64,000 nucleotides of DNA. It comes from Paraburkholderia sp. Tr-20389. GTDB taxonomy: Bacteria; Pseudomonadota; Gammaproteobacteria; Burkholderiales; Burkholderiaceae. The position numbers and the translations under genes are program-made. Below the pieces are notes generated by a model. The model was not told the origin of the DNA, ran no database searches, and saw only the letters and a list, made by a program, of their open reading frames with translations. Within the stretch, counting starts at the first letter, position 1; each line of letters begins with the position of its first letter. The stretch is from the NCBI RefSeq assembly GCF_017104565.1, contig NZ_JAAGPD010000050.1, positions 17,992-81,991 of the forward strand. The letters run 5' to 3'. Of this stretch, positions 1 to 64,000 are shown in pieces.

Positions 1-343
1 GCTGGAGAACGTCGGACGCGAGACCGACCTGTACCGCAAGGAGGCGTTCGGGCCGGTGGCGATCCTCGAAAAATTCGATGATTTCGCGAGCGCGCTCGCG
101 ACCGTCAACGACAGCGATTTCGGTCTGCAGGCGGGCGTGTTCACGGATTCGCTGGCGCACGCACATCAGGCATGGGATGAACTGGACGTGGGCGGCGTGG
201 TCATCAACGATGTGCCGTCGTTCCGCGTCGACAACATGCCGTATGGCGGCGTGAAGGACTCGGGGCTCGGCCGCGAAGGCATTCGCTACGCAATCGAGGA
301 CATGACGGAGCCAAGGCTGATGGTGATGCGCGAAACGTGGTGA
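1..343 (+). CDS. aldehyde dehydrogenase, C-terminal part (cut by window edge)
   Basis: The reading frame is open from base 2 and ends with TGA at 341-343, so only about 113 C-terminal residues are present. The sequence [20 protein letters not shown] and the late motif [13 protein letters not shown] are typical of the C-terminal part of NAD(P)-dependent aldehyde dehydrogenases, which oxidise aldehydes to carboxylates. The catalytic Cys lies outside the window, so the substrate cannot be inferred. The internal ATG at 56 is not the start. Confidence 0.9.
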
Positions 344-783
344 GGAAATGGGGGCGGGAGGCGGGCGGCGCGGTGTCGGACGCATGTCAGCCCGTTGTCA
401 CCAGATTGCCTTGCGCAGCGTCTACGCTGCCCGCGTCGGCATGGTCCGTCCCCGCTTGAAATATGCCGTCATGTGGCGCTGCAGCGCCGGTAAGGCGGTA
501 AGCCTGCATGCACGGCAAGGGTAGGCGGCCCGAAGTGCTACAATACCGGCCTTTCCGGCGGGTGTTTCCGCCGGCGGGAGCCGGCCGCATGCTTGCTGAT
601 ACCAACTGGTACGTAAGCGGGGCCTTATACGGGACGCCGTGGCTCCGCCTTCATCCTGATGCCCTCCGCGGCCCCGGCCGCTGCAGAAGAAGCTGCAGAA
701 ACTGTTTGAGCGGACGCCCACGCGCCCGCCTTTGGCAACGCGCAAGCGGTCCGAGCGCAGGCGCATTTTTAGCGAAAGCCACC
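344..783 (+). promoter_or_regulatory. 440-bp intergenic region; probable long rhlE 5' leader
   Basis: No convincing gene is present. A TACAAT hexamer at 539-544 could be a -10 box, although no good -35 box precedes it. This would give a leader of over 200 nt ahead of the rhlE ATG at 784. The leader is GC-rich and includes a duplicated GCTGCAGAA around 680-700. An ORF continuing rhlE upstream to base 508 lacks helicase-family similarity and is probably leader read-through. Confidence 0.4.
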
Positions 784-2235
784 ATGTCCGATACAGCAAC
801 CACGCCTACCAACGCGACCTTCGACCAGTTCGGCCTTCACGCCGACATTCTCAAAGCCATCGCGGAGCAGGGCTACACGACGCCGACGCCAATCCAGGCC
901 CAGGCGATTCCCGTCGTGCTGGGCGGGCGGGACGTGATGGGCGCCGCGCAAACGGGCACGGGTAAGACGGCGGGTTTTTCGCTGCCGATCATCCAGCGTC
1001 TGTTGCCGCTCGCGAGCACGAGCGCGTCGCCGGCACGACACCCGGTGCGCGCACTGATCCTCACGCCTACGCGTGAACTCGCCGACCAGGTCGCCGCGAA
1101 CGTACGGTCGTACGCGAAGCACACGGCGCTGCGCAGCGCCGTCGTGTTCGGCGGCGTCGATATGAACCCGCAATCGGCGGAACTGCGGCGCGGCGTCGAA
1201 ATCCTGATCGCGACGCCGGGACGTCTGCTCGACCACGTGCAGCAGAAGACGGCCAATCTCGGCCAAGTGCAGATGCTCGTGCTCGACGAAGCCGACCGGA
1301 TGCTCGACATGGGCTTCCTGCCCGATCTGCAGCGCATCCTGAACCTGCTGCCGACCGAACGTCAGACGCTGCTGTTCTCGGCGACTTTCTCGCCCGAAAT
1401 CAAGAAGCTCGCGTCGACGTACCTGCGCAATCCGCAGACGATCGAAGTGGCGCGCAGCAATTCGACGGCGACGAACGTCACGCAGATCGTCTACGAAGTG
1501 GCGGAGGGCGACAAGACGGGCGCCGTCGTGCAACTGATCCGCCAGCGCAGTCTCAAGCAGGTGATCGTGTTCTGCAACAGCAAGATCGGCGCGAGCCGGC
1601 TTGCGCGTCAGCTGGAGCGCGACGGGGTGGTTGCGACCGCGATTCACGGCGATCGCACGCAAAGCGAACGGATGCAGGCTCTGGACGCGTTCAAGCGCGG
1701 CGAGATCGAAGCGCTGGTCGCTACGGACGTCGCGGCGCGCGGTCTCGACATCGCCGAACTGCCTGCCGTGATCAACTTCGATCTGCCGTTCAACGCGGAA
1801 GACTACGTGCACCGGATCGGCCGGACGGGCCGCGCGGGCGCGTCGGGCGATGCGCTGTCGCTGTTCAGCCCGAACGAGCGCAAGCAGCTTGCCGATATCG
1901 AGAAGCTGATCAAGCGGCCGCTGGATGTGCAGCGTCTGACGGTCGATACGCCCGTGCGTCATCATCACGACGAACGCGGCGCACGGCGCGACCGCGACGA
2001 TCGTGGCAGCCGCCGCCGGACGACGGGTGCGCACGAGCGTCCGTCGCATGGCTCGCATCATCGTCAGCAGCCCGTCGACGATTTCTTCTTCAAGCCGTAC
2101 GAGCCGTCGCCTGCGGCTGCGGCCAAGCGTGATGAAGCGCCTGCCGCGCCGCAGAAGCCTGCGTCGAAGCAGCCGCTGGCCGCGTTGCTGGGCGGGTTTG
2201 GGATGCCGCGCAAGACGACGACTTCGTCGAATTGA
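784..2235 (+). CDS. rhlE: DEAD-box ATP-dependent RNA helicase RhlE
   Basis: This 483-aa protein unwinds RNA duplexes, with family roles in ribosome assembly, RNA decay and cold growth. Visible motifs in order are the Q motif (TPTPIQ), Walker A (AQTGTGKT), PTRELA, TPGRLLD, DEAD in LDEADRMLD, SAT, ARGLDI and HRIGRTGRAG. A basic low-complexity tail rich in Arg, His and Asp follows residue 380 or so, as in other RhlE proteins. The ATG at 784 matches the usual RhlE start. A strong hairpin terminator follows the gene. Confidence 0.95.
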   Translation: MSDTATTPTNATFDQFGLHADILKAIAEQGYTTPTPIQAQAIPVVLGGRDVMGAAQTGTGKTAGFSLPIIQRLLPLASTSASPARHPVRALILTPTRELADQVAANVRSYAKHTALRSAVVFGGVDMNPQSAELRRGVEILIATPGRLLDHVQQKTANLGQVQMLVLDEADRMLDMGFLPDLQRILNLLPTERQTLLFSATFSPEIKKLASTYLRNPQTIEVARSNSTATNVTQIVYEVAEGDKTGAVVQLIRQRSLKQVIVFCNSKIGASRLARQLERDGVVATAIHGDRTQSERMQALDAFKRGEIEALVATDVAARGLDIAELPAVINFDLPFNAEDYVHRIGRTGRAGASGDALSLFSPNERKQLADIEKLIKRPLDVQRLTVDTPVRHHHDERGARRDRDDRGSRRRTTGAHERPSHGSHHRQQPVDDFFFKPYEPSPAAAAKRDEAPAAPQKPASKQPLAALLGGFGMPRKTTTSSN

Positions 2236-2267
2236 TGTCGCGGCAGTGGTAGATTCTGATTGCTTTG

Positions 2268-2296
2268 AAAATGGCGCCTTCGGGCGCCATTTTTAT
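2268..2296. terminator. bidirectional terminator between convergent rhlE and gluQ
   Basis: The stem ATGGCGCC (2271-2278) pairs with GGCGCCAT (2283-2290) across a stable TTCG tetraloop. An A-run precedes the stem and a T-run follows it, so it can act as an intrinsic terminator for both convergent genes. Confidence 0.9.
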
Positions 2297-2306
2297 TGCC
2301 GCTGCG

Positions 2307-3191
2307 TTATTGCCGCGTGATGCGCGCCGACCACGCTGCTGTGGCTTCCGAGTAGAACGCATCAAGCGATGTCGCGGCCGCCGCACCCAGCTTCAATCCC
2401 AGATGTCGCGCAGCGTGATTCAGCGCGACGAGCGGTTCGGTTGCGTCGAGCGCCGCTGCACCCGTCTGCTTGCTGAGTTTTTCGCCGTCGGCGTTCGTGA
2501 CGACGGGCACATGCAGGTAGGAGGGCGTAGGCACACCGAGGCAGCGTTGCAGATAGATCTGTCGCGCGGTCGAGTCGAGCAGGTCGGCGCCGCGCACGAT
2601 GTGGGTGATGTCCTGATCCGCGTCGTCGACGACCACGGCCAGCTGATAAGCCCACTGGTCGTCCGCGCGACGCAACACGAAGTCGCCGACTTCAGTGGCG
2701 AGATTCTGGACTTGCCCGCGTTGCCAGCGATCGTCGAATGTCACGATGGCGGCATCGCCGTCCGGCACACGCAGTCGCCACGCGCGCGCGGGCTTGCCGT
2801 TCAGGCCGTTGCGGCAGGTGCCGGGGTAGGCGAGCGTCGTGTGCCGGGCGTGCGCCTGAACGAGTGAATCGGCGATTTCCTTGCGGGTACAGCCGCACGG
2901 ATAGATGAGACCGGTAGTCTGCAGGCGCTCGAATGCCTGCTGGTATAGCGCGACACGCCGGCTTTGCCAGACGGGCGGTTCGTCGGCCGCCATGCCGAAG
3001 CGCGCGAGGGTATCCAGAATGTCTTGCGCGGCGCCCGGGACGGTGCGCGGACCGTCGATATCTTCGACGCGCACCAGCCACGTGCCGCGATTGGCGCGCG
3101 CATCCAGCCAGCTTGCGAGCGCGCTGACGAGCGAGCCGACATGCAGCGGGCCCGTCGGGGAGGGCGCGAAACGTCCGCGATAGCGTGTCAT
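2307..3191 (-). CDS. gluQ: glutamyl-queuosine tRNA(Asp) synthetase
   Basis: This 294-aa truncated paralogue of glutamyl-tRNA synthetase attaches glutamate to the queuosine at position 34 of tRNA-Asp. The N-terminus [16 protein letters not shown] carries the HIGH-like signature and KLSKQ is the KMSKS-like loop. Cysteines in [10 protein letters not shown] and the later YPGTC fit the family zinc site. The anticodon-binding domain of full GltX is absent, as expected for GluQ. It converges on rhlE. Confidence 0.95.
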
Positions 3192-3265
3192 GCGAGGGCG
3201 TCATGAGCCGCTGCGGCACGGCTCATGCGAAACGGGTTCATGCGGCGGGCAATGACGCGCTGCGT

Positions 3266-4159
3266 TCAGGCCACATCGGCCGCGTGCGAGGCGTGTGCCG
3301 CTTCGGCTTGCGGCTGCGCGTCCGGATGGCAGGACGCGCACGTCTTGCCCGGCACGTAGTACGGCGACTTCTGGCCTTCCGGCATCACGACGGCGCGGCA
3401 GCCGAAGCATTGCACGGTTGCCGTCGGCTGCAGATTGGGATCGAGCGCGGTGCGGTAGTCGAACACGAAGCATTCGCCGTTGTAGTGCGCACCGCCCACT
3501 TCTTCGAAATACTTCAGGATGCCGCCTTCGAGCTGGTAGACGTTCTCGATGCCGACGTCCTTCATATGGATGGCCGCCTTTTCGCAACGGATGCCGCCCG
3601 TGCAGAACGACACCACGGTCTTGCCTTCCAGGTCCGCGCGATTCTGCTCGATCACCTCGGGGAATTCACTGAACTTGGTGATGCGATAGTCGAGCGCGTT
3701 GTCAAACGTGCCGACATCGACTTCGAACGCGTTGCGCGTGTCGAGCATCACGACCGGGCGGCCTGCATCGTCGTGACCGCGGTCGAGCCACGCCTTCAGC
3801 GTGCGGGCATCGACGAACGGCGCACGGCCGAGTTCCGGCTTGATGGCCGGTTTCTTCATCGTGATGATTTCGCGCTTGAGCTTGACGAGCATGCGCCGGA
3901 ACGGCTGCTTCTCCGACAGGCTTTCCTTGAACTGGAGTTCGGCGAATTTGCCTTCGAACAGCGGATCGTGCCGGACGTAGTGGATAAATTCGCGCACGCG
4001 CGCAATCTCACCGGCGATAAACAGATTGATGCCTTCCGGCGCGAGCAGGATAGTGCCGCGCAGGCCGAGTTCGTTGCAACGCGCGGTGACGAGCGGCCGC
4101 CATTCGACGATCTTGTCGAGCGTCGAGAACTGATAAGCCGAGAGATTCAGGATATTCAT
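3266..4159 (-). CDS. trhO: rhodanese-domain tRNA uridine hydroxylase TrhO
   Basis: This 297-aa protein belongs to the YceA/TrhO family, which forms 5-hydroxyuridine at position 34 of certain tRNAs in an oxygen-dependent reaction. An N-terminal acylphosphatase-like region is followed by a rhodanese domain with active-site loop CTGGIRCEK. The C-terminus has two Cys pairs, CFGC and CASC, resembling a metal site. I chose the ATG at 4159 because it gives the conserved [11 protein letters not shown] start; the 60-residue upstream extension has no family resemblance. The gene is divergent from dnaE. Confidence 0.93.
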
Positions 4160-4442
4160 GCTGGTCCAGCGATAAAGCGCCGTGCCCCGCGCGCGCATGG
4201 AGGGCGAGCGCAGCACGCGTACGGCAGAAAATGGATTCGAACGCGTATTATCCCTCATCCTGAGAATCGGCCCGCAATCCGCCTGAAGCCGTATTGACTT
4301 GCGTTGAAATGGCCGATTGGCCGGTCCCGATTCGCGCAAAGCACCGTTGGCAAACGCTCTTGCACAAGCGTGCCTGGCCGGATGGGCAATCGGGCAGATC
4401 GAGGGCGGTTTGCGCGAAATTTTTCAGGAGGGCGGGGTTACA

Positions 4443-7400
4443 ATGTCGCCCATGTCAGATCCCCGCTTCGTCCATCTCCGCGTTCACTCCGAATTCTCGA
4501 TTGCCGATGGCATCGTGCGCATCGACGACGTCGTCAATGCCGCTGCCAAAGACGGTCAGGGTGCGCTCGCGCTCACCGATCTCGGCAACGCATTCGGTCT
4601 CGTCCGTTTTTACCAGGAAGCCCGCGGCAAAGGGGTCAAACCCATTGCCGGCTGCGATGTCTGGATCACGAATCCCGACGACCGCGACAAGCCTTCGCGA
4701 CTTCTGCTGCTGGTCAAAAACAAGACCGGCTATCTGAATCTTTGCGAACTGCTGTCGAAGGCGTGGCTCACCAACCAGTATCGCGGGCGCGCGGAAGTGG
4801 AAACGGCGTGGCTCGAAAGTGGCCTCGCTGAAGGACTGCTGGCGTTGTCGGGCGCGCAGCAAGGCGACGTGGGCCTCGCGCTCGCGGCGGGCAACGAGGA
4901 AGCCGCGCGGCGCAACGCGCAGCGCTGGGCACAGATCTTCCCGAACGGTTTCTACATTGAGTTGCAGCGCGGCGGACAAGCCGGTGCGGAAGCGTATGTG
5001 CAGCAGGCCGTCGCGCTGGCCGCATCGCTGAAGCTGCCCGTCGTCGCGACGCACGCGCTGCAGTTCATGACGCCCGACGACTTCACCGCGCACGAAGCGC
5101 GCGTGTGTATTTCCGAAGGCGATATTCTCGCGAATCCGCGTCGGCAGAAGCGCTTCACGACGGACCAGTATTTCCGCACGCAGGACGAGATGATCGCGAT
5201 GTACGCGGACATTCCGTCCGCGATCGCGAACACCGTCGAAATCGCGAAGCGCTGCAACCTCACGCTCGAACTCGGCAAGCCCAAGCTGCCGCTGTTCCCG
5301 ACGCCGGACGGTATGTCGCTCGACGACTATCTGGTCCAGCTGTCGAAGGAAGGGCTGGAAAAGCGCCTGGAGCAACTGTTCCCGGAACAGGCCGAGCGGG
5401 ACGCGCAGCGCGAAACGTATTACGCGCGGCTCGACTTCGAATGCGGCACGATCATCAAGATGGGCTTTCCCGGCTACTTCCTGATCGTGGCGGACTTCAT
5501 CAACTGGGCCAAGAACAATGGCGTGCCCGTTGGGCCGGGCCGGGGCTCCGGCGCGGGCTCGCTGGTCGCGTACGCGCTCGGCATTACCGACCTCGATCCG
5601 CTGCGTTACAACCTGCTGTTCGAACGTTTTCTGAATCCGGAGCGGGTGTCGATGCCCGACTTCGACATCGACTTCTGCCAGCACGGCCGCGATCGCGTGA
5701 TCCAGTACGTGAAGGAGAAGTACGGCGCGGACGCGGTCTCGCAGATCGCGACGTTCGGCACGATGGCCGCGAAGGCTGCGGTGCGGGATATCGGCCGCGT
5801 GCTCGATCTCGGCTATATGTTCACGGACGGCGTCGCGAAGCTGATTCCGTTCAAGCCGGGCAAGCACGTCACGATCGCAGACGCGATGAAGGAAGAGCCG
5901 CTTCTGCAGGAACGCTTCGACAACGAAGACGAAGTGCACCAGCTGCTCGAACTCGCGCAGCGCGTGGAAGGCATTACGCGTAACGTCGGCATGCACGCGG
6001 GCGGCGTGTTGATCGCGCCCGGCAAGCTGACGGACTTCTGTCCGCTCTACACGCAGGGTGACGAGAGCGGCGTCGTGAGCCAGTACGACAAGGACGACGT
6101 CGAAGCCGTCGGCCTGGTGAAGTTCGACTTTCTGGGTCTGACCACGCTGACCATTCTCGACTGGGCCGAGCGCTATATTCGCCGTCTCGATCCGTCGAAG
6201 GAAAACTGGTCGCTCGCGCAGGTGCCGCTCGACGACCCCGCGTCGTTCTCGATCCTCAAGAAAGCGAATACGGTCGCCGTGTTCCAGCTGGAAAGCCGCG
6301 GCATGCAAGGCATGCTGAAGGACGCACAGCCCGACCGCTTCGAGGACATCATCGCGCTCGTGGCGTTGTATCGTCCCGGCCCGATGGATCTGATCCCGAG
6401 TTTCTGCGCGCGTAAGCACGGCCGCGAGACGGTCGAATATCCGGATCCGCGCGTCGAACCCGTCCTGAAAGAGACCTACGGCATCATGGTCTATCAGGAG
6501 CAGGTGATGCAGATGGCGCAGATCATCGGCGGCTATTCGCTGGGCGGCGCCGACCTGCTGCGTCGCGCGATGGGCAAGAAGAAGCCCGAGGAAATGGCGA
6601 AGCATCGCGAGATCTTCGCCGAGGGCGCCGCGAAGAACGGCCTGACCCGCGAGAAGGCCGACGAAACATTCGACCTGATGGAGAAGTTCGCGGGCTACGG
6701 CTTCAACAAGTCGCACGCGGCCGCTTACGCGCTGCTCGCATACCACACCGCGTGGCTCAAGGCGCACCATCCCGCTGAATTCATGGCGGCCAACATGTCG
6801 CTCGCGATGGACGACACGGACAAGGTCAAGATCCTGTTCGAAGACTGCCTCGCGAACAAGATGGCCGTGCTGCCGCCCGACATCAATCTGTCCGCGTATC
6901 GTTTCGAGCCGGTCGCGGAAGTGGACGGCAAGCGTTCGCGCACGATCCGCTACGGCCTCGGCGCGATCAAGGGCAGCGGCCAGAACGCGATCGAAGAAAT
7001 CCTGCGCGCGCGGGAAGAAGGTCCCTTCGTCGATATCTTCGACTTCTGCAACCGCATCGATCGACGCGTCGTCAATCGCCGCACGATCGAAGCGCTGATC
7101 CGTGCGGGCGCGTTCGATTCCTTGCACGAGAACCGCGCGCAGCTGATCGCATCCGTCTCGCTGGCGATGGAAGCCGCCGATCAGGCGAGCGCCAACGCGA
7201 TGCAGGCGGGGCTGTTCGACATGGGCGACGCGCCGTCGCAGGGCCACGAACTCGTCGACGAACCCGCGTGGCCGGACAAGCGGCGTCTGCAGGAAGAGAA
7301 GACGGCGCTCGGCTTCTATCTGTCCGGGCATCTGTTCGACGCTTACAAGGACGAAGTGCGCCGCTTCGTGCGCCAGAAGATCGGCGAACTGAAGGAAGGG

Positions 7401-8006
7401 CGCGACAAGCTGGTGGCGGGCGTGATCGTGTCACTGCGCACGCAGATGACCCAGCGCGGCAAGATGCTGATCGCGCTGCTCGACGACGGCACGGGTCAGT
7501 GCGAAGTGACCGTCTTCAACGAGCAATTCGAGGCGCACAAGCAGTTGTTCAAGGAAGACGAACTGCTCGTCGTGCAGGGGCAGGCGCGTAACGACGCATT
7601 CACGGGCGGCATCCGCTTCACCGTCGATACGCCGATGGATCTCGGCCGCGCTCGCACGCGCTACGCGCAGGCGGTGAAGGTGCAGATGAACGGCAACGCG
7701 AATGCGCATGCATTGCGCGCCGTGCTCGAGGCGTATCGCGCGAAGCCGGAAGACGCTGAAGTCGCGGCGCCGGCTCCGCGTAGCGGTGGCCGTGGTGGCT
7801 TCAACAGCAACGGCGATTCGGGCGGGCGCTCGCAACGGCCGTCGGCGCCGATGCCGAACGGGCTCGCCGTGCAAATCGTCTATCGCAGCGACAACGCGGA
7901 GGGCGAAGTGCGGCTTGGCGACGCGTGGCGCGTGAAGCCGACGGACGAACTGCTCGCCGCGTTGCGCAGCGAATTTTCCGGCAGCGCGATCGAAATCGTG
8001 TATTGA
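4443..8006 (+). CDS. dnaE: DNA polymerase III subunit alpha
   Basis: This is the 1187-aa replicative polymerase catalytic subunit. An N-terminal PHP domain (HLRVHSEFSIADG) is followed by the palm with GRGSGAGSLVAYALGITD and the catalytic acidic motif PDFDIDF. Next come the fingers, a helix-hairpin-helix region, an OB fold and the C-terminal tau-binding part. A Gly/Ser-rich linker lies near residues 1110-1140. CAGGAGGG at 4425-4432 favours ATG 4443; ATG 4452 is an alternative start two in-frame codons past it. Longer upstream starts are unsupported. Confidence 0.98.
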   Translation: MSPMSDPRFVHLRVHSEFSIADGIVRIDDVVNAAAKDGQGALALTDLGNAFGLVRFYQEARGKGVKPIAGCDVWITNPDDRDKPSRLLLLVKNKTGYLNLCELLSKAWLTNQYRGRAEVETAWLESGLAEGLLALSGAQQGDVGLALAAGNEEAARRNAQRWAQIFPNGFYIELQRGGQAGAEAYVQQAVALAASLKLPVVATHALQFMTPDDFTAHEARVCISEGDILANPRRQKRFTTDQYFRTQDEMIAMYADIPSAIANTVEIAKRCNLTLELGKPKLPLFPTPDGMSLDDYLVQLSKEGLEKRLEQLFPEQAERDAQRETYYARLDFECGTIIKMGFPGYFLIVADFINWAKNNGVPVGPGRGSGAGSLVAYALGITDLDPLRYNLLFERFLNPERVSMPDFDIDFCQHGRDRVIQYVKEKYGADAVSQIATFGTMAAKAAVRDIGRVLDLGYMFTDGVAKLIPFKPGKHVTIADAMKEEPLLQERFDNEDEVHQLLELAQRVEGITRNVGMHAGGVLIAPGKLTDFCPLYTQGDESGVVSQYDKDDVEAVGLVKFDFLGLTTLTILDWAERYIRRLDPSKENWSLAQVPLDDPASFSILKKANTVAVFQLESRGMQGMLKDAQPDRFEDIIALVALYRPGPMDLIPSFCARKHGRETVEYPDPRVEPVLKETYGIMVYQEQVMQMAQIIGGYSLGGADLLRRAMGKKKPEEMAKHREIFAEGAAKNGLTREKADETFDLMEKFAGYGFNKSHAAAYALLAYHTAWLKAHHPAEFMAANMSLAMDDTDKVKILFEDCLANKMAVLPPDINLSAYRFEPVAEVDGKRSRTIRYGLGAIKGSGQNAIEEILRAREEGPFVDIFDFCNRIDRRVVNRRTIEALIRAGAFDSLHENRAQLIASVSLAMEAADQASANAMQAGLFDMGDAPSQGHELVDEPAWPDKRRLQEEKTALGFYLSGHLFDAYKDEVRRFVRQKIGELKEGRDKLVAGVIVSLRTQMTQRGKMLIALLDDGTGQCEVTVFNEQFEAHKQLFKEDELLVVQGQARNDAFTGGIRFTVDTPMDLGRARTRYAQAVKVQMNGNANAHALRAVLEAYRAKPEDAEVAAPAPRSGGRGGFNSNGDSGGRSQRPSAPMPNGLAVQIVYRSDNAEGEVRLGDAWRVKPTDELLAALRSEFSGSAIEIVY

Positions 8007-8057
8007 CCGCGTGTGACGCCGCGCGCGTAGTGAGCGTGCCGGCGGCATTCGGCGCGG

Positions 8058-8816
8058 TTAACCGTCCTCGCGGCCCAGTTGTGCGAGCTTCATGAACCGG
8101 TAGTACACGGTTTCCGCATTGAACATCGCGATCATGAAGCCCGCGCGGCCGTCGAGAAACCCGCGGCGCAGCAGGTACGTCCGCACGAACGCCCAGACGC
8201 CGCGCGCGACGGCCTTGCCGAAGCTCCCGCGCTGGCCGGCCGCGTGGCGCTGCTGCGCACCTGCCGTCGAATACGCGTCGAGCTTGCGCAGCACCGTCTC
8301 GAAGTCTTCGTACGAGTGGTGCATCAATTTGCCTTCCAGACGCTTCGCGGGCGACTCGAACATGAGCCGTTCGTGCACGAGGTCGTCGGAGAAGCGCGCG
8401 GTGCCGCGTTTGAACAGGCGCGGAATCCAGTCCGGATACCAGCCGCTGTGGCGCACCCAGTGTCCGCAGAACGCCGACAGACGGTCGACGGCATAGACGT
8501 CGGCGGCCGGTGTGGCGAGCGCGCCGGCAATCGACACAGCCAGTTCCGGCGTGACGATCTCGTCCGCATCGATCGACAGCACCCAGGTCGTGCCGAGCGC
8601 ATCCAGTGCGCGGTTCTTTTGCGGGCCGAAGCCCGGCCAGTCGGTATGCGAGAGCACGCGCGCGCCGTGCGAACGGGCGATCTCGACGGTGCCATCCGTG
8701 CTGCCGCTGTCGACGACGACGATCTCGTCGGCGAACGCGACGGCGCGCAGGCATTCATCGAGTCTGAGCGCCGCATTCTTCGTGATGATGGCGACGCCGA
8801 GTGTGGGTTGTGTCAT
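8058..8816 (-). CDS. glycosyltransferase family 2 (WaaE/KdtX-like)
   Basis: This 252-aa GT-A enzyme has the nucleotide-binding start TLGVAIITKNAALRLDECL, VVDSGSTDGT, and the metal-binding DAD motif in LSIDADEIV. It resembles the WaaE/KdtX family, which adds a hexose to the LPS inner core. The neighbouring msbA, a second glycosyltransferase and an O-antigen ligase support an LPS role. ATG 8816 begins the conserved fold; the 75-residue upstream extension looks spurious. The exact sugar and acceptor cannot be read from the sequence. Confidence 0.85.
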   Translation of the reverse strand: MTQPTLGVAIITKNAALRLDECLRAVAFADEIVVVDSGSTDGTVEIARSHGARVLSHTDWPGFGPQKNRALDALGTTWVLSIDADEIVTPELAVSIAGALATPAADVYAVDRLSAFCGHWVRHSGWYPDWIPRLFKRGTARFSDDLVHERLMFESPAKRLEGKLMHHSYEDFETVLRKLDAYSTAGAQQRHAAGQRGSFGKAVARGVWAFVRTYLLRRGFLDGRAGFMIAMFNAETVYYRFMKLAQLGREDG

Positions 8817-9155
8817 GCGAATCGATGCCGGGAGAGACGGGCAGGGCGGGCGTCCGGTCCACGCAGCCTGCTGCCGTGGCCGTCGCCCAACGAAAGTTGC
8901 GCAAGTATATACATAGCGGGTGCATGCCCACGTAAAGCCGCGGAGGGCTGTCAAACGGCCCAGATTGGGCTCGAGCGGGGCATCCATGGACAGGCGCGCC
9001 TGCGCCGTGCCGAAGAAATCCGCAAACGCGTGGATTTCCAATCATTTAGCCGCGCCGGGATGACATGCCGGACGGTTTACAATGTCGCATTTGCAATCCG
9101 CCCGAGGGGCGGTCCACGGGTGTCGTGAAGCACGCCCGCATTCCCAGAGGAACTC
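8817..9155. promoter_or_regulatory. 339-bp divergent promoter region, glycosyltransferase / msbA
   Basis: No gene is visible. Rightward, TACAAT at 9078-9083 lies about 70 bp ahead of msbA and could be a -10 element. Leftward, the AT-rich stretch around 8906-8917 contains TATATAC on the minus strand and could serve the glycosyltransferase. Neither has a clear -35 box. Confidence 0.35.
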
Positions 9156-10949
9156 TTGAGCGCCAAGCCAACGTTAAGCAAGCCCATCGGCTCCGGTGAA
9201 GCAACGTCGACCATCGTGGTCCTGCGGCGTCTGTGGCCGTATGTCAAACCGCTCATCTGGACCGTTTTAGCCGGCATTTTGACGATGGGCGTCGTTGCCG
9301 CCACCGAGGCGGGGATCCCCGCGCTGCTCAAGCCGCTGCTCGACCACGGCTTCGGCGCGCACGGCAGCGACAGTGCGAAGTGGTACGTGCCGCTCGCCGT
9401 GATCGGTCTCGCGTTCGTGCGCGGTGTCGCGCAGTATGCGTCGGGCTACCTGCTGTCCTATGTGTCGAACCGCATCCTGCTGGAACTGCGGCTCACCATG
9501 TTCAACCGGATGATTCACAGCAGCGTCGGCTTCTTTCAGCGCGAAACGGCGAGCACGGTCATCAACGCGATCGTCTTCGAGGTGAACCAGATCCTGAACA
9601 CGCTGACGGGCGTGATGGTCACGCTCGTGCGCGACTCGCTGACGGTCGTGTTCCTGCTCGGCTACCTGTTCTATCTGAACTGGCGCCTGACGCTGATCGT
9701 CGCGGTGCTGCTGCCGGGCATCGGCTGGCTGGTCGGCAAGATCAACCGCCGGCTGCGGCGCCTGAACCGCGAGCATCAGAACCTCACCAACGAACTCTCG
9801 TACATCGTCGAGGAGACGGTGGGCGGCTACAAGGTCGTCAAGGTGCATAACGGCGAGCAGTACGAGATCGACCGTTTCACGGAGATGAGCAAGCGGCTGC
9901 GCGGCTACTCGATGCGCATGACGGTGTCGGGCGGCCTCGCGCAACCGCTCACGCAGTTCCTCGCGTCGATCGCGCTGGCCGTCGTCATCACGATCGCGGT
10001 CGTGCAGTCGTCGCACGACCAGACGACGGTCGGCGGCTTCGTCGCGTTCGTCACGTCGATGCTGCTGATCATTTCGCCGCTCAAGCATCTGATGGACGTG
10101 AACCAGCCCTTGCAGCGCGGGATGACGGCGGCCGAGCTGATCTTCGGGCTGATCGACGAGCCGTCGGAACCGCCGGGCGGCGGCCGCAAGCTGGAACGGT
10201 CGACCGGCGAGGTCGAGTTCCGCGACGTGTCGTTCATGTACGGCGCAAGCGGTCCGATGCAGCGGCAGACGCTGGACACCGTGTCGTTCAAGGTCGCGCC
10301 GGGTGAGATGGTCGCGCTGGCTGGGCCCTCGGGCAGCGGCAAGACGACGCTCGTGAACCTGCTGCCGCGATTCTTCGATCCGAGCGGCGGCAAGATTCTC
10401 GTCGACGGTGTTGCGCTGCCCGACTACGGCATCCACGAGCTGCGCAGCCAGATCGCGATGGTGAGCCAGGACGTCGTGCTGTTCAACGACACGATCGCGA
10501 ACAATGTCGCTTACGGCAAGACGGCAGATCCGGAGCGCGTGAACGCGGCGCTGCGCGCGGCCAATCTGTGGGACACCGTGGCCGCGATGCCGAACGGCAT
10601 CGAAACGCTGATCGGCGACAACGGCATGATGCTGTCGGGCGGACAGCGCCAGCGTCTCGCCATTGCGCGCGCGGTCTACAAGGACGCGCCCATTCTGATT
10701 CTCGACGAAGCCACTTCCGCGCTCGATTCCGAATCCGAGCGCCACGTGCAGGCCGCGCTCGAAACGCTGATGAAGGGCCGTACGACGCTGGTGATCGCGC
10801 ATCGTCTGTCGACCATCGAGCGTGCGGACCGCATCCTCGTGCTCGACGCGGGGCGCATCGTCGAACGCGGCAGCCATCGCGAACTGCTGGCACAGAATGG
10901 CCTGTATGCGCATCTGCATCGCATCCAGTTCCAGCAGCACGCGGCATGA
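9156..10949 (+). CDS. msbA: lipid A export ABC transporter MsbA
   Basis: This 597-aa fused permease-ATPase half-transporter flips lipid A-core across the inner membrane as a homodimer. About six transmembrane segments occupy residues 25-310. The ATPase then shows Walker [10 protein letters not shown], signature LSGGQRQR and Walker [13 protein letters not shown], with an H-loop in IAHRLSTIE. The start is TTG at 9156 with AGAGG 5 nt upstream; no suitable ATG is nearby. Confidence 0.95.
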
Positions 10950-11034
10950 GAACCTCTGCGTGAGCATCCTATAGAGAGAACGCCCGCGCGGCCCAGCGCC
11001 GCATGCGGGTGCGCCCGCCGCTGCGAGTCGTCCG

Positions 11035-12039
11035 ATGCAGCCGGTGACTATTCAGACAGAAGGCATGATTCACATCTTCAACGGGTTTCACAATCCGAAC
11101 GGCGGCAGCGAGCAGGAGGCGCTGCGCCTGTACGAGCTGCTGCGCGGCAAGAGCGACGTGCAGCTATGGAGCACGTCGTCGCGGACCTCCGAGGAACTGT
11201 CGGCGGCGTATCCGATTCGCCGCGTCGCGCCGCACAAGGCGAGCGTGCCGCGCGGCGGCACTTATGTGTTCGTCGGCGCGCACTGGCGCAACCGTCTGTG
11301 GCCGTATTTCGCGGGCCGTCCCGAACGGCTCGTGTACGTGTTCAACACATTTCATCCGAAACTGCTCGCGCTCACGTCGACGCCGCAGCCGCTGTTGCGC
11401 TGGCCCGCGGCCGAGTACGTGCTGATCTCCGCGTTCCAGTCGCGGCTGCTTGGCGTGAAGGGCGAGATCCAGCCTTCGCCGATCGACATCAGCCGCTTTG
11501 CGCCGCGCGCGCATGAAGCGCATGCGCGACCCGTCGTCGGCCGCTTGAGCCGCGATACGTCCGACAAGCATCATCCCGACGACATCGCCGTCTACAAGAC
11601 ACTCGCCGCGCGCGGTTGCAAGCTGCTGTTGCAAGGCGCGACGACCCTGACGGGCGCGTTGCCGCAAGACGATTCGATCCGGCTTTTGCCCGAAGGTGCG
11701 ATGTCCGCGCCGGACTTCCTGCACGAACTCGATATCTTTTACTACCGCACGGGCGAACACGTCGAAACGTTCGGCCGCGTGGTGCTCGAGGCAATGGCGT
11801 GCGGTTTGCCCGTCGTGTGTCACCGTCATGGCGGCTACATGGATGTCGTGCGGCACGGCGAGAACGGCTATCTGTTCGATACATCCGAAGAGGCGCTGGC
11901 GATACTCGATCAGTTGATCGAGCAACCGGCGTTGCGCGCGCAGATCGGCGCGGCCGCGCGCAAAACGGTCGAGCAGCTATATTCGCGCGAGGCGCTCGAC
12001 GCGCGCACGGCGTTCTATCTACGCGACGCGACGCGATGA
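11035..12039 (+). CDS. glycosyltransferase, GT-B fold (LPS-type)
   Basis: This 334-aa protein has the acceptor loop NGFHNPNGGSEQEA and the donor-site pattern FGRVVLEAMACGLPVVCHRHGG typical of family 1/4 glycosyltransferases. It lies between msbA and an O-antigen ligase, so LPS core or O-antigen synthesis is likely, but the sugar is unknown. ATG 11035 is used; the in-frame ATG at 11065 is an alternative start closer to the conserved beta strand. Confidence 0.85.
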   Translation: MQPVTIQTEGMIHIFNGFHNPNGGSEQEALRLYELLRGKSDVQLWSTSSRTSEELSAAYPIRRVAPHKASVPRGGTYVFVGAHWRNRLWPYFAGRPERLVYVFNTFHPKLLALTSTPQPLLRWPAAEYVLISAFQSRLLGVKGEIQPSPIDISRFAPRAHEAHARPVVGRLSRDTSDKHHPDDIAVYKTLAARGCKLLLQGATTLTGALPQDDSIRLLPEGAMSAPDFLHELDIFYYRTGEHVETFGRVVLEAMACGLPVVCHRHGGYMDVVRHGENGYLFDTSEEALAILDQLIEQPALRAQIGAAARKTVEQLYSREALDARTAFYLRDATR

Positions 12040-12279
12040 ATTGCCGGGCCTTACCATTGCTTGCGAGTCTGGCCGGGGCGCAACCAAATCGTACGCACGC
12101 CGTGAGATGATGGCGACGGCGCAACTCGTGCCGCCGGCGCGAATGGCAAGAGAGCGGGCAGGATCAAGCAGGCAAGATCGACAAAAGGCACCGGCTGAAC
12201 GACGCGTGTGCCACTGACGCAGCGAGCTGACGGTCCACAGCTACGCGAGCGCACTTCGTCATTGAGAGTTGAAGCACAC

Positions 12280-13554
12280 ATGCAACACGCCAGAAAAGAT
12301 TCGTATCCGTTGATCCTTGCGCGAACTTTCGCGCTCGTCGCGCTGTTTGCCGTTCCGTTGTCCACTGCAGGCGTCAACATCGCGGCGTCGCTGTTTGCAG
12401 CGTGCGCGTTGCTGTCGCCAGAGGTTTGGCGCAACTGGCGTGCGATTTTCACGGACCGTGTCAGCGTCGCCGCGTTGCTGCTCGCCGCTGCGTTGGCGCT
12501 GAGCCTCGCGTGGACGAGCGCGGATCGCGGGCATGCGCTCGACTTCCTGATGAAGTACCGCAAGCTGATTTATCTGCCGCTGCTGATGCTGACGTTCCGC
12601 GATTGCCGTACGACGGCCTGGACGACCGTCGCGAAGTGGGCATTGTTCGGCGCGCTGACCTTTGCGTTGCTGCTGTCGTGTTCGAATTACGTTGGCTGGA
12701 CTTCGATTGGCCCGTGGCATTCGGATACCGATCCCATCCGCCGCGCGTGGGTGTTCAAGGATCACATCGCCGCAGGGATCATGACGGCGCTGCTGTTCTA
12801 CCTTGCGCTGAACTTCGCGAAGCATGCGCGTTCGCGTGCCGTGAAGGCCGTGCTCTATGTCGTCGCGCTGCTCGCGATCGTCAATGTGCTGTTGATGATG
12901 CAAGGGCGCACGGGGCAGATCATCGCGATGCTCTTCATTGTGATCTACGTCGTGACGTACTTCGTGTCGCTGCGCGGTATGAAGCCGTGGGTGCGATGGG
13001 GCAGTGGCGTCGTGCTGGTGGCCGTCGCGGGTAGCCTCGTCTACGCGGCGCTGCATTCTCACGGCTCGCGGCTCGCTGAAACGAATGACGAAATCAGCGC
13101 GTACGAGACGTCGAACAAGAACACATCGATGGGCGTGCGCATCGTGTTCTACCGGCGCAGCCTTGAACTGATAGGCGAGCGTCCTCTCATCGGTCATGGC
13201 GTGGGCACCGTGCAGGAAGAGTTCGATGCCTACGCGCGCAACGCCACGGGCGCGGCCGCCGCGACGGCGGGCAATCCGCACAACGAATTCCTGCTGATGG
13301 GGATTCAGCTGGGCGCACTCGGTATCGCGCTGTTTGTGTTCTTTCTCGTGCAGATCGGACGGTCCGCGCTCGAGTTGCGCGAGCCGGCGCGCACGATCGT
13401 CTTTGCTTATCTGTTCGCCTTTGCGATCGGCTGTTTTGCGAATTCGCTGTTGCTCAACTTTACCGAAGGCAATCTGTTTATTTTCCTCGTCGGTATCTTC
13501 CTGAGTTGTCGCAAAGGCACGCCGTCGAAAGCGGAAGAGCGTGTGGCTCGCTAA
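12280..13554 (+). CDS. O-antigen ligase family membrane protein
   Basis: This 424-aa polytopic protein has about 10-12 hydrophobic segments. A large periplasmic loop near residues 280-350 carries RRSLELIGERPLIGHGVGT, matching the Wzy_C/WaaL family that joins O-antigen or another oligosaccharide to lipid A-core. ATG 12280 begins just before the first membrane helix; upstream in-frame codons look like leader sequence. It follows two LPS-type genes, although the 240-bp gap suggests its own promoter. Confidence 0.87.
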   Translation: MQHARKDSYPLILARTFALVALFAVPLSTAGVNIAASLFAACALLSPEVWRNWRAIFTDRVSVAALLLAAALALSLAWTSADRGHALDFLMKYRKLIYLPLLMLTFRDCRTTAWTTVAKWALFGALTFALLLSCSNYVGWTSIGPWHSDTDPIRRAWVFKDHIAAGIMTALLFYLALNFAKHARSRAVKAVLYVVALLAIVNVLLMMQGRTGQIIAMLFIVIYVVTYFVSLRGMKPWVRWGSGVVLVAVAGSLVYAALHSHGSRLAETNDEISAYETSNKNTSMGVRIVFYRRSLELIGERPLIGHGVGTVQEEFDAYARNATGAAAATAGNPHNEFLLMGIQLGALGIALFVFFLVQIGRSALELREPARTIVFAYLFAFAIGCFANSLLLNFTEGNLFIFLVGIFLSCRKGTPSKAEERVAR

Positions 13555-13581
13555 GCGTCGGCCCGGACGTTTCGAGCTTTG

Positions 13582-13878
13582 TCAAACCCCGCTCGTCACC
13601 AGCGACAGCACCGACAGATCGGGATGTGTGCCCTCGATGATGCTCTTGCCGATGTGCACGGCTTCGTCGCTGGCATCGTCGAGTGTTTTGAAAGACTCCT
13701 CGCCGTCGGCGTGAAATGGGACCGTGTGACCCGGCAGTTTCGGGTTCGCGCCGGGATGACAGACGTAGCCGATATAGGTGTAGCGCGCCGTGCCGTCTTT
13801 CAGCGACGGCGCGACGTGAATCTCGAAGCCTTCATAGTCGACTTGTTGCCAGCTCAGGGTTACGGCTTCGTCGCTCAT
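13582..13878 (-). CDS. small conserved-type hypothetical protein
   Basis: This 98-aa soluble protein starts MSDEAVTLSWQQVDYEGF. It is acidic and has no membrane segment or motif I recognise. GGAGG lies 5 nt before the ATG and codon use is like that of real genes here. It is convergent with the O-antigen ligase gene and upstream of two further small minus-strand ORFs that share a similar ribosome-binding sequence. Function unknown. Confidence 0.7.
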   Translation of the reverse strand: MSDEAVTLSWQQVDYEGFEIHVAPSLKDGTARYTYIGYVCHPGANPKLPGHTVPFHADGEESFKTLDDASDEAVHIGKSIIEGTHPDLSVLSLVTSGV

Positions 13879-14004
13879 GATCGCCTCCGTACGGCGCGTC
13901 GTGCGGCCTGAGGGTGACGGGCGGGGCCGACGCTTGCCGGTGTCGTGCGCCGCGGCGAGCGGCGCGAGTGGATAGGGATTGGGGATGGATGGGTACGGGG
14001 CGGC

Positions 14005-14166
14005 TCAGTGACGGTGCCGCAGGCGTTCCCACCAGCGATGCCCGTCGAGGCGACCCGGCATCCCGTCGCGATAGTGATGCTCGCGCCGCAACTGATGCGA
14101 CAGCAGCGTCACGATCACCGCCAGCACGACGATGCCGACCACGATACCAACCATTGACTCAGCCAT
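14005..14166 (-). CDS. 53-aa single-pass membrane small protein
   Basis: Translation from ATG 14166 gives MAESMVGIVVGIVVLAVIVT, continuing through a Leu-rich end to a polar, basic C-terminus that finishes RHRH before TGA. One strong transmembrane helix spans residues 6-23; the remainder is rich in His, Arg and Trp. GGAGG precedes the ATG by 5 nt. I recognise no family. The helix plus Shine-Dalgarno makes a real small gene likely. Confidence 0.6.
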   Translation of the reverse strand: MAESMVGIVVGIVVLAVIVTLLSHQLRREHHYRDGMPGRLDGHRWWERLRHRH

Positions 14167-14250
14167 GACAGCCTCCGTCTATTGCAACTGCATACGGAAA
14201 GTCTAGTTGATTTGCCGGAAGAGGGCGCGGGATCGGCTGCCTCGCCTGTG

Positions 14251-14278
14251 AGGCGCCAGGCGCCAGGCGCCAGGCGCC
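14251..14278. repeat. tandem heptamer (AGGCGCC) x4
   Basis: Four perfect copies of AGGCGCC run head-to-tail in the gap between two small minus-strand genes. Each unit contains the palindrome GGCGCC, so the array can fold into hairpins. It is a slippage-prone tract with no assigned role. Confidence 0.8.
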
Positions 14279-14392
14279 GGTCAAACCCGTTTCGGTTTTC
14301 CCATTGACGCCGCTCGCGATCGATCGCTGTAACCTCTACACGGAAGCGATTGAAATTTCGTATCGCACATCGATGCGCGGCGCATCGGCAGG

Positions 14393-14581
14393 TCAGTTTT
14401 CGTCGTCGGAAAGCAGCGCTTCCAGGCCGAACAACCAGGCGATGCCGAAGGTCAGCATGCCCGCCGCCGTGCGTTTTCGCTGGGTGTTTTTCTCGTGAGC
14501 GGACGGACTGCAAAGCCCGTCGTAGCAAGGGCTCGGCAGGGGTGTCTGATCGTCGTTGTAGTCGTATTGTTCGGAGCGCAT
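14393..14581 (-). CDS. 62-aa hypothetical small protein
   Basis: The ORF starts MRSEQYDYNDDQTPLP and ends in an acidic tail DDEN after a hydrophobic stretch GMLTFGIAWLFGLEALLS (about residues 41-58) that could be one membrane helix. GGGAGG lies 4-5 nt before the ATG. It sits between another small membrane-protein ORF and rng. I recognise no family. Confidence 0.55.
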   Translation of the reverse strand: MRSEQYDYNDDQTPLPSPCYDGLCSPSAHEKNTQRKRTAAGMLTFGIAWLFGLEALLSDDEN

Positions 14582-14658
14582 GTCGCCTCCCGCGTGCGGT
14601 GTCGATTGCGACCAAGCAAGCGATGTGCCCGACGGGTTGGCTTTGATGGACGGCGCGG

Positions 14659-16128
14659 TTACATCAGGACAATATCGTACTGCTCCTGACTAAGATTCGA
14701 CTCGACCTGCAATGACACCGGCTTGCCGATGAAGTCGATCAGCATCGCCAGATGCTGGGATTCTTCCTCCAGGAACAGATCGATCACCTGCTGCGAAGCG
14801 ACCACGCGAAACTCGCGCGGATTGAACTGACGCGACTCCCGCAGAATTTCACGCAGCACGTCATAGCAAACGGTGCGTGCCGTTTTCACCTGCCCTTTGC
14901 CCTGGCACACGGGACAAGGCTCGCACAGCACATGCGCGAGCGATTCGCGCGTACGCTTTCTGGTCATCTCGACGAGACCCAACTGCGAGAACCCGTTGAC
15001 CGTCACACGCGTGCGGTCGCGCGCGAGCGCCTTCTTCAGTTCTCCAAGCACCTGATCGCGATGCTCGGTGTTCTCCATGTCGATGAAGTCGATGATGATC
15101 ACGCCGCCCAGATTGCGCAGCCGCAATTGCCGCGCGATCGTATGCGCCGCTTCGAGGTTGGTCTTGAAGATCGTATCGTCGAAATTGCGCGCGCCGACAT
15201 AGCCGCCCGTATTGACGTCGATGGTCGTCATCGCTTCCGTCTGGTCGATCACCAGATAGCCGCCCGACTTCAGATCGACACGCCGCGATAGCGCACGCTG
15301 GATTTCGGTCTCGATGTTGTACAGATCGAAGAGGGGGCGCTCGCCCGTGTAGTGATGCAGCTTCGACGAAACAGCGGGTGTGAACTCGGCCGCGAACTCC
15401 GTGAGCATCTGAAACGTCTCGCGAGAATCCACCTGAATGCGCGTGGTTTCGTCGTTGACGAAGTCGCGCAGCACGCGCTGCGCGAGATTCAGATCCTGAT
15501 AGAGCAGGCTGGTGGGCGGCATGCGCTGCCCCTGCGAGAGTATCGTCGCCCACGTCTTGCGGAGATACGCGACGTCGGCGGCCAGCTCCTCGCTCGTCGC
15601 GTCTTCGGCGATGGTGCGCACGATATAGCCGCCCTTCTCGTCGACGGGCAGCACCGACGTGAGCCGCGCTCGCACGGCTTCGCGCTCCGCTTCGCTTTCG
15701 ATCTTCTGCGAGATGCCGATATGCGGTTCCTGCGGCAGATAGACGAGCGTGCGCCCGGCGATGCTCACCTGTGTGGAGAGCCGCGCGCCTTTGGTGCCGA
15801 TCGGATCCTTGACGACCTGAACCATCAAGGTTTGCCCTTCGAAAACGATCTTCTCGATGGGCTGATGCGGCACCTGTTGCTGCGGTTCACCCGCGAGCCG
15901 CGGATGCCAGATATCGGCGACGTGCAGAAACGCGGCACGTTCCAGACCGATGTCGATGAACGCGGACTGCATGCCCGGCAGCACACGCACAACCTTGCCG
16001 AGATAGACATTGCCGACCCGCCCGCGCGACAGCGTGCGTTCGACGTGAAGCTCCTGCACTGCGCCCTGCTGGACCAACGCTACGCGCGTCTCCTGTGGCG
16101 TAACGTTAATCAGGATTTCTTCGTTCAT
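14659..16128 (-). CDS. rng: ribonuclease G
   Basis: This 489-aa endoribonuclease of the RNase E/G family matures the 5' end of 16S rRNA and cleaves AU-rich single-stranded RNA. The N-terminal S1 domain (about 35-125) is followed by catalytic Asp motifs in TTIDVNTGGYVGARN and GGVIIIDFIDMEN, then the zinc-link CEPCPVCQGKG. It lacks the long C-terminal scaffold of RNase E. It starts 9 nt after the maf stop, so the two are probably co-transcribed. Confidence 0.96.
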   Translation of the reverse strand: MNEEILINVTPQETRVALVQQGAVQELHVERTLSRGRVGNVYLGKVVRVLPGMQSAFIDIGLERAAFLHVADIWHPRLAGEPQQQVPHQPIEKIVFEGQTLMVQVVKDPIGTKGARLSTQVSIAGRTLVYLPQEPHIGISQKIESEAEREAVRARLTSVLPVDEKGGYIVRTIAEDATSEELAADVAYLRKTWATILSQGQRMPPTSLLYQDLNLAQRVLRDFVNDETTRIQVDSRETFQMLTEFAAEFTPAVSSKLHHYTGERPLFDLYNIETEIQRALSRRVDLKSGGYLVIDQTEAMTTIDVNTGGYVGARNFDDTIFKTNLEAAHTIARQLRLRNLGGVIIIDFIDMENTEHRDQVLGELKKALARDRTRVTVNGFSQLGLVEMTRKRTRESLAHVLCEPCPVCQGKGQVKTARTVCYDVLREILRESRQFNPREFRVVASQQVIDLFLEEESQHLAMLIDFIGKPVSLQVESNLSQEQYDIVLM

Positions 16129-16137
16129 GGTGTTGTT

Positions 16138-16764
16138 CTAGAAGTCGATGCGCGCCGCACGTAGAAGGGCAGCGGTTTCAAACAATGGCAAACCCATGAT
16201 ACCTGAATAGGACCCGTCGATATGCTCGATGAACTCCGCGGCGCGCCCCTGAATGCCATACGCGCCTGCCTTGCCGAGCGGCTCGCCGCTTGCTGCGTAG
16301 CGGCGTAGCGCGTCGCTTTGCACTGCAGCAAAACGGACCCGCGACACGGAGAGCGCGGGCGCCAGCAATTCGCCTTGCGCATCGACGACGGCCACGGCCG
16401 TCAGCACTTCATGATCGCGGCCGATGAGGCGCGAGAGCATCGCCACGGCATCGTCGGTATCGATCGGCTTGCCGAGTATCGCATCGTCGATCGTGACGGT
16501 TGTATCGGCAACCAGAATGGGCGCATTCGCATGACCTCCCGCAACGAGCCGCGCGCGCGCCGCATGCGCCTTCGCGACGCACACGCGCATCACGTAGTCG
16601 TGCGCTCGCTCGCCCGGCAACTCGGCTTCGAGCGCTTCTGCGTCTTCATCGGGACGCGGCAGCAGCAGTTCGAAGCGTACGCCCAGTTGCGTCAGCAGTT
16701 CCTGACGGCGCGGGCTCTGCGATGCGAGATGGACGAACGGAAAAGCGGCACTCTGAATGGACAT
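16138..16764 (-). CDS. maf: Maf-family nucleoside triphosphate pyrophosphatase (YhdE-like)
   Basis: This 208-aa house-cleaning pyrophosphatase hydrolyses non-canonical or excess NTPs; the [18 protein letters not shown] pattern fits the dTTP/UTP (YhdE) subgroup. The N-terminal signature [12 protein letters not shown] is intact. ATG 16764 gives the family start [20 protein letters not shown]; a 31-residue upstream extension is not conserved-like. It precedes rng and follows rlmH in the same direction. Confidence 0.92.
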
Positions 16765-16925
16765 GGATCGGTCACCAGCGAAGAAGAACGGCGCGGCCTC
16801 GCAGCGCGACGCCGATAACAGGTGTTGAGCGTAACAGACAGGGAGGGCGGCGCGCACCCTGGCCGTCCGGCCAGGTTGTGCGCAGGGACGCGGAATCTGA
16901 AGATATCCGTATGTTCAGACGGAGG

Positions 16926-17396
16926 TCAGACCCGATGATACGGATGATTCTGCGTGATGGTCCACGCGCGATACAACTGTTCGGCAAGCAGTACGCGGAC
17001 CATCGCGTGTGGCAGCGTGAGACTCGACACGCGCAGCAACATGTCGGCGCGCGCTTTCAGGTCGGGATCCAGCCCGTCGGCGCCACCGATCAGAAACGCG
17101 ACGTCGCGTCCGTCCTGTTGCCAGGTCGGCAGAGCGTTCGCGAGCTGCATCGTCGTCCAGTCTTTGCCGCGTTCGTCGAGCGCAACGATGCGGGCATTCT
17201 TCGGCAGCGCCGCTTCGATCTTCTGCCGCTCGGACGCCATCACGCTTTCAGCGGAACGGCCCGACGAGCGCTGCTCCGGTTTGATTTCACGCAGTTCGAT
17301 GCGCAGTTCGGGCGGCATGCGCTTCGCGTATTCATCGAAGCCCGTAGCGATCCAGTCCGGCATCTTGTGGCCGACCGCAAGGATATGCAGTTTCAT
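16926..17396 (-). CDS. rlmH: 23S rRNA pseudouridine-1915 N3-methyltransferase
   Basis: This 156-aa SPOUT-class enzyme methylates pseudouridine 1915 in helix 69 of 23S rRNA on assembled 70S ribosomes. The N-terminus [20 protein letters not shown], the SAM-binding FLIGGADGL and the knot segment [20 protein letters not shown] are all characteristic. It follows rsfS in the usual nadD-rsfS-rlmH order. Confidence 0.97.
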
Positions 17397-17466
17397 TGGC
17401 GACCTCGCGCGGATTCAGTGCCGCGCACGACGGCGAGCACAAACCGTGGCTCGAACAGCGGCGTGC

Positions 17467-17925
17467 TCACGAACGGCGGCGAGCGGGTGCCTTGCGAGCC
17501 GGACGCGCAACGGGGGCTTCGTCTTCCTCGTCTTCGTCGTCGAGCGGCTCGGACGGACGCGCGCCTCCGAAGGGGTTCGGTGTCGACAGTTTCACGCGCA
17601 CCGGCTTGTCGCCCCAGATCTCTTCGAGGTTGTAGTACTGGCGCAGCGCGGGTTGCAGGATGTGCACGACGGCATCGCCGCAATCCACCAGCACCCATTC
17701 GCCGATGTCTTCGCCTTCCGTGCTGATGATGTCGCCGCCCGCTTCCTTGACCTTCTCGCGCACGCTGGACGCGAGCGCCTTGGTCTGGCGGTTCGACGTG
17801 CCGCTCGCGACGATCACGCGGTCGAACAGTTCGGTGAGGTGGCTGGTGTTGAACACCCGGATGTCTTGCGCCTTGACGTCTTCGAGTCCGTCGACGATGG
17901 CACGTTGAAGCTTGCGTATATCCAT
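17467..17925 (-). CDS. rsfS: ribosome silencing factor RsfS
   Basis: This 152-aa RsfS/Iojap protein binds uL14 on the 50S subunit and blocks subunit joining in stationary phase. The core MDIRKLQRAIVDGLEDVKAQ through YYNLEEIWGDKPVR is typical. An extra Asp/Glu then Arg/Ala/Lys-rich tail of about 35 residues extends past the usual end. ATG 17925 lies 2 nt after the nadD stop, so the two are translationally close. Confidence 0.95.
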   Translation of the reverse strand: MDIRKLQRAIVDGLEDVKAQDIRVFNTSHLTELFDRVIVASGTSNRQTKALASSVREKVKEAGGDIISTEGEDIGEWVLVDCGDAVVHILQPALRQYYNLEEIWGDKPVRVKLSTPNPFGGARPSEPLDDEDEEDEAPVARPARKAPARRRS

Positions 17926-17927
17926 GA

Positions 17928-18605
17928 TTACCGATGGTACAGATGATGTTGAACAATATAGTCCCACACTGCCGTGGGGACATGATTCTGTGCAGATTGG
18001 CCGTCGCCGGCCGCTGCTGCGTTTTCGAGCGACGCGCGCAGGTGCGCGCGAATGTCGGTGGCCGATACGTCGAACGCCAGCGACGTATCGATCAGCAAAT
18101 GCCCGGCCGGGGTCGCCTGCAGCGTGGCGGCGTCAGCCGCGCGTTGCGCGATTGCCGCTGCGACGGCGGGCGGCACGTCCGATACGTCGAAGCCCGGGCG
18201 CGTCGCCGCTGCGATATGCGCGTAGTCGAACAACTGCTGCCAGTCGCGCCAGGTGTCGAGCCGCACCAGCTGGTCCGCGCCGATCAGCAGCGAGATCGAC
18301 GCGTCTTTTCCTTCGCGTTCGCGCCAGCGCCGCAACGTATCGACCGTGTAAGTCGGGCCGTCGTGCTCGATTTCATCCGTGGCGACACTGACCGTCACAC
18401 CCGGCAGCGTCAGCGACGCGGCGGCCGCGCGGGTCATGGCGAGCCGGTGCCCGGCCGCCGACACATCCGCTTTCTGCCACGGCTGACCGGCCGGCATCAG
18501 CACGAGTTCGGTCAGATCGAGCGCACCGGCGAAACGCCGTGCGAGCGCGAGGTGGCCGTCGTGGATGGGATCGAACGTGCCGCCGAGTATGCCGATGCGG
18601 CGCAA
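17928..18605 (-). CDS. nadD: nicotinate-mononucleotide adenylyltransferase
   Basis: This enzyme converts nicotinate mononucleotide and ATP to deamido-NAD. It shows the nucleotidyltransferase motif [12 protein letters not shown] and the late motif [10 protein letters not shown]. The given start is TTG 18605 (225 aa), but no Shine-Dalgarno precedes it. The frame stays open upstream, and a CTG at 18644 preceded by AAGGA would add [12 protein letters not shown] and looks like the better initiation site (238 aa). It lies between hemF and rsfS. Confidence 0.93.
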
Positions 18606-18695
18606 TGTGCGTTTCAGCGCGACGGTTTGAGCGGTCGGATTCAGTTGCGGTTCCTTTGCCTGTCGGTTGGAGAGGGGGCGGCGCGGCGGAGCGCG

Positions 18696-19628
18696 TCAGA
18701 CCCACTCGCGCTGCACGAGAAAGTCGCTGTAGAGGCGCGCTTCCGGCGTGCCCGGCTGGGGCTGCCAGTTGTAGCGCCAGTTCACGACGGGCGGCATCGA
18801 CATCAGAATCGATTCCGTACGTCCCCCGCTTTGCAGCCCGAACAGTGTGCCACGGTCGAACACGAGGTTGAATTCGACGTAACGGCCGCGCCGGTACGCC
18901 TGGAAGTCGCGCTGGGCCTCGCCGTACGGCATGTTGCGGCGCTTCTCGATGACGGGCAGATACGCATTCAGGAACGCATCGCCAACGCTCTTGACCATCG
19001 CGAACGATTTGTCGAAGCCCGGCTCCGAGAAATCGTCGAAGAAAATCCCGCCGATGCCGCGCGGCTCGTTACGATGCTTCAGGAAGAAGTAGTCGTCGCA
19101 CCAGCGCTTGAAGCGCGGGTAGAGGTCGTCGCCGTACGGTTGCAGCGCGTCGCGGCAGACCCGGTGGAAATGCTGCGCGTCTTCCTCGAACCCGTAGTAG
19201 GGCGTCAGATCCATGCCGCCGCCGAACCAGAACACGGGCGCTTCGCCCGCTTTCGTCGCGACCAGGAGGCGCACATTCATGTGAACGGTCGGACAGTACG
19301 GGTTGCGCGGATGCAACACGAGCGACACGCCCATCGCTTCGAAGCCGCGCCCTGCCAGTTGCGGACGCAGTGCGCTCGCCGAGCCGGGCAGTGCATCGCC
19401 TTGGACATCCGAGAAGCCGATGCCCGCGCGTTCGAAAAACGCGCCGTCTTCCAGAATGCGCGTGCAGCCGCCGCCGCGCAGTTTCTCGCCGGGCGCGCGC
19501 TGCCAGCTGTCGGTGGCGAGCGGTGTGCCGTCGAACGCACCGAGCGCGTCGGCGATCCGCGTCTGCAAGCCTTGCATCCAGGAGCGGACGGTCTGGGTAT
19601 CGTGAGCGTCGTGAATCGAGTCGATCAT
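18696..19628 (-). CDS. hemF: oxygen-dependent coproporphyrinogen III oxidase
   Basis: This 310-aa enzyme catalyses aerobic oxidative decarboxylation of coproporphyrinogen III to protoporphyrinogen IX in haem synthesis. Conserved segments include [45 protein letters not shown] and [18 protein letters not shown]. It sits downstream of purD and upstream of nadD on the same strand. Confidence 0.97.
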
Positions 19629-19892
19629 GATATGTGGGGCGCGGCAGCCGGAATACGCTGGCGCGGTCGGGATTCAATGGGACGGATTGGGCGCTATGCG
19701 CCGTTCGCGGCACATGGTCGGGCGGTTGCCGGCGCTGTTCAGCCGGGGCGCACCCCTCGCGGCAGAAATCGGCCGACAGACCCAAGTGTAGCGCCGGCGC
19801 GGCCATATGGCCCCGGAGGGCTGTTTCGCGGGTCCGGGCAGGGTGCCCCGGACGCCGCGCCGGAACGCGCTTCGGCGCGGAAAATGGCCGGT

Positions 19893-21170
19893 TTAGCCGT
19901 GCTTGCGGTTGGCCGCGCGATAACCGATGTCGCGGCGATACTGCATGCCGTCGAACGAAATATGGTTGATCGCCTCGTAAGCGACCGACTGCGCGCTGCG
20001 CACGGAATCCGCCAGCCCGACGACGCACAGCACGCGTCCGCCCGAGGTCGTCAGCTTGCCGTCCGTGAGCGTCGTGCCTGCATGGAACGTCACCGCGTCC
20101 GCCGTCTCCGCCGGAATGCCGCTGATGAAATCGCCCTTGCGCGGCGCTTCCGGATAATCGTGCGCGGCGAGCACCACGCCCAGCGCGGTGCGGCGGTCCC
20201 ATTCCAGTTCCACCGTGTCCAGGGTGCCCGCGATCGCCTGCTCGACGACCTTCGAGAAGTCACCCTTCAGGCGCGCCATGATCGGCTGTGTTTCCGGGTC
20301 GCCCATCCGGCAGTTGAATTCGAGCGTCTTCGGGTTGCCTTGCGCGTCGATCATCAGGCCGGCGTACAGGAAGCCCGTGAAGCGGATGCCTTCTTTCTCC
20401 ATGCCGCGCACCGTCGGCAGGATGATTTCACGCATCACGCGTGCGTGGAGTTGCGGCGTGACGATGGGCGCGGGCGAGTAGGCGCCCATGCCGCCCGTGT
20501 TCGGGCCCTGATCGCCGTCCAGCAGACGCTTGTGGTCCTGGCTCGAGGCCAGCGCCAGCACGTTCTTGCCGTCCACCATCACGATGAAGCTCGCTTCTTC
20601 GCCCGCCAGGAACTCTTCGATCACGACGCGCGCGCCCGCGTCGCCGAGCTTGTTGTCCGACAGCATCATGTCGACGGCGTGGTGTGCCTCGTCGAGCGTC
20701 AGCGCGACGACCACGCCCTTGCCGGCTGCAAGGCCATCGGCCTTGATGACGATGGGTGCGCCCTTCGCGTCGATGTACGCATGCGCGGCCGCCACGTCGG
20801 AGAAGGTCTCGTACTCGGCCGTCGGAATTGCGTGGCGCTTCATGAACGCCTTCGCGAAGTCCTTCGAGCTTTCGAGCTGCGCCGCTTCCCTGGACGGGCC
20901 GAAGATCTTCAGGCCGCGCGCGCGGAAGATGTTGACGATGCCCGCTGCGAGCGGCTGTTCCGGGCCCACCAGCGTGAACGCGATCTGTTCCTTCTCGACG
21001 AAGTCGGCGAGTGCGTTCGGATCGGTGATGTCGATGTTGCGCAGGCGGTCGTCCTGCGCGGTGCCGCCGTTGCCCGGCGCGACATAGACGAGCTGCACGC
21101 GCTGCGACTGCGCGAGCTTCCATGCGAGCGCATGTTCGCGACCGCCGGAACCGACGACGAGTAACTTCAT
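19893..21170 (-). CDS. purD: phosphoribosylamine-glycine ligase
   Basis: This 425-aa ATP-grasp enzyme joins phosphoribosylamine and glycine to give GAR in purine synthesis. The N-terminus MKLLVVGSGGREHALAWKLA, the central GPNTGGMGAYSPAP and the late EFNCRMGDPETQ are diagnostic. ATG 21170 follows GGGGAATC, a good ribosome-binding site. A 264-bp gap separates it from hemF. Confidence 0.97.
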   Translation of the reverse strand: MKLLVVGSGGREHALAWKLAQSQRVQLVYVAPGNGGTAQDDRLRNIDITDPNALADFVEKEQIAFTLVGPEQPLAAGIVNIFRARGLKIFGPSREAAQLESSKDFAKAFMKRHAIPTAEYETFSDVAAAHAYIDAKGAPIVIKADGLAAGKGVVVALTLDEAHHAVDMMLSDNKLGDAGARVVIEEFLAGEEASFIVMVDGKNVLALASSQDHKRLLDGDQGPNTGGMGAYSPAPIVTPQLHARVMREIILPTVRGMEKEGIRFTGFLYAGLMIDAQGNPKTLEFNCRMGDPETQPIMARLKGDFSKVVEQAIAGTLDTVELEWDRRTALGVVLAAHDYPEAPRKGDFISGIPAETADAVTFHAGTTLTDGKLTTSGGRVLCVVGLADSVRSAQSVAYEAINHISFDGMQYRRDIGYRAANRKHG

Positions 21171-21198
21171 GTGATTCCCCGAATACTAAAAACCGTGA

Positions 21199-21224
21199 AC
21201 GTCCCGCGCACTGGCGCGGGACGT
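21199..21224 (-). terminator. strong hairpin between yebC and purD
   Basis: ACGTCCCGCGC (21199-21209) pairs perfectly with GCGCGGGACGT (21214-21224). Read leftward it is followed within 6 nt by a run of five T, so it could terminate yebC transcripts. It also lies only about 30 nt before the purD ATG, so a role in the purD leader is possible. Confidence 0.5.
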
Positions 21225-21447
21225 GGATATCCATCTCTACCATCGCACAACGCGAACGCGTTGCCTGTGAGACAGGCCGCAAAGCCGTACGTTGTGGCGG
21301 AAAAAGCCGCGAAATATGCGGCCAAGGTATGCAGCCGGCCGCACGCGGTCATTCATACGAAACGCCCGTGCTGCGAGCGGGAGGAGCGCTGCGACGGCTC
21401 ACGTGCGGGACAGGCCCGACGCGCGGCCGGCGCGCTCACTCCATGCG

Positions 21448-22176
21448 TCATTCGTCGGCGATTGCCGCGTTCGTATAAACCTCTTGCACGTCGTCCAGAT
21501 TTTCCAGCGCGTCGAGCAGCTTTTGCATCTTGACGGCGTCATCGCCGGTGAATTCGACTTCCGTTTGCGGCTTCATCGTCACTTCCGCGAGTTCCGCCTT
21601 GAAGCCGGCGGCTTCGAGCGCGGTCTTGACCTTGGAGAAGTCGTTCGGCGGGCAGATCACTTCGATACTGCCGTCCTCGTTCGTGACGACGTCGTCGGCG
21701 CCCGCTTCGAGCGCGGCGTCCATCAGCTTGTCTTCGGGCGTGCCGGGCGCGAACAGGAATTGGCCGACGTGATCGAACATGAACGACACCGAGCCGTCCG
21801 TGCCCATGTTGCCGCCAAACTTCGAGAACGCGTGACGCACTTCCGCTACGGTGCGCGTGCGGTTGTCCGTCATCGTATCGACGATGATGGCTGCGCCGCC
21901 GATGCCGTAGCCTTCGTAGCGGATTTCCTCGTAGTTCGCGCCATCGACGCCGCCGACGCCGCGCTGGATCGCGCGGTTGATGTTGTCCTTCGGCATATTG
22001 GCGTCGTACGCCTTGTCGACTGCGAGCCGCAGACGCGGGTTCGAGTCGATGTCGCCGCCGCCCATGCGGGCCGCGACCTGGATTTCCTTGATGAGCCGCG
22101 TCCAGACCTTGCCTTTCTTGGCATCGGCCGCTGCTTTCTTATGCTTGATGTTGGCCCATTTCGAATGACCCGCCAT
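21448..22176 (-). CDS. yebC: YebC/TACO1-family protein
   Basis: This 242-aa protein begins [20 protein letters not shown], the hallmark of the family, and includes [13 protein letters not shown]. Members were long called transcriptional regulators; more recent work points to translation through stalling motifs. ATG 22176 is the family start and the 15-residue upstream extension is spurious. A long palindromic element lies upstream of it. Confidence 0.95.
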
Positions 22177-22446
22177 ACCTTTCTCCGTGGCGCGCGCCAG
22201 CGGGGCGCACGCAGTGTGCAAATGTCGTCAGTCCCGTCGCACCCTGTGCCTTTCACGCTGCTTTGGCGGCCATGTCTCGACGTGCGCCAGGAACCCGGGC
22301 GCTGCGGGGTGATGCCGCGCGAGCGTTGCAGGATCGACGGAAGCGGGCGGAGCGTTAAGCGTCGCCGCTGGTCACGGCCGGCAAGTTGGTGAAGGGTGGA
22401 CTGCCCGTGTTTCAGGGGCAGACAGCGATTTTATCATGGAGGGGAG

Positions 22447-23278
22447 AGGGTTTTTGCCTGCGGCGCGGCTTTGCCTTCCGGTTTGGTTTTTTTGCTGGTA
22501 TCCGCGTTGTGTTTTGATTTTCGCTGGCATCCGCGATTTCCAGCGCTGGCATCCGCGGTTTGCTTCTGGTTTGCTAGTGTTGCCCCTGTGCGGGGCGGCA
22601 CTTACTTTCTTTGCCGCCGCAAAGAAAGTAAGCAAAGAAAGCGGGCTCACACCGCTAGCCCTTGTTTTTGCCTGCGGGCCCCCGACAGTTCTTACGCTTC
22701 AGGCGGCAACGCGCTGATTTGCGCCCGTTGCCAGCGTGCTAACTCAAGCATCACCCGCTTCACACTCTCGCGTCACGGGCCGCGTTACCAGGCGTCCACT
22801 GCCGCCCAGGTGGCAAACTGTGTGTAGGCCATCGCGCCGGAAGTGCACCACTCCGGACGGAACAGCGGGATCGGTGTCGTAGGAGCGCGAACGCACGCGC
22901 TGCGACAACCTACACACAGTTTGCCACCTGGGCGGCACAAACCATTCGCTGCCGCTCGCTGCGCTACGGGTGATTGAAGAGGGTGATGCGCCTGTTCAAG
23001 GCGCTGGCAACGGGCACAAAACAAAGTGTTGCCGTGTGAAGTGCGGGACCCGTTGGGGGCCCGCAGGCAAGAACATGGGCTGGCGGTGTTAGCCCGCTTT
23101 CTTTGCTTACTTTCTTTGCGGCGGCAAAGAAAGTAAGTGCCGCCCCGCACAGGGGCAACACTAGCAAACCAGAAGCAAAACGCGGATGCCAGCGCAACAC
23201 AACGCGAAAGCCAGCGAAAACCAAAAACCAAAAACCAAGAACCAAACCGGCAAAGCCCGCGCCTCGAAGGCACAAACC
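22447..23278. repeat. long palindromic intergenic element, copy 1
   Basis: The core 22579-23159 (581 bp) starts GTTGCCCCTGTGCGGGGC and ends with its reverse complement. Each arm holds a perfect 14-bp hairpin (CTTACTTTCTTTGC / GCAAAGAAAGTAAG), a GGCAAC...GTTGCC hairpin and GC-rich stems. The 28-bp inner repeats 22801-22828 and 22909-22936 are perfect reverse complements around an 80-bp centre. Flanking arms extend the palindrome outward. The right end touches the upp stop codon at 23279. Both arms are subfamily 1. ORFs inside are shadows of this structure. Confidence 0.9.
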
Positions 23279-23929
23279 TTAATTCTTGGTCCCAAACAAC
23301 CGATCCCCGGCATCGCCGAGACCCGGAATAATGTACGCATGCTCGTTCAGATGCGAATCGAGCGAAGCCACAAACAGCTTCACATCGGGATGCGCATCCT
23401 GAAACACTTTCACGCCCTCGGGCGCGGCGACGAGCGCCAAAAACGAAATGTTCTCGCCCGCGACACCGCGGCGCTTCAGCACATCGATCGCATGCACGGC
23501 CGAATACCCCGTCGCAACCATCGGATCGCACAGGATGAAAATCCGGTCCTCGAGATCCGGCAGGCGCACCAGATACTCGACAGGGCGATGATCGTCGTCG
23601 CGATACACGCCGATATGACCGACCCGCGCCGACGGAATCAGCTCGAGCAGGCCGTCCGACATGCCGACGCCCGCCCGCAGCACGGGCACGATCGCGAGCT
23701 TCTTGCCGGCGATCACGGGCGCGTCGATGTCGACGAGCGGCGTGCTCACGCGACGCGTCGTCATCGGCAGGTTGCGGGTGATTTCATAGCCCATCAGCAG
23801 CGTGATCTCGCGCAGCAACTCGCGGAACGTCCGCGTGGACGTGTCGCGGTCGCGCATGTGCGACAGCTTGTGCTGGATCAGCGGGTGATCGAGGATGAAA
23901 AGATTGGGAAAACGGCTGTCCTGAGTCAT
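23279..23929 (-). CDS. upp: uracil phosphoribosyltransferase
   Basis: This 216-aa salvage enzyme makes UMP from uracil and PRPP. It has the PRPP-binding loop [13 protein letters not shown] and the C-terminal uracil-binding [18 protein letters not shown] 23929 gives the standard [20 protein letters not shown] start. The stop codon directly abuts palindromic element copy 1, so its 3' UTR is that element. It is divergent from the SDR gene. Confidence 0.97.
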
Positions 23930-24208
23930 GACGGGGCGCCTCGCGGCGAAGTTGGGCTGGCTGATGATCGTCTGGGGACGTTCTGGCAATTCTCTGGCGC
24001 GGCGCTCACGCGGCCCACAAGGGCGGCGGTGCGCACTGCGCCGTGACTGGGAGTTTACCGGAAGGGACGGCGCCTGATGAAAGGTATTGCAGCCAGGCCC
24101 GGCAGCGCCGCGTCGATTCTTCTAGAATCGGGGGACAGTTGACCGACCACCCCGGCGCAATACGCGGCAGCTTGGCCGCGTCGCGCGCACGACAACAGGA
24201 ATAAGCAC

Positions 24209-24988
24209 ATGGATCTGGGCATCGCAGGAAAAACCGCGCTGGTGTGCGCGGCGAGCAAGGGATTGGGGCGCGGCTGCGCCGAGGCGCTCGCGGCCGAAGG
24301 CGTGAACGTGACGATCGTCGCGCGCACCGCTGAAACGCTCGAAGCGACGGCGGCCGCCATCCGCGCGAACGCGGGCGTCGACGTGCAGGCCGTGGCCTGC
24401 GACATCACTACGCCCGAAGGCCGCGCCGCGGCGCTCGCCGCCTGCCCGCAGCCGGACATCCTCGTCAACAACGCGGGCGGCCCGCCACCCGGCGACTTCC
24501 GCAACTTCACGCACGACGACTGGATCCGCGCGCTCGAAGCGAACATGCTGACGCCGATCGAACTGATTCGCGCGACCATCGACGGAATGATGTCGCGCGG
24601 CTTCGGGCGCGTGGTGAACATCACGAGTTCGTCGGTGAAGGCGCCCATCGACGTGCTCGGTCTGTCGAACGGCGCGCGCTCGGGGCTGACGGGCTTCGTC
24701 GCGGGCGTCGCGCGCAAGGTCGCGCCGAACGGCGTGACGATCAACAACCTGCTGCCGGGCATTTTCGACACGGACCGCATCGCCGTGACGTTCGACGCCG
24801 CGGCAAAAACGCAGAACATCTCCGTCGACGAAGCGCGCAAGCAGCGCATGGCGACGATTCCGGCGCGCCGCTTCGGCACACCGGACGAGTTCGGCCGCGC
24901 CTGCGCGTTCCTGTGCAGCGTGCACGCGGGCTATATCACGGGACAGAACTGGCTGATCGACGGCGGCGCTTACCCGGGCACGTACTGA
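24209..24988 (+). CDS. SDR-family protein lacking the YxxxK catalytic pair
   Basis: This 259-aa Rossmann-fold protein has the NAD(P) motif as CAASKGLGRG, the NNAG motif (VNNAGGPP) and the Ser region NITSSSVKAP. Where active SDRs have Tyr-x-x-x-Lys, the sequence reads LSNGARSGL, so both residues appear missing. The C-terminus GYITGQNWLIDGGAYPG is family-typical. It fits the FabG-like SDR subgroup with altered active sites. Function unknown; ordinary reductase activity should not be assumed. Confidence 0.85.
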   Translation: MDLGIAGKTALVCAASKGLGRGCAEALAAEGVNVTIVARTAETLEATAAAIRANAGVDVQAVACDITTPEGRAAALAACPQPDILVNNAGGPPPGDFRNFTHDDWIRALEANMLTPIELIRATIDGMMSRGFGRVVNITSSSVKAPIDVLGLSNGARSGLTGFVAGVARKVAPNGVTINNLLPGIFDTDRIAVTFDAAAKTQNISVDEARKQRMATIPARRFGTPDEFGRACAFLCSVHAGYITGQNWLIDGGAYPGTY

Positions 24989-25060
24989 CGTGCCGCGCCG
25001 CGGCACATCGCGAACACCCATAACGACAACACACGACGACAACACAAGAGGAGCAACGAC

Positions 25061-25450
25061 ATGACAACACGCGTCGCGCTGATCGCGCACGATCACAAGA
25101 AGGACGACATCGTCAAACTGGCGGGGGAGTACGTCGACACGCTCGCACGCTGCGAGTTGCTCGCGACGGGCACGACGGGAGGCCGCATCGCCGATACGCA
25201 CGGTCTGAAGGTCGAGCGGATGCTGTCCGGTCCGCATGGCGGCGACCTGCAGATCGGTGCACAACTGGCCGAAGGCCGTGTCGACATGGTGATCTTCCTG
25301 CGTGACCCGATGACGCCGCAGCCGCATGAACCCGATATCAACGCTCTGGTCCGTGCGTGCGACGTCCACAACGTGCCCTGTGCCACGAATATCTCGACGG
25401 CACGGATGATCCTCGACGTGTTGACGCTGCGTCTCGCGCAGCAGGTCTGA
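25061..25450 (+). CDS. mgsA: methylglyoxal synthase
   Basis: This 129-aa enzyme converts dihydroxyacetone phosphate to methylglyoxal and phosphate, a glycolytic bypass used under phosphate limitation or sugar phosphate build-up. Conserved pieces are [20 protein letters not shown] for phosphate binding, and [15 protein letters not shown] with the catalytic Asp. GAGGAG precedes the ATG. A quinone reductase gene follows in the same direction. Confidence 0.96.
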
Positions 25451-25514
25451 TGGCGTCGTCCGATTTCATTCACGCAATGCGCGCCACTCGGGCGCGAACG
25501 AATCTGGAGACAAC

Positions 25515-26489
25515 ATGACCAAGGCAATTCGATTCGACAAGACGGGCGGCCCGGAAGTGATGAAGTGGGTCGACGTCGAGGTGGGCGAACCGGGCAATGG
25601 CGAGATCCGCATCAGGCAGCATGCTGTCGGCCTGAACTATATCGACGTGTATTTCCGCACCGGGCTGTATCCGCTGCCGCTGCCGGGCGGGCTCGGCATG
25701 GAAGCGGCGGGCGAGGTGGTCGCGGTCGGTCCGGACGTGACGGACGTGAAAGTGGGCGAGCGCGTCGCGTATGTCGCGCGGCCGCCGGGCGCGTACGCGC
25801 AGGAGCGCGTGCTGTCCGCGGCGCAGGTCGTGAAGCTGCCTGACGCGATCGGCTATGAAGAGGCGGCCTCCGTCATGTTGCAGGGCTTGACCGCCCAATA
25901 TCTGCTGCGCCGCACGTACCCGGTCAAGCAGGGCGACACGATTCTGATCCAGGCGGCCGCGGGCGGCGTCGGCCTGCTCGTGTGCCAGTGGGCAAAGGCG
26001 CTGGGCGCGACAGTGATCGGCACGGTCAGCTCCGACGAGAAGGCGGAGATCGCGCAGGCGCACGGCTGCGACTATCCCATCGTCTATACGCGCGAGAACT
26101 TCACGAAGCGCGTGCGCGAAATCACGAACGGCGCAGGCGTGCCCGTCGTGTACGACTCGATCGGCAAGGATACCTTTACGGCCTCGCTCGACTGTCTTGC
26201 GCCGCTCGGGATGTTCGTGAGCTTCGGCAATGCGTCGGGCCCGCTGCCGCCCATTGATTCGTCGGAGTTCGCCGGGCGCGGCTCGCTCTTCTTCACGCGG
26301 CCAACCCTCTTCACCTATATGGGCAAGCGTAGCGACTACGACGCGATGGCGGCCGAACTGTTCGACGTGATCGGCTCGGGCAAGGTGAAGACGAGCATCA
26401 ATCAGCGCTATGCGCTGTCAGATGTCGGCAAGGCGCACGCCGATCTGGAGGCACGGAAAACGACGGGGTCGACGGTTTTGCTGCCTTGA
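25515..26489 (+). CDS. qor: NADPH:quinone oxidoreductase (zeta-crystallin type MDR)
   Basis: This 324-aa zinc-independent medium-chain reductase reduces quinones or enals with NADPH. The N-terminal GroES-like part (LNYIDVYFRTGLYPLPLP) is followed by the Rossmann motif QAAAGGVGLLVCQWAKALGA and GRGSLFFTRPTLFTY. It lacks the Cys/His ligands of zinc MDR enzymes. It lies 64 bp after mgsA and may share its transcript. Confidence 0.92.
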   Translation: MTKAIRFDKTGGPEVMKWVDVEVGEPGNGEIRIRQHAVGLNYIDVYFRTGLYPLPLPGGLGMEAAGEVVAVGPDVTDVKVGERVAYVARPPGAYAQERVLSAAQVVKLPDAIGYEEAASVMLQGLTAQYLLRRTYPVKQGDTILIQAAAGGVGLLVCQWAKALGATVIGTVSSDEKAEIAQAHGCDYPIVYTRENFTKRVREITNGAGVPVVYDSIGKDTFTASLDCLAPLGMFVSFGNASGPLPPIDSSEFAGRGSLFFTRPTLFTYMGKRSDYDAMAAELFDVIGSGKVKTSINQRYALSDVGKAHADLEARKTTGSTVLLP

Positions 26490-26760
26490 GGATTTTCGCC
26501 TCGCGACCATGCATGTTGCATGGGGCGCGAGATTGACGCGCGTATGCGGCCAGTTGTATCCAGTCGGCGTACGCGCGTCAACCCACAGTTGGTGCGCCGG
26601 GCGACGCCCCGACAATCGATGTGGTGCCATACATCAAGCAATGCGCATCGTGTTTACCTCCAGCTGACTATATACTTCTGCGGCGACTCGAAGTTCGCAT
26701 TAAATGATTGGTTGTACTTATCTATAAATTGATTCGGTATCCATACTTATAAAAACGCCA

Positions 26761-28752
26761 ATGAAACTGTTAGCCAGCCTCATCACCCTGTCTTTTTTTG
26801 CAGTCGCTCACGCGCAACCTGTGCCGGCGTCGAGCGCTCCCAGCGCCGGCTCGGACATTGCGTCAAAGGACGCAACGGCAGCCACGCTGCGCGCGAACGA
26901 CCAGATACGCTCCCAGCTGAACTTCTCCGACCGGCGCGACTTCGACGATGCACGGCGCGGCTTCATCGCCACCCTGCCGCAGCCGGTGCTCAAAGGCAGC
27001 GGCGGGCGCACCGTCGTCGATCTGACGAAATACGACTTCCTGCGCAACACTGACGCCGCGCCGCCCACGGTCAATCCGAGCCTGTGGCGTCAGGAGCAGA
27101 TTCTGGCCATCCACGGCCTGTTCAAGGTGGTGGACGGCATCTATCAGGTTCGCAACATCGACCTGGCCAACATCACCTTCGTGCGCGGCAAGACGGGCTG
27201 GATCGTCGTCGATACGGGCAGCTCCGAGGAAAGCGCGAAGGCAGCGCTCGATCTCATCAACGACAAGGTGGAGCGCCTGCCTGTCTCGGCCGTCATCATT
27301 ACGCACAGCCATGTGGATCACTTCAGCGGCTTGCGCGGCGTCGTCAGCGAGCAGGACGTCCGCTCCGGCAAAGTGAAGCTGATCGCACCCGATGGCTTCA
27401 TGGAAGAGGCCGTCAGCGAGAACGTATTCGCGGGCAACGCGATGAGCCGTCGCGCGTCGTACATGTACGGCGATCTGCTGCCGAAGAGCCCGCGCGGCAC
27501 GGTCGGCAGCGGGCTCGGGCTCGTCAACGCGACGGGCACGCTGACCCTGCTGCAGCCGAATACGCTGGTGCACAAGACGGGCGAAAAGCTCACGGTGGAC
27601 GGCATCGATGTCGTGTTCCAGATGGCGCCCGGCACGGAAGCGCCTGCGGAAATGCTGTTCTACTTCCCGCAATACAAGACGCTCGACGTCGCCGAGGACG
27701 CGACCCATTCGCTGCACAATCTGCTGACGCTGCGCGGCGCGAAGGTCCGCGATGCGGGGAAATGGGCAGAAGCGCTCGACCAGACCATCGACATGTTCGG
27801 CGGCGACGTCGCGGTGTCGATGGCCAGCCACCACTGGCCGCAATGGGGCAACGACCGCGTCGTCGAACATCTGAAGAAGCAGCGCGATCTGTACAAGTAC
27901 ATCAACGACCAGACGCTGCGCATGGCGAACGAAGGCCTGACGATGCACGAAATCGCCGAACAGTTCGTGCTTCCCGATGCGCTCGCGAAGGAGTTCTACA
28001 ACCGCGGCTACTACGGCAATCTGAAGCACGACGTTCGCGCGACCTATCAGATGTATCTCGGCTGGTGGGACGCGAACCCGGCGAACCTCGATCCGCTGCC
28101 GCCGGCGGAGGAAGCGAAGCGCTACGTCGACCTGATCGGCGCGGACAACATCATGGCCAACGCGCGCAAGGCGTTCGAGCAAGGCGACTATCGCTGGGTC
28201 GCGACGATCACGAGCAAACTCGTGTTCGCGCAACCGGAAAACCAGGCGGCGCGCCAGCTCGAGGCCGATGCGCTCGAGCAGCTCGGCTATCAGACCGAGT
28301 CGGGACCGGTGCGCAACGTGTACCTGACTGGCGCGGAAGAACTGCGCAACGGCATCCGCAAGATGGCTGCGCCTAACACCGCAGCGCCCGACATCATCGC
28401 GGCCATGACGACGGACATGTTCCTCGACTTCCTCGCGATTCATCTGAACGGCCCGCGCGCCGCCGACGTCCATTACACGTTCAACCTCGTGCTGCCCGAC
28501 GCGAACGAGCGCTACGCGGTCACGGTCGAAAACGGCGTGATGATCCACAGCAAGGGCAAGACGCTGCCGAATGCCGACGCAACCATCACTTTCGACCGTT
28601 CTACACTGGATGACATCGCGCTCGGCAAGCTGCGCCTGACGGATCTCGCGGATAGCGGGAAAGTGAAGTTCGAGGGCGACAGGGCCGGGTTCAAGGCGCT
28701 GCTCGGACTGTTCGACAAGTTCGACTACTGGTTCGCGATCACGACGCCGTAA
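26761..28752 (+). CDS. secreted alkyl/aryl-sulfatase, metallo-beta-lactamase fold (SdsA1-like)
   Basis: This 663-aa protein begins with a signal peptide (MKLLASLITLSFFAVAHA, cleavage after about residue 18), placing it in the periplasm. The binuclear zinc motif THSHVDH lies at residues 181-187; later HHWPQWGN and TLRG segments and a C-terminal SCP2-like domain complete the type III alkylsulfatase layout. These enzymes release sulfate from alkyl sulfates such as SDS. The 271-bp upstream gap turns AT-rich next to the ATG, unlike its surroundings. Confidence 0.9.
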   Translation: MKLLASLITLSFFAVAHAQPVPASSAPSAGSDIASKDATAATLRANDQIRSQLNFSDRRDFDDARRGFIATLPQPVLKGSGGRTVVDLTKYDFLRNTDAAPPTVNPSLWRQEQILAIHGLFKVVDGIYQVRNIDLANITFVRGKTGWIVVDTGSSEESAKAALDLINDKVERLPVSAVIITHSHVDHFSGLRGVVSEQDVRSGKVKLIAPDGFMEEAVSENVFAGNAMSRRASYMYGDLLPKSPRGTVGSGLGLVNATGTLTLLQPNTLVHKTGEKLTVDGIDVVFQMAPGTEAPAEMLFYFPQYKTLDVAEDATHSLHNLLTLRGAKVRDAGKWAEALDQTIDMFGGDVAVSMASHHWPQWGNDRVVEHLKKQRDLYKYINDQTLRMANEGLTMHEIAEQFVLPDALAKEFYNRGYYGNLKHDVRATYQMYLGWWDANPANLDPLPPAEEAKRYVDLIGADNIMANARKAFEQGDYRWVATITSKLVFAQPENQAARQLEADALEQLGYQTESGPVRNVYLTGAEELRNGIRKMAAPNTAAPDIIAAMTTDMFLDFLAIHLNGPRAADVHYTFNLVLPDANERYAVTVENGVMIHSKGKTLPNADATITFDRSTLDDIALGKLRLTDLADSGKVKFEGDRAGFKALLGLFDKFDYWFAITTP

Positions 28753-28782
28753 CGGACTGCGCTTCGATTGCTGCGCGTAGGG

Positions 28783-28816
28783 GAGGGAGCCATCGGTGGT
28801 AGCCGGTGGCTCCCTC
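28783..28816 (+). terminator. hairpin terminator after alkylsulfatase
   Basis: GAGGGAGCCA (28783-28792) pairs perfectly with TGGCTCCCTC (28807-28816) around a 14-nt loop. The T-run after it is short (TGTCGTTT), so it may be a weak or Rho-assisted terminator. Confidence 0.65.
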
Positions 28817-28821
28817 TGTCG

Positions 28822-28839
28822 TTTACGCGTTTTTTACAC
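28822..28839 (+). promoter_or_regulatory. putative KdpE operator of the kdp operon
   Basis: TTTACGCGTTTTTTACAC is strikingly like the E. coli KdpE site upstream of kdpFABC as I recall it (TTTATAC, then a T-run, then ACAC). TTGACC at 28854-28859 lies 14 bp downstream and could be the -35 box, with a CATAAC/TAACGT -10 at non-ideal spacing, as often seen at activated promoters. The complete kdp operon with kdpDE follows. Confidence 0.6.
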
Positions 28840-28923
28840 GGCCCATCCAATCTTTGACCAGCCCTTTACGCCGATCGGCATAACGTTGCGCACATCCATC
28901 GTCCAACAAATGGAGAACATGAA

Positions 28924-29037
28924 ATGGATGTGCTGTACGTCGGGGGTATCGCGCTTTTTGCTGCGCTGACCTTTGGATTGATCGCCGGGTGCGAGAAGCT
29001 GACGCGCTACGGCCGTGGTCAGGGAGCGCGCTCATGA
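28924..29037 (+). CDS. 37-aa membrane small protein at the head of the kdp operon
   Basis: Translation gives MDVLYVGGIALFAALTFGLI, then AGCEKLTRYGRGQGARS. It has one transmembrane helix (about residues 4-22) and a short basic tail. GGAG lies 8 nt before the ATG, and its stop overlaps the kdpF start as ATGA, so it is probably translationally coupled to kdpF. It resembles KdpF in size but is a separate ORF. I think comparable ORFs precede kdpF elsewhere, but the function is unknown. Confidence 0.7.
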   Translation: MDVLYVGGIALFAALTFGLIAGCEKLTRYGRGQGARS

Positions 29038-29126
29038 ACTGGATGCTCTGGCTCTCGGGCGCGGCGACCGCGCTGCTGTTCGCCTATCTCGTCTATGCGC
29101 TGCTGCGCGCGGAGGACATTGAATGA
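29034..29126 (+). CDS. kdpF: potassium-transporting ATPase stabilising peptide KdpF
   Basis: This 30-aa single-helix peptide reads MNWMLWLSGAATALLFAYLV, then YALLRAEDIE. KdpF stabilises the KdpABC complex in the inner membrane. Its ATG overlaps the stop of the upstream 37-aa ORF and its TGA overlaps the kdpA ATG, giving two successive ATGA junctions and tight coupling. Confidence 0.9.
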   Translation: MNWMLWLSGAATALLFAYLVYALLRAEDIE

Positions 29127-30928
29127 ACCTCAACAATGTCCTGCAGCCAGCGCTCTTCATTGTCGTGCTGCTAGCGGCCGCCGTGCCCGTTTCGCGCTAT
29201 CTGTCGCGCGTGATGGACGGCACCTCGCGCGTGGTCAAACTGGGCGGCCCCGTCGAGCGAGTGCTGTACCGTCTCGCGGGCGTCGATCCATCGCAGGAAA
29301 TGGGTTGGAAGCACTACGCGATCGCCACGCTCGCGTTCAATCTGCTCGGCGTCGTGTTTCTGTATGTGCTGCTGCGCGTGCAGGGCTGGCTGCCCGGCAA
29401 TCCGCAGCAGTTCGGCGCGATGACCGTCGACGGTGCGTTCAACACCGCGATCAGCTTCGTCACCAACACGAACTGGCAGGACTACACGCCGGAACAGACG
29501 GTCGGCTATCTGACGCAGATGCTCGGTTTCACGGTGCAGAACTTCTTGTCGGCGGCGACGGGCATCGTCGTCGTGATCGCGCTGGTGCGCGGTTTCGCGC
29601 GCCACACCGCGCAGACCATCGGCAACTTCTGGGTCGACATCACGCGCGTGACGCTCTACGTGCTGCTGCCGATGGCGGCCGTCATCGCCGCGCTGCTGAT
29701 GAGCCAGGGCGTGATCCAGAACTTCAAGTCCTATGAAGACGTGCCGACGCTGCAGACCACCACGTACGCCGCGCCGAAAATGGATGCGCAGGGCAATCCC
29801 GTGAAGGACGCGAAGGGCAACCCCGTGACCGTCGATACACCTGTGAAGTCGCAGACCATCGCGATGGGCCCCGTCGCCTCGCAGGAAGCGATCAAGATGC
29901 TCGGCACGAACGGCGGCGGCTTCTTCAACGGCAATTCCGCGCATCCGTACGAGAACCCGACACCGTTCGCGAACTTCGTGCAGATCTTCTCGATCCTGAT
30001 CATTCCCGCTGCGTTGTGTCTGGTGTTCGGCCGCATGATCGGCGATCGCCGGCAAGGCATCGCGGTGCTCGCGGTGATGACGATCGCGTTCGCCGTCTGT
30101 GTCGCGAGCGAGATCGGCGCCGAACAGGGCGGCAATCCCCTCTTTACGTCGCTGCATGTCGACCAGTCCGCGAGCGCGTTGCAGGCGGGCGGCAACATGG
30201 AAGGCAAGGAGACGCGCTTCGGCATCGCGCAGTCGGGCATCTTCACGGTCGCGACGACGGCGGCTTCTTGCGGCGCTGTCGCCAATACGCACGATTCGCT
30301 CACGCCGCTCGGCGGCCTCGTGCCGATGCTGCTGATGCAACTCGGTGAAGTGATCTTCGGCGGCGTGGGTTCGGGTCTCTACGGGATGCTGGTGTTCGCG
30401 CTGCTCGCGGTGTTCGTCGCGGGGTTGATGATCGGGCGGACGCCGGAATACGTCGGCAAGAAGATCGAAGCGTATGAGATGAAGATGGTGTCGATCGTCG
30501 TGCTGCTCACGCCGCTGCTCGTGCTCGTCGCGACGTCGATCGCGGTGCTCACGGACGCGGGCAAGGCGGGCATCCTGAATCCGGGCGCGCATGGCTTCTC
30601 GGAGATTCTCTACGCGTTCAGTTCGGCGGCGAACAACAACGGCAGTGCGTTCGCGGGCCTCACGGTGAGCACGCCGTTCTACAACTGGCTGACGGCGATC
30701 GCGATGTGGTTCGGCCGCTTCGGCACGATCGTCCCGGTGCTCGCGATTGCCGGCTCGCTCGCCGCCAAGAAACGCATTGCCGTGACGGGCGGCACGCTGC
30801 CGACGCACGGACCGCTCTTTGTCGTGCTGCTGCTCGGCACGGTGCTGCTGGTCGGCGCGCTCACCTACGTGCCCGCGCTCGCCCTCGGCCCCGGCGTCGA
30901 ACATCTGATGATGATCGCGGGTCATTGA
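29123..30928 (+). CDS. kdpA: potassium-transporting ATPase subunit A
   Basis: This 601-aa polytopic subunit forms the K+ selectivity pathway of the KdpFABC pump. Filter-type segments are visible, for example FNTAISFVTNTNWQDY, NGGGFFNGNSAHPYENPTPF, and SSAANNNGSAFAGL near the C-terminus. About ten transmembrane helices are predicted by eye. It overlaps kdpF by 4 nt and is 57 bp from kdpB. Confidence 0.97.
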   Translation: MNLNNVLQPALFIVVLLAAAVPVSRYLSRVMDGTSRVVKLGGPVERVLYRLAGVDPSQEMGWKHYAIATLAFNLLGVVFLYVLLRVQGWLPGNPQQFGAMTVDGAFNTAISFVTNTNWQDYTPEQTVGYLTQMLGFTVQNFLSAATGIVVVIALVRGFARHTAQTIGNFWVDITRVTLYVLLPMAAVIAALLMSQGVIQNFKSYEDVPTLQTTTYAAPKMDAQGNPVKDAKGNPVTVDTPVKSQTIAMGPVASQEAIKMLGTNGGGFFNGNSAHPYENPTPFANFVQIFSILIIPAALCLVFGRMIGDRRQGIAVLAVMTIAFAVCVASEIGAEQGGNPLFTSLHVDQSASALQAGGNMEGKETRFGIAQSGIFTVATTAASCGAVANTHDSLTPLGGLVPMLLMQLGEVIFGGVGSGLYGMLVFALLAVFVAGLMIGRTPEYVGKKIEAYEMKMVSIVVLLTPLLVLVATSIAVLTDAGKAGILNPGAHGFSEILYAFSSAANNNGSAFAGLTVSTPFYNWLTAIAMWFGRFGTIVPVLAIAGSLAAKKRIAVTGGTLPTHGPLFVVLLLGTVLLVGALTYVPALALGPGVEHLMMIAGH

Positions 30929-30985
30929 TACGCCACACGCGACATACGAAGGCGCAAAAAACAGGCGAAGCAATTAGAGGAAGAA

Positions 30986-33070
30986 ATGACTGACCATTCC
31001 GCCACCCGGTCCATGTTCGATCCGGCGCTCGTGCGCCCGGCGATCGTGGACTCGTTCAAGAAACTCAAGCCGCACACGCAGTTCCGCAACCCGGTGATGT
31101 TCTGCGTGTACGTCGGCAGCATCCTGACGACGATCCTCTGGATCGCCGCGCTGATCGGCCAGGCCGAGGCGCCCGCGGGCTTCATTCTCGCGGTGTCGCT
31201 GTGGCTGTGGTTCACGGTGCTGTTCGCGAACTTTGCCGAGGCGCTCGCGGAAGGGCGCTCGAAAGCGCAGGCGGCATCGCTGCGCAGCGCGAAGAAAGAC
31301 GTGATGGCGAAGAAGCTCAATGAGCCGCATCCGAAGTCGCCGATTCGCATCATGACGGCCTCGGACCTTCGCAAGGGCGATGTCGTGCTCGTCGAAACGG
31401 GCGACGTGATTCCCGCCGACGGCGAAGTGATCGAGGGTGTCGCGTCCGTTGACGAATCGGCCATCACGGGTGAATCCGCGCCCGTGATCCGCGAATCGGG
31501 CGGCGACTTTTCGTCGGTGACGGGCGGCACGCGCGTGCTGTCGGACTGGATCGTCGTGAAGGTGACGGCCAATCCGGGCGAGGCGTTTCTCGACCGCATG
31601 ATCGCGATGGTCGAAGGCGCGAAGCGTGCGAAGACGCCGAACGAAATCGCGCTGACCATTTTGCTCGTCGCGTTGACCATCGTGCTGCTGCTTGCGACGG
31701 CCACGCTGCTGCCGTTCTCGATGTTCTCCGTCGAAGCAGCGAAGGCTGGACACGTGGTGACGATCACTGCGCTCGTCGCGCTGCTCGTGTGCCTGATTCC
31801 GACGACGATCGGCGGTCTGTTGTCCGCGATCGGCGTGGCGGGCATGAGCCGGATGATGCAGGCCAACGTGATCGCCACGTCGGGCCGCGCCGTCGAAGCC
31901 GCAGGCGACGTCGATGTGCTGCTGCTGGACAAGACGGGCACGATCACGCTCGGCAACCGTCAGGCATCGGCGTTCATACCTGCTTCGGGCGTCGCGGAAG
32001 AAGCGCTCGCGGATGCGGCGCAGCTGTCGTCTCTGTCGGACGAAACGCCGGAAGGCCGCAGCATCGTCGTGCTTGCGAAGCAGCGCTTCAATATCCGCCA
32101 GCGCGACATGGCCACGCTGCATCCCGTGTTTCTCGCATTTAGCGCACACACGCGCATGAGTGGCGTCGATCTGCCCGGCCGCGAAATCCGCAAGGGCGCG
32201 GCGGACGCCGTCAAGCACTACGTCGAAGCGCACGGCGCCCAGTTCCCCGCTTATGTCGCGAATGCGGTGTCGGACGTCGCGCGACGCGGCAGCACGCCGC
32301 TCGTGGTGGCGGAGAAGGCGGAAGGCGCTGCGCGCGTGCTTGGCGTGATCGAACTGAAGGACGTGGTGAAGGGCGGCATCAAGGAGCGCTTTGCCGAACT
32401 GCGCAAGATGGGCATCAAGACCGTGATGGTGACGGGCGACAACCGTTTGACGGCGGCCGCGATTGCTGCGGAAGCGGGTGTCGACGATTTCCTCGCCGAA
32501 GCCACGCCGGAAACGAAGCTCGCGACGATCCGCGCGCATCAGGCGGAAGGGCGCCTTGTCGCGATGACGGGCGACGGCACCAATGACGCACCCGCGCTCG
32601 CGCAGGCCGACGTCGCCGTTGCGATGAACACGGGCACGCAGGCCGCGAAGGAAGCGGGCAACATGGTCGACCTCGATTCGAATCCGACCAAGCTGATCGA
32701 GATCGTCGAGATCGGCAAGCAGATGCTGATGACGCGCGGTTCGCTGACGACGTTCTCGATCGCGAACGACGTCGCCAAGTATTTCGCGATCATTCCGGCG
32801 GCGTTCGCGACCACGTATCCGGCATTGAACGCAGTGAACGTGATGCATCTGGCGACGCCGACGTCCGCGATCATGTCGGCCGTGATCTTCAACGCGCTGA
32901 TCATCGTGCTGCTGATTCCTCTGGCGCTGAAGGGTGTGAAGTACCGGCCGCTCGGCGCGGCGATCCTGCTGAGGCGCAATCTGCTGATCTATGGACTTGG
33001 CGGCATCGTGGTGCCGTTCATCGGGATCAAGCTGATCGACATGGTGCTGGCCGCGTTCGGCTGGGTGTGA
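30986..33070 (+). CDS. kdpB: potassium-transporting ATPase ATP-binding subunit B
   Basis: This 694-aa P-type ATPase subunit drives K+ uptake. The actuator motif is TGES, the phosphorylation motif is DKTGTITLG with Asp near residue 315, and the hinge motif is [16 protein letters not shown]. Membrane helices cluster at residues 35-90, 215-290 and 580-690. AGAGGAAGAA precedes the ATG. Confidence 0.98.
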
Positions 33071-33111
33071 GTGCTACGCGAGCTTTGAATAGAGAACAAG
33101 GAAGCTGAATC

Positions 33112-33693
33112 ATGAAATCGCTTTTTCGCCCGATGGTTGTGATCTTCGCCGTGCTGGCGGCGCTCACGGGGCTGGCGTATCCCGCCGTGATGACGGCGTT
33201 CGGCCAGGCCGTTTTTCATAACGAAGCCAACGGCAGCATGATCGAGCAGAACGGCAAGGTGGTCGGCTCGCGGCTGATCGGCCAGCAGTTCGATGCGCCG
33301 CAGTACTTCTGGGGGCGGTTGTCGGCGACGTCGCCGATGCCGTACAACGCTCAGGGGTCGAGCGGCTCGAACTTGGGGCCGATCAATCCGGCTCTCGCCG
33401 ATGAAGTGAAGGGGCGGCTCGATGCCTTGAAGGCGGCTGGGCATCAGCCTGCTGGTGTGGCTGTTCCTGTCGATCTCGTGACTTCTTCAGGCAGTGGCCT
33501 TGATCCTGAGATTTCGCCTGCGGCCGCGGCTTATCAGATTGAGCGGGTTGCTGCCGCACGGAAGATGAATGTGAACGATGTCGCGGCGTTGGTGGACCGC
33601 TATACGCGCGGTCGGCAGTTTGGGGTCTTCGGCGAGGCGCGGGTGAATGTGCTTGAGCTCAATCTCGCGTTGGATGACGCGCAGCGTGGTTAG
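33112..33693 (+). CDS. kdpC: potassium-transporting ATPase subunit C
   Basis: This 193-aa protein has one N-terminal membrane helix (residues 9-30) and a periplasmic domain with [20 protein letters not shown] and GSNLGP, both typical of KdpC. It assembles with KdpA and KdpB. Its TAG stop is followed at once by palindromic element copy 2, which separates kdpFABC from kdpDE. Confidence 0.97.
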
Positions 33694-34531
33694 TGGTTTT
33701 TGATGTCTGCGACGCAAGCGCCATGTTTGCCTTCTCGGCGCGGGCTACGCCTTTTGGTTTTTGCTCTGCGCTTTCGCTGGCCTCCGCGGTTTGCTTCTGG
33801 TTTGCTGGCGTTGCCCCTGTGCGGGGCGGCACCTACTTTTCTTTGCAGCGGCAAAGAAAAGTAGGCAAAAGAAAGCCGCTCACCCCGCTAGCTCTTGTGC
33901 TTGCCTGCGGGCCCCCAACGGGTCCCGCACTTCGCGCGGCAACGCGCTAATTTATGCTCGTTGCCAGCGCTCTTATAACCGCATCACCCACTTCACACTC
34001 CCGCGTCACCGACCGCATTACCAGGAAGTCCACGGCCGCCCAGGTGGCAAACTGTGTGTAGGTCGTCGCGATCAAAGTGCACCACTCCGGACTGAACTTC
34101 GAGATCGGTGTCGTAGGATCGCCAACGTGTACGGTGCGACCGCCTACACGCAGTTTGCCACCTGGGCGGCGCAGACGAGTCGCTGCCGCTGGATGTGCTA
34201 CGGGGGATTGAAGCGGGTGATGCGTCTGTTCAGGGCGCTGGCAACGGGAGGAAAGAAGTATGTTGCCGCGTGGGGCGTAAGAACTGTCGGGGGCCCGCAG
34301 GCAATCACTGGCACTGGCGGGGTTAGCGGCTTTCTTTTGCCTACTTTTCTTTGCCGCTGCAAAGAAAAGTAGGTGCCGCCCCGCACAGGGGCAACGCCAG
34401 CAAACCAGAAGCAAAAACGCGGATGCCAGCGAAAGCAAAAAGCCGAAGGCAAGACCGAAACCCAAAGGCGAAGCCCGCGCCGAGAAGGCCAGACTGGCGC
34501 CTGCGTCGCAGACAAGAAAAAACCCAAAAAC
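33694..34531. repeat. long palindromic intergenic element, copy 2
   Basis: The core is 33810-34395 (586 bp) and the outer arms reach the kdpC stop codon on the left. Both arms are subfamily 2: the main hairpin is CCTACTTTTCTTTGC / GCAAAGAAAAGTAGG with an AGCG loop. The outer boundary motif TGTCTGCGACGCA near 33706 is mirrored near 34508-34525. The central asymmetric segment (GTGCACCACTCCGGA ... GATCGGTGTCGTAGGA) is in plus orientation. It lies inside the Kdp gene cluster. Confidence 0.9.
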
Positions 34532-34571
34532 CATGTCACCATACCCGCACGAAAGTGCATAACCACCCACT

Positions 34572-37430
34572 ATGCCCCGCCCCGACCCCGACGAGCTCCT
34601 CGACAAACTCCAGCGAGAAGAAGAAAAACGCCAGCGCGGCAAGCTCAAGATCTTCTTTGGCGCATCAGCCGGCGTCGGCAAGACCTATGCAATGCTGCAA
34701 GCAGCAAAACGCCGCAAGGAAGAGGGCATCGACGTCGTCGTCGGCATCGCGGAGACGCACGGCCGCAGCGAAACAGCGGCGCTACTCGAAGGCCTCGAAG
34801 TCGTGCCGCTCGCGCGCATCGAATATCGCACCCGGCTGCTAGCGGAATTCAACCTCGACGCCGCGCTCGAACGCAAGCCGCAACTGATCCTCGTCGATGA
34901 ACTCGCGCACTCGAACGTGCAAGGCGCCCGCCATGCCAAACGCTGGCAGGACGTCTACGAACTGCTCGATGCAGGCATCGACGTCTACACGACCGTCAAC
35001 GTCCAGCACCTCGAAAGCCTCAACGACGTGGTCGGCCAGATCACGGGCATCCGCGTGTGGGAGACGGTGCCCGACCGGGTATTCGACCGCGCCGACGAAG
35101 TGACGCTCGTCGATCTGCCCGCCGAAGAACTGCTCGACCGCATGCGCGACGGCAAGGTCTATATGCCGCAGCAAGCCGAGCGCGCGGTGCGCAACTTCTT
35201 TCGCAAAGGCAACCTGATCGCGCTGCGCGAACTGGCGCTGCGGCGCACCGCCGATCGCGTCGATGCGCAGATGCGCGAGTACCGCGCCGATCGTTCGATC
35301 GAACGCATCTGGCAGGCACGCGAGCGGCTGCTCGTGTGTGTCGGTCCCGGTCCCGAGGCGCCGTTGCTGGTGCGCGCGGCGGCGCGTCTTGCAGCAAGCC
35401 TGAAGGCCGACTGGATCGCCGTGTATGTCGAAACGCCGAAGCTGCAGCGCCTGTCCGACGCACGCCGCGAACGCACCCTCGATGCACTCAAGCTCGCCGC
35501 CGAACTCGGCGCCGAAACGGCGACGCTCGCAGGCGCCGATGCGGTCCCGACATTGATCGGCTACGCACGCGTGCGCAACGTGTCGAAGCTGGTGGCGGGC
35601 GGCTCGTCGGCCACGGGCGTCGCGCGCTGGCTGCGCCGTCCATTCGGCGAGCGGCTCGCGGAACGGGCCAGCGATCTCGATCTCACGCTGATTCGTGCGA
35701 GCAATGACGAAACGTGCGCAGCAGGCACGACGCGCGATCGCATCGTCGACGCGGAAGGACGTGCGTGGCGCGATGCGCTGATCGCCGCACGCGACCGCCG
35801 CTCGCCGCCGCGCAGCTATGCGTGGGCCGTCGCGATCTGCGCGGGCGTGACGTTGGTCGCGAGCCAGCTGATCGACCGGATCGATCTCACGAACCTTGTG
35901 ATGCTGTATCTGCTCGGCGTGATCTTCACAGCCGTGAAGTTGGGCCGCGGGCCGGGCGTGATGCTGTCGTTCCTGTCCGTTGCCGCATTCGATTTCTTCT
36001 TCGTGCCGCCTCGCATGTCGCTCTCGGTGAGCGACACGCAATATCTGCTGACGTTCTTCGGCATGCTGCTGACCTCGCTCGTGATCGGCCATCTGACGTC
36101 GAGTCTGCGGCGCGAGGCGAGCGTCGCGCGACGGCGCGAGCAGCGCACGGGCGCCATGTACGCGATGGCGCGTGAACTCGCGGCGGCGTTGACGACCGAG
36201 CAGATCGTCGGCATTGGCAGCCGTCATGTGAGCGAGGTGTTTCGCGCGCGCGTCGCGATGCTGCTGCCCGATAGCGCGGACCAGGTGAAGCAGAAGATCG
36301 ACGATCCCGACACGAGCATCATGCTCGATCACGCGTCGCTCGATGTCGATGTCGGCCAGTGGGTCTACGATCAGCAAAAGCCTGCCGGACACGGTACGGA
36401 CACGCTGCCCGCCGCCAAGGCGCTCTATCTGCCGCTGCGCGCGCCGATGCGCACGCGCGGCGTGCTCGCCGTCACGATGCAGGACGAACGCGAACTCGAT
36501 GTGCCCGAGCAGCAGCGCATGCTCGACGCGTTCGCCGCGCAGATCGCGCTCGCGCTGGAACGCGTGCATTACGTCGATATCGCGCGCGATGCGCTCGTCA
36601 GCATGGAATCGGAGCGGCTGCGCAACTCGCTGCTGTCCGCGATTTCGCACGATCTGCGCACGCCGCTCACGGCGATTGTCGGTTTTTCGTCGATGCTGGC
36701 CGCGCAGCGCGACGCTCGCACCGATGCTCAGGGCGAACTGGTCGATGCGATCCACGAAGAGGCGTTGCGCATGACGGGCATCGTCACGAATCTGCTCGAC
36801 ATGGCGCGTCTGCAGGCGGGCAGTCTCAAGCTGAACCGCCAGTGGTCGCTGCTCGAAGAGACGGTCGGCTCGGCGCTGCGCGACTGCCGGCGCACGCTCG
36901 CGCGGCATCCTGCGAAGGTGTCGCTGCCCGCCGATCTTCCGCTGTTGCAGCTCGATGCCGTGCTGATGGAACGGCTCTTCGCGAACCTGTTCGAGAACGC
37001 CGCGAAGTACGTGCCACCCGACACGCCGTTGATGATCGGCGCGCAATGCATCGAAGAGAACGGCAAGCCGTTCGTGCGTGTCACCGTCGACGATACGGGA
37101 CCGGGCTTGCCTTCGGGGATGGAAGCCCGCATCTTCGAGAAGTTCACTCGCGGCGAAAAGGAATCGGCGACGCCCGGCATCGGCCTTGGGCTTGCGATCT
37201 GCCGCGCGATTGCGGAAGCGCATGGCGGTAAAATCGGCGCGGCCAACCGCATCGCTGCCGATGGCCGCGTCGAAGGCGCGCGCTTCTGGTTCACGCTGCC
37301 CATCGAGACGCCGCCGCCCGTGCCCGATGTGTCGGATCTGCCCGATGAAGCAGCCGGCGAGCCCGATCCCGAACCGCACGCTCGACAACGAGCCGATACG
37401 CATCCGCATACTCACGATAACCACTCATGA
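34572..37430 (+). CDS. kdpD: potassium-sensing histidine kinase KdpD
   Basis: This 952-aa sensor has an N-terminal KdpD domain with Walker-A-like GASAGVGKT at residues 30-38. A universal-stress-like domain, four membrane helices around residues 415-510 and a GAF-like region follow. The HisKA motif SAISHDLRTPLT has the phospho-accepting His near 693; N-box and G-box motifs (NLFENAAKYVP, GIGLGLAICRAI) come after it. It responds to K+ limitation or turgor and phosphorylates KdpE. Its stop overlaps the kdpE ATG. Confidence 0.97.
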   Translation: MPRPDPDELLDKLQREEEKRQRGKLKIFFGASAGVGKTYAMLQAAKRRKEEGIDVVVGIAETHGRSETAALLEGLEVVPLARIEYRTRLLAEFNLDAALERKPQLILVDELAHSNVQGARHAKRWQDVYELLDAGIDVYTTVNVQHLESLNDVVGQITGIRVWETVPDRVFDRADEVTLVDLPAEELLDRMRDGKVYMPQQAERAVRNFFRKGNLIALRELALRRTADRVDAQMREYRADRSIERIWQARERLLVCVGPGPEAPLLVRAAARLAASLKADWIAVYVETPKLQRLSDARRERTLDALKLAAELGAETATLAGADAVPTLIGYARVRNVSKLVAGGSSATGVARWLRRPFGERLAERASDLDLTLIRASNDETCAAGTTRDRIVDAEGRAWRDALIAARDRRSPPRSYAWAVAICAGVTLVASQLIDRIDLTNLVMLYLLGVIFTAVKLGRGPGVMLSFLSVAAFDFFFVPPRMSLSVSDTQYLLTFFGMLLTSLVIGHLTSSLRREASVARRREQRTGAMYAMARELAAALTTEQIVGIGSRHVSEVFRARVAMLLPDSADQVKQKIDDPDTSIMLDHASLDVDVGQWVYDQQKPAGHGTDTLPAAKALYLPLRAPMRTRGVLAVTMQDERELDVPEQQRMLDAFAAQIALALERVHYVDIARDALVSMESERLRNSLLSAISHDLRTPLTAIVGFSSMLAAQRDARTDAQGELVDAIHEEALRMTGIVTNLLDMARLQAGSLKLNRQWSLLEETVGSALRDCRRTLARHPAKVSLPADLPLLQLDAVLMERLFANLFENAAKYVPPDTPLMIGAQCIEENGKPFVRVTVDDTGPGLPSGMEARIFEKFTRGEKESATPGIGLGLAICRAIAEAHGGKIGAANRIAADGRVEGARFWFTLPIETPPPVPDVSDLPDEAAGEPDPEPHARQRADTHPHTHDNHS

Positions 37431-38125
37431 GCGACCTGAGCATTACCGTCGTACTGATCGAAGACGAGCAACAGATTCGCCGCTTCGTGCGGGCGTCGCT
37501 GGAAGGCGAGGGCATGACCGTGTACGACGCGCCGACGGGCAAGCAGGGGCTGATCGAAGCGGCGACGCGCAAGCCCGATCTCGTGATCGTCGATCTGGGC
37601 TTGCCCGACACCGACGGTCTCGACGTGATCCGCGAACTGCGCGGCTGGAGCGAGTTGCCTGTGATCGTGCTGTCGGCGCGCACGCAGGAGAGCGAGAAGG
37701 TTGCCGCGCTCGATGCAGGCGCCGACGACTATCTGACCAAGCCGTTTGGCGTATCCGAACTGCTGGCGCGGATCCGCGCACATTTGCGCCGGCGCAACCA
37801 GGGCGGCCCGGCCGAGACGCCGCAGGTACATTTCGGCGGCGTGACCGTCGATCTGGCCTTGCGGCAGGTATCACGCGACGGCGAGCCCGTGCATCTGACG
37901 CCGCTCGAATACCGGCTGCTCGCGACGCTCGTGCGTCATGCGGGGCGTGTGCTCACGCATCGCCAGTTGTTGCGCGACGTGTGGGGGCCGTCGCATGTCG
38001 AAAGCCATCACTATCTGCGCATCTACATGGCGCATTTGCGGCAGAAGCTGGAGCGCGATCCGGCGCAGCCCGAGCATATCGTCACGGAGACGGGGGTGGG
38101 GTATCGGTTGGTCGGTGTTGCCTGA
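37427..38125 (+). CDS. kdpE: KDP operon response regulator KdpE
   Basis: This 232-aa OmpR-family regulator has a receiver domain with Asp near residue 56 in VIVDLGLPDTDGLD and Lys in DYLTKPFGVSELLARI. The winged-helix output domain follows, ending HIVTETGVGYRLV. It overlaps kdpD by 4 nt (ATGA). Its likely target is the operator at 28822-28839 ahead of the kdp genes. Confidence 0.97.
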   Translation: MSDLSITVVLIEDEQQIRRFVRASLEGEGMTVYDAPTGKQGLIEAATRKPDLVIVDLGLPDTDGLDVIRELRGWSELPVIVLSARTQESEKVAALDAGADDYLTKPFGVSELLARIRAHLRRRNQGGPAETPQVHFGGVTVDLALRQVSRDGEPVHLTPLEYRLLATLVRHAGRVLTHRQLLRDVWGPSHVESHHYLRIYMAHLRQKLERDPAQPEHIVTETGVGYRLVGVA

Positions 38126-38190
38126 GGCGGACAGTGTTGCGGCGATTCATATCGGATCGCGTATGGCTGGCGGTGAAAGGCGCACCATCT

Positions 38191-38199
38191 TGATATAAT
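38191..38199 (+). promoter_or_regulatory. extended -10 promoter of the guanidinium exporter gene
   Basis: TGATATAAT is an extended -10 element (TGn plus a perfect TATAAT at 38194-38199). The -35 region is poor (GGTGAA at about 38172). Transcription would start near 38206, right at the first riboswitch hairpin. Confidence 0.7.
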
Positions 38200-38204
38200 T
38201 GTGG

Positions 38205-38252
38205 GTGGCAAGGACGGCCTTGCTGCATCCGCTTTCAACGGGGACGGCCCCA
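38205..38252 (+). promoter_or_regulatory. guanidine-II (mini-ykkC) riboswitch
   Basis: Two hairpins with identical ACGG loops define the class. P1 is GCAAGG-ACGG-CCTTGC (38208-38223) and P2 is GGGG-ACGG-CCCC (38240-38251), joined by a 16-nt linker. The element lies just downstream of a TATAAT box and ends 23 nt before the ATG of an SMR-family gene of the guanidinium-exporter type. In this class, guanidine stabilises loop-loop contact between the hairpins and frees the ribosome-binding site. Confidence 0.92.
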
Positions 38253-38274
38253 TCGATCAATGGGAGTTCGTCTC

Positions 38275-38595
38275 ATGTCCTGGATTCTTCTCTTTATCGC
38301 CGGTCTGCTGGAAGTTGCGTGGGCGGCCGGTCTCAAGACCTCCGAAGGTTTCACTCGTTTCTGGCCGTCGGTGTTCACCGTCGTGACGGCGCTCGGCAGT
38401 TTCGTGCTGCTCGCAATGGCTATGCGGCAGTTGCCGCTGGGAACCGCTTACGCGGTGTGGACGGGGATTGGCGCCGTCGGCGCGTTTATCTTCGGCATCG
38501 TCATGATGGGTGAAGCGGTGACCGTTGCACGCGTTGGCAGCGCGGTGCTCATTGTTGTGGGGTTGATCGGGCTTAAGTTGTCGTCGGGGCATTAA
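38275..38595 (+). CDS. sugE: guanidinium exporter, SMR family (Gdx/SugE)
   Basis: This 106-aa protein has four transmembrane helices and starts [20 protein letters not shown]. The conserved membrane Glu (about residue 13) and the [14 protein letters not shown] loop are typical of SugE/Gdx proteins, which export guanidinium in exchange for protons. The guanidine-II riboswitch upstream independently supports this substrate. ATG 38275 is preferred to the upstream in-frame ATG at 38260. The TAA stop is followed at once by palindromic element copy 3. Confidence 0.95.
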
Positions 38596-39445
38596 GGTTT
38601 TTTTGTTGTCTGCGACGCAGTCGCCATTGTTGCCTTCTCGGCGCGGGCTTCGCCTCTTGGGTTTCGGTCTTGCCTTCGGCTTTTTGCTTTCGCTGGCATC
38701 CGCGTTTTTGCTTCTGGTTTGCTGGCGTTGCCCCTGTGCGGGGCGGCACCTACTTTTCTTTGCAGCGGCAAAGAAAAGTAGGCAAAAGAAAGCCGCTAAC
38801 CCCGCCAGTGCCAGTGCTTGCCTGCGGGCCCCCGACAGTTCTTACGCTCCACACGGCAACGTACTTCTTTTCTCCCGTTGCCAGCGCCCTGAACAGACGC
38901 ATCACCCGCTTCAATCCCCCGTAGCACATCCAGCGGCAGCGACTCGTCTGCGCCGCCCAGGTGGCAAACTGTGTGTAGGCGGTCGCGCCGTACACGTTGG
39001 CGCTCCTACGACACCGATCCAGAAGTTCAGTCCGGAGTGGTGCATTTGCGTCGAGACAGCCTACACATAGTTTGCCACCTGGGCGGCAGTGGGACGTCTG
39101 GTAACGCAGTCCGCGTCGCGGGAGTGTGGAGTGGGTGATGCGTGCATTAGCACGTTGGCAACGCGCGAAAGCAAGTGCGTTGCCGCGTGAAGCGTAAGAA
39201 CTGATGGGGGCCCGCAGGCAACAAGTAGCACTGGCGGTGTGAGCCCGCTTTCTTTGCTTACTTTCTTTGCGGCGGCAAAGAAAGTAAGTGCCGCCCCGCA
39301 CAGGGGCAACGCATGAACTACCAACACCAAAACGCGGATGCCAGCAACAGCAACAGCAACAGCAAAAAACCAAACCGACAGGCGAAGCCGCGCCGCAGGC
39401 AAAAACCGGCAAAACCGCGCCGCAGGCAAAACCCGAAAACGAGCC
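38596..39445. repeat. long palindromic intergenic element, copy 3 (hybrid arms)
   Basis: The core is 38727-39310 (584 bp). The left arm is subfamily 2 (CCTACTTTTCTTTGC hairpin) while the right arm is subfamily 1 (CTTACTTTCTTTGC hairpin). The asymmetric centre is inverted relative to copies 1, 2 and 4. The left boundary follows the sugE stop codon immediately with GG, a T-run and TGTCTGCGACGCAG. The right flank contains CAACAG-type tandem units (about 39342-39366) and a duplicated CGCGCCGCAGGCAAAA. Confidence 0.9.
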
Positions 39446-39463
39446 CACCCCCCGTGGGCTAGC

Positions 39464-39469
39464 TATAAT
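39464..39469 (+). promoter_or_regulatory. putative -10 box for the DUF4126 gene
   Basis: A perfect TATAAT occurs just outside palindromic element copy 3, about 145 bp before the next ATG. No clear -35 box is visible; the sequence there forms a short CCCAC/GTGGG hairpin. Confidence 0.45.
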
Positions 39470-39614
39470 GAGACGGAAATCATCCTGAAATTGCTCCGCG
39501 CGGCCTTGATGCGCGGATCCGGCGGCTTCGGCACGGCGGAGCCTCTGGCACTTCCGCGTCCCCGGCACGAGCCGCCGGAACTGACGGCACGCGACGCGCG
39601 CCTCGGAGGCGGCC

Positions 39615-40226
39615 ATGCTTGAACCTCTTTCGCTTGCGGCGGGCCTGTCGTGGGGCAGCGGCTTGCGTCTTTATCTGACGGTGCTGATCGCGGGCGTCTT
39701 CGGTCGCGCCGGCTTCATCCATCTCCCTGATACGCTGTCCGTCCTGCAGTCGCCGTGGGTCATCGGCACCGCCGCACTACTCACCCTCGCCGAATTTCTC
39801 GCCGACAAGATTCCCGCGTTCGATTCGCTGTGGGACGCCGTCCACACCTTCATTCGCATTCCTGCAGGCGCCGTGCTGGCCGTCGGCGCGCTCGGTCATG
39901 CCGATCCCGCCATGATGACGATCGCCGCGCTCGCGGGCGGCACGCTCGCCGGCGCCGCGCATCTGACGAAGGCAGGCACCCGCGCGCTGATCAACCTGTC
40001 GCCGGAACCCGTGTCGAATGTCGTCACGTCGACGGCTGAGGACGGGCTCGTGTTCGGCGGCCTGTTGCTGGCACTGTTCGTTCCCGTGCTGTTCCTCGTG
40101 CTGCTGGTCGGCTTCCTCGTGCTCGCGAGCTGGGTGCTGCCGCGTCTGTGGCGCAGCGTGCAGGGCGGCTTCCGCGGCATGGCGACGCACATGGTGTCGC
40201 GACTCGCGCGGAGCCGTCACGATTGA
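39615..40226 (+). CDS. DUF4126-family membrane protein
   Basis: This 203-aa hydrophobic protein starts MLEPLSLAAGLSWGSGLRLY and has about five membrane segments. It includes a Gly/Ala-rich stretch GGTLAGAAHLTKAGTRAL and a long C-terminal helix pair. The pattern matches DUF4126 inner-membrane proteins, whose function is not established. GGAGGCGGCC precedes the ATG. Its TGA overlaps the TTG start of the following permease gene. Confidence 0.8.
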   Translation: MLEPLSLAAGLSWGSGLRLYLTVLIAGVFGRAGFIHLPDTLSVLQSPWVIGTAALLTLAEFLADKIPAFDSLWDAVHTFIRIPAGAVLAVGALGHADPAMMTIAALAGGTLAGAAHLTKAGTRALINLSPEPVSNVVTSTAEDGLVFGGLLLALFVPVLFLVLLVGFLVLASWVLPRLWRSVQGGFRGMATHMVSRLARSRHD

Positions 40227-42832
40227 GCGAAGCCGAACGCGTCACCACCGAGGCTCCCCCCGAGCTTCCACGTCACCATCCCAGGCAGCGCGCGTCCGCG
40301 CACCGGCTGTCGCTGGGCCATCTGCTGCATCAGTCGCTGCGCATGACGGCGCGCGACTGGCGCGCAGGCGAACTGACCATGCTGCTGCTCGCGCTCGTGC
40401 TGGCCGTCGCGGCACTGTCGAGCGTCGGCTTTCTCGCCGACCGTCTGCATCAGGGGCTCGAGCGCGATGCGCGGCGCATGATCGCCGCCGATTTCATCGT
40501 CCGCTCCGACCATCCCGTCGACCCGCAATTCTTCGACAAGGCCAAAGCGCTCGGTCTCGACACGGCGACGACGGCGATTTTCCCCAGCATGGTCAACTCG
40601 ACGGCGGCCAAGCCTGTGTCGCGCCTCGCTGCCGTCAAGGCGGTGTCGGCGGGCTATCCGCTGCGCGGCGAGCTGAAGATCGCGCTCGCGTCCGGCGCGC
40701 CCGATCGAGAAGTGCGCGGCATTCCGCCGTCCGGCGAAGTGTGGGTCGACCAGCAGATGCTCGATGCGCTGAAGGCGCACATCGGCGACAAGGTGAAAGT
40801 GGGCGGGCGCGATTTCACGATCGGCGCACTGATTACGCGCGAGCTGGACCGTGGCTTCGCGTTCGTCAATTTTTCGCCGCGTCTGATGATGCGCGCGGAC
40901 GATCTGGCGTCGACGGGCCTGACGGGCTACGGCAGCCGCGTCACGTACCGGCTGCTGGTGGCGGGCGGCGACGAGAGTGTCGCGACGTTTTCGAAGTGGG
41001 CGCATGAGCGCGTCGACAACGGCAAGATGCGCGGCTACGCGCTGGAATCGCTGCAGGACGGCCAGCCGCAGGTGCGTCAGACGCTCGATCGCGCGAGCCA
41101 CTTCCTGACGCTCGTCTCGCTGCTGACGGCGCTGCTGGCCGCCGTGGCGATCGCGATGGCCGCGCATCGCTACATGCGCCGGCATCTCGACAGTTGCGCC
41201 GCAATGCGCTGCCTCGGCGCCAGCCAGCGGACCTTGCGCGCGCTGTTTCTGTTCGAGTTCGCGGGACTCGGTCTGCTCGGCGGCGTCGCGGGCGTCGTGC
41301 TCGGCTTCGGCGGGCATCTTGCGCTCTTCTGGTGGCTCGGCAGCCTGATCGACGTGTCGCTGCCTTATCCAAGCGTGTGGCCGGCTCTCGAAGGCATCGC
41401 CGCGGGTCTCGTGCTGCTGATCGGTTTCGCGCTGCCGCCGCTGTTGCCGTTGACGCACGTGCCGCCCGTGCGGGTGCTGCGCCGCGAGTGGGGCGACGAA
41501 GGGCGCACGGCGTGGGCCGCATACGCGCTCGGCATCGTGCTGTTCGCCGGGCTGCTGATTCTCGCGGCAGGCGAGCTGAAGATCGGCGGTATCGTCGCGG
41601 GCGGTTTCGCAGGCGGGCTGCTGCTGTTCTCGCTGATCGCGCGCGCCGCGCTGTGGGGCGCGGCGCGCATCGTGCGCAGCGAGCGCTTTTCTATCGGCAT
41701 CGGCTGGCGCTACGCGCTGGCGTCGCTGGAACGCCGCGCGAATTCCAGCGCGCTGCAGATCACCGCGCTCGCGATCGGCCTGATGTGCCTGCTATTGATC
41801 GGCATGACGCGCAACGACCTGATCGAAGGCTGGCATCGCTCGACGCCGCCCGACGCGCCGAACGAATTCATCATCGATATCCAGCCCGATCAGCGCGATG
41901 TCGTGACGCACTATCTGTCGGCGCACGGTTTTCCGGGCGTCGATCTCGAGCCGATGGTGCGCGGCCGGCTGATCGCGATCAACGACAAGCCCGTCAATCC
42001 CGACGACTACAAGAACGAAGACGCGCGGCGACTCGTCGATCGCGAGTTCAACCTGTCGTACACGACTCAGTTGCCGGACGACAACCGGATCGTGTCGGGT
42101 GACTGGTACGGCGACACGACGGCGCCGCAGATTTCGATCGAACAGGGCCTCGCGAAGATCCTGAACGTGAAGGTCGGCGACACGATGCGCTTCGACGTGA
42201 CGGGCCTGCAGGTCGATGCGCCCGTGACGAGCGTGCGCAAGCTCGACTGGGGTTCGTTCAAGGTCAACTTCTTCGTCGTGATGCCGCCGGCCGCGCTGAA
42301 GGACTATCCGGCGACCTTCATCACGAGCTTCCATGTGCCGCCCGAGCAGCGCACGGTGATCGACGGTCTGATCGGCCAGTACCCGAACCTCACCGCCATC
42401 GATACCGCGCCGATTCTCGCTCAGGTGCAGCGCGTGATCGGCCAGGTGATCGGCGCGGTGCAGTTCCTGTTCGCCTTCACGCTGATCGCGGGCGTGCTGG
42501 TGCTCTACGCCGCACTGGCGGGCACGCGCGACGAGCGTATGCGAGAATCCGCGCTGCTGCGCGCGCTCGGCGCGTCGCACGCGCAGGTGCGCGCGGTGCA
42601 GGTCGCGGAGTTCGTCGTGGTCGGCGCGCTGTCGGGCCTGATGGCGGCAGTCGGCTCGCAGCTGATCGGCTTCGTGCTCGCCGCGCGCGTGTTCGATTTT
42701 TCGATCGACTTCAACCCGTGGCTCGTGCCGGCGGGCATTGCGGCGGGCGTCGTGTGCTCGGCCGTCGGTGGGTGGCTGAGCCTGCGTCACGTGCTGATGC
42801 GGCCCGCGCTGCAATCGTTGCGCGATGCGTGA
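40223..42832 (+). CDS. FtsX-type ABC transporter permease (YbbP-like)
   Basis: This 869-aa protein has the duplicated FtsX layout: one N-terminal helix, a large periplasmic MacB-like domain, helices around residues 290-430, a second periplasmic domain and a final helix cluster. It resembles YbbP-like permeases that work with a separate ATPase (YbbA/LolD type). No such ATPase gene is adjacent. TTG 40223 overlaps the upstream stop (TTGA) with GGAG 9 nt before it; the ATG at 40148 would overlap the neighbour by 79 bp. Confidence 0.85.
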   Translation: MSEAERVTTEAPPELPRHHPRQRASAHRLSLGHLLHQSLRMTARDWRAGELTMLLLALVLAVAALSSVGFLADRLHQGLERDARRMIAADFIVRSDHPVDPQFFDKAKALGLDTATTAIFPSMVNSTAAKPVSRLAAVKAVSAGYPLRGELKIALASGAPDREVRGIPPSGEVWVDQQMLDALKAHIGDKVKVGGRDFTIGALITRELDRGFAFVNFSPRLMMRADDLASTGLTGYGSRVTYRLLVAGGDESVATFSKWAHERVDNGKMRGYALESLQDGQPQVRQTLDRASHFLTLVSLLTALLAAVAIAMAAHRYMRRHLDSCAAMRCLGASQRTLRALFLFEFAGLGLLGGVAGVVLGFGGHLALFWWLGSLIDVSLPYPSVWPALEGIAAGLVLLIGFALPPLLPLTHVPPVRVLRREWGDEGRTAWAAYALGIVLFAGLLILAAGELKIGGIVAGGFAGGLLLFSLIARAALWGAARIVRSERFSIGIGWRYALASLERRANSSALQITALAIGLMCLLLIGMTRNDLIEGWHRSTPPDAPNEFIIDIQPDQRDVVTHYLSAHGFPGVDLEPMVRGRLIAINDKPVNPDDYKNEDARRLVDREFNLSYTTQLPDDNRIVSGDWYGDTTAPQISIEQGLAKILNVKVGDTMRFDVTGLQVDAPVTSVRKLDWGSFKVNFFVVMPPAALKDYPATFITSFHVPPEQRTVIDGLIGQYPNLTAIDTAPILAQVQRVIGQVIGAVQFLFAFTLIAGVLVLYAALAGTRDERMRESALLRALGASHAQVRAVQVAEFVVVGALSGLMAAVGSQLIGFVLAARVFDFSIDFNPWLVPAGIAAGVVCSAVGGWLSLRHVLMRPALQSLRDA

Positions 42833-42879
42833 CATCGTGTTCCGCTTTTTTGACTTCCCTTTGACTGTGTTTTGCCCGT

Positions 42880-43290
42880 ATGACTGATCCGATTGACGAA
42901 GCGCCGTCGCAGCCGACCGCCTTCGAACTCGTTGGCGGCGAGGCGCGCGTGCGCGAACTCGTCGACCGCTTTTACGACCTGATGGACCTCGAAACCGACT
43001 TCGCCGGCATCCGCAAGCTGCATCCGCCGACGCTCGAAGGCTCGCGCGACAAGCTGTTCTGGTTTCTGTGCGGCTGGCTCGGCGGCCCCGATCACTACAT
43101 CAGCCGCTTCGGCCATCCGCGTCTGCGCGCGCGGCATCTGCCGTTCCAGATCGCGTCGGTGGAGCGCGACCAATGGCTGCGCTGCATGGCGTGGGCGATG
43201 GAAGACGTCGGCTTGCCCGAGCCGCTGCGCGAGCGCCTGCTGCATTCGTTCTTCGATACCGCGGACTGGATGCGCAATCATCCGGGCTGA
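42880..43290 (+). CDS. group II truncated hemoglobin
   Basis: This 136-aa 2/2 globin includes FYDLMDLETDFAGIRKLHPP, LFWFLCGWLGGPDHYISRFG with the conserved Trp region, and HPRLRARHLPF carrying the likely proximal His. Such proteins bind O2 or NO; roles in NO or redox stress are inferred from the family. It follows the permease gene by 47 bp in the same direction. Confidence 0.9.
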   Translation: MTDPIDEAPSQPTAFELVGGEARVRELVDRFYDLMDLETDFAGIRKLHPPTLEGSRDKLFWFLCGWLGGPDHYISRFGHPRLRARHLPFQIASVERDQWLRCMAWAMEDVGLPEPLRERLLHSFFDTADWMRNHPG

Positions 43291-43456
43291 CGCGTGAGGC
43301 GTCGTCCGGCTGACGCCGATGTGTTGCGCGCGGTAAAACCGTCGTGTCAAAGCGCCCGGTACAGTTCGGTCGGGAGCGCCTGGATGTGAACGAGGCGGGC
43401 GTTGCGCGCATCGGCATAATGTCCGCTAGTACAAGCCAGGCACAAGGAGACTCCCC

Positions 43457-44188
43457 ATGACGACGCGCGCGCTCTTTCGCGACGACGCCTATCTGACCCG
43501 CTGCGACGCGACCATCACCGCGATCGACGAGCAGGGCATCCATCTCGACCAGACCGTGTTCTATCCGCTCGGCGGCGGCCAGGCGGGCGACGCCGGCGTG
43601 CTGACGCTCGCGGACGGCACGCGCATCGAAATCGCCGACACTCGCAAGGCGAAGTTCGAAGGCGCGACGCCCGACGATGCCGTCCACGTTCCCGCGCCCG
43701 GCCAGCAAGCGCTGCTGGCGCAACTCGCCGCCGGCCAGCCGCTGACGGCGGAGATCGACTGGGGCCGCCGCTACCGGCATATGCGCCTGCACACGGCGAG
43801 TCATCTGATGTGCGCGGTGCTGCCGTATCCCGTCGACGGCTGCAGCATCACGGCGGACTATGCGCGCCTCGACTTCGCGACGGTCGAGCCGATCGGCCGC
43901 GAGGAGGTCGAGGCGCGGCTCGCGGAACTGGTGGGCGGCGCGCACGGCGTTGCGACGCAGTGGATCACCGATGACGAAATGGCGGCGCGTCCCGAACTCG
44001 TGCGCACAATGAGTGTGAAGCCGCCGATGGGCCTTGGCCGCGTGCGTCTGTTGCGCATCGAAGGCGTCGACCTGCAGCCGTGCGGCGGCACGCATGTGCG
44101 CAACACGCAGGAGATCGGCGCGCTGCGCGTCGCGAAGCTCGAAAAGAAAAGCGCGCGTACGCGGCGTCTCGTGCTGGAGCTTGCGTGA
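43457..44188 (+). CDS. alanyl-tRNA editing protein (AlaX type)
   Basis: This 243-aa free-standing editing domain hydrolyses mischarged Ser- or Gly-tRNA(Ala). The zinc-binding HxxxH occurs in LHTASHLMCAV and the second motif in PCGGTHVRNTQEIG. Length and domain order match AlaX-M/L proteins. AAGGAGA precedes the ATG. The TGA overlaps the GTG start of the next gene. Confidence 0.92.
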   Translation: MTTRALFRDDAYLTRCDATITAIDEQGIHLDQTVFYPLGGGQAGDAGVLTLADGTRIEIADTRKAKFEGATPDDAVHVPAPGQQALLAQLAAGQPLTAEIDWGRRYRHMRLHTASHLMCAVLPYPVDGCSITADYARLDFATVEPIGREEVEARLAELVGGAHGVATQWITDDEMAARPELVRTMSVKPPMGLGRVRLLRIEGVDLQPCGGTHVRNTQEIGALRVAKLEKKSARTRRLVLELA

Positions 44189-44820
44189 GCGTGCGCATCG
44201 ACGCGGCCGCGTATTCATCCGAAGCGGACTACGCCGCGCTCGATCCTCGCGCGCGCGATGTGCTCGACTGCTGGTTCGGCTTGCCCGGATCGGACGAATA
44301 CGGCACGGATCAGAAGCGCTGGTTCAAACGCAGCGACGCGTTCGACGCGATGCTGCGCGAGCGCTTCGGCGCGCTGATCGAAGCGGCGCTCGCGCATGAA
44401 CTCGATGCGTGGCTGGCGACGCCGCTCGGAGCACTCGCGCTCGTGATCGTGCTCGACCAGTTCACGCGCAACTGTCACCGCAAAACAGCGCGCATGTACG
44501 ACGGCGACGCGCAGGCGCTGGGCATCGCGCGTCGCATGATCGAAGCGGGCGGCGATGTGCTGCTGCCGACCGTCTATCACCGGGCGTTCGCCTATATCCC
44601 GTTCGAGCACGACGAAACACGCGAAGGCCAGCGTGAAGGCGTGCGCCTGTACACGCTGCTCGAAACGCTCGGGCTCGATCCGTCCTATGCGCGCTCGGCA
44701 GTACGCCACGCGCAGGTGGTCGAGCGCTTCGGACGCTTTCCGCATCGCAATGCGCTGCTCGGCCGTCCTTCGACTGAGGAAGAGACGGCGTTCCTGCGCG
44801 AGCCGGGTTCGTCGTTCTGA
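44185..44820 (+). CDS. DUF924-family protein
   Basis: This 211-aa helical protein contains DCWFGLPGSDEYGTDQKRWF, LVIVLDQFTRNCHRKTARMY and AYIPFEHDETREGQREGVRL, the signature of the DUF924 (TPR-like) family. Function unknown. GTG 44185 overlaps the alaX stop (GTGA), suggesting coupling. A longer frame from 44080 would lie inside alaX and is not supported. Confidence 0.88.
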   Translation: MSVRIDAAAYSSEADYAALDPRARDVLDCWFGLPGSDEYGTDQKRWFKRSDAFDAMLRERFGALIEAALAHELDAWLATPLGALALVIVLDQFTRNCHRKTARMYDGDAQALGIARRMIEAGGDVLLPTVYHRAFAYIPFEHDETREGQREGVRLYTLLETLGLDPSYARSAVRHAQVVERFGRFPHRNALLGRPSTEEETAFLREPGSSF

Positions 44821-44842
44821 CGCGTTCCGGCCCGACGCGGAT

Positions 44843-46786
44843 TCAGTCGCCGGCGCCCGTGGCCGACGGCGTGCGCACGAACACGCGCAGCAGCTCGTCG
44901 TTGTCGCCGGGCCGTGCGCCCGACCAGAACAACTGCCAGCCGTCGCGTGGCTGCGCGGGATCCTGACGGCGCGTTTGCACGATCAGCCAGGTACAGGCTT
45001 GCGCATCGCCGGCAGGGTCCGCCGCATTCGGCGCATTCAAGGGCATATGCTCGATGCCGGCAAAGTAATACAGCATCGGCGCTTCCGATTCGCCGAGCGC
45101 GAGACTCGCCATGCAATCGTCGTCGTTCCACTGCGCGGCGAGGTGCGTGTGGAGATCTTCGAACACCGAGCGGTAGCTCTTCGCCAGATCGAGCCACGGC
45201 AGCAGCAGCGTGCTGACGAGTCCCCACGCGACGATCGCACCCGCACACCAGCTCAGCGCGCCGCGCCATTTGCCTGCGTGCCGGATGAGCGGCAGCAGCC
45301 ACATCCAGCCGACCGTCAGCGCGAGCGCCGCGGCCACTTCAACGGGATGGATCGGCAGCGTCCAGTCGAGCGGCAGCCAGCGGCCCAGCAGATGAACCGA
45401 TGCACGGTTGCCGGCGGGATTCGTCATCGTCGACCAGATCATCCACGCGAGTGCGGTGAGCACGCCGAACAGCACGCGGCTCGTCATGTCCCATCCGGTG
45501 TGCACGCGCTGCGGCAACCGTTCGATCGCGCGCGCGGCGAGCGGCGCGAGCGGCGCGATGAACGGCAGGATGTACAGTTCGCGGATCGTCGCCGAGGTTT
45601 GCAGTACCGCGAAGCCCGTGCCCGCAAAGATCAGCGGTAGTGCGACGCGTGGGTCGCGCAGTTCACGCCATCCGCTGCGAGCCAATCCGGCGAGCGCGAC
45701 GAGCGCCAGCGGCACGACAGGAAAACCGACCGTGAGAATCGTCTTCAGCACGAACAGCTTGTTGTCGTTTTCCGAACCCAGTTCGGGCACGGAGAAGCCG
45801 AAGAAGCGTCCGACATTGTTGTCCCACAGCCAGACCTTGAAGAGCGCCCCGGAGCGCAGATAGAAGCAGATGGGCCAGATCAGCGCGAACGGCGCGAACA
45901 TGCACGCCGCCAGCGCGAGCGCGCGTGCGAAGCGCAGGCTGCGGCACGCCGGATAAAGCGCGAGCACGGCGCAGAGGGTCGCGCCGAACACGAGCGGCAC
46001 GAACAGTCCCTTCGACAACAGCGCGATGCCGACGCCCGCACCGAACATCGCAGCCGCGTTGCCGTCGCGTTGCGCGTCGTCTCGACGCGAATCGGCGGGG
46101 TCGATCGAGGCCTGGTTGTGGACCGACAGTACCAGGTCGAACAGGCCGCAGAAGCCGAGCGCAGCGCCCGCCATCAGCGCGACGTCGGTCATCATGTCGT
46201 GCGCGTGCTTGACGACGACGAGTGTTCCCGCGAACAGCGCGAGCGAGCCGATCACGCGCGGATCGAACCAGCGTGCCGCGCCCGCCGAACGCCGCGCGAG
46301 GCGTGCAAGGCATAGCAGCGTCAGCATGCCGAAGAGGGCGCTGGCCACGCGTGCGCCGTCGTGCAGCGGCAAGTAGCGGCTCAGGAGCCACGCCGTGCCC
46401 GCCGCGACCCAGTCGTAGATGGGCGGCTTTTCGACGAACGGTTGGCCCGCGTTGGTCGGCACCACGAGGTCACCCGTATCGAGCATGTGCTGGACGATGC
46501 CGAACGTGTAGGTCTCGTCCTGCTTCCACGGATCGTGGCCGAGCGTGCCGGGCAACAGCCACGCGCAGACGATCGCGACGGCGATCGTCCAGCGCGCCGC
46601 ACGCGACGCGGCAAGCTTGCGGATCAGGCTCGGGGCGAGGAAATCGGCGGGAAGAGGCGTTGCGGCATCGGTGTCGACGGCCTGGTCGGCGCGCCTGGGC
46701 GCCGACCAGGCTCCCCGCAGCGCGAATAGCGCCGAGAGGGCGGCCGCTCCCCAGCGCCACCTTTTCGAAGGATTCTGTTGCTGCAT
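44843..46786 (-). CDS. ArnT-like integral membrane glycosyltransferase (GT39/GT83 type)
   Basis: This 647-aa protein has about 12 hydrophobic helices. An early acidic loop, GHDPWKQDETYTFGIVQHM, precedes NAGQPFVEKPPIYDW, the pattern of ArnT/PMT-type lipid-linked sugar transferases. Likely substrates are polyprenyl-phosphate sugars transferred to lipid A or protein; which one is not readable. ATG 46786 is used; a GTG at 46828 is an alternative start. It converges with the DUF924 gene, 22 bp away. Confidence 0.85.
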   Translation of the reverse strand: MQQQNPSKRWRWGAAALSALFALRGAWSAPRRADQAVDTDAATPLPADFLAPSLIRKLAASRAARWTIAVAIVCAWLLPGTLGHDPWKQDETYTFGIVQHMLDTGDLVVPTNAGQPFVEKPPIYDWVAAGTAWLLSRYLPLHDGARVASALFGMLTLLCLARLARRSAGAARWFDPRVIGSLALFAGTLVVVKHAHDMMTDVALMAGAALGFCGLFDLVLSVHNQASIDPADSRRDDAQRDGNAAAMFGAGVGIALLSKGLFVPLVFGATLCAVLALYPACRSLRFARALALAACMFAPFALIWPICFYLRSGALFKVWLWDNNVGRFFGFSVPELGSENDNKLFVLKTILTVGFPVVPLALVALAGLARSGWRELRDPRVALPLIFAGTGFAVLQTSATIRELYILPFIAPLAPLAARAIERLPQRVHTGWDMTSRVLFGVLTALAWMIWSTMTNPAGNRASVHLLGRWLPLDWTLPIHPVEVAAALALTVGWMWLLPLIRHAGKWRGALSWCAGAIVAWGLVSTLLLPWLDLAKSYRSVFEDLHTHLAAQWNDDDCMASLALGESEAPMLYYFAGIEHMPLNAPNAADPAGDAQACTWLIVQTRRQDPAQPRDGWQLFWSGARPGDNDELLRVFVRTPSATGAGD

Positions 46787-46982
46787 GACGATAGATCTCT
46801 GGCCTTGGAACGCGACAGCGTGGGCCACGATCCTTTTTGTTCGTACGACGTCCGCTGTGTTTCGCGAACGAATAATCTCATTTTATCGGCCGATTATTAC
46901 GAACGGTTACGAGATTTCTGAAGGGTGCTGAAAATCGCGGCAAAGTGTTGGGAAAAGCGCGAAAAGCAGGACGCGCAATAAG

Positions 46983-47011
46983 GCACGGCGCTTCGTGACG
47001 AAGCGCCGTGC
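46983..47011 (-). terminator. strong hairpin downstream of the SDR gene
   Basis: GCACGGCGCTTCG (46983-46995) pairs perfectly with CGAAGCGCCGTGC (46999-47011) with a 3-nt loop. It sits 33 nt after the SDR stop on the minus strand. No strong T-run follows, so it may be a Rho-linked end or a 3' stabilising hairpin. Confidence 0.55.
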
Positions 47012-47043
47012 AATCGGCGTGAAAGGAAGGGGGAGTGAGTGCG

Positions 47044-47790
47044 TCAGCGGCCGGCGCTGACGTCGAGCAGTGCGCCCGTCACATACGACGATGCGTCGCT
47101 CAGCAGCCAGACGATGGCTTCGGCGACTTCGTCGGCCGTGCCTGGACGGCCGAGCGGCGTTTGGGCGCCGAGCACCGCGGCGCGGTCCGGACGGCCGCCG
47201 CTTGCGTGGATGTCGGTGTCGATCAATCCGGGGCGTACGGCGTTCACGCGGACGCCCTGCGGCCCGAGTTCTTTCGCGAGACCGATCGTCAAGGTGTCGA
47301 CGGCGCCTTTCGAGCCGGCGTAATCGACGTATTCGTTCGGCGAGCCGAGGCGCGACGCCGCCGACGACACGTTCACGATCGCGCCGCCATGCCCGCCGCG
47401 ATCCTTCGACATGCGCCGCGCCGCCTCGCGCGCGCACAGGTATGCGCCGTACACGTTGACGTCGAACATGCGCTTCAGACGCGCCGCGTCCATGTCGGCG
47501 AGCGGCATCGAAGGCGCGACGATGCCCGCGTTGTTGACGAGCGCGTCGATGCGGCCATAGGCCTGCTCCAGCGCGTCGAACATCGCGACGACCTGTGCTT
47601 CGTCGGCGACGTCGCCGGCGATCAGGCGCGCGTGGCCGCCTGCGCGCCCGACTTCGGCGGCCGTTTCTTTCGCGGCGGTTTCGTTGCTCGCGTAGTTCAC
47701 GCCGACGGACCAGCCGCGCGCGCCGAGCATTCGGGCAGTCGCGCGGCCGATGCCGCGGCTCGCGCCCGTGATCAGAACCACTTTCGTCAT
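47044..47790 (-). CDS. SDR-family oxidoreductase
   Basis: This 248-aa classical short-chain dehydrogenase has the cofactor motif TGASRGIGRA, NNAG in LVNNAGIVAP, catalytic Ser in VNVSSAASRLG, and YAGSK as YxxxK. A complete catalytic set and the C-terminal Rossmann extension are present. The substrate is unknown; automatic labels such as glucose dehydrogenase or 3-oxoacyl-ACP reductase would be guesses. It lies 40 bp after the LOG-family gene. Confidence 0.9.
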   Translation of the reverse strand: MTKVVLITGASRGIGRATARMLGARGWSVGVNYASNETAAKETAAEVGRAGGHARLIAGDVADEAQVVAMFDALEQAYGRIDALVNNAGIVAPSMPLADMDAARLKRMFDVNVYGAYLCAREAARRMSKDRGGHGGAIVNVSSAASRLGSPNEYVDYAGSKGAVDTLTIGLAKELGPQGVRVNAVRPGLIDTDIHASGGRPDRAAVLGAQTPLGRPGTADEVAEAIVWLLSDASSYVTGALLDVSAGR

Positions 47791-47830
47791 GTGTACTCCC
47801 GGCTGATGAAGCGCAAGAGGTCCGTGTGCG

Positions 47831-48421
47831 TCAGACGCGCTCGCGGCGGTCCGCCCACTTGTCCTGCGACGGCGGCTGATAGCGTTGCAGCTTGCCGATC
47901 AGCGCAGCGGGGTCGCTGTCGATCTGCAGGATGTCGAAGTACGTCTGGCGCATGAAGCCTTCCTGCACGGTGTGTTCGAGCATCGAGATCAGCGGATCGT
48001 AGAAGCCGTCGATGTTGAGCACGGCCACGGCCTTCTGGTGATAGCCGAGCTGCGCCCACGTGAAGACCTCGAACAGTTCTTCGAGCGTGCCTGCACCGCC
48101 CGGCATCGCGACGAATGCGTCGGACAGGTCGGCCATCATCTTCTTGCGATGATGCATGTCGGGCACGACGTGCAGTTCCGACAGACCGTTGTGGCCGACT
48201 TCCTTGTTGACCAGCAGTTCGGGGATCACGCCGATTGCGCGGCCGCCTGCGGCCATCACTTCATCGGCGATCACGCCCATCAGGCCGACCTTGCCGCCGC
48301 CGTAGACGAGCGACAGGTTTGCCGCGACCAGCGCGCGGCCGAACGCTTTGGCGGCGTCGCGATACAGCGGTTTGGCTCCGTCTGACGAGCCGCAATAGAC
48401 GCAGACTGCCTTCATCTTCAA
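47831..48421 (-). CDS. LOG-family nucleotide 5'-monophosphate phosphoribohydrolase
   Basis: This 196-aa protein of the former 'lysine decarboxylase-like' TIGR00730 family begins VCVYCGSSDG and carries the active-site motif PGGAGTLEELFEVFTWAQLG. Relatives release free cytokinin or nucleobase from riboside monophosphates. ATG 48421 overlaps the TetR stop by 4 nt; the third codon is also ATG. It is in one run with the TetR and SDR genes. Confidence 0.92.
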   Translation of the reverse strand: MKMKAVCVYCGSSDGAKPLYRDAAKAFGRALVAANLSLVYGGGKVGLMGVIADEVMAAGGRAIGVIPELLVNKEVGHNGLSELHVVPDMHHRKKMMADLSDAFVAMPGGAGTLEELFEVFTWAQLGYHQKAVAVLNIDGFYDPLISMLEHTVQEGFMRQTYFDILQIDSDPAALIGKLQRYQPPSQDKWADRRERV

Positions 48422-49134
48422 CTGTCCTTCGATTCGTTACGCGGTTCGCGCGGCGGCAGGTAGTCGTAGAACTCGCGCTGCGGGTGCTTGCCCGACACGA
48501 GATCGTCGAACAGTTCGCGCGAGCGGCCGCGCAGATACGGCGCCATCAGCGACACGATCTGCACGCTGACCTGATGCAGTTCTGCGCGGATCGTTTCCTG
48601 CTCGTTGTATTTGCGCGGGTTCATCACGAACTGGTACGACAGCCAGTACGTTGCGATCACGCCGATGTTGGTAGCGATCACCTTGATTTCATCGGGTGTC
48701 GCGACCATTTCGCCGTCGGCGACGAGTTGTTCGCAGAACTGGCTCGCGAAGCGCACTTTGTGGCTGATGATCTGCTTGAAGTGCGTTTCGAGGGTGCGGT
48801 TGCGTGCGAGCAGGTCGTTCAGGTCGCGGTACAGGAAACGGTAGCGCCAGGTGAAGTCGACCATGTACTGCAGATACGACCACATTTCGTCGATGGTCGC
48901 GCGATGGTCTTCCGGAAAACGCAGACGCTTTTCGATCTCCTGCTCGAACTGGCTGAAGATGCTGTTGATGATGTCGTCTTTGTTGCGGAAGTGGTAGTAC
49001 AGGTTGCCTGGACTGATCTCCATTTCCTCGGCGATCGTCGTCGTCGTGACGTTCGGCTCGCCGATCTCGTTGAAGAGCTTCAACGATAGTTCGAGAATCC
49101 GTTCGCGCGTGCGGCGGGGAGGTTTGGCTTCCAT
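48418..49134 (-). CDS. TetR-family transcriptional regulator
   Basis: This 238-aa regulator has an N-terminal helix-turn-helix domain (ILELSLKLFNEIGEPNVTTT through SPGNLYYHFRNKDDI) and a helical ligand domain. ATG 49134 starts the conserved domain; the 78-residue upstream frame runs into a Thr-Pro repeat that is the complement of a TTGGGG array, not protein. It overlaps the LOG-family gene and may control the three-gene run. Confidence 0.92.
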   Translation of the reverse strand: MEAKPPRRTRERILELSLKLFNEIGEPNVTTTTIAEEMEISPGNLYYHFRNKDDIINSIFSQFEQEIEKRLRFPEDHRATIDEMWSYLQYMVDFTWRYRFLYRDLNDLLARNRTLETHFKQIISHKVRFASQFCEQLVADGEMVATPDEIKVIATNIGVIATYWLSYQFVMNPRKYNEQETIRAELHQVSVQIVSLMAPYLRGRSRELFDDLVSGKHPQREFYDYLPPREPRNESKDS

Positions 49135-49289
49135 GTCGTCCGGCCCAGGGGTGTGACGGGCGGTTTTGTACGCCCGTAATTGCGGCGCGCGTCTCCACTC
49201 GTCTTTTGGTTGGCTGTAGTTGAGGCTTCTTGTGATTATAAACCGAGCGTTCAGTGCGGACCGCAGGGGGCTGAGGGAGGGGTGGGGTG

Positions 49290-49313
49290 TTGGGGTTGGG
49301 GTTGGGGTTGGGG
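49290..49313. repeat. (TTGGGG)4 tandem array, potential G-quadruplex
   Basis: Four uninterrupted TTGGGG units occur on the plus strand, followed by TTGG and TTTTGG runs. Four G4 tracts with 2-nt loops can form an intramolecular G-quadruplex. It lies between the TetR start and palindromic element copy 4, where other copies have their T/G-rich outer shoulder. Confidence 0.85.
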
Positions 49314-49320
49314 TTGGTTT

Positions 49321-50032
49321 TGGTTTTGTTGTTAACGCTGGCATCCGCGATTTCACGTCGGTGTTCATGCGTTGCCCCTGTGCGGGGCGGCACTTACTTT
49401 CTTTGCCGCCGCAAAGAAAGTAAGCAAAGAAAGCGGGCTCACACCGCCAGTGCTAGTGATCGCCTGCGGGCCCCCAACAGTTCCTACACTCCACGCGGCA
49501 ACGCGCCCGTTCGCGCCCGTTGCCAGCGTGCTAGCTGCACGCATCACCCGCTTCACACTCCCGCGTCACGGCCTGCGTTACCAGAATTCGACTGCCGCCC
49601 AGGTGGCAAACGATGTGTAGGCCGTCGCGACGGAAGTGCACCACTCCGGACTGAAAAGCGGGATCGGTGTCGTAGGATCGCCAACGCATCTGGTGCGACA
49701 AGCTACACACAGTTTGCCACCTGGGCGGCGCTGACGAGTCGCTGCCGCAGGCTGCGCTACGGGTGAATGGAGTGGGTGATGCGCCTGTTCAGGGCGCTGG
49801 CAACGGGCGTTGAAACGGGCGTTGCCGTGTGGAGTGCGGGACCCGTTGGGGGCCCGCAGGCAGGGACAAGGATTGGCGGTTTGAGCCCGCTTTCTTTGCT
49901 TACTTTCTTTGCGGCGGCAAAGAAAGTAAGTGCCGCCCCGCACAGGGGCAACGCATGAACAACGACAACATCACGCGGATGCCAGCCAAAACACAAACCC
50001 GCACCAAGGCCTCGCAGACAGAACCAAAACCG
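49321..50032. repeat. long palindromic intergenic element, copy 4
   Basis: The core is 49371-49952 (582 bp), with both arms of subfamily 1 and the asymmetric centre in plus orientation. The inner inverted repeat is slightly decayed on the left (GGTGGCAAACGATGTGTAGG). The right end reaches the dgkA stop codon at 50033; read from dgkA, the stop is followed by CGG, TTTTGG and TCTGTCTGCGA. The left end merges with the TTGGGG array near the TetR start. Confidence 0.9.
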
Positions 50033-50749
50033 CTAATGCAAAGCAGCAGCAATCCAGTGGGCCACTAAAGGCCCGACAAGCAAACCCCAAGTCATCACAC
50101 AGATAAAAAGCGCGACCATCACGGCCGCACTGCCGAGATCCTTGGCGCGCCGGGAAAGCTCATGGCGTTCGAGAGAAATCCGATCGATGGCGGCCTCGAC
50201 GCTGGAATTCAACAACTCGACGATCAACACGAGAAACACCGACCCGAGTAACAAAACACGCGACACCGCGTCGACGGGCACAAAAATCCCACACGGCACG
50301 AGAATCGCTGCCAACGTCAGCTCTTGCCGAAACGCGCTTTCCTCGCGAATCGCGACCCGAAACCCGGCAAACGAATTCTTCATCGCATGCCATGCGCGCG
50401 TGATGCCGCGATTGCCCTTATAAGGATTGAAGGGCAGCGGCGCAAGCGGATCATCCGGCCCGAGCGGCTCATGCGGCTCCTGCACCTCGGCCTGCGACGG
50501 CACACCTTCGCCGTCAGGCGCGGATTCATGCGATGTACGCGCACGCGTCGTGGATGACATGGCGGATGGGCTCGCTGGGACAGATCTGGACTGTCCAGCA
50601 TAACGCGAGCGCGGCGCGCCGTCTTCGTGCATCTCGTGCACGTCGTCGAACGGCTCGCCGTAATGCTCGGTCTGCGATGCTGCTGTCTTGGCGTCGCGCA
50701 GCGATTCCTGCGGCGAGGCGCGCAATGCGTTCGATTGTCTCGTTTGCAT
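50033..50749 (-). CDS. dgkA: diacylglycerol kinase with long N-terminal extension
   Basis: The C-terminal 125 residues are a typical small trimeric membrane kinase: REESAFRQELTLAA and VELLNSSVEAAIDRIS contain the catalytic and Mg-binding Glu residues, and three membrane helices are visible. It phosphorylates diacylglycerol to phosphatidic acid. About 110 polar low-complexity residues precede this domain if ATG 50749 is used; ATG 50560 would give a shorter protein. Neither has a good ribosome-binding site. It follows the GT4 gene, which could supply or consume diacylglycerol. Confidence 0.88.
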   Translation of the reverse strand: MQTRQSNALRASPQESLRDAKTAASQTEHYGEPFDDVHEMHEDGAPRSRYAGQSRSVPASPSAMSSTTRARTSHESAPDGEGVPSQAEVQEPHEPLGPDDPLAPLPFNPYKGNRGITRAWHAMKNSFAGFRVAIREESAFRQELTLAAILVPCGIFVPVDAVSRVLLLGSVFLVLIVELLNSSVEAAIDRISLERHELSRRAKDLGSAAVMVALFICVMTWGLLVGPLVAHWIAAALH

Positions 50750-50789
50750 GGGCGTGGCGAGAAGGGAGGGCGCTTGCGCGTCGGGCGGA

Positions 50790-51821
50790 TCAGGCGGCGG
50801 CGCTTTCCTCGCTATACGTGGAGCGCGACAGCGGCTTGAGATGCGCGGCGAACTGTTCGGAGGCCGCCGTCCACGAGAAACGCTCGGCCCATGCGCGCGC
50901 ATGGTTGCGATCGATCTTCAGCGCCTGCAGGCAGGCTTCGTGCAAGTCTTCATGCATCGCACCCGCGCCGCCGTCGCCGAGCACGTCGATCGGACCCGTC
51001 ACGGGATACGCGGCGACAGGCGTGCCGCACGCCAGCGCTTCGAGCAGCACGAGGCCGAACGTATCGGTCTTGCTCGGAAACACGAACACGTCGGCGGCCG
51101 CGTAGACCTTTGCGAGTTCTGCCTGCGTCAGCACGCCGAGATAATTGACCGTCGGATAGCGCGACTTCAGTTCGGCCAGAGCGGGGCCTTCGCCGCACAC
51201 CCACTTCGAGCCGGGCAGATCGAGCTTCAGGAAGGCTTCGACATTCTTCTCGACGGCCACGCGCCCGACATACAGGAAGATCGGCCGCACGGTGTTCAAC
51301 ACCTTCGACTCCATCTGCCGGAAGATCTCGAGATCGACGCCGCGCGTCCACAGCACGACGTTCGTGAAGCCGAATTTCTCGAGGTCGGTCTTGACGACGG
51401 GCGTCGGCGCCATCACAGCAAGCGACGCCTTGTGGAACCAGTGCAGGAAGCGATATGTCCACGCGACGGGAAGGCCGAACCGAGCCTGCACGTATTCCGG
51501 AAAGCGCGTGTGATACGCGGTCGTGAACGGCAGCTTGTGCTCGATTGCATACGCGCGCGCGGCAAGTCCGAGCGGACCTTCCGTCGCGATATGCAACGCG
51601 TCCGGCCGGAACTCGTCGATACGCTTTCGCAGATGGCGCTTCGGCAACAGCGACAGACGAATCTCCGGATACGTCGGGCACGGAATCGTCTTGAACTCGA
51701 GCGGCGTCAGCAGATCGACGTTGTGGCCGATTTCAGTCAGCTCGCGCGTGGTGTTCTTCAGCGTGCGCACGACGCCATTGACCTGCGGTTCCCACGCATC
51801 GGTGACGATCATGATCTTCAT
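50790..51821 (-). CDS. GT4 glycosyltransferase, probable Agt-type glycolipid synthase
   Basis: This 343-aa GT-B enzyme begins KIMIVTDAWEPQVNGVVRTL and has the donor motif SKTDTFGLVLLEALACGTPV. Sequences of this start pattern, next to a PlcP-like phosphodiesterase, include the Agt enzymes that glycosylate diacylglycerol during phosphate starvation. Adjacent genes supply a PlcP-like enzyme (34 bp upstream) and DgkA, which supports that role here. An alpha-mannosyltransferase of other lipids is the main alternative. ATG 51821 replaces a spurious 22-residue extension. Confidence 0.8.
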   Translation of the reverse strand: MKIMIVTDAWEPQVNGVVRTLKNTTRELTEIGHNVDLLTPLEFKTIPCPTYPEIRLSLLPKRHLRKRIDEFRPDALHIATEGPLGLAARAYAIEHKLPFTTAYHTRFPEYVQARFGLPVAWTYRFLHWFHKASLAVMAPTPVVKTDLEKFGFTNVVLWTRGVDLEIFRQMESKVLNTVRPIFLYVGRVAVEKNVEAFLKLDLPGSKWVCGEGPALAELKSRYPTVNYLGVLTQAELAKVYAAADVFVFPSKTDTFGLVLLEALACGTPVAAYPVTGPIDVLGDGGAGAMHEDLHEACLQALKIDRNHARAWAERFSWTAASEQFAAHLKPLSRSTYSEESAAA

Positions 51822-51855
51822 GCGAATGGCCCTCTCGTAGTAGTGATGGTGCGTG

Positions 51856-52803
51856 TCATGCCGTCGCCGCGCGGGCCTTCGCCGCATTCGCGTCCTCGGG
51901 CGAGCGCATCACGGTCCAGTAGACCACCTTCAGCTCGCCTTCGTACGTCTCGACGAGTGCCGACAGGCTCTCGACCCAATCGCCGTCGTTGCAATAGAGC
52001 ACACCGTCGATCTCGCGGATCTCGGCCTTGTGAATGTGCCCGCACACGACGCCGTCGCAGCCGCGGCGGCGCGCTTCGTCCGTCATCACGCTCTCGAATG
52101 CGGAGATGAAGTTGACGGCATTCTTCACCTGATGTTTCAGGTACTGCGACAGCGACCAGTACTGGAAGCCGAGCTTGATGCGGATGCGGTTGAACCAGCG
52201 GTTCAGCACGAGAATCATCGTGTACAGCGTGTCGCCGAGATACGCGAGCCACTTCGCGTGCTGGATCACGCCGTCGAACAGATCGCCGTGCACGATCCAC
52301 AGACGCTTGCCCTGCAGCGTCGTGTGAAACGCTTCGCCGCGTACGTGGATGTCGCCGAATGCGAGGTCGCAGAACTGGCGCGCGCCTTCGTCGTGATTGC
52401 CGGGGATGTACACGACCTGCGTCCCCTTGCGCGCCTTGCGCAGGATCTTCTGCACGACGTCGTTGTGACCCTGCGGCCAGTACCAGCCTTTCTTCAACTG
52501 CCACCCGTCGATGATGTCGCCGACGAGATACAGGTACTCCGATTCGTTATGCCGAAGAAAGTCGAGCAGATACTTCGCCTGGCAGCCGCTGGAGCCGAGG
52601 TGAATATCGGAGAGCCAGATCGTGCGATAACGGTGCGAGTTTTCGTGATCGTCGTCGTGATGGCTTTCGGATGGCGTCGGTGTCGTCGGCAGAATCGGAA
52701 TCGGCGGCAGGCCGGTTGAGGAGGAGCGGGGGCCGAAAGCGACGGGGTCGACGCTCGGGCCAGTCTGGCGGAAGAGGGAAGTCGCGGACGTGTTGTTGTC
52801 CAT
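51856..52803 (-). CDS. plcP: metallophosphoesterase, probable phospholipase C PlcP
   Basis: This 315-aa calcineurin-like enzyme has LSDIHLG (Asp 66, His 68), YLVGDIIDGW (Asp 96), IPGNHDE (135-138), VHGDLFD and CGHIHKAE. Segments such as WYWPQGHNDVVQK and YWSLSQYLKHQVKNAVNFI match my memory of rhizobial PlcP, which removes the headgroup of PE or PC to give diacylglycerol. It is annotated in many genomes as LpxH-like UDP-2,3-diacylglucosamine diphosphatase. The first 57 residues are Pro/Ser/His-rich and variable. A Pho-box-like site lies 45 bp upstream. Confidence 0.82.
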   Translation of the reverse strand: MDNNTSATSLFRQTGPSVDPVAFGPRSSSTGLPPIPILPTTPTPSESHHDDDHENSHRYRTIWLSDIHLGSSGCQAKYLLDFLRHNESEYLYLVGDIIDGWQLKKGWYWPQGHNDVVQKILRKARKGTQVVYIPGNHDEGARQFCDLAFGDIHVRGEAFHTTLQGKRLWIVHGDLFDGVIQHAKWLAYLGDTLYTMILVLNRWFNRIRIKLGFQYWSLSQYLKHQVKNAVNFISAFESVMTDEARRRGCDGVVCGHIHKAEIREIDGVLYCNDGDWVESLSALVETYEGELKVVYWTVMRSPEDANAAKARAATA

Positions 52804-52847
52804 GGCTCACGCGTCGAGTTGCAGTACCCGCATTGCGCCATTGCTGC

Positions 52848-52865
52848 ATGACGGAGCCGTGACAT
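52848..52865 (-). promoter_or_regulatory. putative Pho box upstream of plcP
   Basis: On the minus strand the site reads ATGTCAC-GGCT-CCGTCAT, a 7-4-7 direct repeat differing from the PhoB consensus half-site CTGTCAT/C by one base per half. It lies 45 bp before the plcP ATG. No strong -10 box is evident at the usual distance. Finding it upstream of a PlcP-GT4 pair is what phosphate control would predict. Confidence 0.55.
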
Positions 52866-53025
52866 TCACGAGAAGTTCTTATTACGCATCGCGAACTGTC
52901 GGTTCGGTGCAACGCGAAATGTCATGCGAATGGCCACCCCAAAGCAATGGCGCATCGGGAAAGCGGACGCGCGTTGCTGCCGCAAACGGGCGGAAGCAAT
53001 GCGCTGACGCGGGCCGCTGAAGAAG

Positions 53026-53334
53026 TGATTGAAGTGGGTGAGGCGATCGCGAGAGCGCGGGTAACGAGCATGGACCAGTTCGTTACCGCGCGGAGGATGG
53101 GGACGTTGAGCCCCGTGGCTAAAGGTCAAGGATTGGCGGTGTGAGCGGCTTTCTTTTGCCTACTTTTCTTTGCCGCTGCAAAGAAAAGTAGGTGCCGCCC
53201 CGCACAGGGGCAACGCATGAGCGACCAACACCAAAACGCGGATGCCAGCGAAAGCGAAAGCAAAAACAAAAACCAAAACCGGCAAAGCCGCGCCGCAGGC
53301 AAAAATCGCGACTACGTCGCAGACAAAAAACAGA
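53026..53334. repeat. half-copy of the palindromic intergenic element, copy 5
   Basis: Only the right arm is present. It contains a diverged GGTAACGA / TCGTTACC hairpin (about 53058-53085), a subfamily 2 main hairpin (CCTACTTTTCTTTGC, 53158-53172) and the terminal GGGGCAAC at 53207-53214. No left arm and no inner inverted repeat remain. The outer flank ends at the stop codon of the RDD gene at 53335, with the boundary motif TCTGCGACGTAGTCGC read from that gene. Confidence 0.85.
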
Positions 53335-53868
53335 TCACCGTTCAACGGCTACGACCTTGGTCCCCGCAAGCCGATCATGAAGAAACTGCCGCCCACCCCC
53401 AACCCTTGCGCCCGCGGCATAAAGAACAAACCACCCACCGGCGAGCAAGAGTGTCTGCGGCACGGTCAGGCCGAGCAAAGGATGCAACGCCAGCGGCGGC
53501 AAGAACCACAACCATGCGAGCACATACCGCGAAACAGCCCGCCCGACGGAAAGTTTCGCGCCATCCCTGGCGCGCACCACCCGTAAGCGCCAGGTCTTCA
53601 TCGGCAGCGTCTGGCCGCCGTGCGTCCAGAACCACACGAAATACCCGCCGACCACCAGTCCCACCCAAGCCGCGAGCCAGTTGTGATGCACGAGCCCGTT
53701 GCGCTGCTGCGTGAGCGTGCTGAACAGATAGCCCGCGAAGAACACGACGCCGAACAGCAGCACGCTTTCGTACATCAACGTGGCGAGACGCCGGCGCACG
53801 GTCGGCGCAGCAGGTTCGACGGATTCGGGTTGGGGCGGCACGGCTGCGGAGTCGACGGATGTGGACAC
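53335..53868 (-). CDS. RDD-family membrane protein
   Basis: This 177-aa protein has an Ala/Pro-rich N-terminus, then RRRLATLMYESVLLFGV with the RDD-type first helix, and about four membrane helices. LPMKTWRLRVVRARDG is the conserved loop of the family. Its function is not established; some RDD proteins are proposed ion exchangers. It is the last gene of a four-gene run led by a sigma factor. Its 3' end abuts palindromic element copy 5. Confidence 0.87.
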   Translation of the reverse strand: MSTSVDSAAVPPQPESVEPAAPTVRRRLATLMYESVLLFGVVFFAGYLFSTLTQQRNGLVHHNWLAAWVGLVVGGYFVWFWTHGGQTLPMKTWRLRVVRARDGAKLSVGRAVSRYVLAWLWFLPPLALHPLLGLTVPQTLLLAGGWFVLYAAGARVGGGRQFLHDRLAGTKVVAVER

Positions 53869-53925
53869 GGGCGGGCCCTCGGTTGCCGTTGATGAGCCCG
53901 CACGGCGCGGACTCGCTGGAAGTGA

Positions 53926-54684
53926 TTATGAGCCGTTGAAGATGGACGGGGCTTCGGAAGGCGAGACGGGCGTCGGCGTCGCCGGTACGAAACTGCCGGC
54001 AGCGGGAATCGCGGGCGCGCCCTGCGCGGGCGCCGCGACGCCGGTGGAAGCGCCTGCCGTCGCGGGCGGCATCGGTACGCTCGCGAGCTTGTCTTTGCCG
54101 TTCACCAGCCGGTTGATGTCCTTGATTTCGGATTTGCCCGAGGGCGGCGCACTGACGACGGTCGGCCGCCGCTTGTGCTCGCTGGCGGCGAGCTTCTGCT
54201 TCTGCTCCTCAGGCAACTGCTGATACGCCTTCCAGGCGTTCTGGCGCGCCTCGCGCGGCAGTTCCTTCGACACCTGATAGTTCTCGCGCGCCACACGCCG
54301 CTGCTCCGGCGTCATGCGAACCCACTCGGCCATGCGCTCATGCAGCCGCTTTTGCGCCTCCGGCGTCATCTTCGGATAGCGCGACGCGATCTTCAGCCAC
54401 TTGCGTTTGCGCTCTTCGCTGAAGCCGTCCCATTGCGCCTCGAACGGCGCCAGCGCGACATGGTCGGCACTGGTCAGCTTCGACCATGCGAGCGGGCTGG
54501 TGGAGATCGGAAGGCCCGGCAGTTCGACCGTCAGCGCCGGGGCTGACGCTTTCGCGGGCGTACCGCCCACGGGCGCCGCGACGGGCGTGGGCGCCGGGTA
54601 GAAGCGCGGATAGGTGGCGGCGAATGACACCAGGGCTGCAATCACGCATCCGGAAACAACGGCCAGGCCGCGCTTGTAACTCAC
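53926..54684 (-). CDS. DUF3106-family protein, probable periplasmic
   Basis: This 252-aa protein has an N-terminal hydrophobic helix (residues 8-24; signal or anchor), a Pro/Ala linker, and a charged helical central part with repeated SEERKRKWLKIASRYPKM-like and TPEQRRVARENY-like units typical of DUF3106. The C-terminus is low-complexity Pro/Ala/Ser. Function unknown. It lies between the DUF3619 and RDD genes in a sigma-factor cluster. Confidence 0.82.
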   Translation of the reverse strand: MSYKRGLAVVSGCVIAALVSFAATYPRFYPAPTPVAAPVGGTPAKASAPALTVELPGLPISTSPLAWSKLTSADHVALAPFEAQWDGFSEERKRKWLKIASRYPKMTPEAQKRLHERMAEWVRMTPEQRRVARENYQVSKELPREARQNAWKAYQQLPEEQKQKLAASEHKRRPTVVSAPPSGKSEIKDINRLVNGKDKLASVPMPPATAGASTGVAAPAQGAPAIPAAGSFVPATPTPVSPSEAPSIFNGS

Positions 54685-54701
54685 CCGTCAACTCTCCCCG
54701 G

Positions 54702-55133
54702 TCAGTGGTTGTTGCGCGTCAGATACGCGTTGAACCCGTGATCGAGATAGGCATTGAGCGGCAAGTCGTCGCTCAGCATGGCGGCGTCGATATCGGCGAG
54801 TTCGGCCGTGCGTTGATGGTCTTCCCACCACGCAATGCCCGCGAGGCCAATGACGAGCGCGAGCACAGGCCACGCGAGCGCGAGCTTGCGCAGGCGCGGC
54901 AGACGGCGCGAGCTTTCCGGCTGCGGCAGATGGGCGAGCGTGCCGGCGCCGACGAACACCGGCGCGAAGACGGGCGCCTGCACGGCTTCGGGCTTCTTGC
55001 GAGCGAGAGCGGCACGGCGCGCGGCGGCGAGCCGGTCGGTCGTAGCGGGAGAAATGCGGGCAGCGTTTTCGTCGAGTGCACGGCGCAGCTGCCGCGCAAA
55101 CTCGAGTTCTTTTGTTTCGAGAGCGGAGCTCAT
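54702..55133 (-). CDS. DUF3619-family protein, candidate anti-sigma factor
   Basis: This 143-aa protein has a soluble N-terminal half (ELEFARQLRRALDENAARIS), one central membrane helix (about residues 88-105) and a short acidic periplasmic tail. Its ATG overlaps the sigma-factor stop by 4 nt. Position, size and single-pass topology are those of an anti-sigma factor, but I see no known ZAS motif, so this role is inference from context. Confidence 0.8.
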   Translation of the reverse strand: MSSALETKELEFARQLRRALDENAARISPATTDRLAAARRAALARKKPEAVQAPVFAPVFVGAGTLAHLPQPESSRRLPRLRKLALAWPVLALVIGLAGIAWWEDHQRTAELADIDAAMLSDDLPLNAYLDHGFNAYLTRNNH

Positions 55134-55693
55134 AGCGTGATTCCTTTGGCCTTGAGCGCTTGCGCCAGCGTGTGCGTGGCTCGCGAGCAGTGCGTTTTCA
55201 CACTGCCTTCCGAGCAGCCCATCGCGGCAGCAGTCTCAGCGACATCCATATCTTCCCAGTAACGCATCAGAAACGCCTCCCGTTGACGTGCCGGCAACTT
55301 TTGGATTTCGTCGTCGATCATCTGCAGGACCTGTTCGCGCTCGAGCTGCTGCTCGCTGCTCTCTACGCCCGTCGAGCCGTCCTGACTTTCGAACGTCTCC
55401 AGCGGGTCGAAGTCTTCGTCGTCGGCATTGCCCAGCGAAGAAAACAGGCTCACCCAGGTATTGCGAACCTTCTGCCGACGGAAATAGTCGTGCATCGCAT
55501 TCTGGAGAATACGCTGAAACAAAAGCGGCAGCTCAGCAGCCGGACGGTCGCCGTATTTTTCGGCGAGCTTGATCATCGCGTCCTGCACGATATCGAGAGA
55601 CGCGTCGTCGTCCCGCACGGCGTAGACCGTCTGCTTGAACGCGCGCCTTTCGACGCCCGCCAGAAAATCGGCGAGTTCCTTGTCTGATGCCAT
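55130..55693 (-). CDS. ECF-like RNA polymerase sigma factor
   Basis: This 187-aa protein has sigma region 2 (DDDASLDIVQDAMIKLAEKY, then FQRILQNAMHDYFRRQKVRN) and region 4 (LPARQREAFLMRYWEDMDVA, then ETAAAMGCSEGSVKTHCSRA), joined by an acidic linker. It leads a run with DUF3619, DUF3106 and RDD genes and overlaps the first. Which promoters it reads is unknown. Confidence 0.93.
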   Translation of the reverse strand: MASDKELADFLAGVERRAFKQTVYAVRDDDASLDIVQDAMIKLAEKYGDRPAAELPLLFQRILQNAMHDYFRRQKVRNTWVSLFSSLGNADDEDFDPLETFESQDGSTGVESSEQQLEREQVLQMIDDEIQKLPARQREAFLMRYWEDMDVAETAAAMGCSEGSVKTHCSRATHTLAQALKAKGITL

Positions 55694-56100
55694 CCGTTGG
55701 GGGTCGGCGCAGCGAATGTGCGCGGAATCGGTCGAAAAATGTCGTAAAACTCGCGGATGCTAACAAACTTTCACCCGACCCAGGGAAAAACGCGGCACGC
55801 GTACCTTGCATCCAGCCTTCAGTCGCACTTCGTGCTGTCCGTTCGACGCCCGCGTAAGCCGCCCGTAAAACGGTCAGAAGTGGACGACGAAAGGGCAGGT
55901 GCCGTCAATCATGGAAATATTTGCTTGACCATTGGACGTATCGTCGATATCGTCTACGGTTCGCAACATAAGTGACTTGTCTCATTTGAGGTTGGCCCAA
56001 GAAGCCTTCCTGTCAAACTGGACGCGCCGCTTGAACCCGAGCCACAAGCCCGGCAGAGAGCACCCGATCAATTTTTTGCCGAAAATTCGAAAGGTGAACG
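55694..56100. promoter_or_regulatory. 407-bp divergent promoter region, sigma factor / ilvB
   Basis: No gene is visible. Rightward, TTGACC at 55925-55930 with a 17-bp spacer to TATCGT at 55948-55953 is a reasonable sigma-70 promoter, giving a leader of about 140 nt before ilvB. An overlapping TTGGAC-17-TACGGT pair is an alternative. Unlike leuA, I see no branched-chain-rich leader peptide here. Confidence 0.5.
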
Positions 56101-57864
56101 ATGAATATGCCCAGCGCGGAATTCTCCACGTCGGATACCACACCACATCACGAAGCTGACTCTATCGGCGCCACCGTGCTCATGAAGGCACTGGCCGACG
56201 AAGAAGTCGAATTCGTCTGGGGCTATCCCGGCGGCTCGGTACTCTACATCTACGACGAGCTTTACAAGCAGGATAAATTCCAGCACGTCCTCGTGCGCCA
56301 CGAGCAGGCCGCGGTTCACGCCGCTGACGCCTATGCTCGCTCGACCGGCAAGGTCGGCGTCTGCCTCGTGACCTCCGGTCCCGGCGTCACCAATGCAGTG
56401 ACGGGCATCGCGACCGCCTATATGGATTCGATCCCGATGGTCGTCATCAGCGGCCAGGTGCCGACTGCCGCGATCGGCCAGGATGCGTTCCAGGAGTGCG
56501 ATACGGTCGGCATCACGCGCCCCTGCGTGAAGCACAACTTCCTCGTGAAGGACGTGCGCGATCTCGCCGCCACCGTCAAGAAAGCTTTCTACATCGCCCG
56601 TACGGGCCGGCCCGGTCCGGTGCTGATCGACATTCCGAAGGACGTGTCGAAGGCCCCGTGCCAATACGAGCCGATCAAAAACGTGACGCTGCGCTCGTAT
56701 AACCCGGTCACCAAGGGTCATTCGGGCCAGATCCGCAAGGCGGTTGCGCTTCTGCTGTCGGCCAAGCGTCCGTATATCTACACGGGCGGCGGCATCATCC
56801 TCGCGGATGCGTCGCGCGAACTGAACCAGTTCGCCGATCTGCTCGGCTATCCCGTCACGAACACGCTGATGGGTCTGGGCGGCTATCGCGCAGCGGACAA
56901 GAAGTTCCTCGGCATGCTCGGCATGCACGGCACGTACGAAGCCAACATGGCGATGCAGCACTGCGACGTGCTGATCGCGATCGGTGCGCGTTTCGACGAC
57001 CGTGTGATCGGCGATCCGGGTCACTTCGCATCGCGCCCGCGCAAGATCATTCACATCGACATCGACCCGTCGTCGATTTCGAAGCGCGTGAAGGTCGATA
57101 TCCCGATCGTCGGCGACGTGAAGGAAGTGCTGAAGGAACTGATCGAGCAGTTGCAAACGGCGGAGCATGGCCCCGACACCGCGGCGCTCGCCGACTGGTG
57201 GAAGGACATCGAAGCCTGGCGCTCGAAAGACTGCCTGAAGTTCGACCGCGAGAGCGACATCATCAAGCCGCAATACGTGGTGGAAAAGGCGTGGGAACTG
57301 ACGGACGGCAATGCCTTCGTGTGTTCCGATGTCGGCCAGCACCAGATGTGGGCGGCGCAGTTTTATCGCTTCAACAAGCCGCGCCGCTGGATCAATTCCG
57401 GTGGTCTCGGCACGATGGGCTTCGGCCTGCCGGCGGCGATGGGCGTCAAGATGGCACACCCGGACGACGACGTGCTCTGTATCACGGGCGAAGGCTCGAT
57501 CCAGATGTGCATCCAGGAGCTGTCCACCTGCAAGCAGTACGAGACGCCCGTTAAGATCATCTCGCTCAACAACCGCTATCTGGGCATGGTGCGCCAGTGG
57601 CAGCAGATCGAATACAGCAAGCGCTATTCGCATTCGTACATGGATGCGCTGCCCGATTTCGTGAAGCTCGCCGAAGCGTACGGCCACGTCGGCATGCGGA
57701 TCGAAAGGACCGCTGACGTGGAACCGGCGCTGAAGGAAGCATTGCGCCTGAAAGATCGCACGGTGTTTCTCGACTTCCAGACCGATCCGACCGAAAACGT
57801 CTGGCCGATGGTCCAGGCCGGCAAGGGCATCACGGAGATGCTCCTCGGGTCGGAAGATCTATAA
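56101..57864 (+). CDS. ilvB: acetolactate synthase, large (catalytic) subunit
   Basis: This 587-aa ThDP enzyme condenses pyruvate to acetolactate, or pyruvate with 2-oxobutyrate, in Ile/Val/Leu synthesis. The N-terminal ThDP-binding Glu region (VRHEQAAVHAADAYARSTGK), the FAD-binding middle domain and the C-terminal ThDP motif around GEGSIQMCIQELSTCKQY are all present. AAAGGTGAACG precedes ATG 56101; the third codon is also ATG. It is first in the ilvB-ilvN-ilvC run. Confidence 0.97.
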   Translation: MNMPSAEFSTSDTTPHHEADSIGATVLMKALADEEVEFVWGYPGGSVLYIYDELYKQDKFQHVLVRHEQAAVHAADAYARSTGKVGVCLVTSGPGVTNAVTGIATAYMDSIPMVVISGQVPTAAIGQDAFQECDTVGITRPCVKHNFLVKDVRDLAATVKKAFYIARTGRPGPVLIDIPKDVSKAPCQYEPIKNVTLRSYNPVTKGHSGQIRKAVALLLSAKRPYIYTGGGIILADASRELNQFADLLGYPVTNTLMGLGGYRAADKKFLGMLGMHGTYEANMAMQHCDVLIAIGARFDDRVIGDPGHFASRPRKIIHIDIDPSSISKRVKVDIPIVGDVKEVLKELIEQLQTAEHGPDTAALADWWKDIEAWRSKDCLKFDRESDIIKPQYVVEKAWELTDGNAFVCSDVGQHQMWAAQFYRFNKPRRWINSGGLGTMGFGLPAAMGVKMAHPDDDVLCITGEGSIQMCIQELSTCKQYETPVKIISLNNRYLGMVRQWQQIEYSKRYSHSYMDALPDFVKLAEAYGHVGMRIERTADVEPALKEALRLKDRTVFLDFQTDPTENVWPMVQAGKGITEMLLGSEDL

Positions 57865-57975
57865 CGAGCGCTTTCCGGCGCCGGCTACGTCATGCGCGTC
57901 TCCACAAAAGACGGGAGCGGACGTAGCGGCGCGGACAGCACGCATCGCATACATCGACATCTGGAAGAAGCGAAC

Positions 57976-58467
57976 ATGAGACACATCATTTCCGTTTTGC
58001 TGGAAAACGAACCGGGCGCGCTGTCGCGCGTGGTCGGCCTGTTCTCCGCACGCGGCTACAACATCGAAACCTTGACGGTGGCGCCGACCGAAGACCGTTC
58101 GCTGTCGCGCATGACCATCGTTTCCATTGGCTCGGACGACGTGATCGAACAGATCACGAAGCATCTGAACCGCCTGATCGAGGTGGTGAAAGTGGTCGAC
58201 CTGACCGAGGGCGCCCACATCGAGCGCGAGCTGATGCTGATCAAGGTAAGGGCGGTCGGCAAGGAACGTGAGGAGATGAAGCGGATGTCGGATATTTTCC
58301 GCGGCCGCATCATCGACGTCACCGAAAAGACCTACACGATCGAACTGACGGGCGCGAGCGAGAAGCTCGACGCGTTCATCGAAGGGCTCGACGCCACCGC
58401 GATTCTCGAAACGGTCCGCACGGGCGGTTCGGGTATCGGGCGCGGCGAGCGTATCCTGAAGGTTTGA
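57976..58467 (+). CDS. ilvN: acetolactate synthase, small (regulatory) subunit
   Basis: This 163-aa subunit has an N-terminal ACT domain (MRHIISVLLENEPGALSRVV) and the C-terminal ALS_ss_C domain. It activates IlvB and confers valine feedback inhibition. ATG 57976 gives the family start; the upstream in-frame extension to 57892 is leader sequence. It lies 111 bp after ilvB. Confidence 0.97.
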   Translation: MRHIISVLLENEPGALSRVVGLFSARGYNIETLTVAPTEDRSLSRMTIVSIGSDDVIEQITKHLNRLIEVVKVVDLTEGAHIERELMLIKVRAVGKEREEMKRMSDIFRGRIIDVTEKTYTIELTGASEKLDAFIEGLDATAILETVRTGGSGIGRGERILKV

Positions 58468-59583
<1,116 letters not shown>

Positions 59584-59601
59584 TCTGCCCGTTTTTTGCA
59601 C

Positions 59602-59669
59602 TCCGGCGCACGAAATGCGCCGGAAGCCTCAAAAAGCCGCCCAGGTGTGCTGAACCCTGGGCGGCTTTT
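59602..59669 (+). terminator. tandem hairpin terminator after ilvC
   Basis: The first hairpin TCCGGCGCA / TGCGCCGGA (59602-59624) has no T-run. The second, AAAAGCCGCCCAGG / CCTGGGCGGCTTTT (59632-59669), is flanked by A and T runs and is a strong intrinsic terminator, separating ilvBNC from psd. Confidence 0.88.
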
Positions 59670-59707
59670 GCTATCCTACGGTTTTTAAAAAGACTGAACC
59701 CAACCTT

Positions 59708-60346
59708 ATGAATTACCCCCATCCGATCATCGCGCGCGAAGGCTGGCCGTTTATCGCCATCGCGGCCGTCGTTGCGTTGTTGATCCACTTCGTCGCAGGG
59801 TTCGGCATTGCCTGGATTTTCTGGCTGTTGCTCGTCTTCGTGGTGCAGTTCTTCCGCGACCCGGCGCGTCCGATTCCGACCCAGGCCAACGCGGTGCTGT
59901 GCCCGGCCGACGGCCGCATCGTCGCCGTCGAAACGGCGCACGATCCCTACGCGAACCGCGAAGCGCTGAAAATCAGCGTGTTCATGAACGTGTTCAACGT
60001 GCACTCGCAGCGCTCGCCCGTGGATGGCGCAATCTCGAAGGTCGAATATTTCCCGGGCGCGTATCTGAACGCCGCAGTGGACAAGGCGTCGACGGAAAAC
60101 GAACGTAACGCAATCGTCATCGAAACGGCGAGTGGCGCGACGGTGACGTCGGTACAGATTGCCGGCCTGATCGCGCGACGCATCCTCTGCTACGTGCGCG
60201 CCGGCGAGCCGCTGACGCGCGGCCAGCGTTATGGCTTCATCCGTTTCGGATCGCGGGTCGACGTGTACCTGCCTGTGGGCAGCCGTCCGCGTGTGTCGAT
60301 CGGCGAGAAGGTGTCGGCGTCGTCCACGATTCTGGCTGAGCTGTAA
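59708..60346 (+). CDS. psd: phosphatidylserine decarboxylase proenzyme (short type)
   Basis: This 212-aa enzyme converts phosphatidylserine to phosphatidylethanolamine. Two hydrophobic segments occupy residues 14-50, followed by [10 protein letters not shown] and [17 protein letters not shown]. The self-cleavage Gly-Ser lies in [13 protein letters not shown], where Ser becomes the pyruvoyl group. It is 20 bp before pssA; the two catalyse consecutive steps. Confidence 0.96.
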
Positions 60347-60366
60347 AGCGGCACAGGGAGGGTTCG

Positions 60367-61239
60367 ATGGCCGCATTCAAACCGCGTCGTCCTCGTAGCA
60401 GCGGTGCGCCGCAGCCGCGTCCGTTCCGGCGCAACAAGCCGTCCGTGGTCACGGAATCCGTGATCGACAGCCGCCGCGCCGCGCGCCAGCAGTTTTTGCG
60501 CAAGCGCGGCATCTATCTGTTGCCCAATGCATTCACGACGGCCGCGCTGTTCTGCGGATTCTTCGCCGTCGTGCAGGCGATGAACGTGCGTTTCGAAGTC
60601 GCCGCGATCGCGATTTTTGTCGCGATGGTGCTCGACGGCATGGATGGGCGCGTCGCGCGCATGACGCACACCCAAAGCGCATTCGGCGAGCAGTTCGACA
60701 GCCTGTCGGACATGGTGTCGTTCGGCGTCGCGCCGGCGCTCGTGATGTACGAGTGGATTCTGAAGGACCTGGGGCGCTGGGGCTGGCTCGCGGCGTTCGT
60801 CTATTGCTCGGGCGCGGCGTTGCGTCTGGCTCGGTTCAACACGAATATCGGTGTTGTCGACAAGCGCTTCTTTCAGGGAATGCCGAGTCCTGCAGCCGCC
60901 GCGTTGATTGCTGGGTTCGTGTGGCTCGCCACGGATAACCGTGTGCCTTTGAAGCTCGTGTGGCTGCCTTGGGTCGCGTTTGCTTTGACCATTTATGCGG
61001 GCGTGACGATGGTGTCGAACGCGCCGTTCTACAGCGGTAAGGCGCTGGATGTGCGGCATCGCGTGCCGTTTGCCGCGATTCTGCTGGTGGTGGTCGCGTT
61101 TGTACTCGTGTCGTCGGACCCGCCGTTGATGTTGTTCGGTCTCTTCGTGCTGTACGGTTTTTCCGGGTATGTGTTCTGGGGGTATCGGGTGATGCGCGGG
61201 ATGGGGAATCCCGCCAGGTCGTCGCAGCGGCCGGGTTAA
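60367..61239 (+). CDS. pssA: CDP-diacylglycerol-serine O-phosphatidyltransferase
   Basis: This 290-aa membrane enzyme makes phosphatidylserine from CDP-diacylglycerol and serine. The CDP-alcohol phosphotransferase motif reads DGMDGRVARMTHTQSAFGEQ followed by FDSLSD. About eight membrane helices and a basic N-terminus rich in Arg/Pro are visible. AGGGAGG precedes ATG 60367. The TAA stop abuts palindromic element copy 6. Confidence 0.96.
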   Translation: MAAFKPRRPRSSGAPQPRPFRRNKPSVVTESVIDSRRAARQQFLRKRGIYLLPNAFTTAALFCGFFAVVQAMNVRFEVAAIAIFVAMVLDGMDGRVARMTHTQSAFGEQFDSLSDMVSFGVAPALVMYEWILKDLGRWGWLAAFVYCSGAALRLARFNTNIGVVDKRFFQGMPSPAAAALIAGFVWLATDNRVPLKLVWLPWVAFALTIYAGVTMVSNAPFYSGKALDVRHRVPFAAILLVVVAFVLVSSDPPLMLFGLFVLYGFSGYVFWGYRVMRGMGNPARSSQRPG

Positions 61240-61985
61240 GGTTTGGTTTCGTTTTTCGCCTGCGGCGGGCGTTTTTTCTCGCTGGCATCCGCGTGATGTC
61301 TTTGGTTCGCTCGCGTTGCCCCTGTGCGGGGCGGCACTTACTTTCTTTGCCGCCGCAAAGAAAGTAAGCAAAGAAAGCGGGCTCACACCGCCAGCCCGTG
61401 TCCCTGCCTGCGGGCCCCCAACGGGTCCCGCACTCCACACGGCAACACATCGTTTTGCGCCCGTTGCCAGCGCCTTGAACAGGCGCATCACCCACTTCAA
61501 TCACTCGCAGGCAGCCAGCGGCAGCGACTCGACTGTGCTGCCCAGGTGGCAAACTGTGTGTAGGTTGTCGCACCGGATGCGTTGGCGATCCTACGACACC
61601 GATCCCGCTTTTCAGTCCGAAGTGGTGCACTTTCGTCGCGATGGCCTACACACAGTTTGCCACCTGGGCGGCCGTGGACGTCTGGTAATGCGGGCCGTGA
61701 CGCGGGAGTGTGAAGCGGGTGATGCGTGAGTGAGCACGCTGGCAACGGGCGCGAACAAACACGTTGCCGCGTGGAGCGTAAGAACTGGTGGGGGCCCGCA
61801 GGCAACAACACAGGCTGGCGGTGTTAGCCCGCTTTCTTTGCTTACTTTCTTTGCGGCGGCAAAGAAAGTAAGTGCCGCCCCGCACAGGGGCAACGCCAGC
61901 AAACCAGAAGCAAAACGCGGATGCCAGAGAAAGCCGAAAACGAAAACCCAAAACGAAAACCCAAAACGAAAACCCGCCCGAAGGG
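61240..61985. repeat. long palindromic intergenic element, copy 6
   Basis: The core is 61315-61894 (580 bp), both arms subfamily 1, with the asymmetric centre in minus orientation (TCCTACGACACCGATC near 61590). The left boundary follows the pssA stop directly with GGTTTGG and a T-run. The right shoulder carries tandem AAAACGAAAACCC units (about 61940-61977). The leuA leader promoter begins 17 bp beyond it. Confidence 0.9.
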
Positions 61986-62001
61986 CAAAAACAAACCTCA
62001 A

Positions 62002-62030
62002 TTGCACGATTCCAGGATTGCCGCTATAGT
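62002..62030 (+). promoter_or_regulatory. sigma-70 promoter of leuL-leuA
   Basis: TTGCAC (62002-62007), a 17-bp spacer and TATAGT (62025-62030) make a near-ideal promoter. The expected start, 7-8 nt beyond the -10 box, is 62037-62038, the A of the leader peptide ATG or the base before it. Confidence 0.8.
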
Positions 62031-62037
62031 CGCTGGC

Positions 62038-62124
62038 ATGGCACTTCCCCAGTTCCCCTTCCTGTCTCTTCAAGCCGGCGCACCGCTACTAGGTGAGCTA
62101 GCTCTAGCGCGCCTGCCGCGCTGA
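62038..62124 (+). CDS. leuL: leucine-rich leader peptide of leuA
   Basis: This 28-codon ORF begins MALPQFPFLSLQAGAPLLGE and ends LALARLPR. It has eight Leu codons in total, four of them CTA (62086-62106), a codon that appears rare in this GC-rich window. Such peptides sense charged tRNA-Leu by ribosome stalling and control the downstream leu gene. No Shine-Dalgarno precedes it, and the promoter position suggests a leaderless mRNA. GAGCTAGCTC (62095-62104) is a perfect palindrome and AGCGCG-CCTGC-CGCGCT at the end of the ORF can form a hairpin followed by TTTT. Confidence 0.75.
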   Translation: MALPQFPFLSLQAGAPLLGELALARLPR

Positions 62125-62239
62125 TCGTTTTCGCCCTCCGTCTGCCTCGTTCGTCGTTTAGCGTCGCCAGCGGTGGTGGCGCAAACACTCGAATTCCGTT
62201 TTCCAAATCAAATTGACCGAATCCCCCTGGAGACCCGAG

Positions 62240-63790
62240 ATGGCAGACAAGCTCATCATTTTCGACACGACCTTGCGCGACGGCGAACAATCGCCCGGTG
62301 CGTCGATGACGAAGGAAGAAAAGATCCGTATCGCGAAGCAGCTCGAGCGGATGAAAGTCGACGTGATCGAGGCCGGCTTCGCCGCCAGCTCGAACGGCGA
62401 CTTCGACGCGATCCAAACGATCGCCGGCATGATCAAGGACAGCACGATCTGCTCGCTCGCACGCGCGAACGACAAGGACATCCAGCGCGCCGCCGACGCC
62501 CTGAAACCCGCCGACCACTTCCGCATCCACACGTTCATCGCGACGTCGCCGCTGCACATGGAGAAGAAGCTGCGCATGTCGCCGGAACAGGTGTTCGAGC
62601 AGGCGAAGCTCGCCGTGCGCTTCGCGCGCAAGTTCACGAACGATGTCGAGTTCTCGCCGGAAGACGGCAGCCGCTCGGACATGGACTTCCTGTGCCGCGT
62701 GCTCGAAGCCGTGATCGCGGAAGGCGCGACGACGATCAACATCGCCGATACCGTCGGCTACGGCGTGCCGGAGTTGTACGGCAATCTCGTGAAGACGCTG
62801 CGCGAACGTATTCCGAACTCGGACAAGGCCGTGTTCTCCGTGCATTGCCATAACGACCTCGGCATGGCCGTCGCGAATTCGCTCGCGGGCGTGCAGATCG
62901 GCGGCGCGCGTCAGGTGGAGTGCACGATCAACGGCCTCGGCGAGCGCGCGGGCAATACGTCGCTCGAAGAAATCGTGATGGCCGTGCGGACCCGCAAGGA
63001 CTACTTCGGCCTCGATCTCGGCATCGACACGACGCAGATCGTGCCGGCATCGAAGCTCGTGTCGCAGATCACGGGCTTCGTCGTGCAGCCGAACAAGGCG
63101 GTGGTAGGCGCGAACGCGTTCGCGCACGCGTCGGGCATCCACCAGGACGGCGTGCTCAAGGCGCGCGACACCTACGAAATCATGCGTGCGGAAGACGTGG
63201 GCTGGACCGCGAACAAGATCGTGCTCGGCAAGCTGTCGGGCCGCAATGCGTTCAAGCAGCGCCTGCAGGAACTCGGCATCTCGCTCGACAGCGAAGGCGA
63301 ACTGAACCTCGCGTTCCAGCGCTTCAAGGAGCTCGCGGACCGCAAGGCCGAAATCTTCGACGAAGACATCATCGCCATCGTCACAGAAGAGTCTGCCGAA
63401 GCGCAGGAGAAGGAGCACTACAAGTTCGTGTCGCTGTCGCAGCACTCGGAAACGGGCGAGCGTCCGCACGCGCGCATCGTGTTCTCGGTCTCGGGCAAGG
63501 AAGTGGTCGGCGAAGCGAATGGCAACGGGCCTGTCGACGCGACGCTGAACGCGATCGAAACGGAAGTCGGCAGCGGCTCGGAACTGCTGCTGTACTCGGT
63601 CAACGCGATCACGACGGGTACGCAGGCGCAAGGCGAAGTGACCGTGCGTCTGTCGAAGGCGGGCCGCATCGTGAACGGTGTGGGCACGGACCCGGATATC
63701 GTCGCTGCTTCCGCGAAGGCTTATATCTCGGCGCTGAACCGTTTGTATGCCGGCGCCGACAAGCTCAATCCGCAACGCGCGGACATCTGA
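62240..63790 (+). CDS. leuA: 2-isopropylmalate synthase
   Basis: This 516-aa enzyme condenses acetyl-CoA with 2-oxoisovalerate, the first committed step to leucine. The catalytic start [18 protein letters not shown] and metal-binding [14 protein letters not shown] sit in the TIM barrel. A C-terminal LeuA dimer domain for leucine feedback begins near residue 395. ATG 62240 has GGAG 7 nt upstream. It is under a Leu leader peptide and supplied by ilvBC upstream. Confidence 0.98.
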
Positions 63791-63816
63791 CTGCCGCCTG
63801 CTGCGCTCAGCTGAAA

Positions 63817-63837
63817 CGAAAAACCCCGCCGCGGCGG
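63817..63837 (+). terminator. leuA terminator remnant, interrupted on its right arm
   Basis: AAAAACCCCGCC-GC-GGCGG looks like the left arm, loop and half of the right arm of a GC-rich intrinsic terminator, but the expected GGTTTTT is replaced by TAATGCC. This suggests an insertion at about 63837/63838 that broke the symmetric stem. Confidence 0.55.
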
Positions 63838-63838
63838 T

Positions 63839-63877
63839 AATGCCGTTCAGTTAAGCGACTGAACGGCATTTTGTTTT
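63839..63877 (+). terminator. hairpin with T-rich tail, probable intron target
   Basis: AATGCCGTTCAGT (63839-63851) pairs perfectly with ACTGAACGGCATT (63858-63870) and is followed by TTGTTTT. This is terminator-like, and the group II intron begins 7 nt after the stem, as bacterial class C introns do behind terminator hairpins. Confidence 0.75.
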
Positions 63878-64000
63878 GTGCGCCCAGCATGGGCGCACTC
63901 CTGCGGGTGCAAGTCCCGCCATAAGCTGGTCACAGCGAATGAAGTGAAGCGCAACTGCATGAGGGCGACCGAGTGTGGGGAGGAAGCGTGGAGCGTAAAT
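63878..64000 (+). mobile_element. group II intron, 5' end (continues past window)
   Basis: The sequence starts GTGCG, the group II 5' consensus. GTGCGCCC-AGCAT-GGGCGCAC forms a perfect 8-bp first stem, followed by CCTGCGGGTGCAAGTCCCGC and a purine-rich domain I pattern (GGGGAGGAAGCGTGGAGC) of bacterial ribozymes. Only 123 nt are present, so the reverse transcriptase and domains V-VI cannot be checked. The plus orientation follows leuA. Confidence 0.82.

Follow-up and report, generated by a model that had tools for sequence, protein, structure and literature searches.

Inward-facing end units with sequence marks of a three-stranded fold bound a gene-less palindromic repeat of Paraburkholderia

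The 64,000-nt stretch of Paraburkholderia sp. Tr-20389 DNA analyzed here (the window) carries a gene-less, interspersed element in which two inward-facing end units bound a long near-palindrome. In the end unit, the third strand is mirror-symmetric and the tail complements the loop; these are the sequence marks of a predicted intrastrand (purine-motif) triplex locked by a loop–tail pseudoknot. These two covariation signatures, found over 19 families, support the view that selection has kept a three-stranded fold, and the element looks like an undescribed kind of repeat without a gene of its own, with relatives of its ends in many proteobacterial families. To our knowledge, bacterial intrastrand triplexes are known chiefly from sequence patterns and test-tube work; because the signatures indicate a kept fold, the old question of whether such folds form in cells becomes testable, and it may now be asked whether intergenic repeats owe their spread and instability to them. 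The work also defines a large repeat class, a source of spurious open reading frames, that coincides in part with at least one sRNA entry of Rfam.

The window contains five complete cores and one half copy, all at the coordinates given by the initial annotation. No strand is assigned to the complete cores or to the central stem, and flanking genes are named by eye from a heuristic gene caller.

22579–23159: core 1, complete, 581 bp, between genes reading as upp and yebC
22802–22937: central stem of core 1, GTGGCAAACTGTGTGTAGG and its inverse, clade-specific interior
33810–34395: core 2, complete, 586 bp, between genes reading as kdpC and kdpD
38727–39310: core 3, complete, 584 bp, downstream of a small gene under a guanidine-II riboswitch; left end type B, right end type A
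49371–49952: core 4, complete, 582 bp
53122–53214, minus strand: half copy, right end only
61315–61894: core 5, complete, 580 bp, between genes reading as pssA and leuA

On the plus strand, GTTGCCCCTGTGCGGGGC begins at 22579, 33810, 38727, 49371 and 61315, and its complement finishes at 23159, 34395, 39310, 49952, 53214 and 61894. The arm-to-arm inverted repeats of the five cores measure 112–230 nt, are 79–87% complementary with a spacing of 258–266 nt, and in four of these cores run slightly past the core boundary. As a single strand, core 1 folds with –450.9 kcal/mol (z –31 against shuffles; z –24 for the complement strand). The position orthologous to the half copy holds complete elements of 495–591 bp in five other Paraburkholderia.

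The window is unusually dense, since the 9.0-Mb host genome holds about 120 copies, or one per ~72 kb; the genome-wide rate of one per ~10 kb suggested by the initial annotation is thus about seven times too high. The family is by no means confined to the window, as the 18-nt end (at most two mismatches) occurs 130 + 126 times in the host genome compared with 0 + 0 for the reversed-pattern control, and the central 18-mer (at most three mismatches) occurs 125 + 127 times compared with 4 + 8. Among 48 complete host elements (window plus 40 stretches), 46 are 577–586 bp long, the exceptions being copies of 508 bp and 1765 bp, the latter with an internal ORF that by eye reads as an IS transposase. 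Core length is constant within a species, whereas it differs between species. Likewise, the idea of a non-coding palindromic intergenic family is supported, and conservation extends widely for the end unit but not for the whole core: interiors are clade-specific and ends are not.

The end unit spans 49–52 nt and comprises a pyrimidine strand X, a loop of mostly 8 nt, a purine strand X', a spacer, a second purine strand X'' and a tail, with the core sequence CTTTCTTT/AAAGAAA. A short GC hairpin stands before the T-rich strand X. The arms had been described as chains of hairpins, to which must be added that their end is also a pyrimidine–purine–purine mirror motif with loop–tail pairing. The units of the window are as follows.

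22599–22647, plus strand: core 1 left, type A, predicted triplex/pseudoknot motif
23091–23139, minus strand: core 1 right, type A
33830–33881, plus strand: core 2 left, type B
34324–34375, minus strand: core 2 right, type B
38747–38798, plus strand: core 3 left, type B
39242–39290, minus strand: core 3 right, type A
49391–49439, plus strand: core 4 left, type A
49884–49932, minus strand: core 4 right, type A
53143–53194, minus strand: half copy, type B
61335–61383, plus strand: core 5 left, type A
61826–61874, minus strand: core 5 right, type A

Neither signature was built into the search model R2, which contains the hairpin only, although its consensus letters span the whole unit; model R1 was left unused for the tests because it contains the loop–tail pairs. 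The mirror rule was scored on 81 units (the 56 matches of the loop–tail set, 22 of 37 others and three typed forms), of which 76 were parsed. In the 27 asymmetric units, X'' mirrors X' in 19 (two of them typed host or relative forms), is a direct repeat in none and follows neither rule in eight; counted as distinct forms, the numbers are 14, 0 and 8. Six of the 49 symmetric units differ.

Loop–tail pairing was scored at loci outside the list where the idea arose, on 56 of 98 matches (52 parsed) after manual removal of partial and antisense matches, repeat matches to a single locus and two 117-nt matches that aligned badly. Of 24 distinct loops, 13 have at least four contiguous pairs with the tail, compared with a mean of 2.1 and a maximum of 7 in 5000 shuffles; of 11 distinct loops from later units, some of them in common with the first set, 9 do so (shuffles: mean 2.07, maximum 7). 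From 34 unit forms, 23 were aligned, and the 14 of these with 49 nt formed a second alignment. In the latter, each of the four loop–tail pairs changes on both sides somewhere, and the whole-structure covariation score is reached by none of 500 shuffles. Furthermore, RNAalifold without an input structure returns the loop–tail pairs as the consensus of the 23-sequence alignment, which includes the 14.

The unit is present in 93 of 398 Pseudomonadota genomes and 42 of 212 genera, with no match at threshold in the other 305 genomes. Four finished genomes hold 37 units, of which 26 are paired facing inward at a distance of 388–764 bp and none facing outward (counts that omit eight partial matches overlapping full ones), and long inverted arms lie between the units in all 20 distant pairs tested. 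One distant element, L267, holds two small ORFs. As judged from 20 sampled stretches per genome, unpaired units oppose the GC skew in 7/7 cases in G1048 (two near weak or mixed skew), 1/3 in G1066 and 1/1 in G903; single units thus take one orientation relative to the skew in one finished genome and not in another.

Per genome, ends number from 1 to ~150, and presence or absence of the element differs between species at orthologous sites. Among 12 orthologues, the ends are 0.98 and 0.93 identical (outer 22 and 64 nt, respectively) compared with 0.68 inside. For 11 of 12 kdpC–kdpD copies, same-genome copies are nearer by median than orthologues, with one showing the reverse; for non-host genomes, this comparison uses one or two paralogues each, chiefly the ones with the greatest likeness to the window. 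Between closely related species, orthologues resemble each other as much as paralogues do (G219–G228, 0.89 vs 0.83; G217–G313, 0.88 vs 0.90). By these comparisons, copies are partly homogenized within genomes. Arm correction within an element is not seen for the end types, because type sharing between the two ends is not above chance (AA 21, AB 20 and BB 5; expected 20.9, 20.2 and 4.9). A clean empty site was sought at pssA–leuA, upp–yebC and kdpC–kdpD and none was found, and no insertion boundary was drawn at these sites because the flanks differ too much. In G254, the genome nearest to the host by upp, the core at the upp site is absent and a shorter flanking palindrome is kept, as seen by eye. 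The element-free franconis and diazotrophica sites each show a terminator-like hairpin by eye, of which the scan lists only that of diazotrophica.

The explanation we favor, to which we give about an even chance, is a DNA-level, gene-less selfish repeat that would be spread by replication and recombination. The fold would form in single-stranded DNA once the two strands are parted at a replication fork or during repair, and the folded end unit may then stall the polymerase, leading to template switching or ectopic gene conversion between copies. The element could thus spread, be deleted and be homogenized without a transposase, and stalling and conversion would account for constant ends over a fast-changing interior. 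It would persist as a selfish or tolerated repeat, with selection presumably keeping it out of promoters. Isolated BoxC/TM_ECO DNA forms a triplex, and loci of this type are more variable than controls (Holder et al. 2015, PMC4666352); PIT elements (Hoyne et al. 2000, as cited in PMC4666352) block DNA polymerase in vitro, according to work cited there. Against this explanation, Holder et al. 2015 (PMC4666352) found nothing to support a BoxC triplex that is stable in living cells, and the work they cite gives PIT elements no effect in vivo. In addition, the eight of 27 asymmetric units fit neither the mirror nor the direct rule, homogenization is partial, and arm correction is not seen for the end types. 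A bolder form, a phylum-wide gene-less genome parasite that conserves nothing but its DNA fold, two inward copies of which would lead the replication machinery to copy and correct the intervening palindrome and to spread it, with lineage-own interiors and a fixed fold, is at present speculative and probably goes too far.

One of the closest known likenesses is to the BoxC/PIT/TM_ECO repeats, which share with the present unit the class II order pyrimidine–purine–purine, the intergenic location, the many copies, the sometimes two inverted copies and the strong variation among related genomes. The order with a mirror third strand that marks the BoxC class is found here, at 19 mirror to 0 direct. 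By comparison, the present core AAAGAAA is AT-rich, whereas the E. coli repeats carry GC-rich CCCTCNCCC/GGGNGAGGG, and the unit core does not fit the published GC-rich triplex consensus CCCTCNCCC N3-6 GGGNGAGGG N3 GGGNGAGGG (PMC4666352). The present unit is also distinct in that its loop pairs with the tail and in that two inward units commonly bound a 388–764 bp palindrome. Of 53 distant loci, 3 contain the full TM_ECO pattern (at four places, two of which fall within the L085 element), and the hairpin part of the pattern is absent from all 41 host sources read. The main text of PMC4666352 does not mention AAAGAAAG, Burkholderia or Xanthomonas, and among the papers listed by literature searches, including a sequence-string search whose two hits were unrelated, none describes the unit or the element. 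The initial annotation recognized no named family, which stands in that no element, whether from the window or from 20 distant loci, reaches the gathering threshold of an Rfam family, but a related end fragment and flank already lie in RF02421 (Bp1_684, a Burkholderia sRNA candidate; PMC3521395). That entry aligns with the right end and outer flank, stops short of the full end unit as well as of the full element, and scores 27.3 bits in the window against a gathering threshold of 44.

REP/BIME/REPIN sequences are likewise intergenic, mosaic, high-copy palindromes in inverted pairs, and inverted pairing of the REPIN kind is found here. However, REP/REPIN palindromes are 20–40 nt long, whereas the present predicted triplex unit has 49–52 nt and the core is >10 times longer. 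REPINs are defined by a GTAG or CGTC tag at one palindrome end (PMC3733652); such an end tag is absent from the unit, and type B has GTAG within the stem. MITEs share the lack of coding capacity and of an own transposase, together with terminal inverted repeats, but here the whole core is palindromic, not just its ends.

A related account, in which a non-autonomous MITE- or REPIN-like element is moved by a transposase or HUH nuclease acting in trans on the folded single-stranded end unit, appears rather unlikely. It would suit the inverted conserved ends, the high copy number in only some species, and the presence or absence between species with ends kept and interiors changing, and HUH enzymes do use folded single-stranded ends. 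The canonical Y1 motif has HUH at the position in question. The only Y1-type match of the host genome, a protein beside a gene reading as gltB, has GAVQ there and scores 52.1 against an NCBIfam RAYT cut-off of 80, and the end motif is absent from its 3.3-kb locus. A Pfam model search of the host genome found no RAYT gene with a catalytic HUH motif flanked by the repeat; a RAYT/REPIN origin there is not supported, no RAYT above cut-off having been seen in a search that a too-divergent RAYT would escape. Y1 matches are also present in genomes that gave no element match among the four candidates scored. Further Y1 genes, full-length or fragmentary, occur in 5 of 20 genomes, and the loci read around them lack the end motif. 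By eye, no transposase is present at six loci whose ends are unpaired or odd, and no transposase-bearing parent or relative with the same ends was seen by eye among the host elements and the unpaired ends read, one inserted transposase ORF apart, in line with the initial annotation. No target duplication was seen, and filled and empty sites differ across the whole intergenic region.

We regard as similarly improbable a selected 3'-end element whose folded transcript protects mRNA 3' ends or terminates transcription from both sides. The placement of the host elements is in its favor: among 48, 19 lie between convergent, 4 between divergent and 24 between tandem genes, with one undetermined (19 vs 4, one-sided p 0.0013), and of the 95 called flanking genes, 63 are oriented toward the element (p 0.00096). 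This bias is absent from 19 distant pairs (the 20 minus L267; 20 of 36 genes), and core 2 is located between kdpC and kdpD. Also in its favor, the 150 nt outside the element, when read inward, are rich in T (T 0.372, A 0.081) and the GC hairpin precedes strand X, but the flanks hold no more terminator-like sites than shuffled sequences do (9/92 vs mean 7.4, maximum 13), so that composition alone explains them and the flanks were rejected as intrinsic terminators (stem plus T-run). A related B. pseudomallei segment is RT-PCR positive (PMC3521395); on the other side, PMC4666352 states that RNA does not form a purine-motif triplex and that promoter and terminator activity are lacking in PIT elements.

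A chromosomal target of a conserved protein that binds or repairs DNA, with the repeated CTTTCTTTG boxes as its recognition sequence, would explain why the box is so constant over a phylum, but it is very improbable, since a mirror rather than direct third box and covarying loop–tail pairs are unexpected for plain protein boxes and 305 of the 398 genomes lack a match at threshold. A protein-coding reading was rejected, as three of 16 stop-to-stop frames touching core 1 gave nothing above the Pfam cut-off (one Kringle match, E 0.025, 15.3 vs 34.3 bits), and a phage origin was rejected as no match was found in the phage collection. The unit occurs in two viral contigs of IMG/VR.

The initial annotation had placed all five complete cores, and the half copy as well, at exactly the right positions. 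Each complete core is a near-palindrome of 580–586 bp that starts with GTTGCCCCTGTGCGGGGC and finishes with the complement of GTTGCCCCTGTGCGGGGC, with repeats in the arms that are 79–87% complementary and a middle of 258–266 nt between the arms. Several kinds of spacer, each about 21 nt long, occur directly outward of the core ends and lead into CGCTGGCATCCGCG and then a T-rich stretch; in inward reading, the 150 nt that flank the core at 92 host ends have fractions of 0.372 T and 0.081 A. The genes adjoining the cores, called by a home-made rule and named by reading their translations, are ordinary chromosomal ones, such as upp, kdpC/kdpD, pssA and leuA. At window positions 48418–49368 and across core 1, ORFs extend through element and flank (MNTDVKSRMPA..., ...TYFLCRRKESKQRK...), and these ORFs are likely annotation artefacts. 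A Guanidine-II riboswitch (38206–38252) lies directly upstream of a small gene (38260–38595) that reads as SMR-type exporter-like and is followed by core 3.

In the host genome, the core end has 130 + 126 matches and the central 18-mer 125 + 127, which puts the number of complete copies at about 120, or one per ~72 kb. Core length is 577–586 bp in 46 of the 48 host elements read. Each end is either type A (CTTACTTTCTTTG...) or type B (CCTACTTTTCTTTG...), and these 46 elements comprise 21 AA, 20 AB and 5 BB, where independent ends predict 20.9, 20.2 and 4.9. The arms of AB elements are mismatched to each other yet the local hairpin is intact at each end, indicating that preservation acts on the local fold as its unit. 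One element copy contains a transposase gene, IS5-like by eye (locus L038, 3460–4413).

The order of the unit is fixed in an alignment of genus and distant forms: X (TACTTTCTTTG), loop, X' (CAAAGAAAGTA), spacer, X'' (CAAAGAAAG) and tail. A model whose only base pairs are those of the X:X' hairpin, and whose E-values are approximate, found the unit in 93 of 398 Pseudomonadota genomes (66 of the 338 near-complete clean ones). These come from 42 of 212 genera and belong to 19 families, namely 18 and one outside the class that supplied 48 of the 93 genomes. Where the third strand X'' is asymmetric, it is the mirror of X' and never its direct repeat. In addition, tail–loop complementarity in the sequences from the model search is far above that of shuffled pairings, as it is in a second set that shares some loops with the first; such shuffles ignore relatedness, an effect that counting each distinct loop once was meant to limit. 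An antiparallel purine third strand has to follow the mirror rule, and its course leads back to the loop, within pairing reach of the tail, so both findings fit one predicted fold, a triplex with loop–tail pairing, while being silent on its formation in cells.

BoxC/PIT/TM_ECO, a GC-rich motif reported in 262 proteobacterial genomes, at times as inverted pairs and at loci that vary more than controls (Holder et al. 2015, PMC4666352), shares the pyrimidine–purine–purine order with the end unit. The main text of that paper makes no mention of the AT-rich motif, perhaps because the loops searched there were 1–6 nt, whereas mostly 8 nt separate the runs here. Since RNA, according to the same text, does not form purine-motif triplexes, the unit strand would fold as DNA, while its complement could fold as RNA. 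Both motifs meet in a distant element at locus L085 (1745–1855), where a BoxC/TM_ECO inverted pair is nested inside a palindrome bounded by AT-rich units.

Within the genus, 129 of 145 genomes gave a match; among the matches listed, 16 genomes align across the full 581 bp and 14 further genomes share 80–85 bp of an end at 98–100%, the matches of the remaining 99 of the 129 lying outside those listed. The central motif stood at about control level in the remaining 199 of 200 sampled family genomes, and an 85-base end query matched 20 of 369 class genomes, beyond the host mostly through its middle 35–50 bases. End counts in the host and 14 named-locus genomes range from 1 to about 150 per genome (Paraburkholderia sp. 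C35, 151 + 153; P. diazotrophica, 26 + 28; P. xenovorans, 8 + 11; Trinickia mobilis, 1 + 0). Core length is species-specific, at 571–578 bp in 17 P. diazotrophica pairs among those listed. Plasmid records also matched (Paraburkholderia 9, Caballeronia 9, Variovorax 1), and a phage collection contained no element match. The unit is present in two IMG/VR viral contigs (L248 and L249).

When genomes are ranked by kdpC similarity, the top 15 (83–100%) all have at least one end at the kdpC–kdpD site, 13 of them both, and the next 15 (76–79%) have none. An end occupies the upp–yebC site in 9 of 30 genomes, two of the 30 loci being incomplete, and the pssA–leuA site in 2 of 80 named loci, the window not counted. 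In five species, complete elements whose interior differs occupy the site of the half copy. For 11 of 12 kdpC–kdpD copies, median identity to same-genome copies exceeds that to orthologues, a comparison to which each non-host genome contributed one or two copies, mostly picked by likeness to the window; close species pairs depart from this trend. Across the 12 copies, identity is 0.98 in the outer 22 nt, 0.93 in the outer 64 nt and 0.68 in the interior.

Four finished genomes, each from a different family, contain 37 full-length units, of which 26 form 13 inward-facing pairs of 388–764 bp and 11 are unpaired; no outward-facing pair within 800 bp was found. The arm score exceeds the best of 20 shuffles in all 20 distant pairs tested (lowest 58 vs 31), which span a G+C of 0.37 to 0.69 and of which several come from a single genome. 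In the family outside the class, loci L276 (527–1874) and L277 (1501–1865) carry the unit in direct tandem, 318–327 bp apart. One distant element of 1508 bp (L267, 1501–3008) has intact arms enclosing two small ORFs, which may be cargo or an insertion. In genome G1048, all 7 unpaired units are oriented against the local GC skew, which is weak or mixed near two of the seven; G903 agrees (1 of 1) and G1066 disagrees (1 of 3).

Anatomy, the two covariation signatures, spread and partial homogenisation are what we establish here; beyond these, we favour a DNA-level element that requires no gene. In such an element, the folded end would halt the polymerase, and repair via template switching or conversion would copy, delete and even out the palindrome. 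There are two main rivals. The first, a transcript-level role at gene ends, would account, as would plain promoter avoidance, for the setting of host elements (19 convergent vs 4 divergent; 63 of 95 flanking genes read inward). The 19 distant pairs examined show no such orientation bias (20 of 36). The second is mobilisation of the element by an enzyme acting in trans. All 20 genomes searched have Y1 matches, and 10 of the 20 loci show the GAVQ motif. At locus L178 (1459–2166), a 235-aa Y1-transposase homologue adjoins a gene read as gltB, has GAVQ in the place expected for a HUH motif and looks like a domesticated, putatively catalytically dead relative of RAYT.
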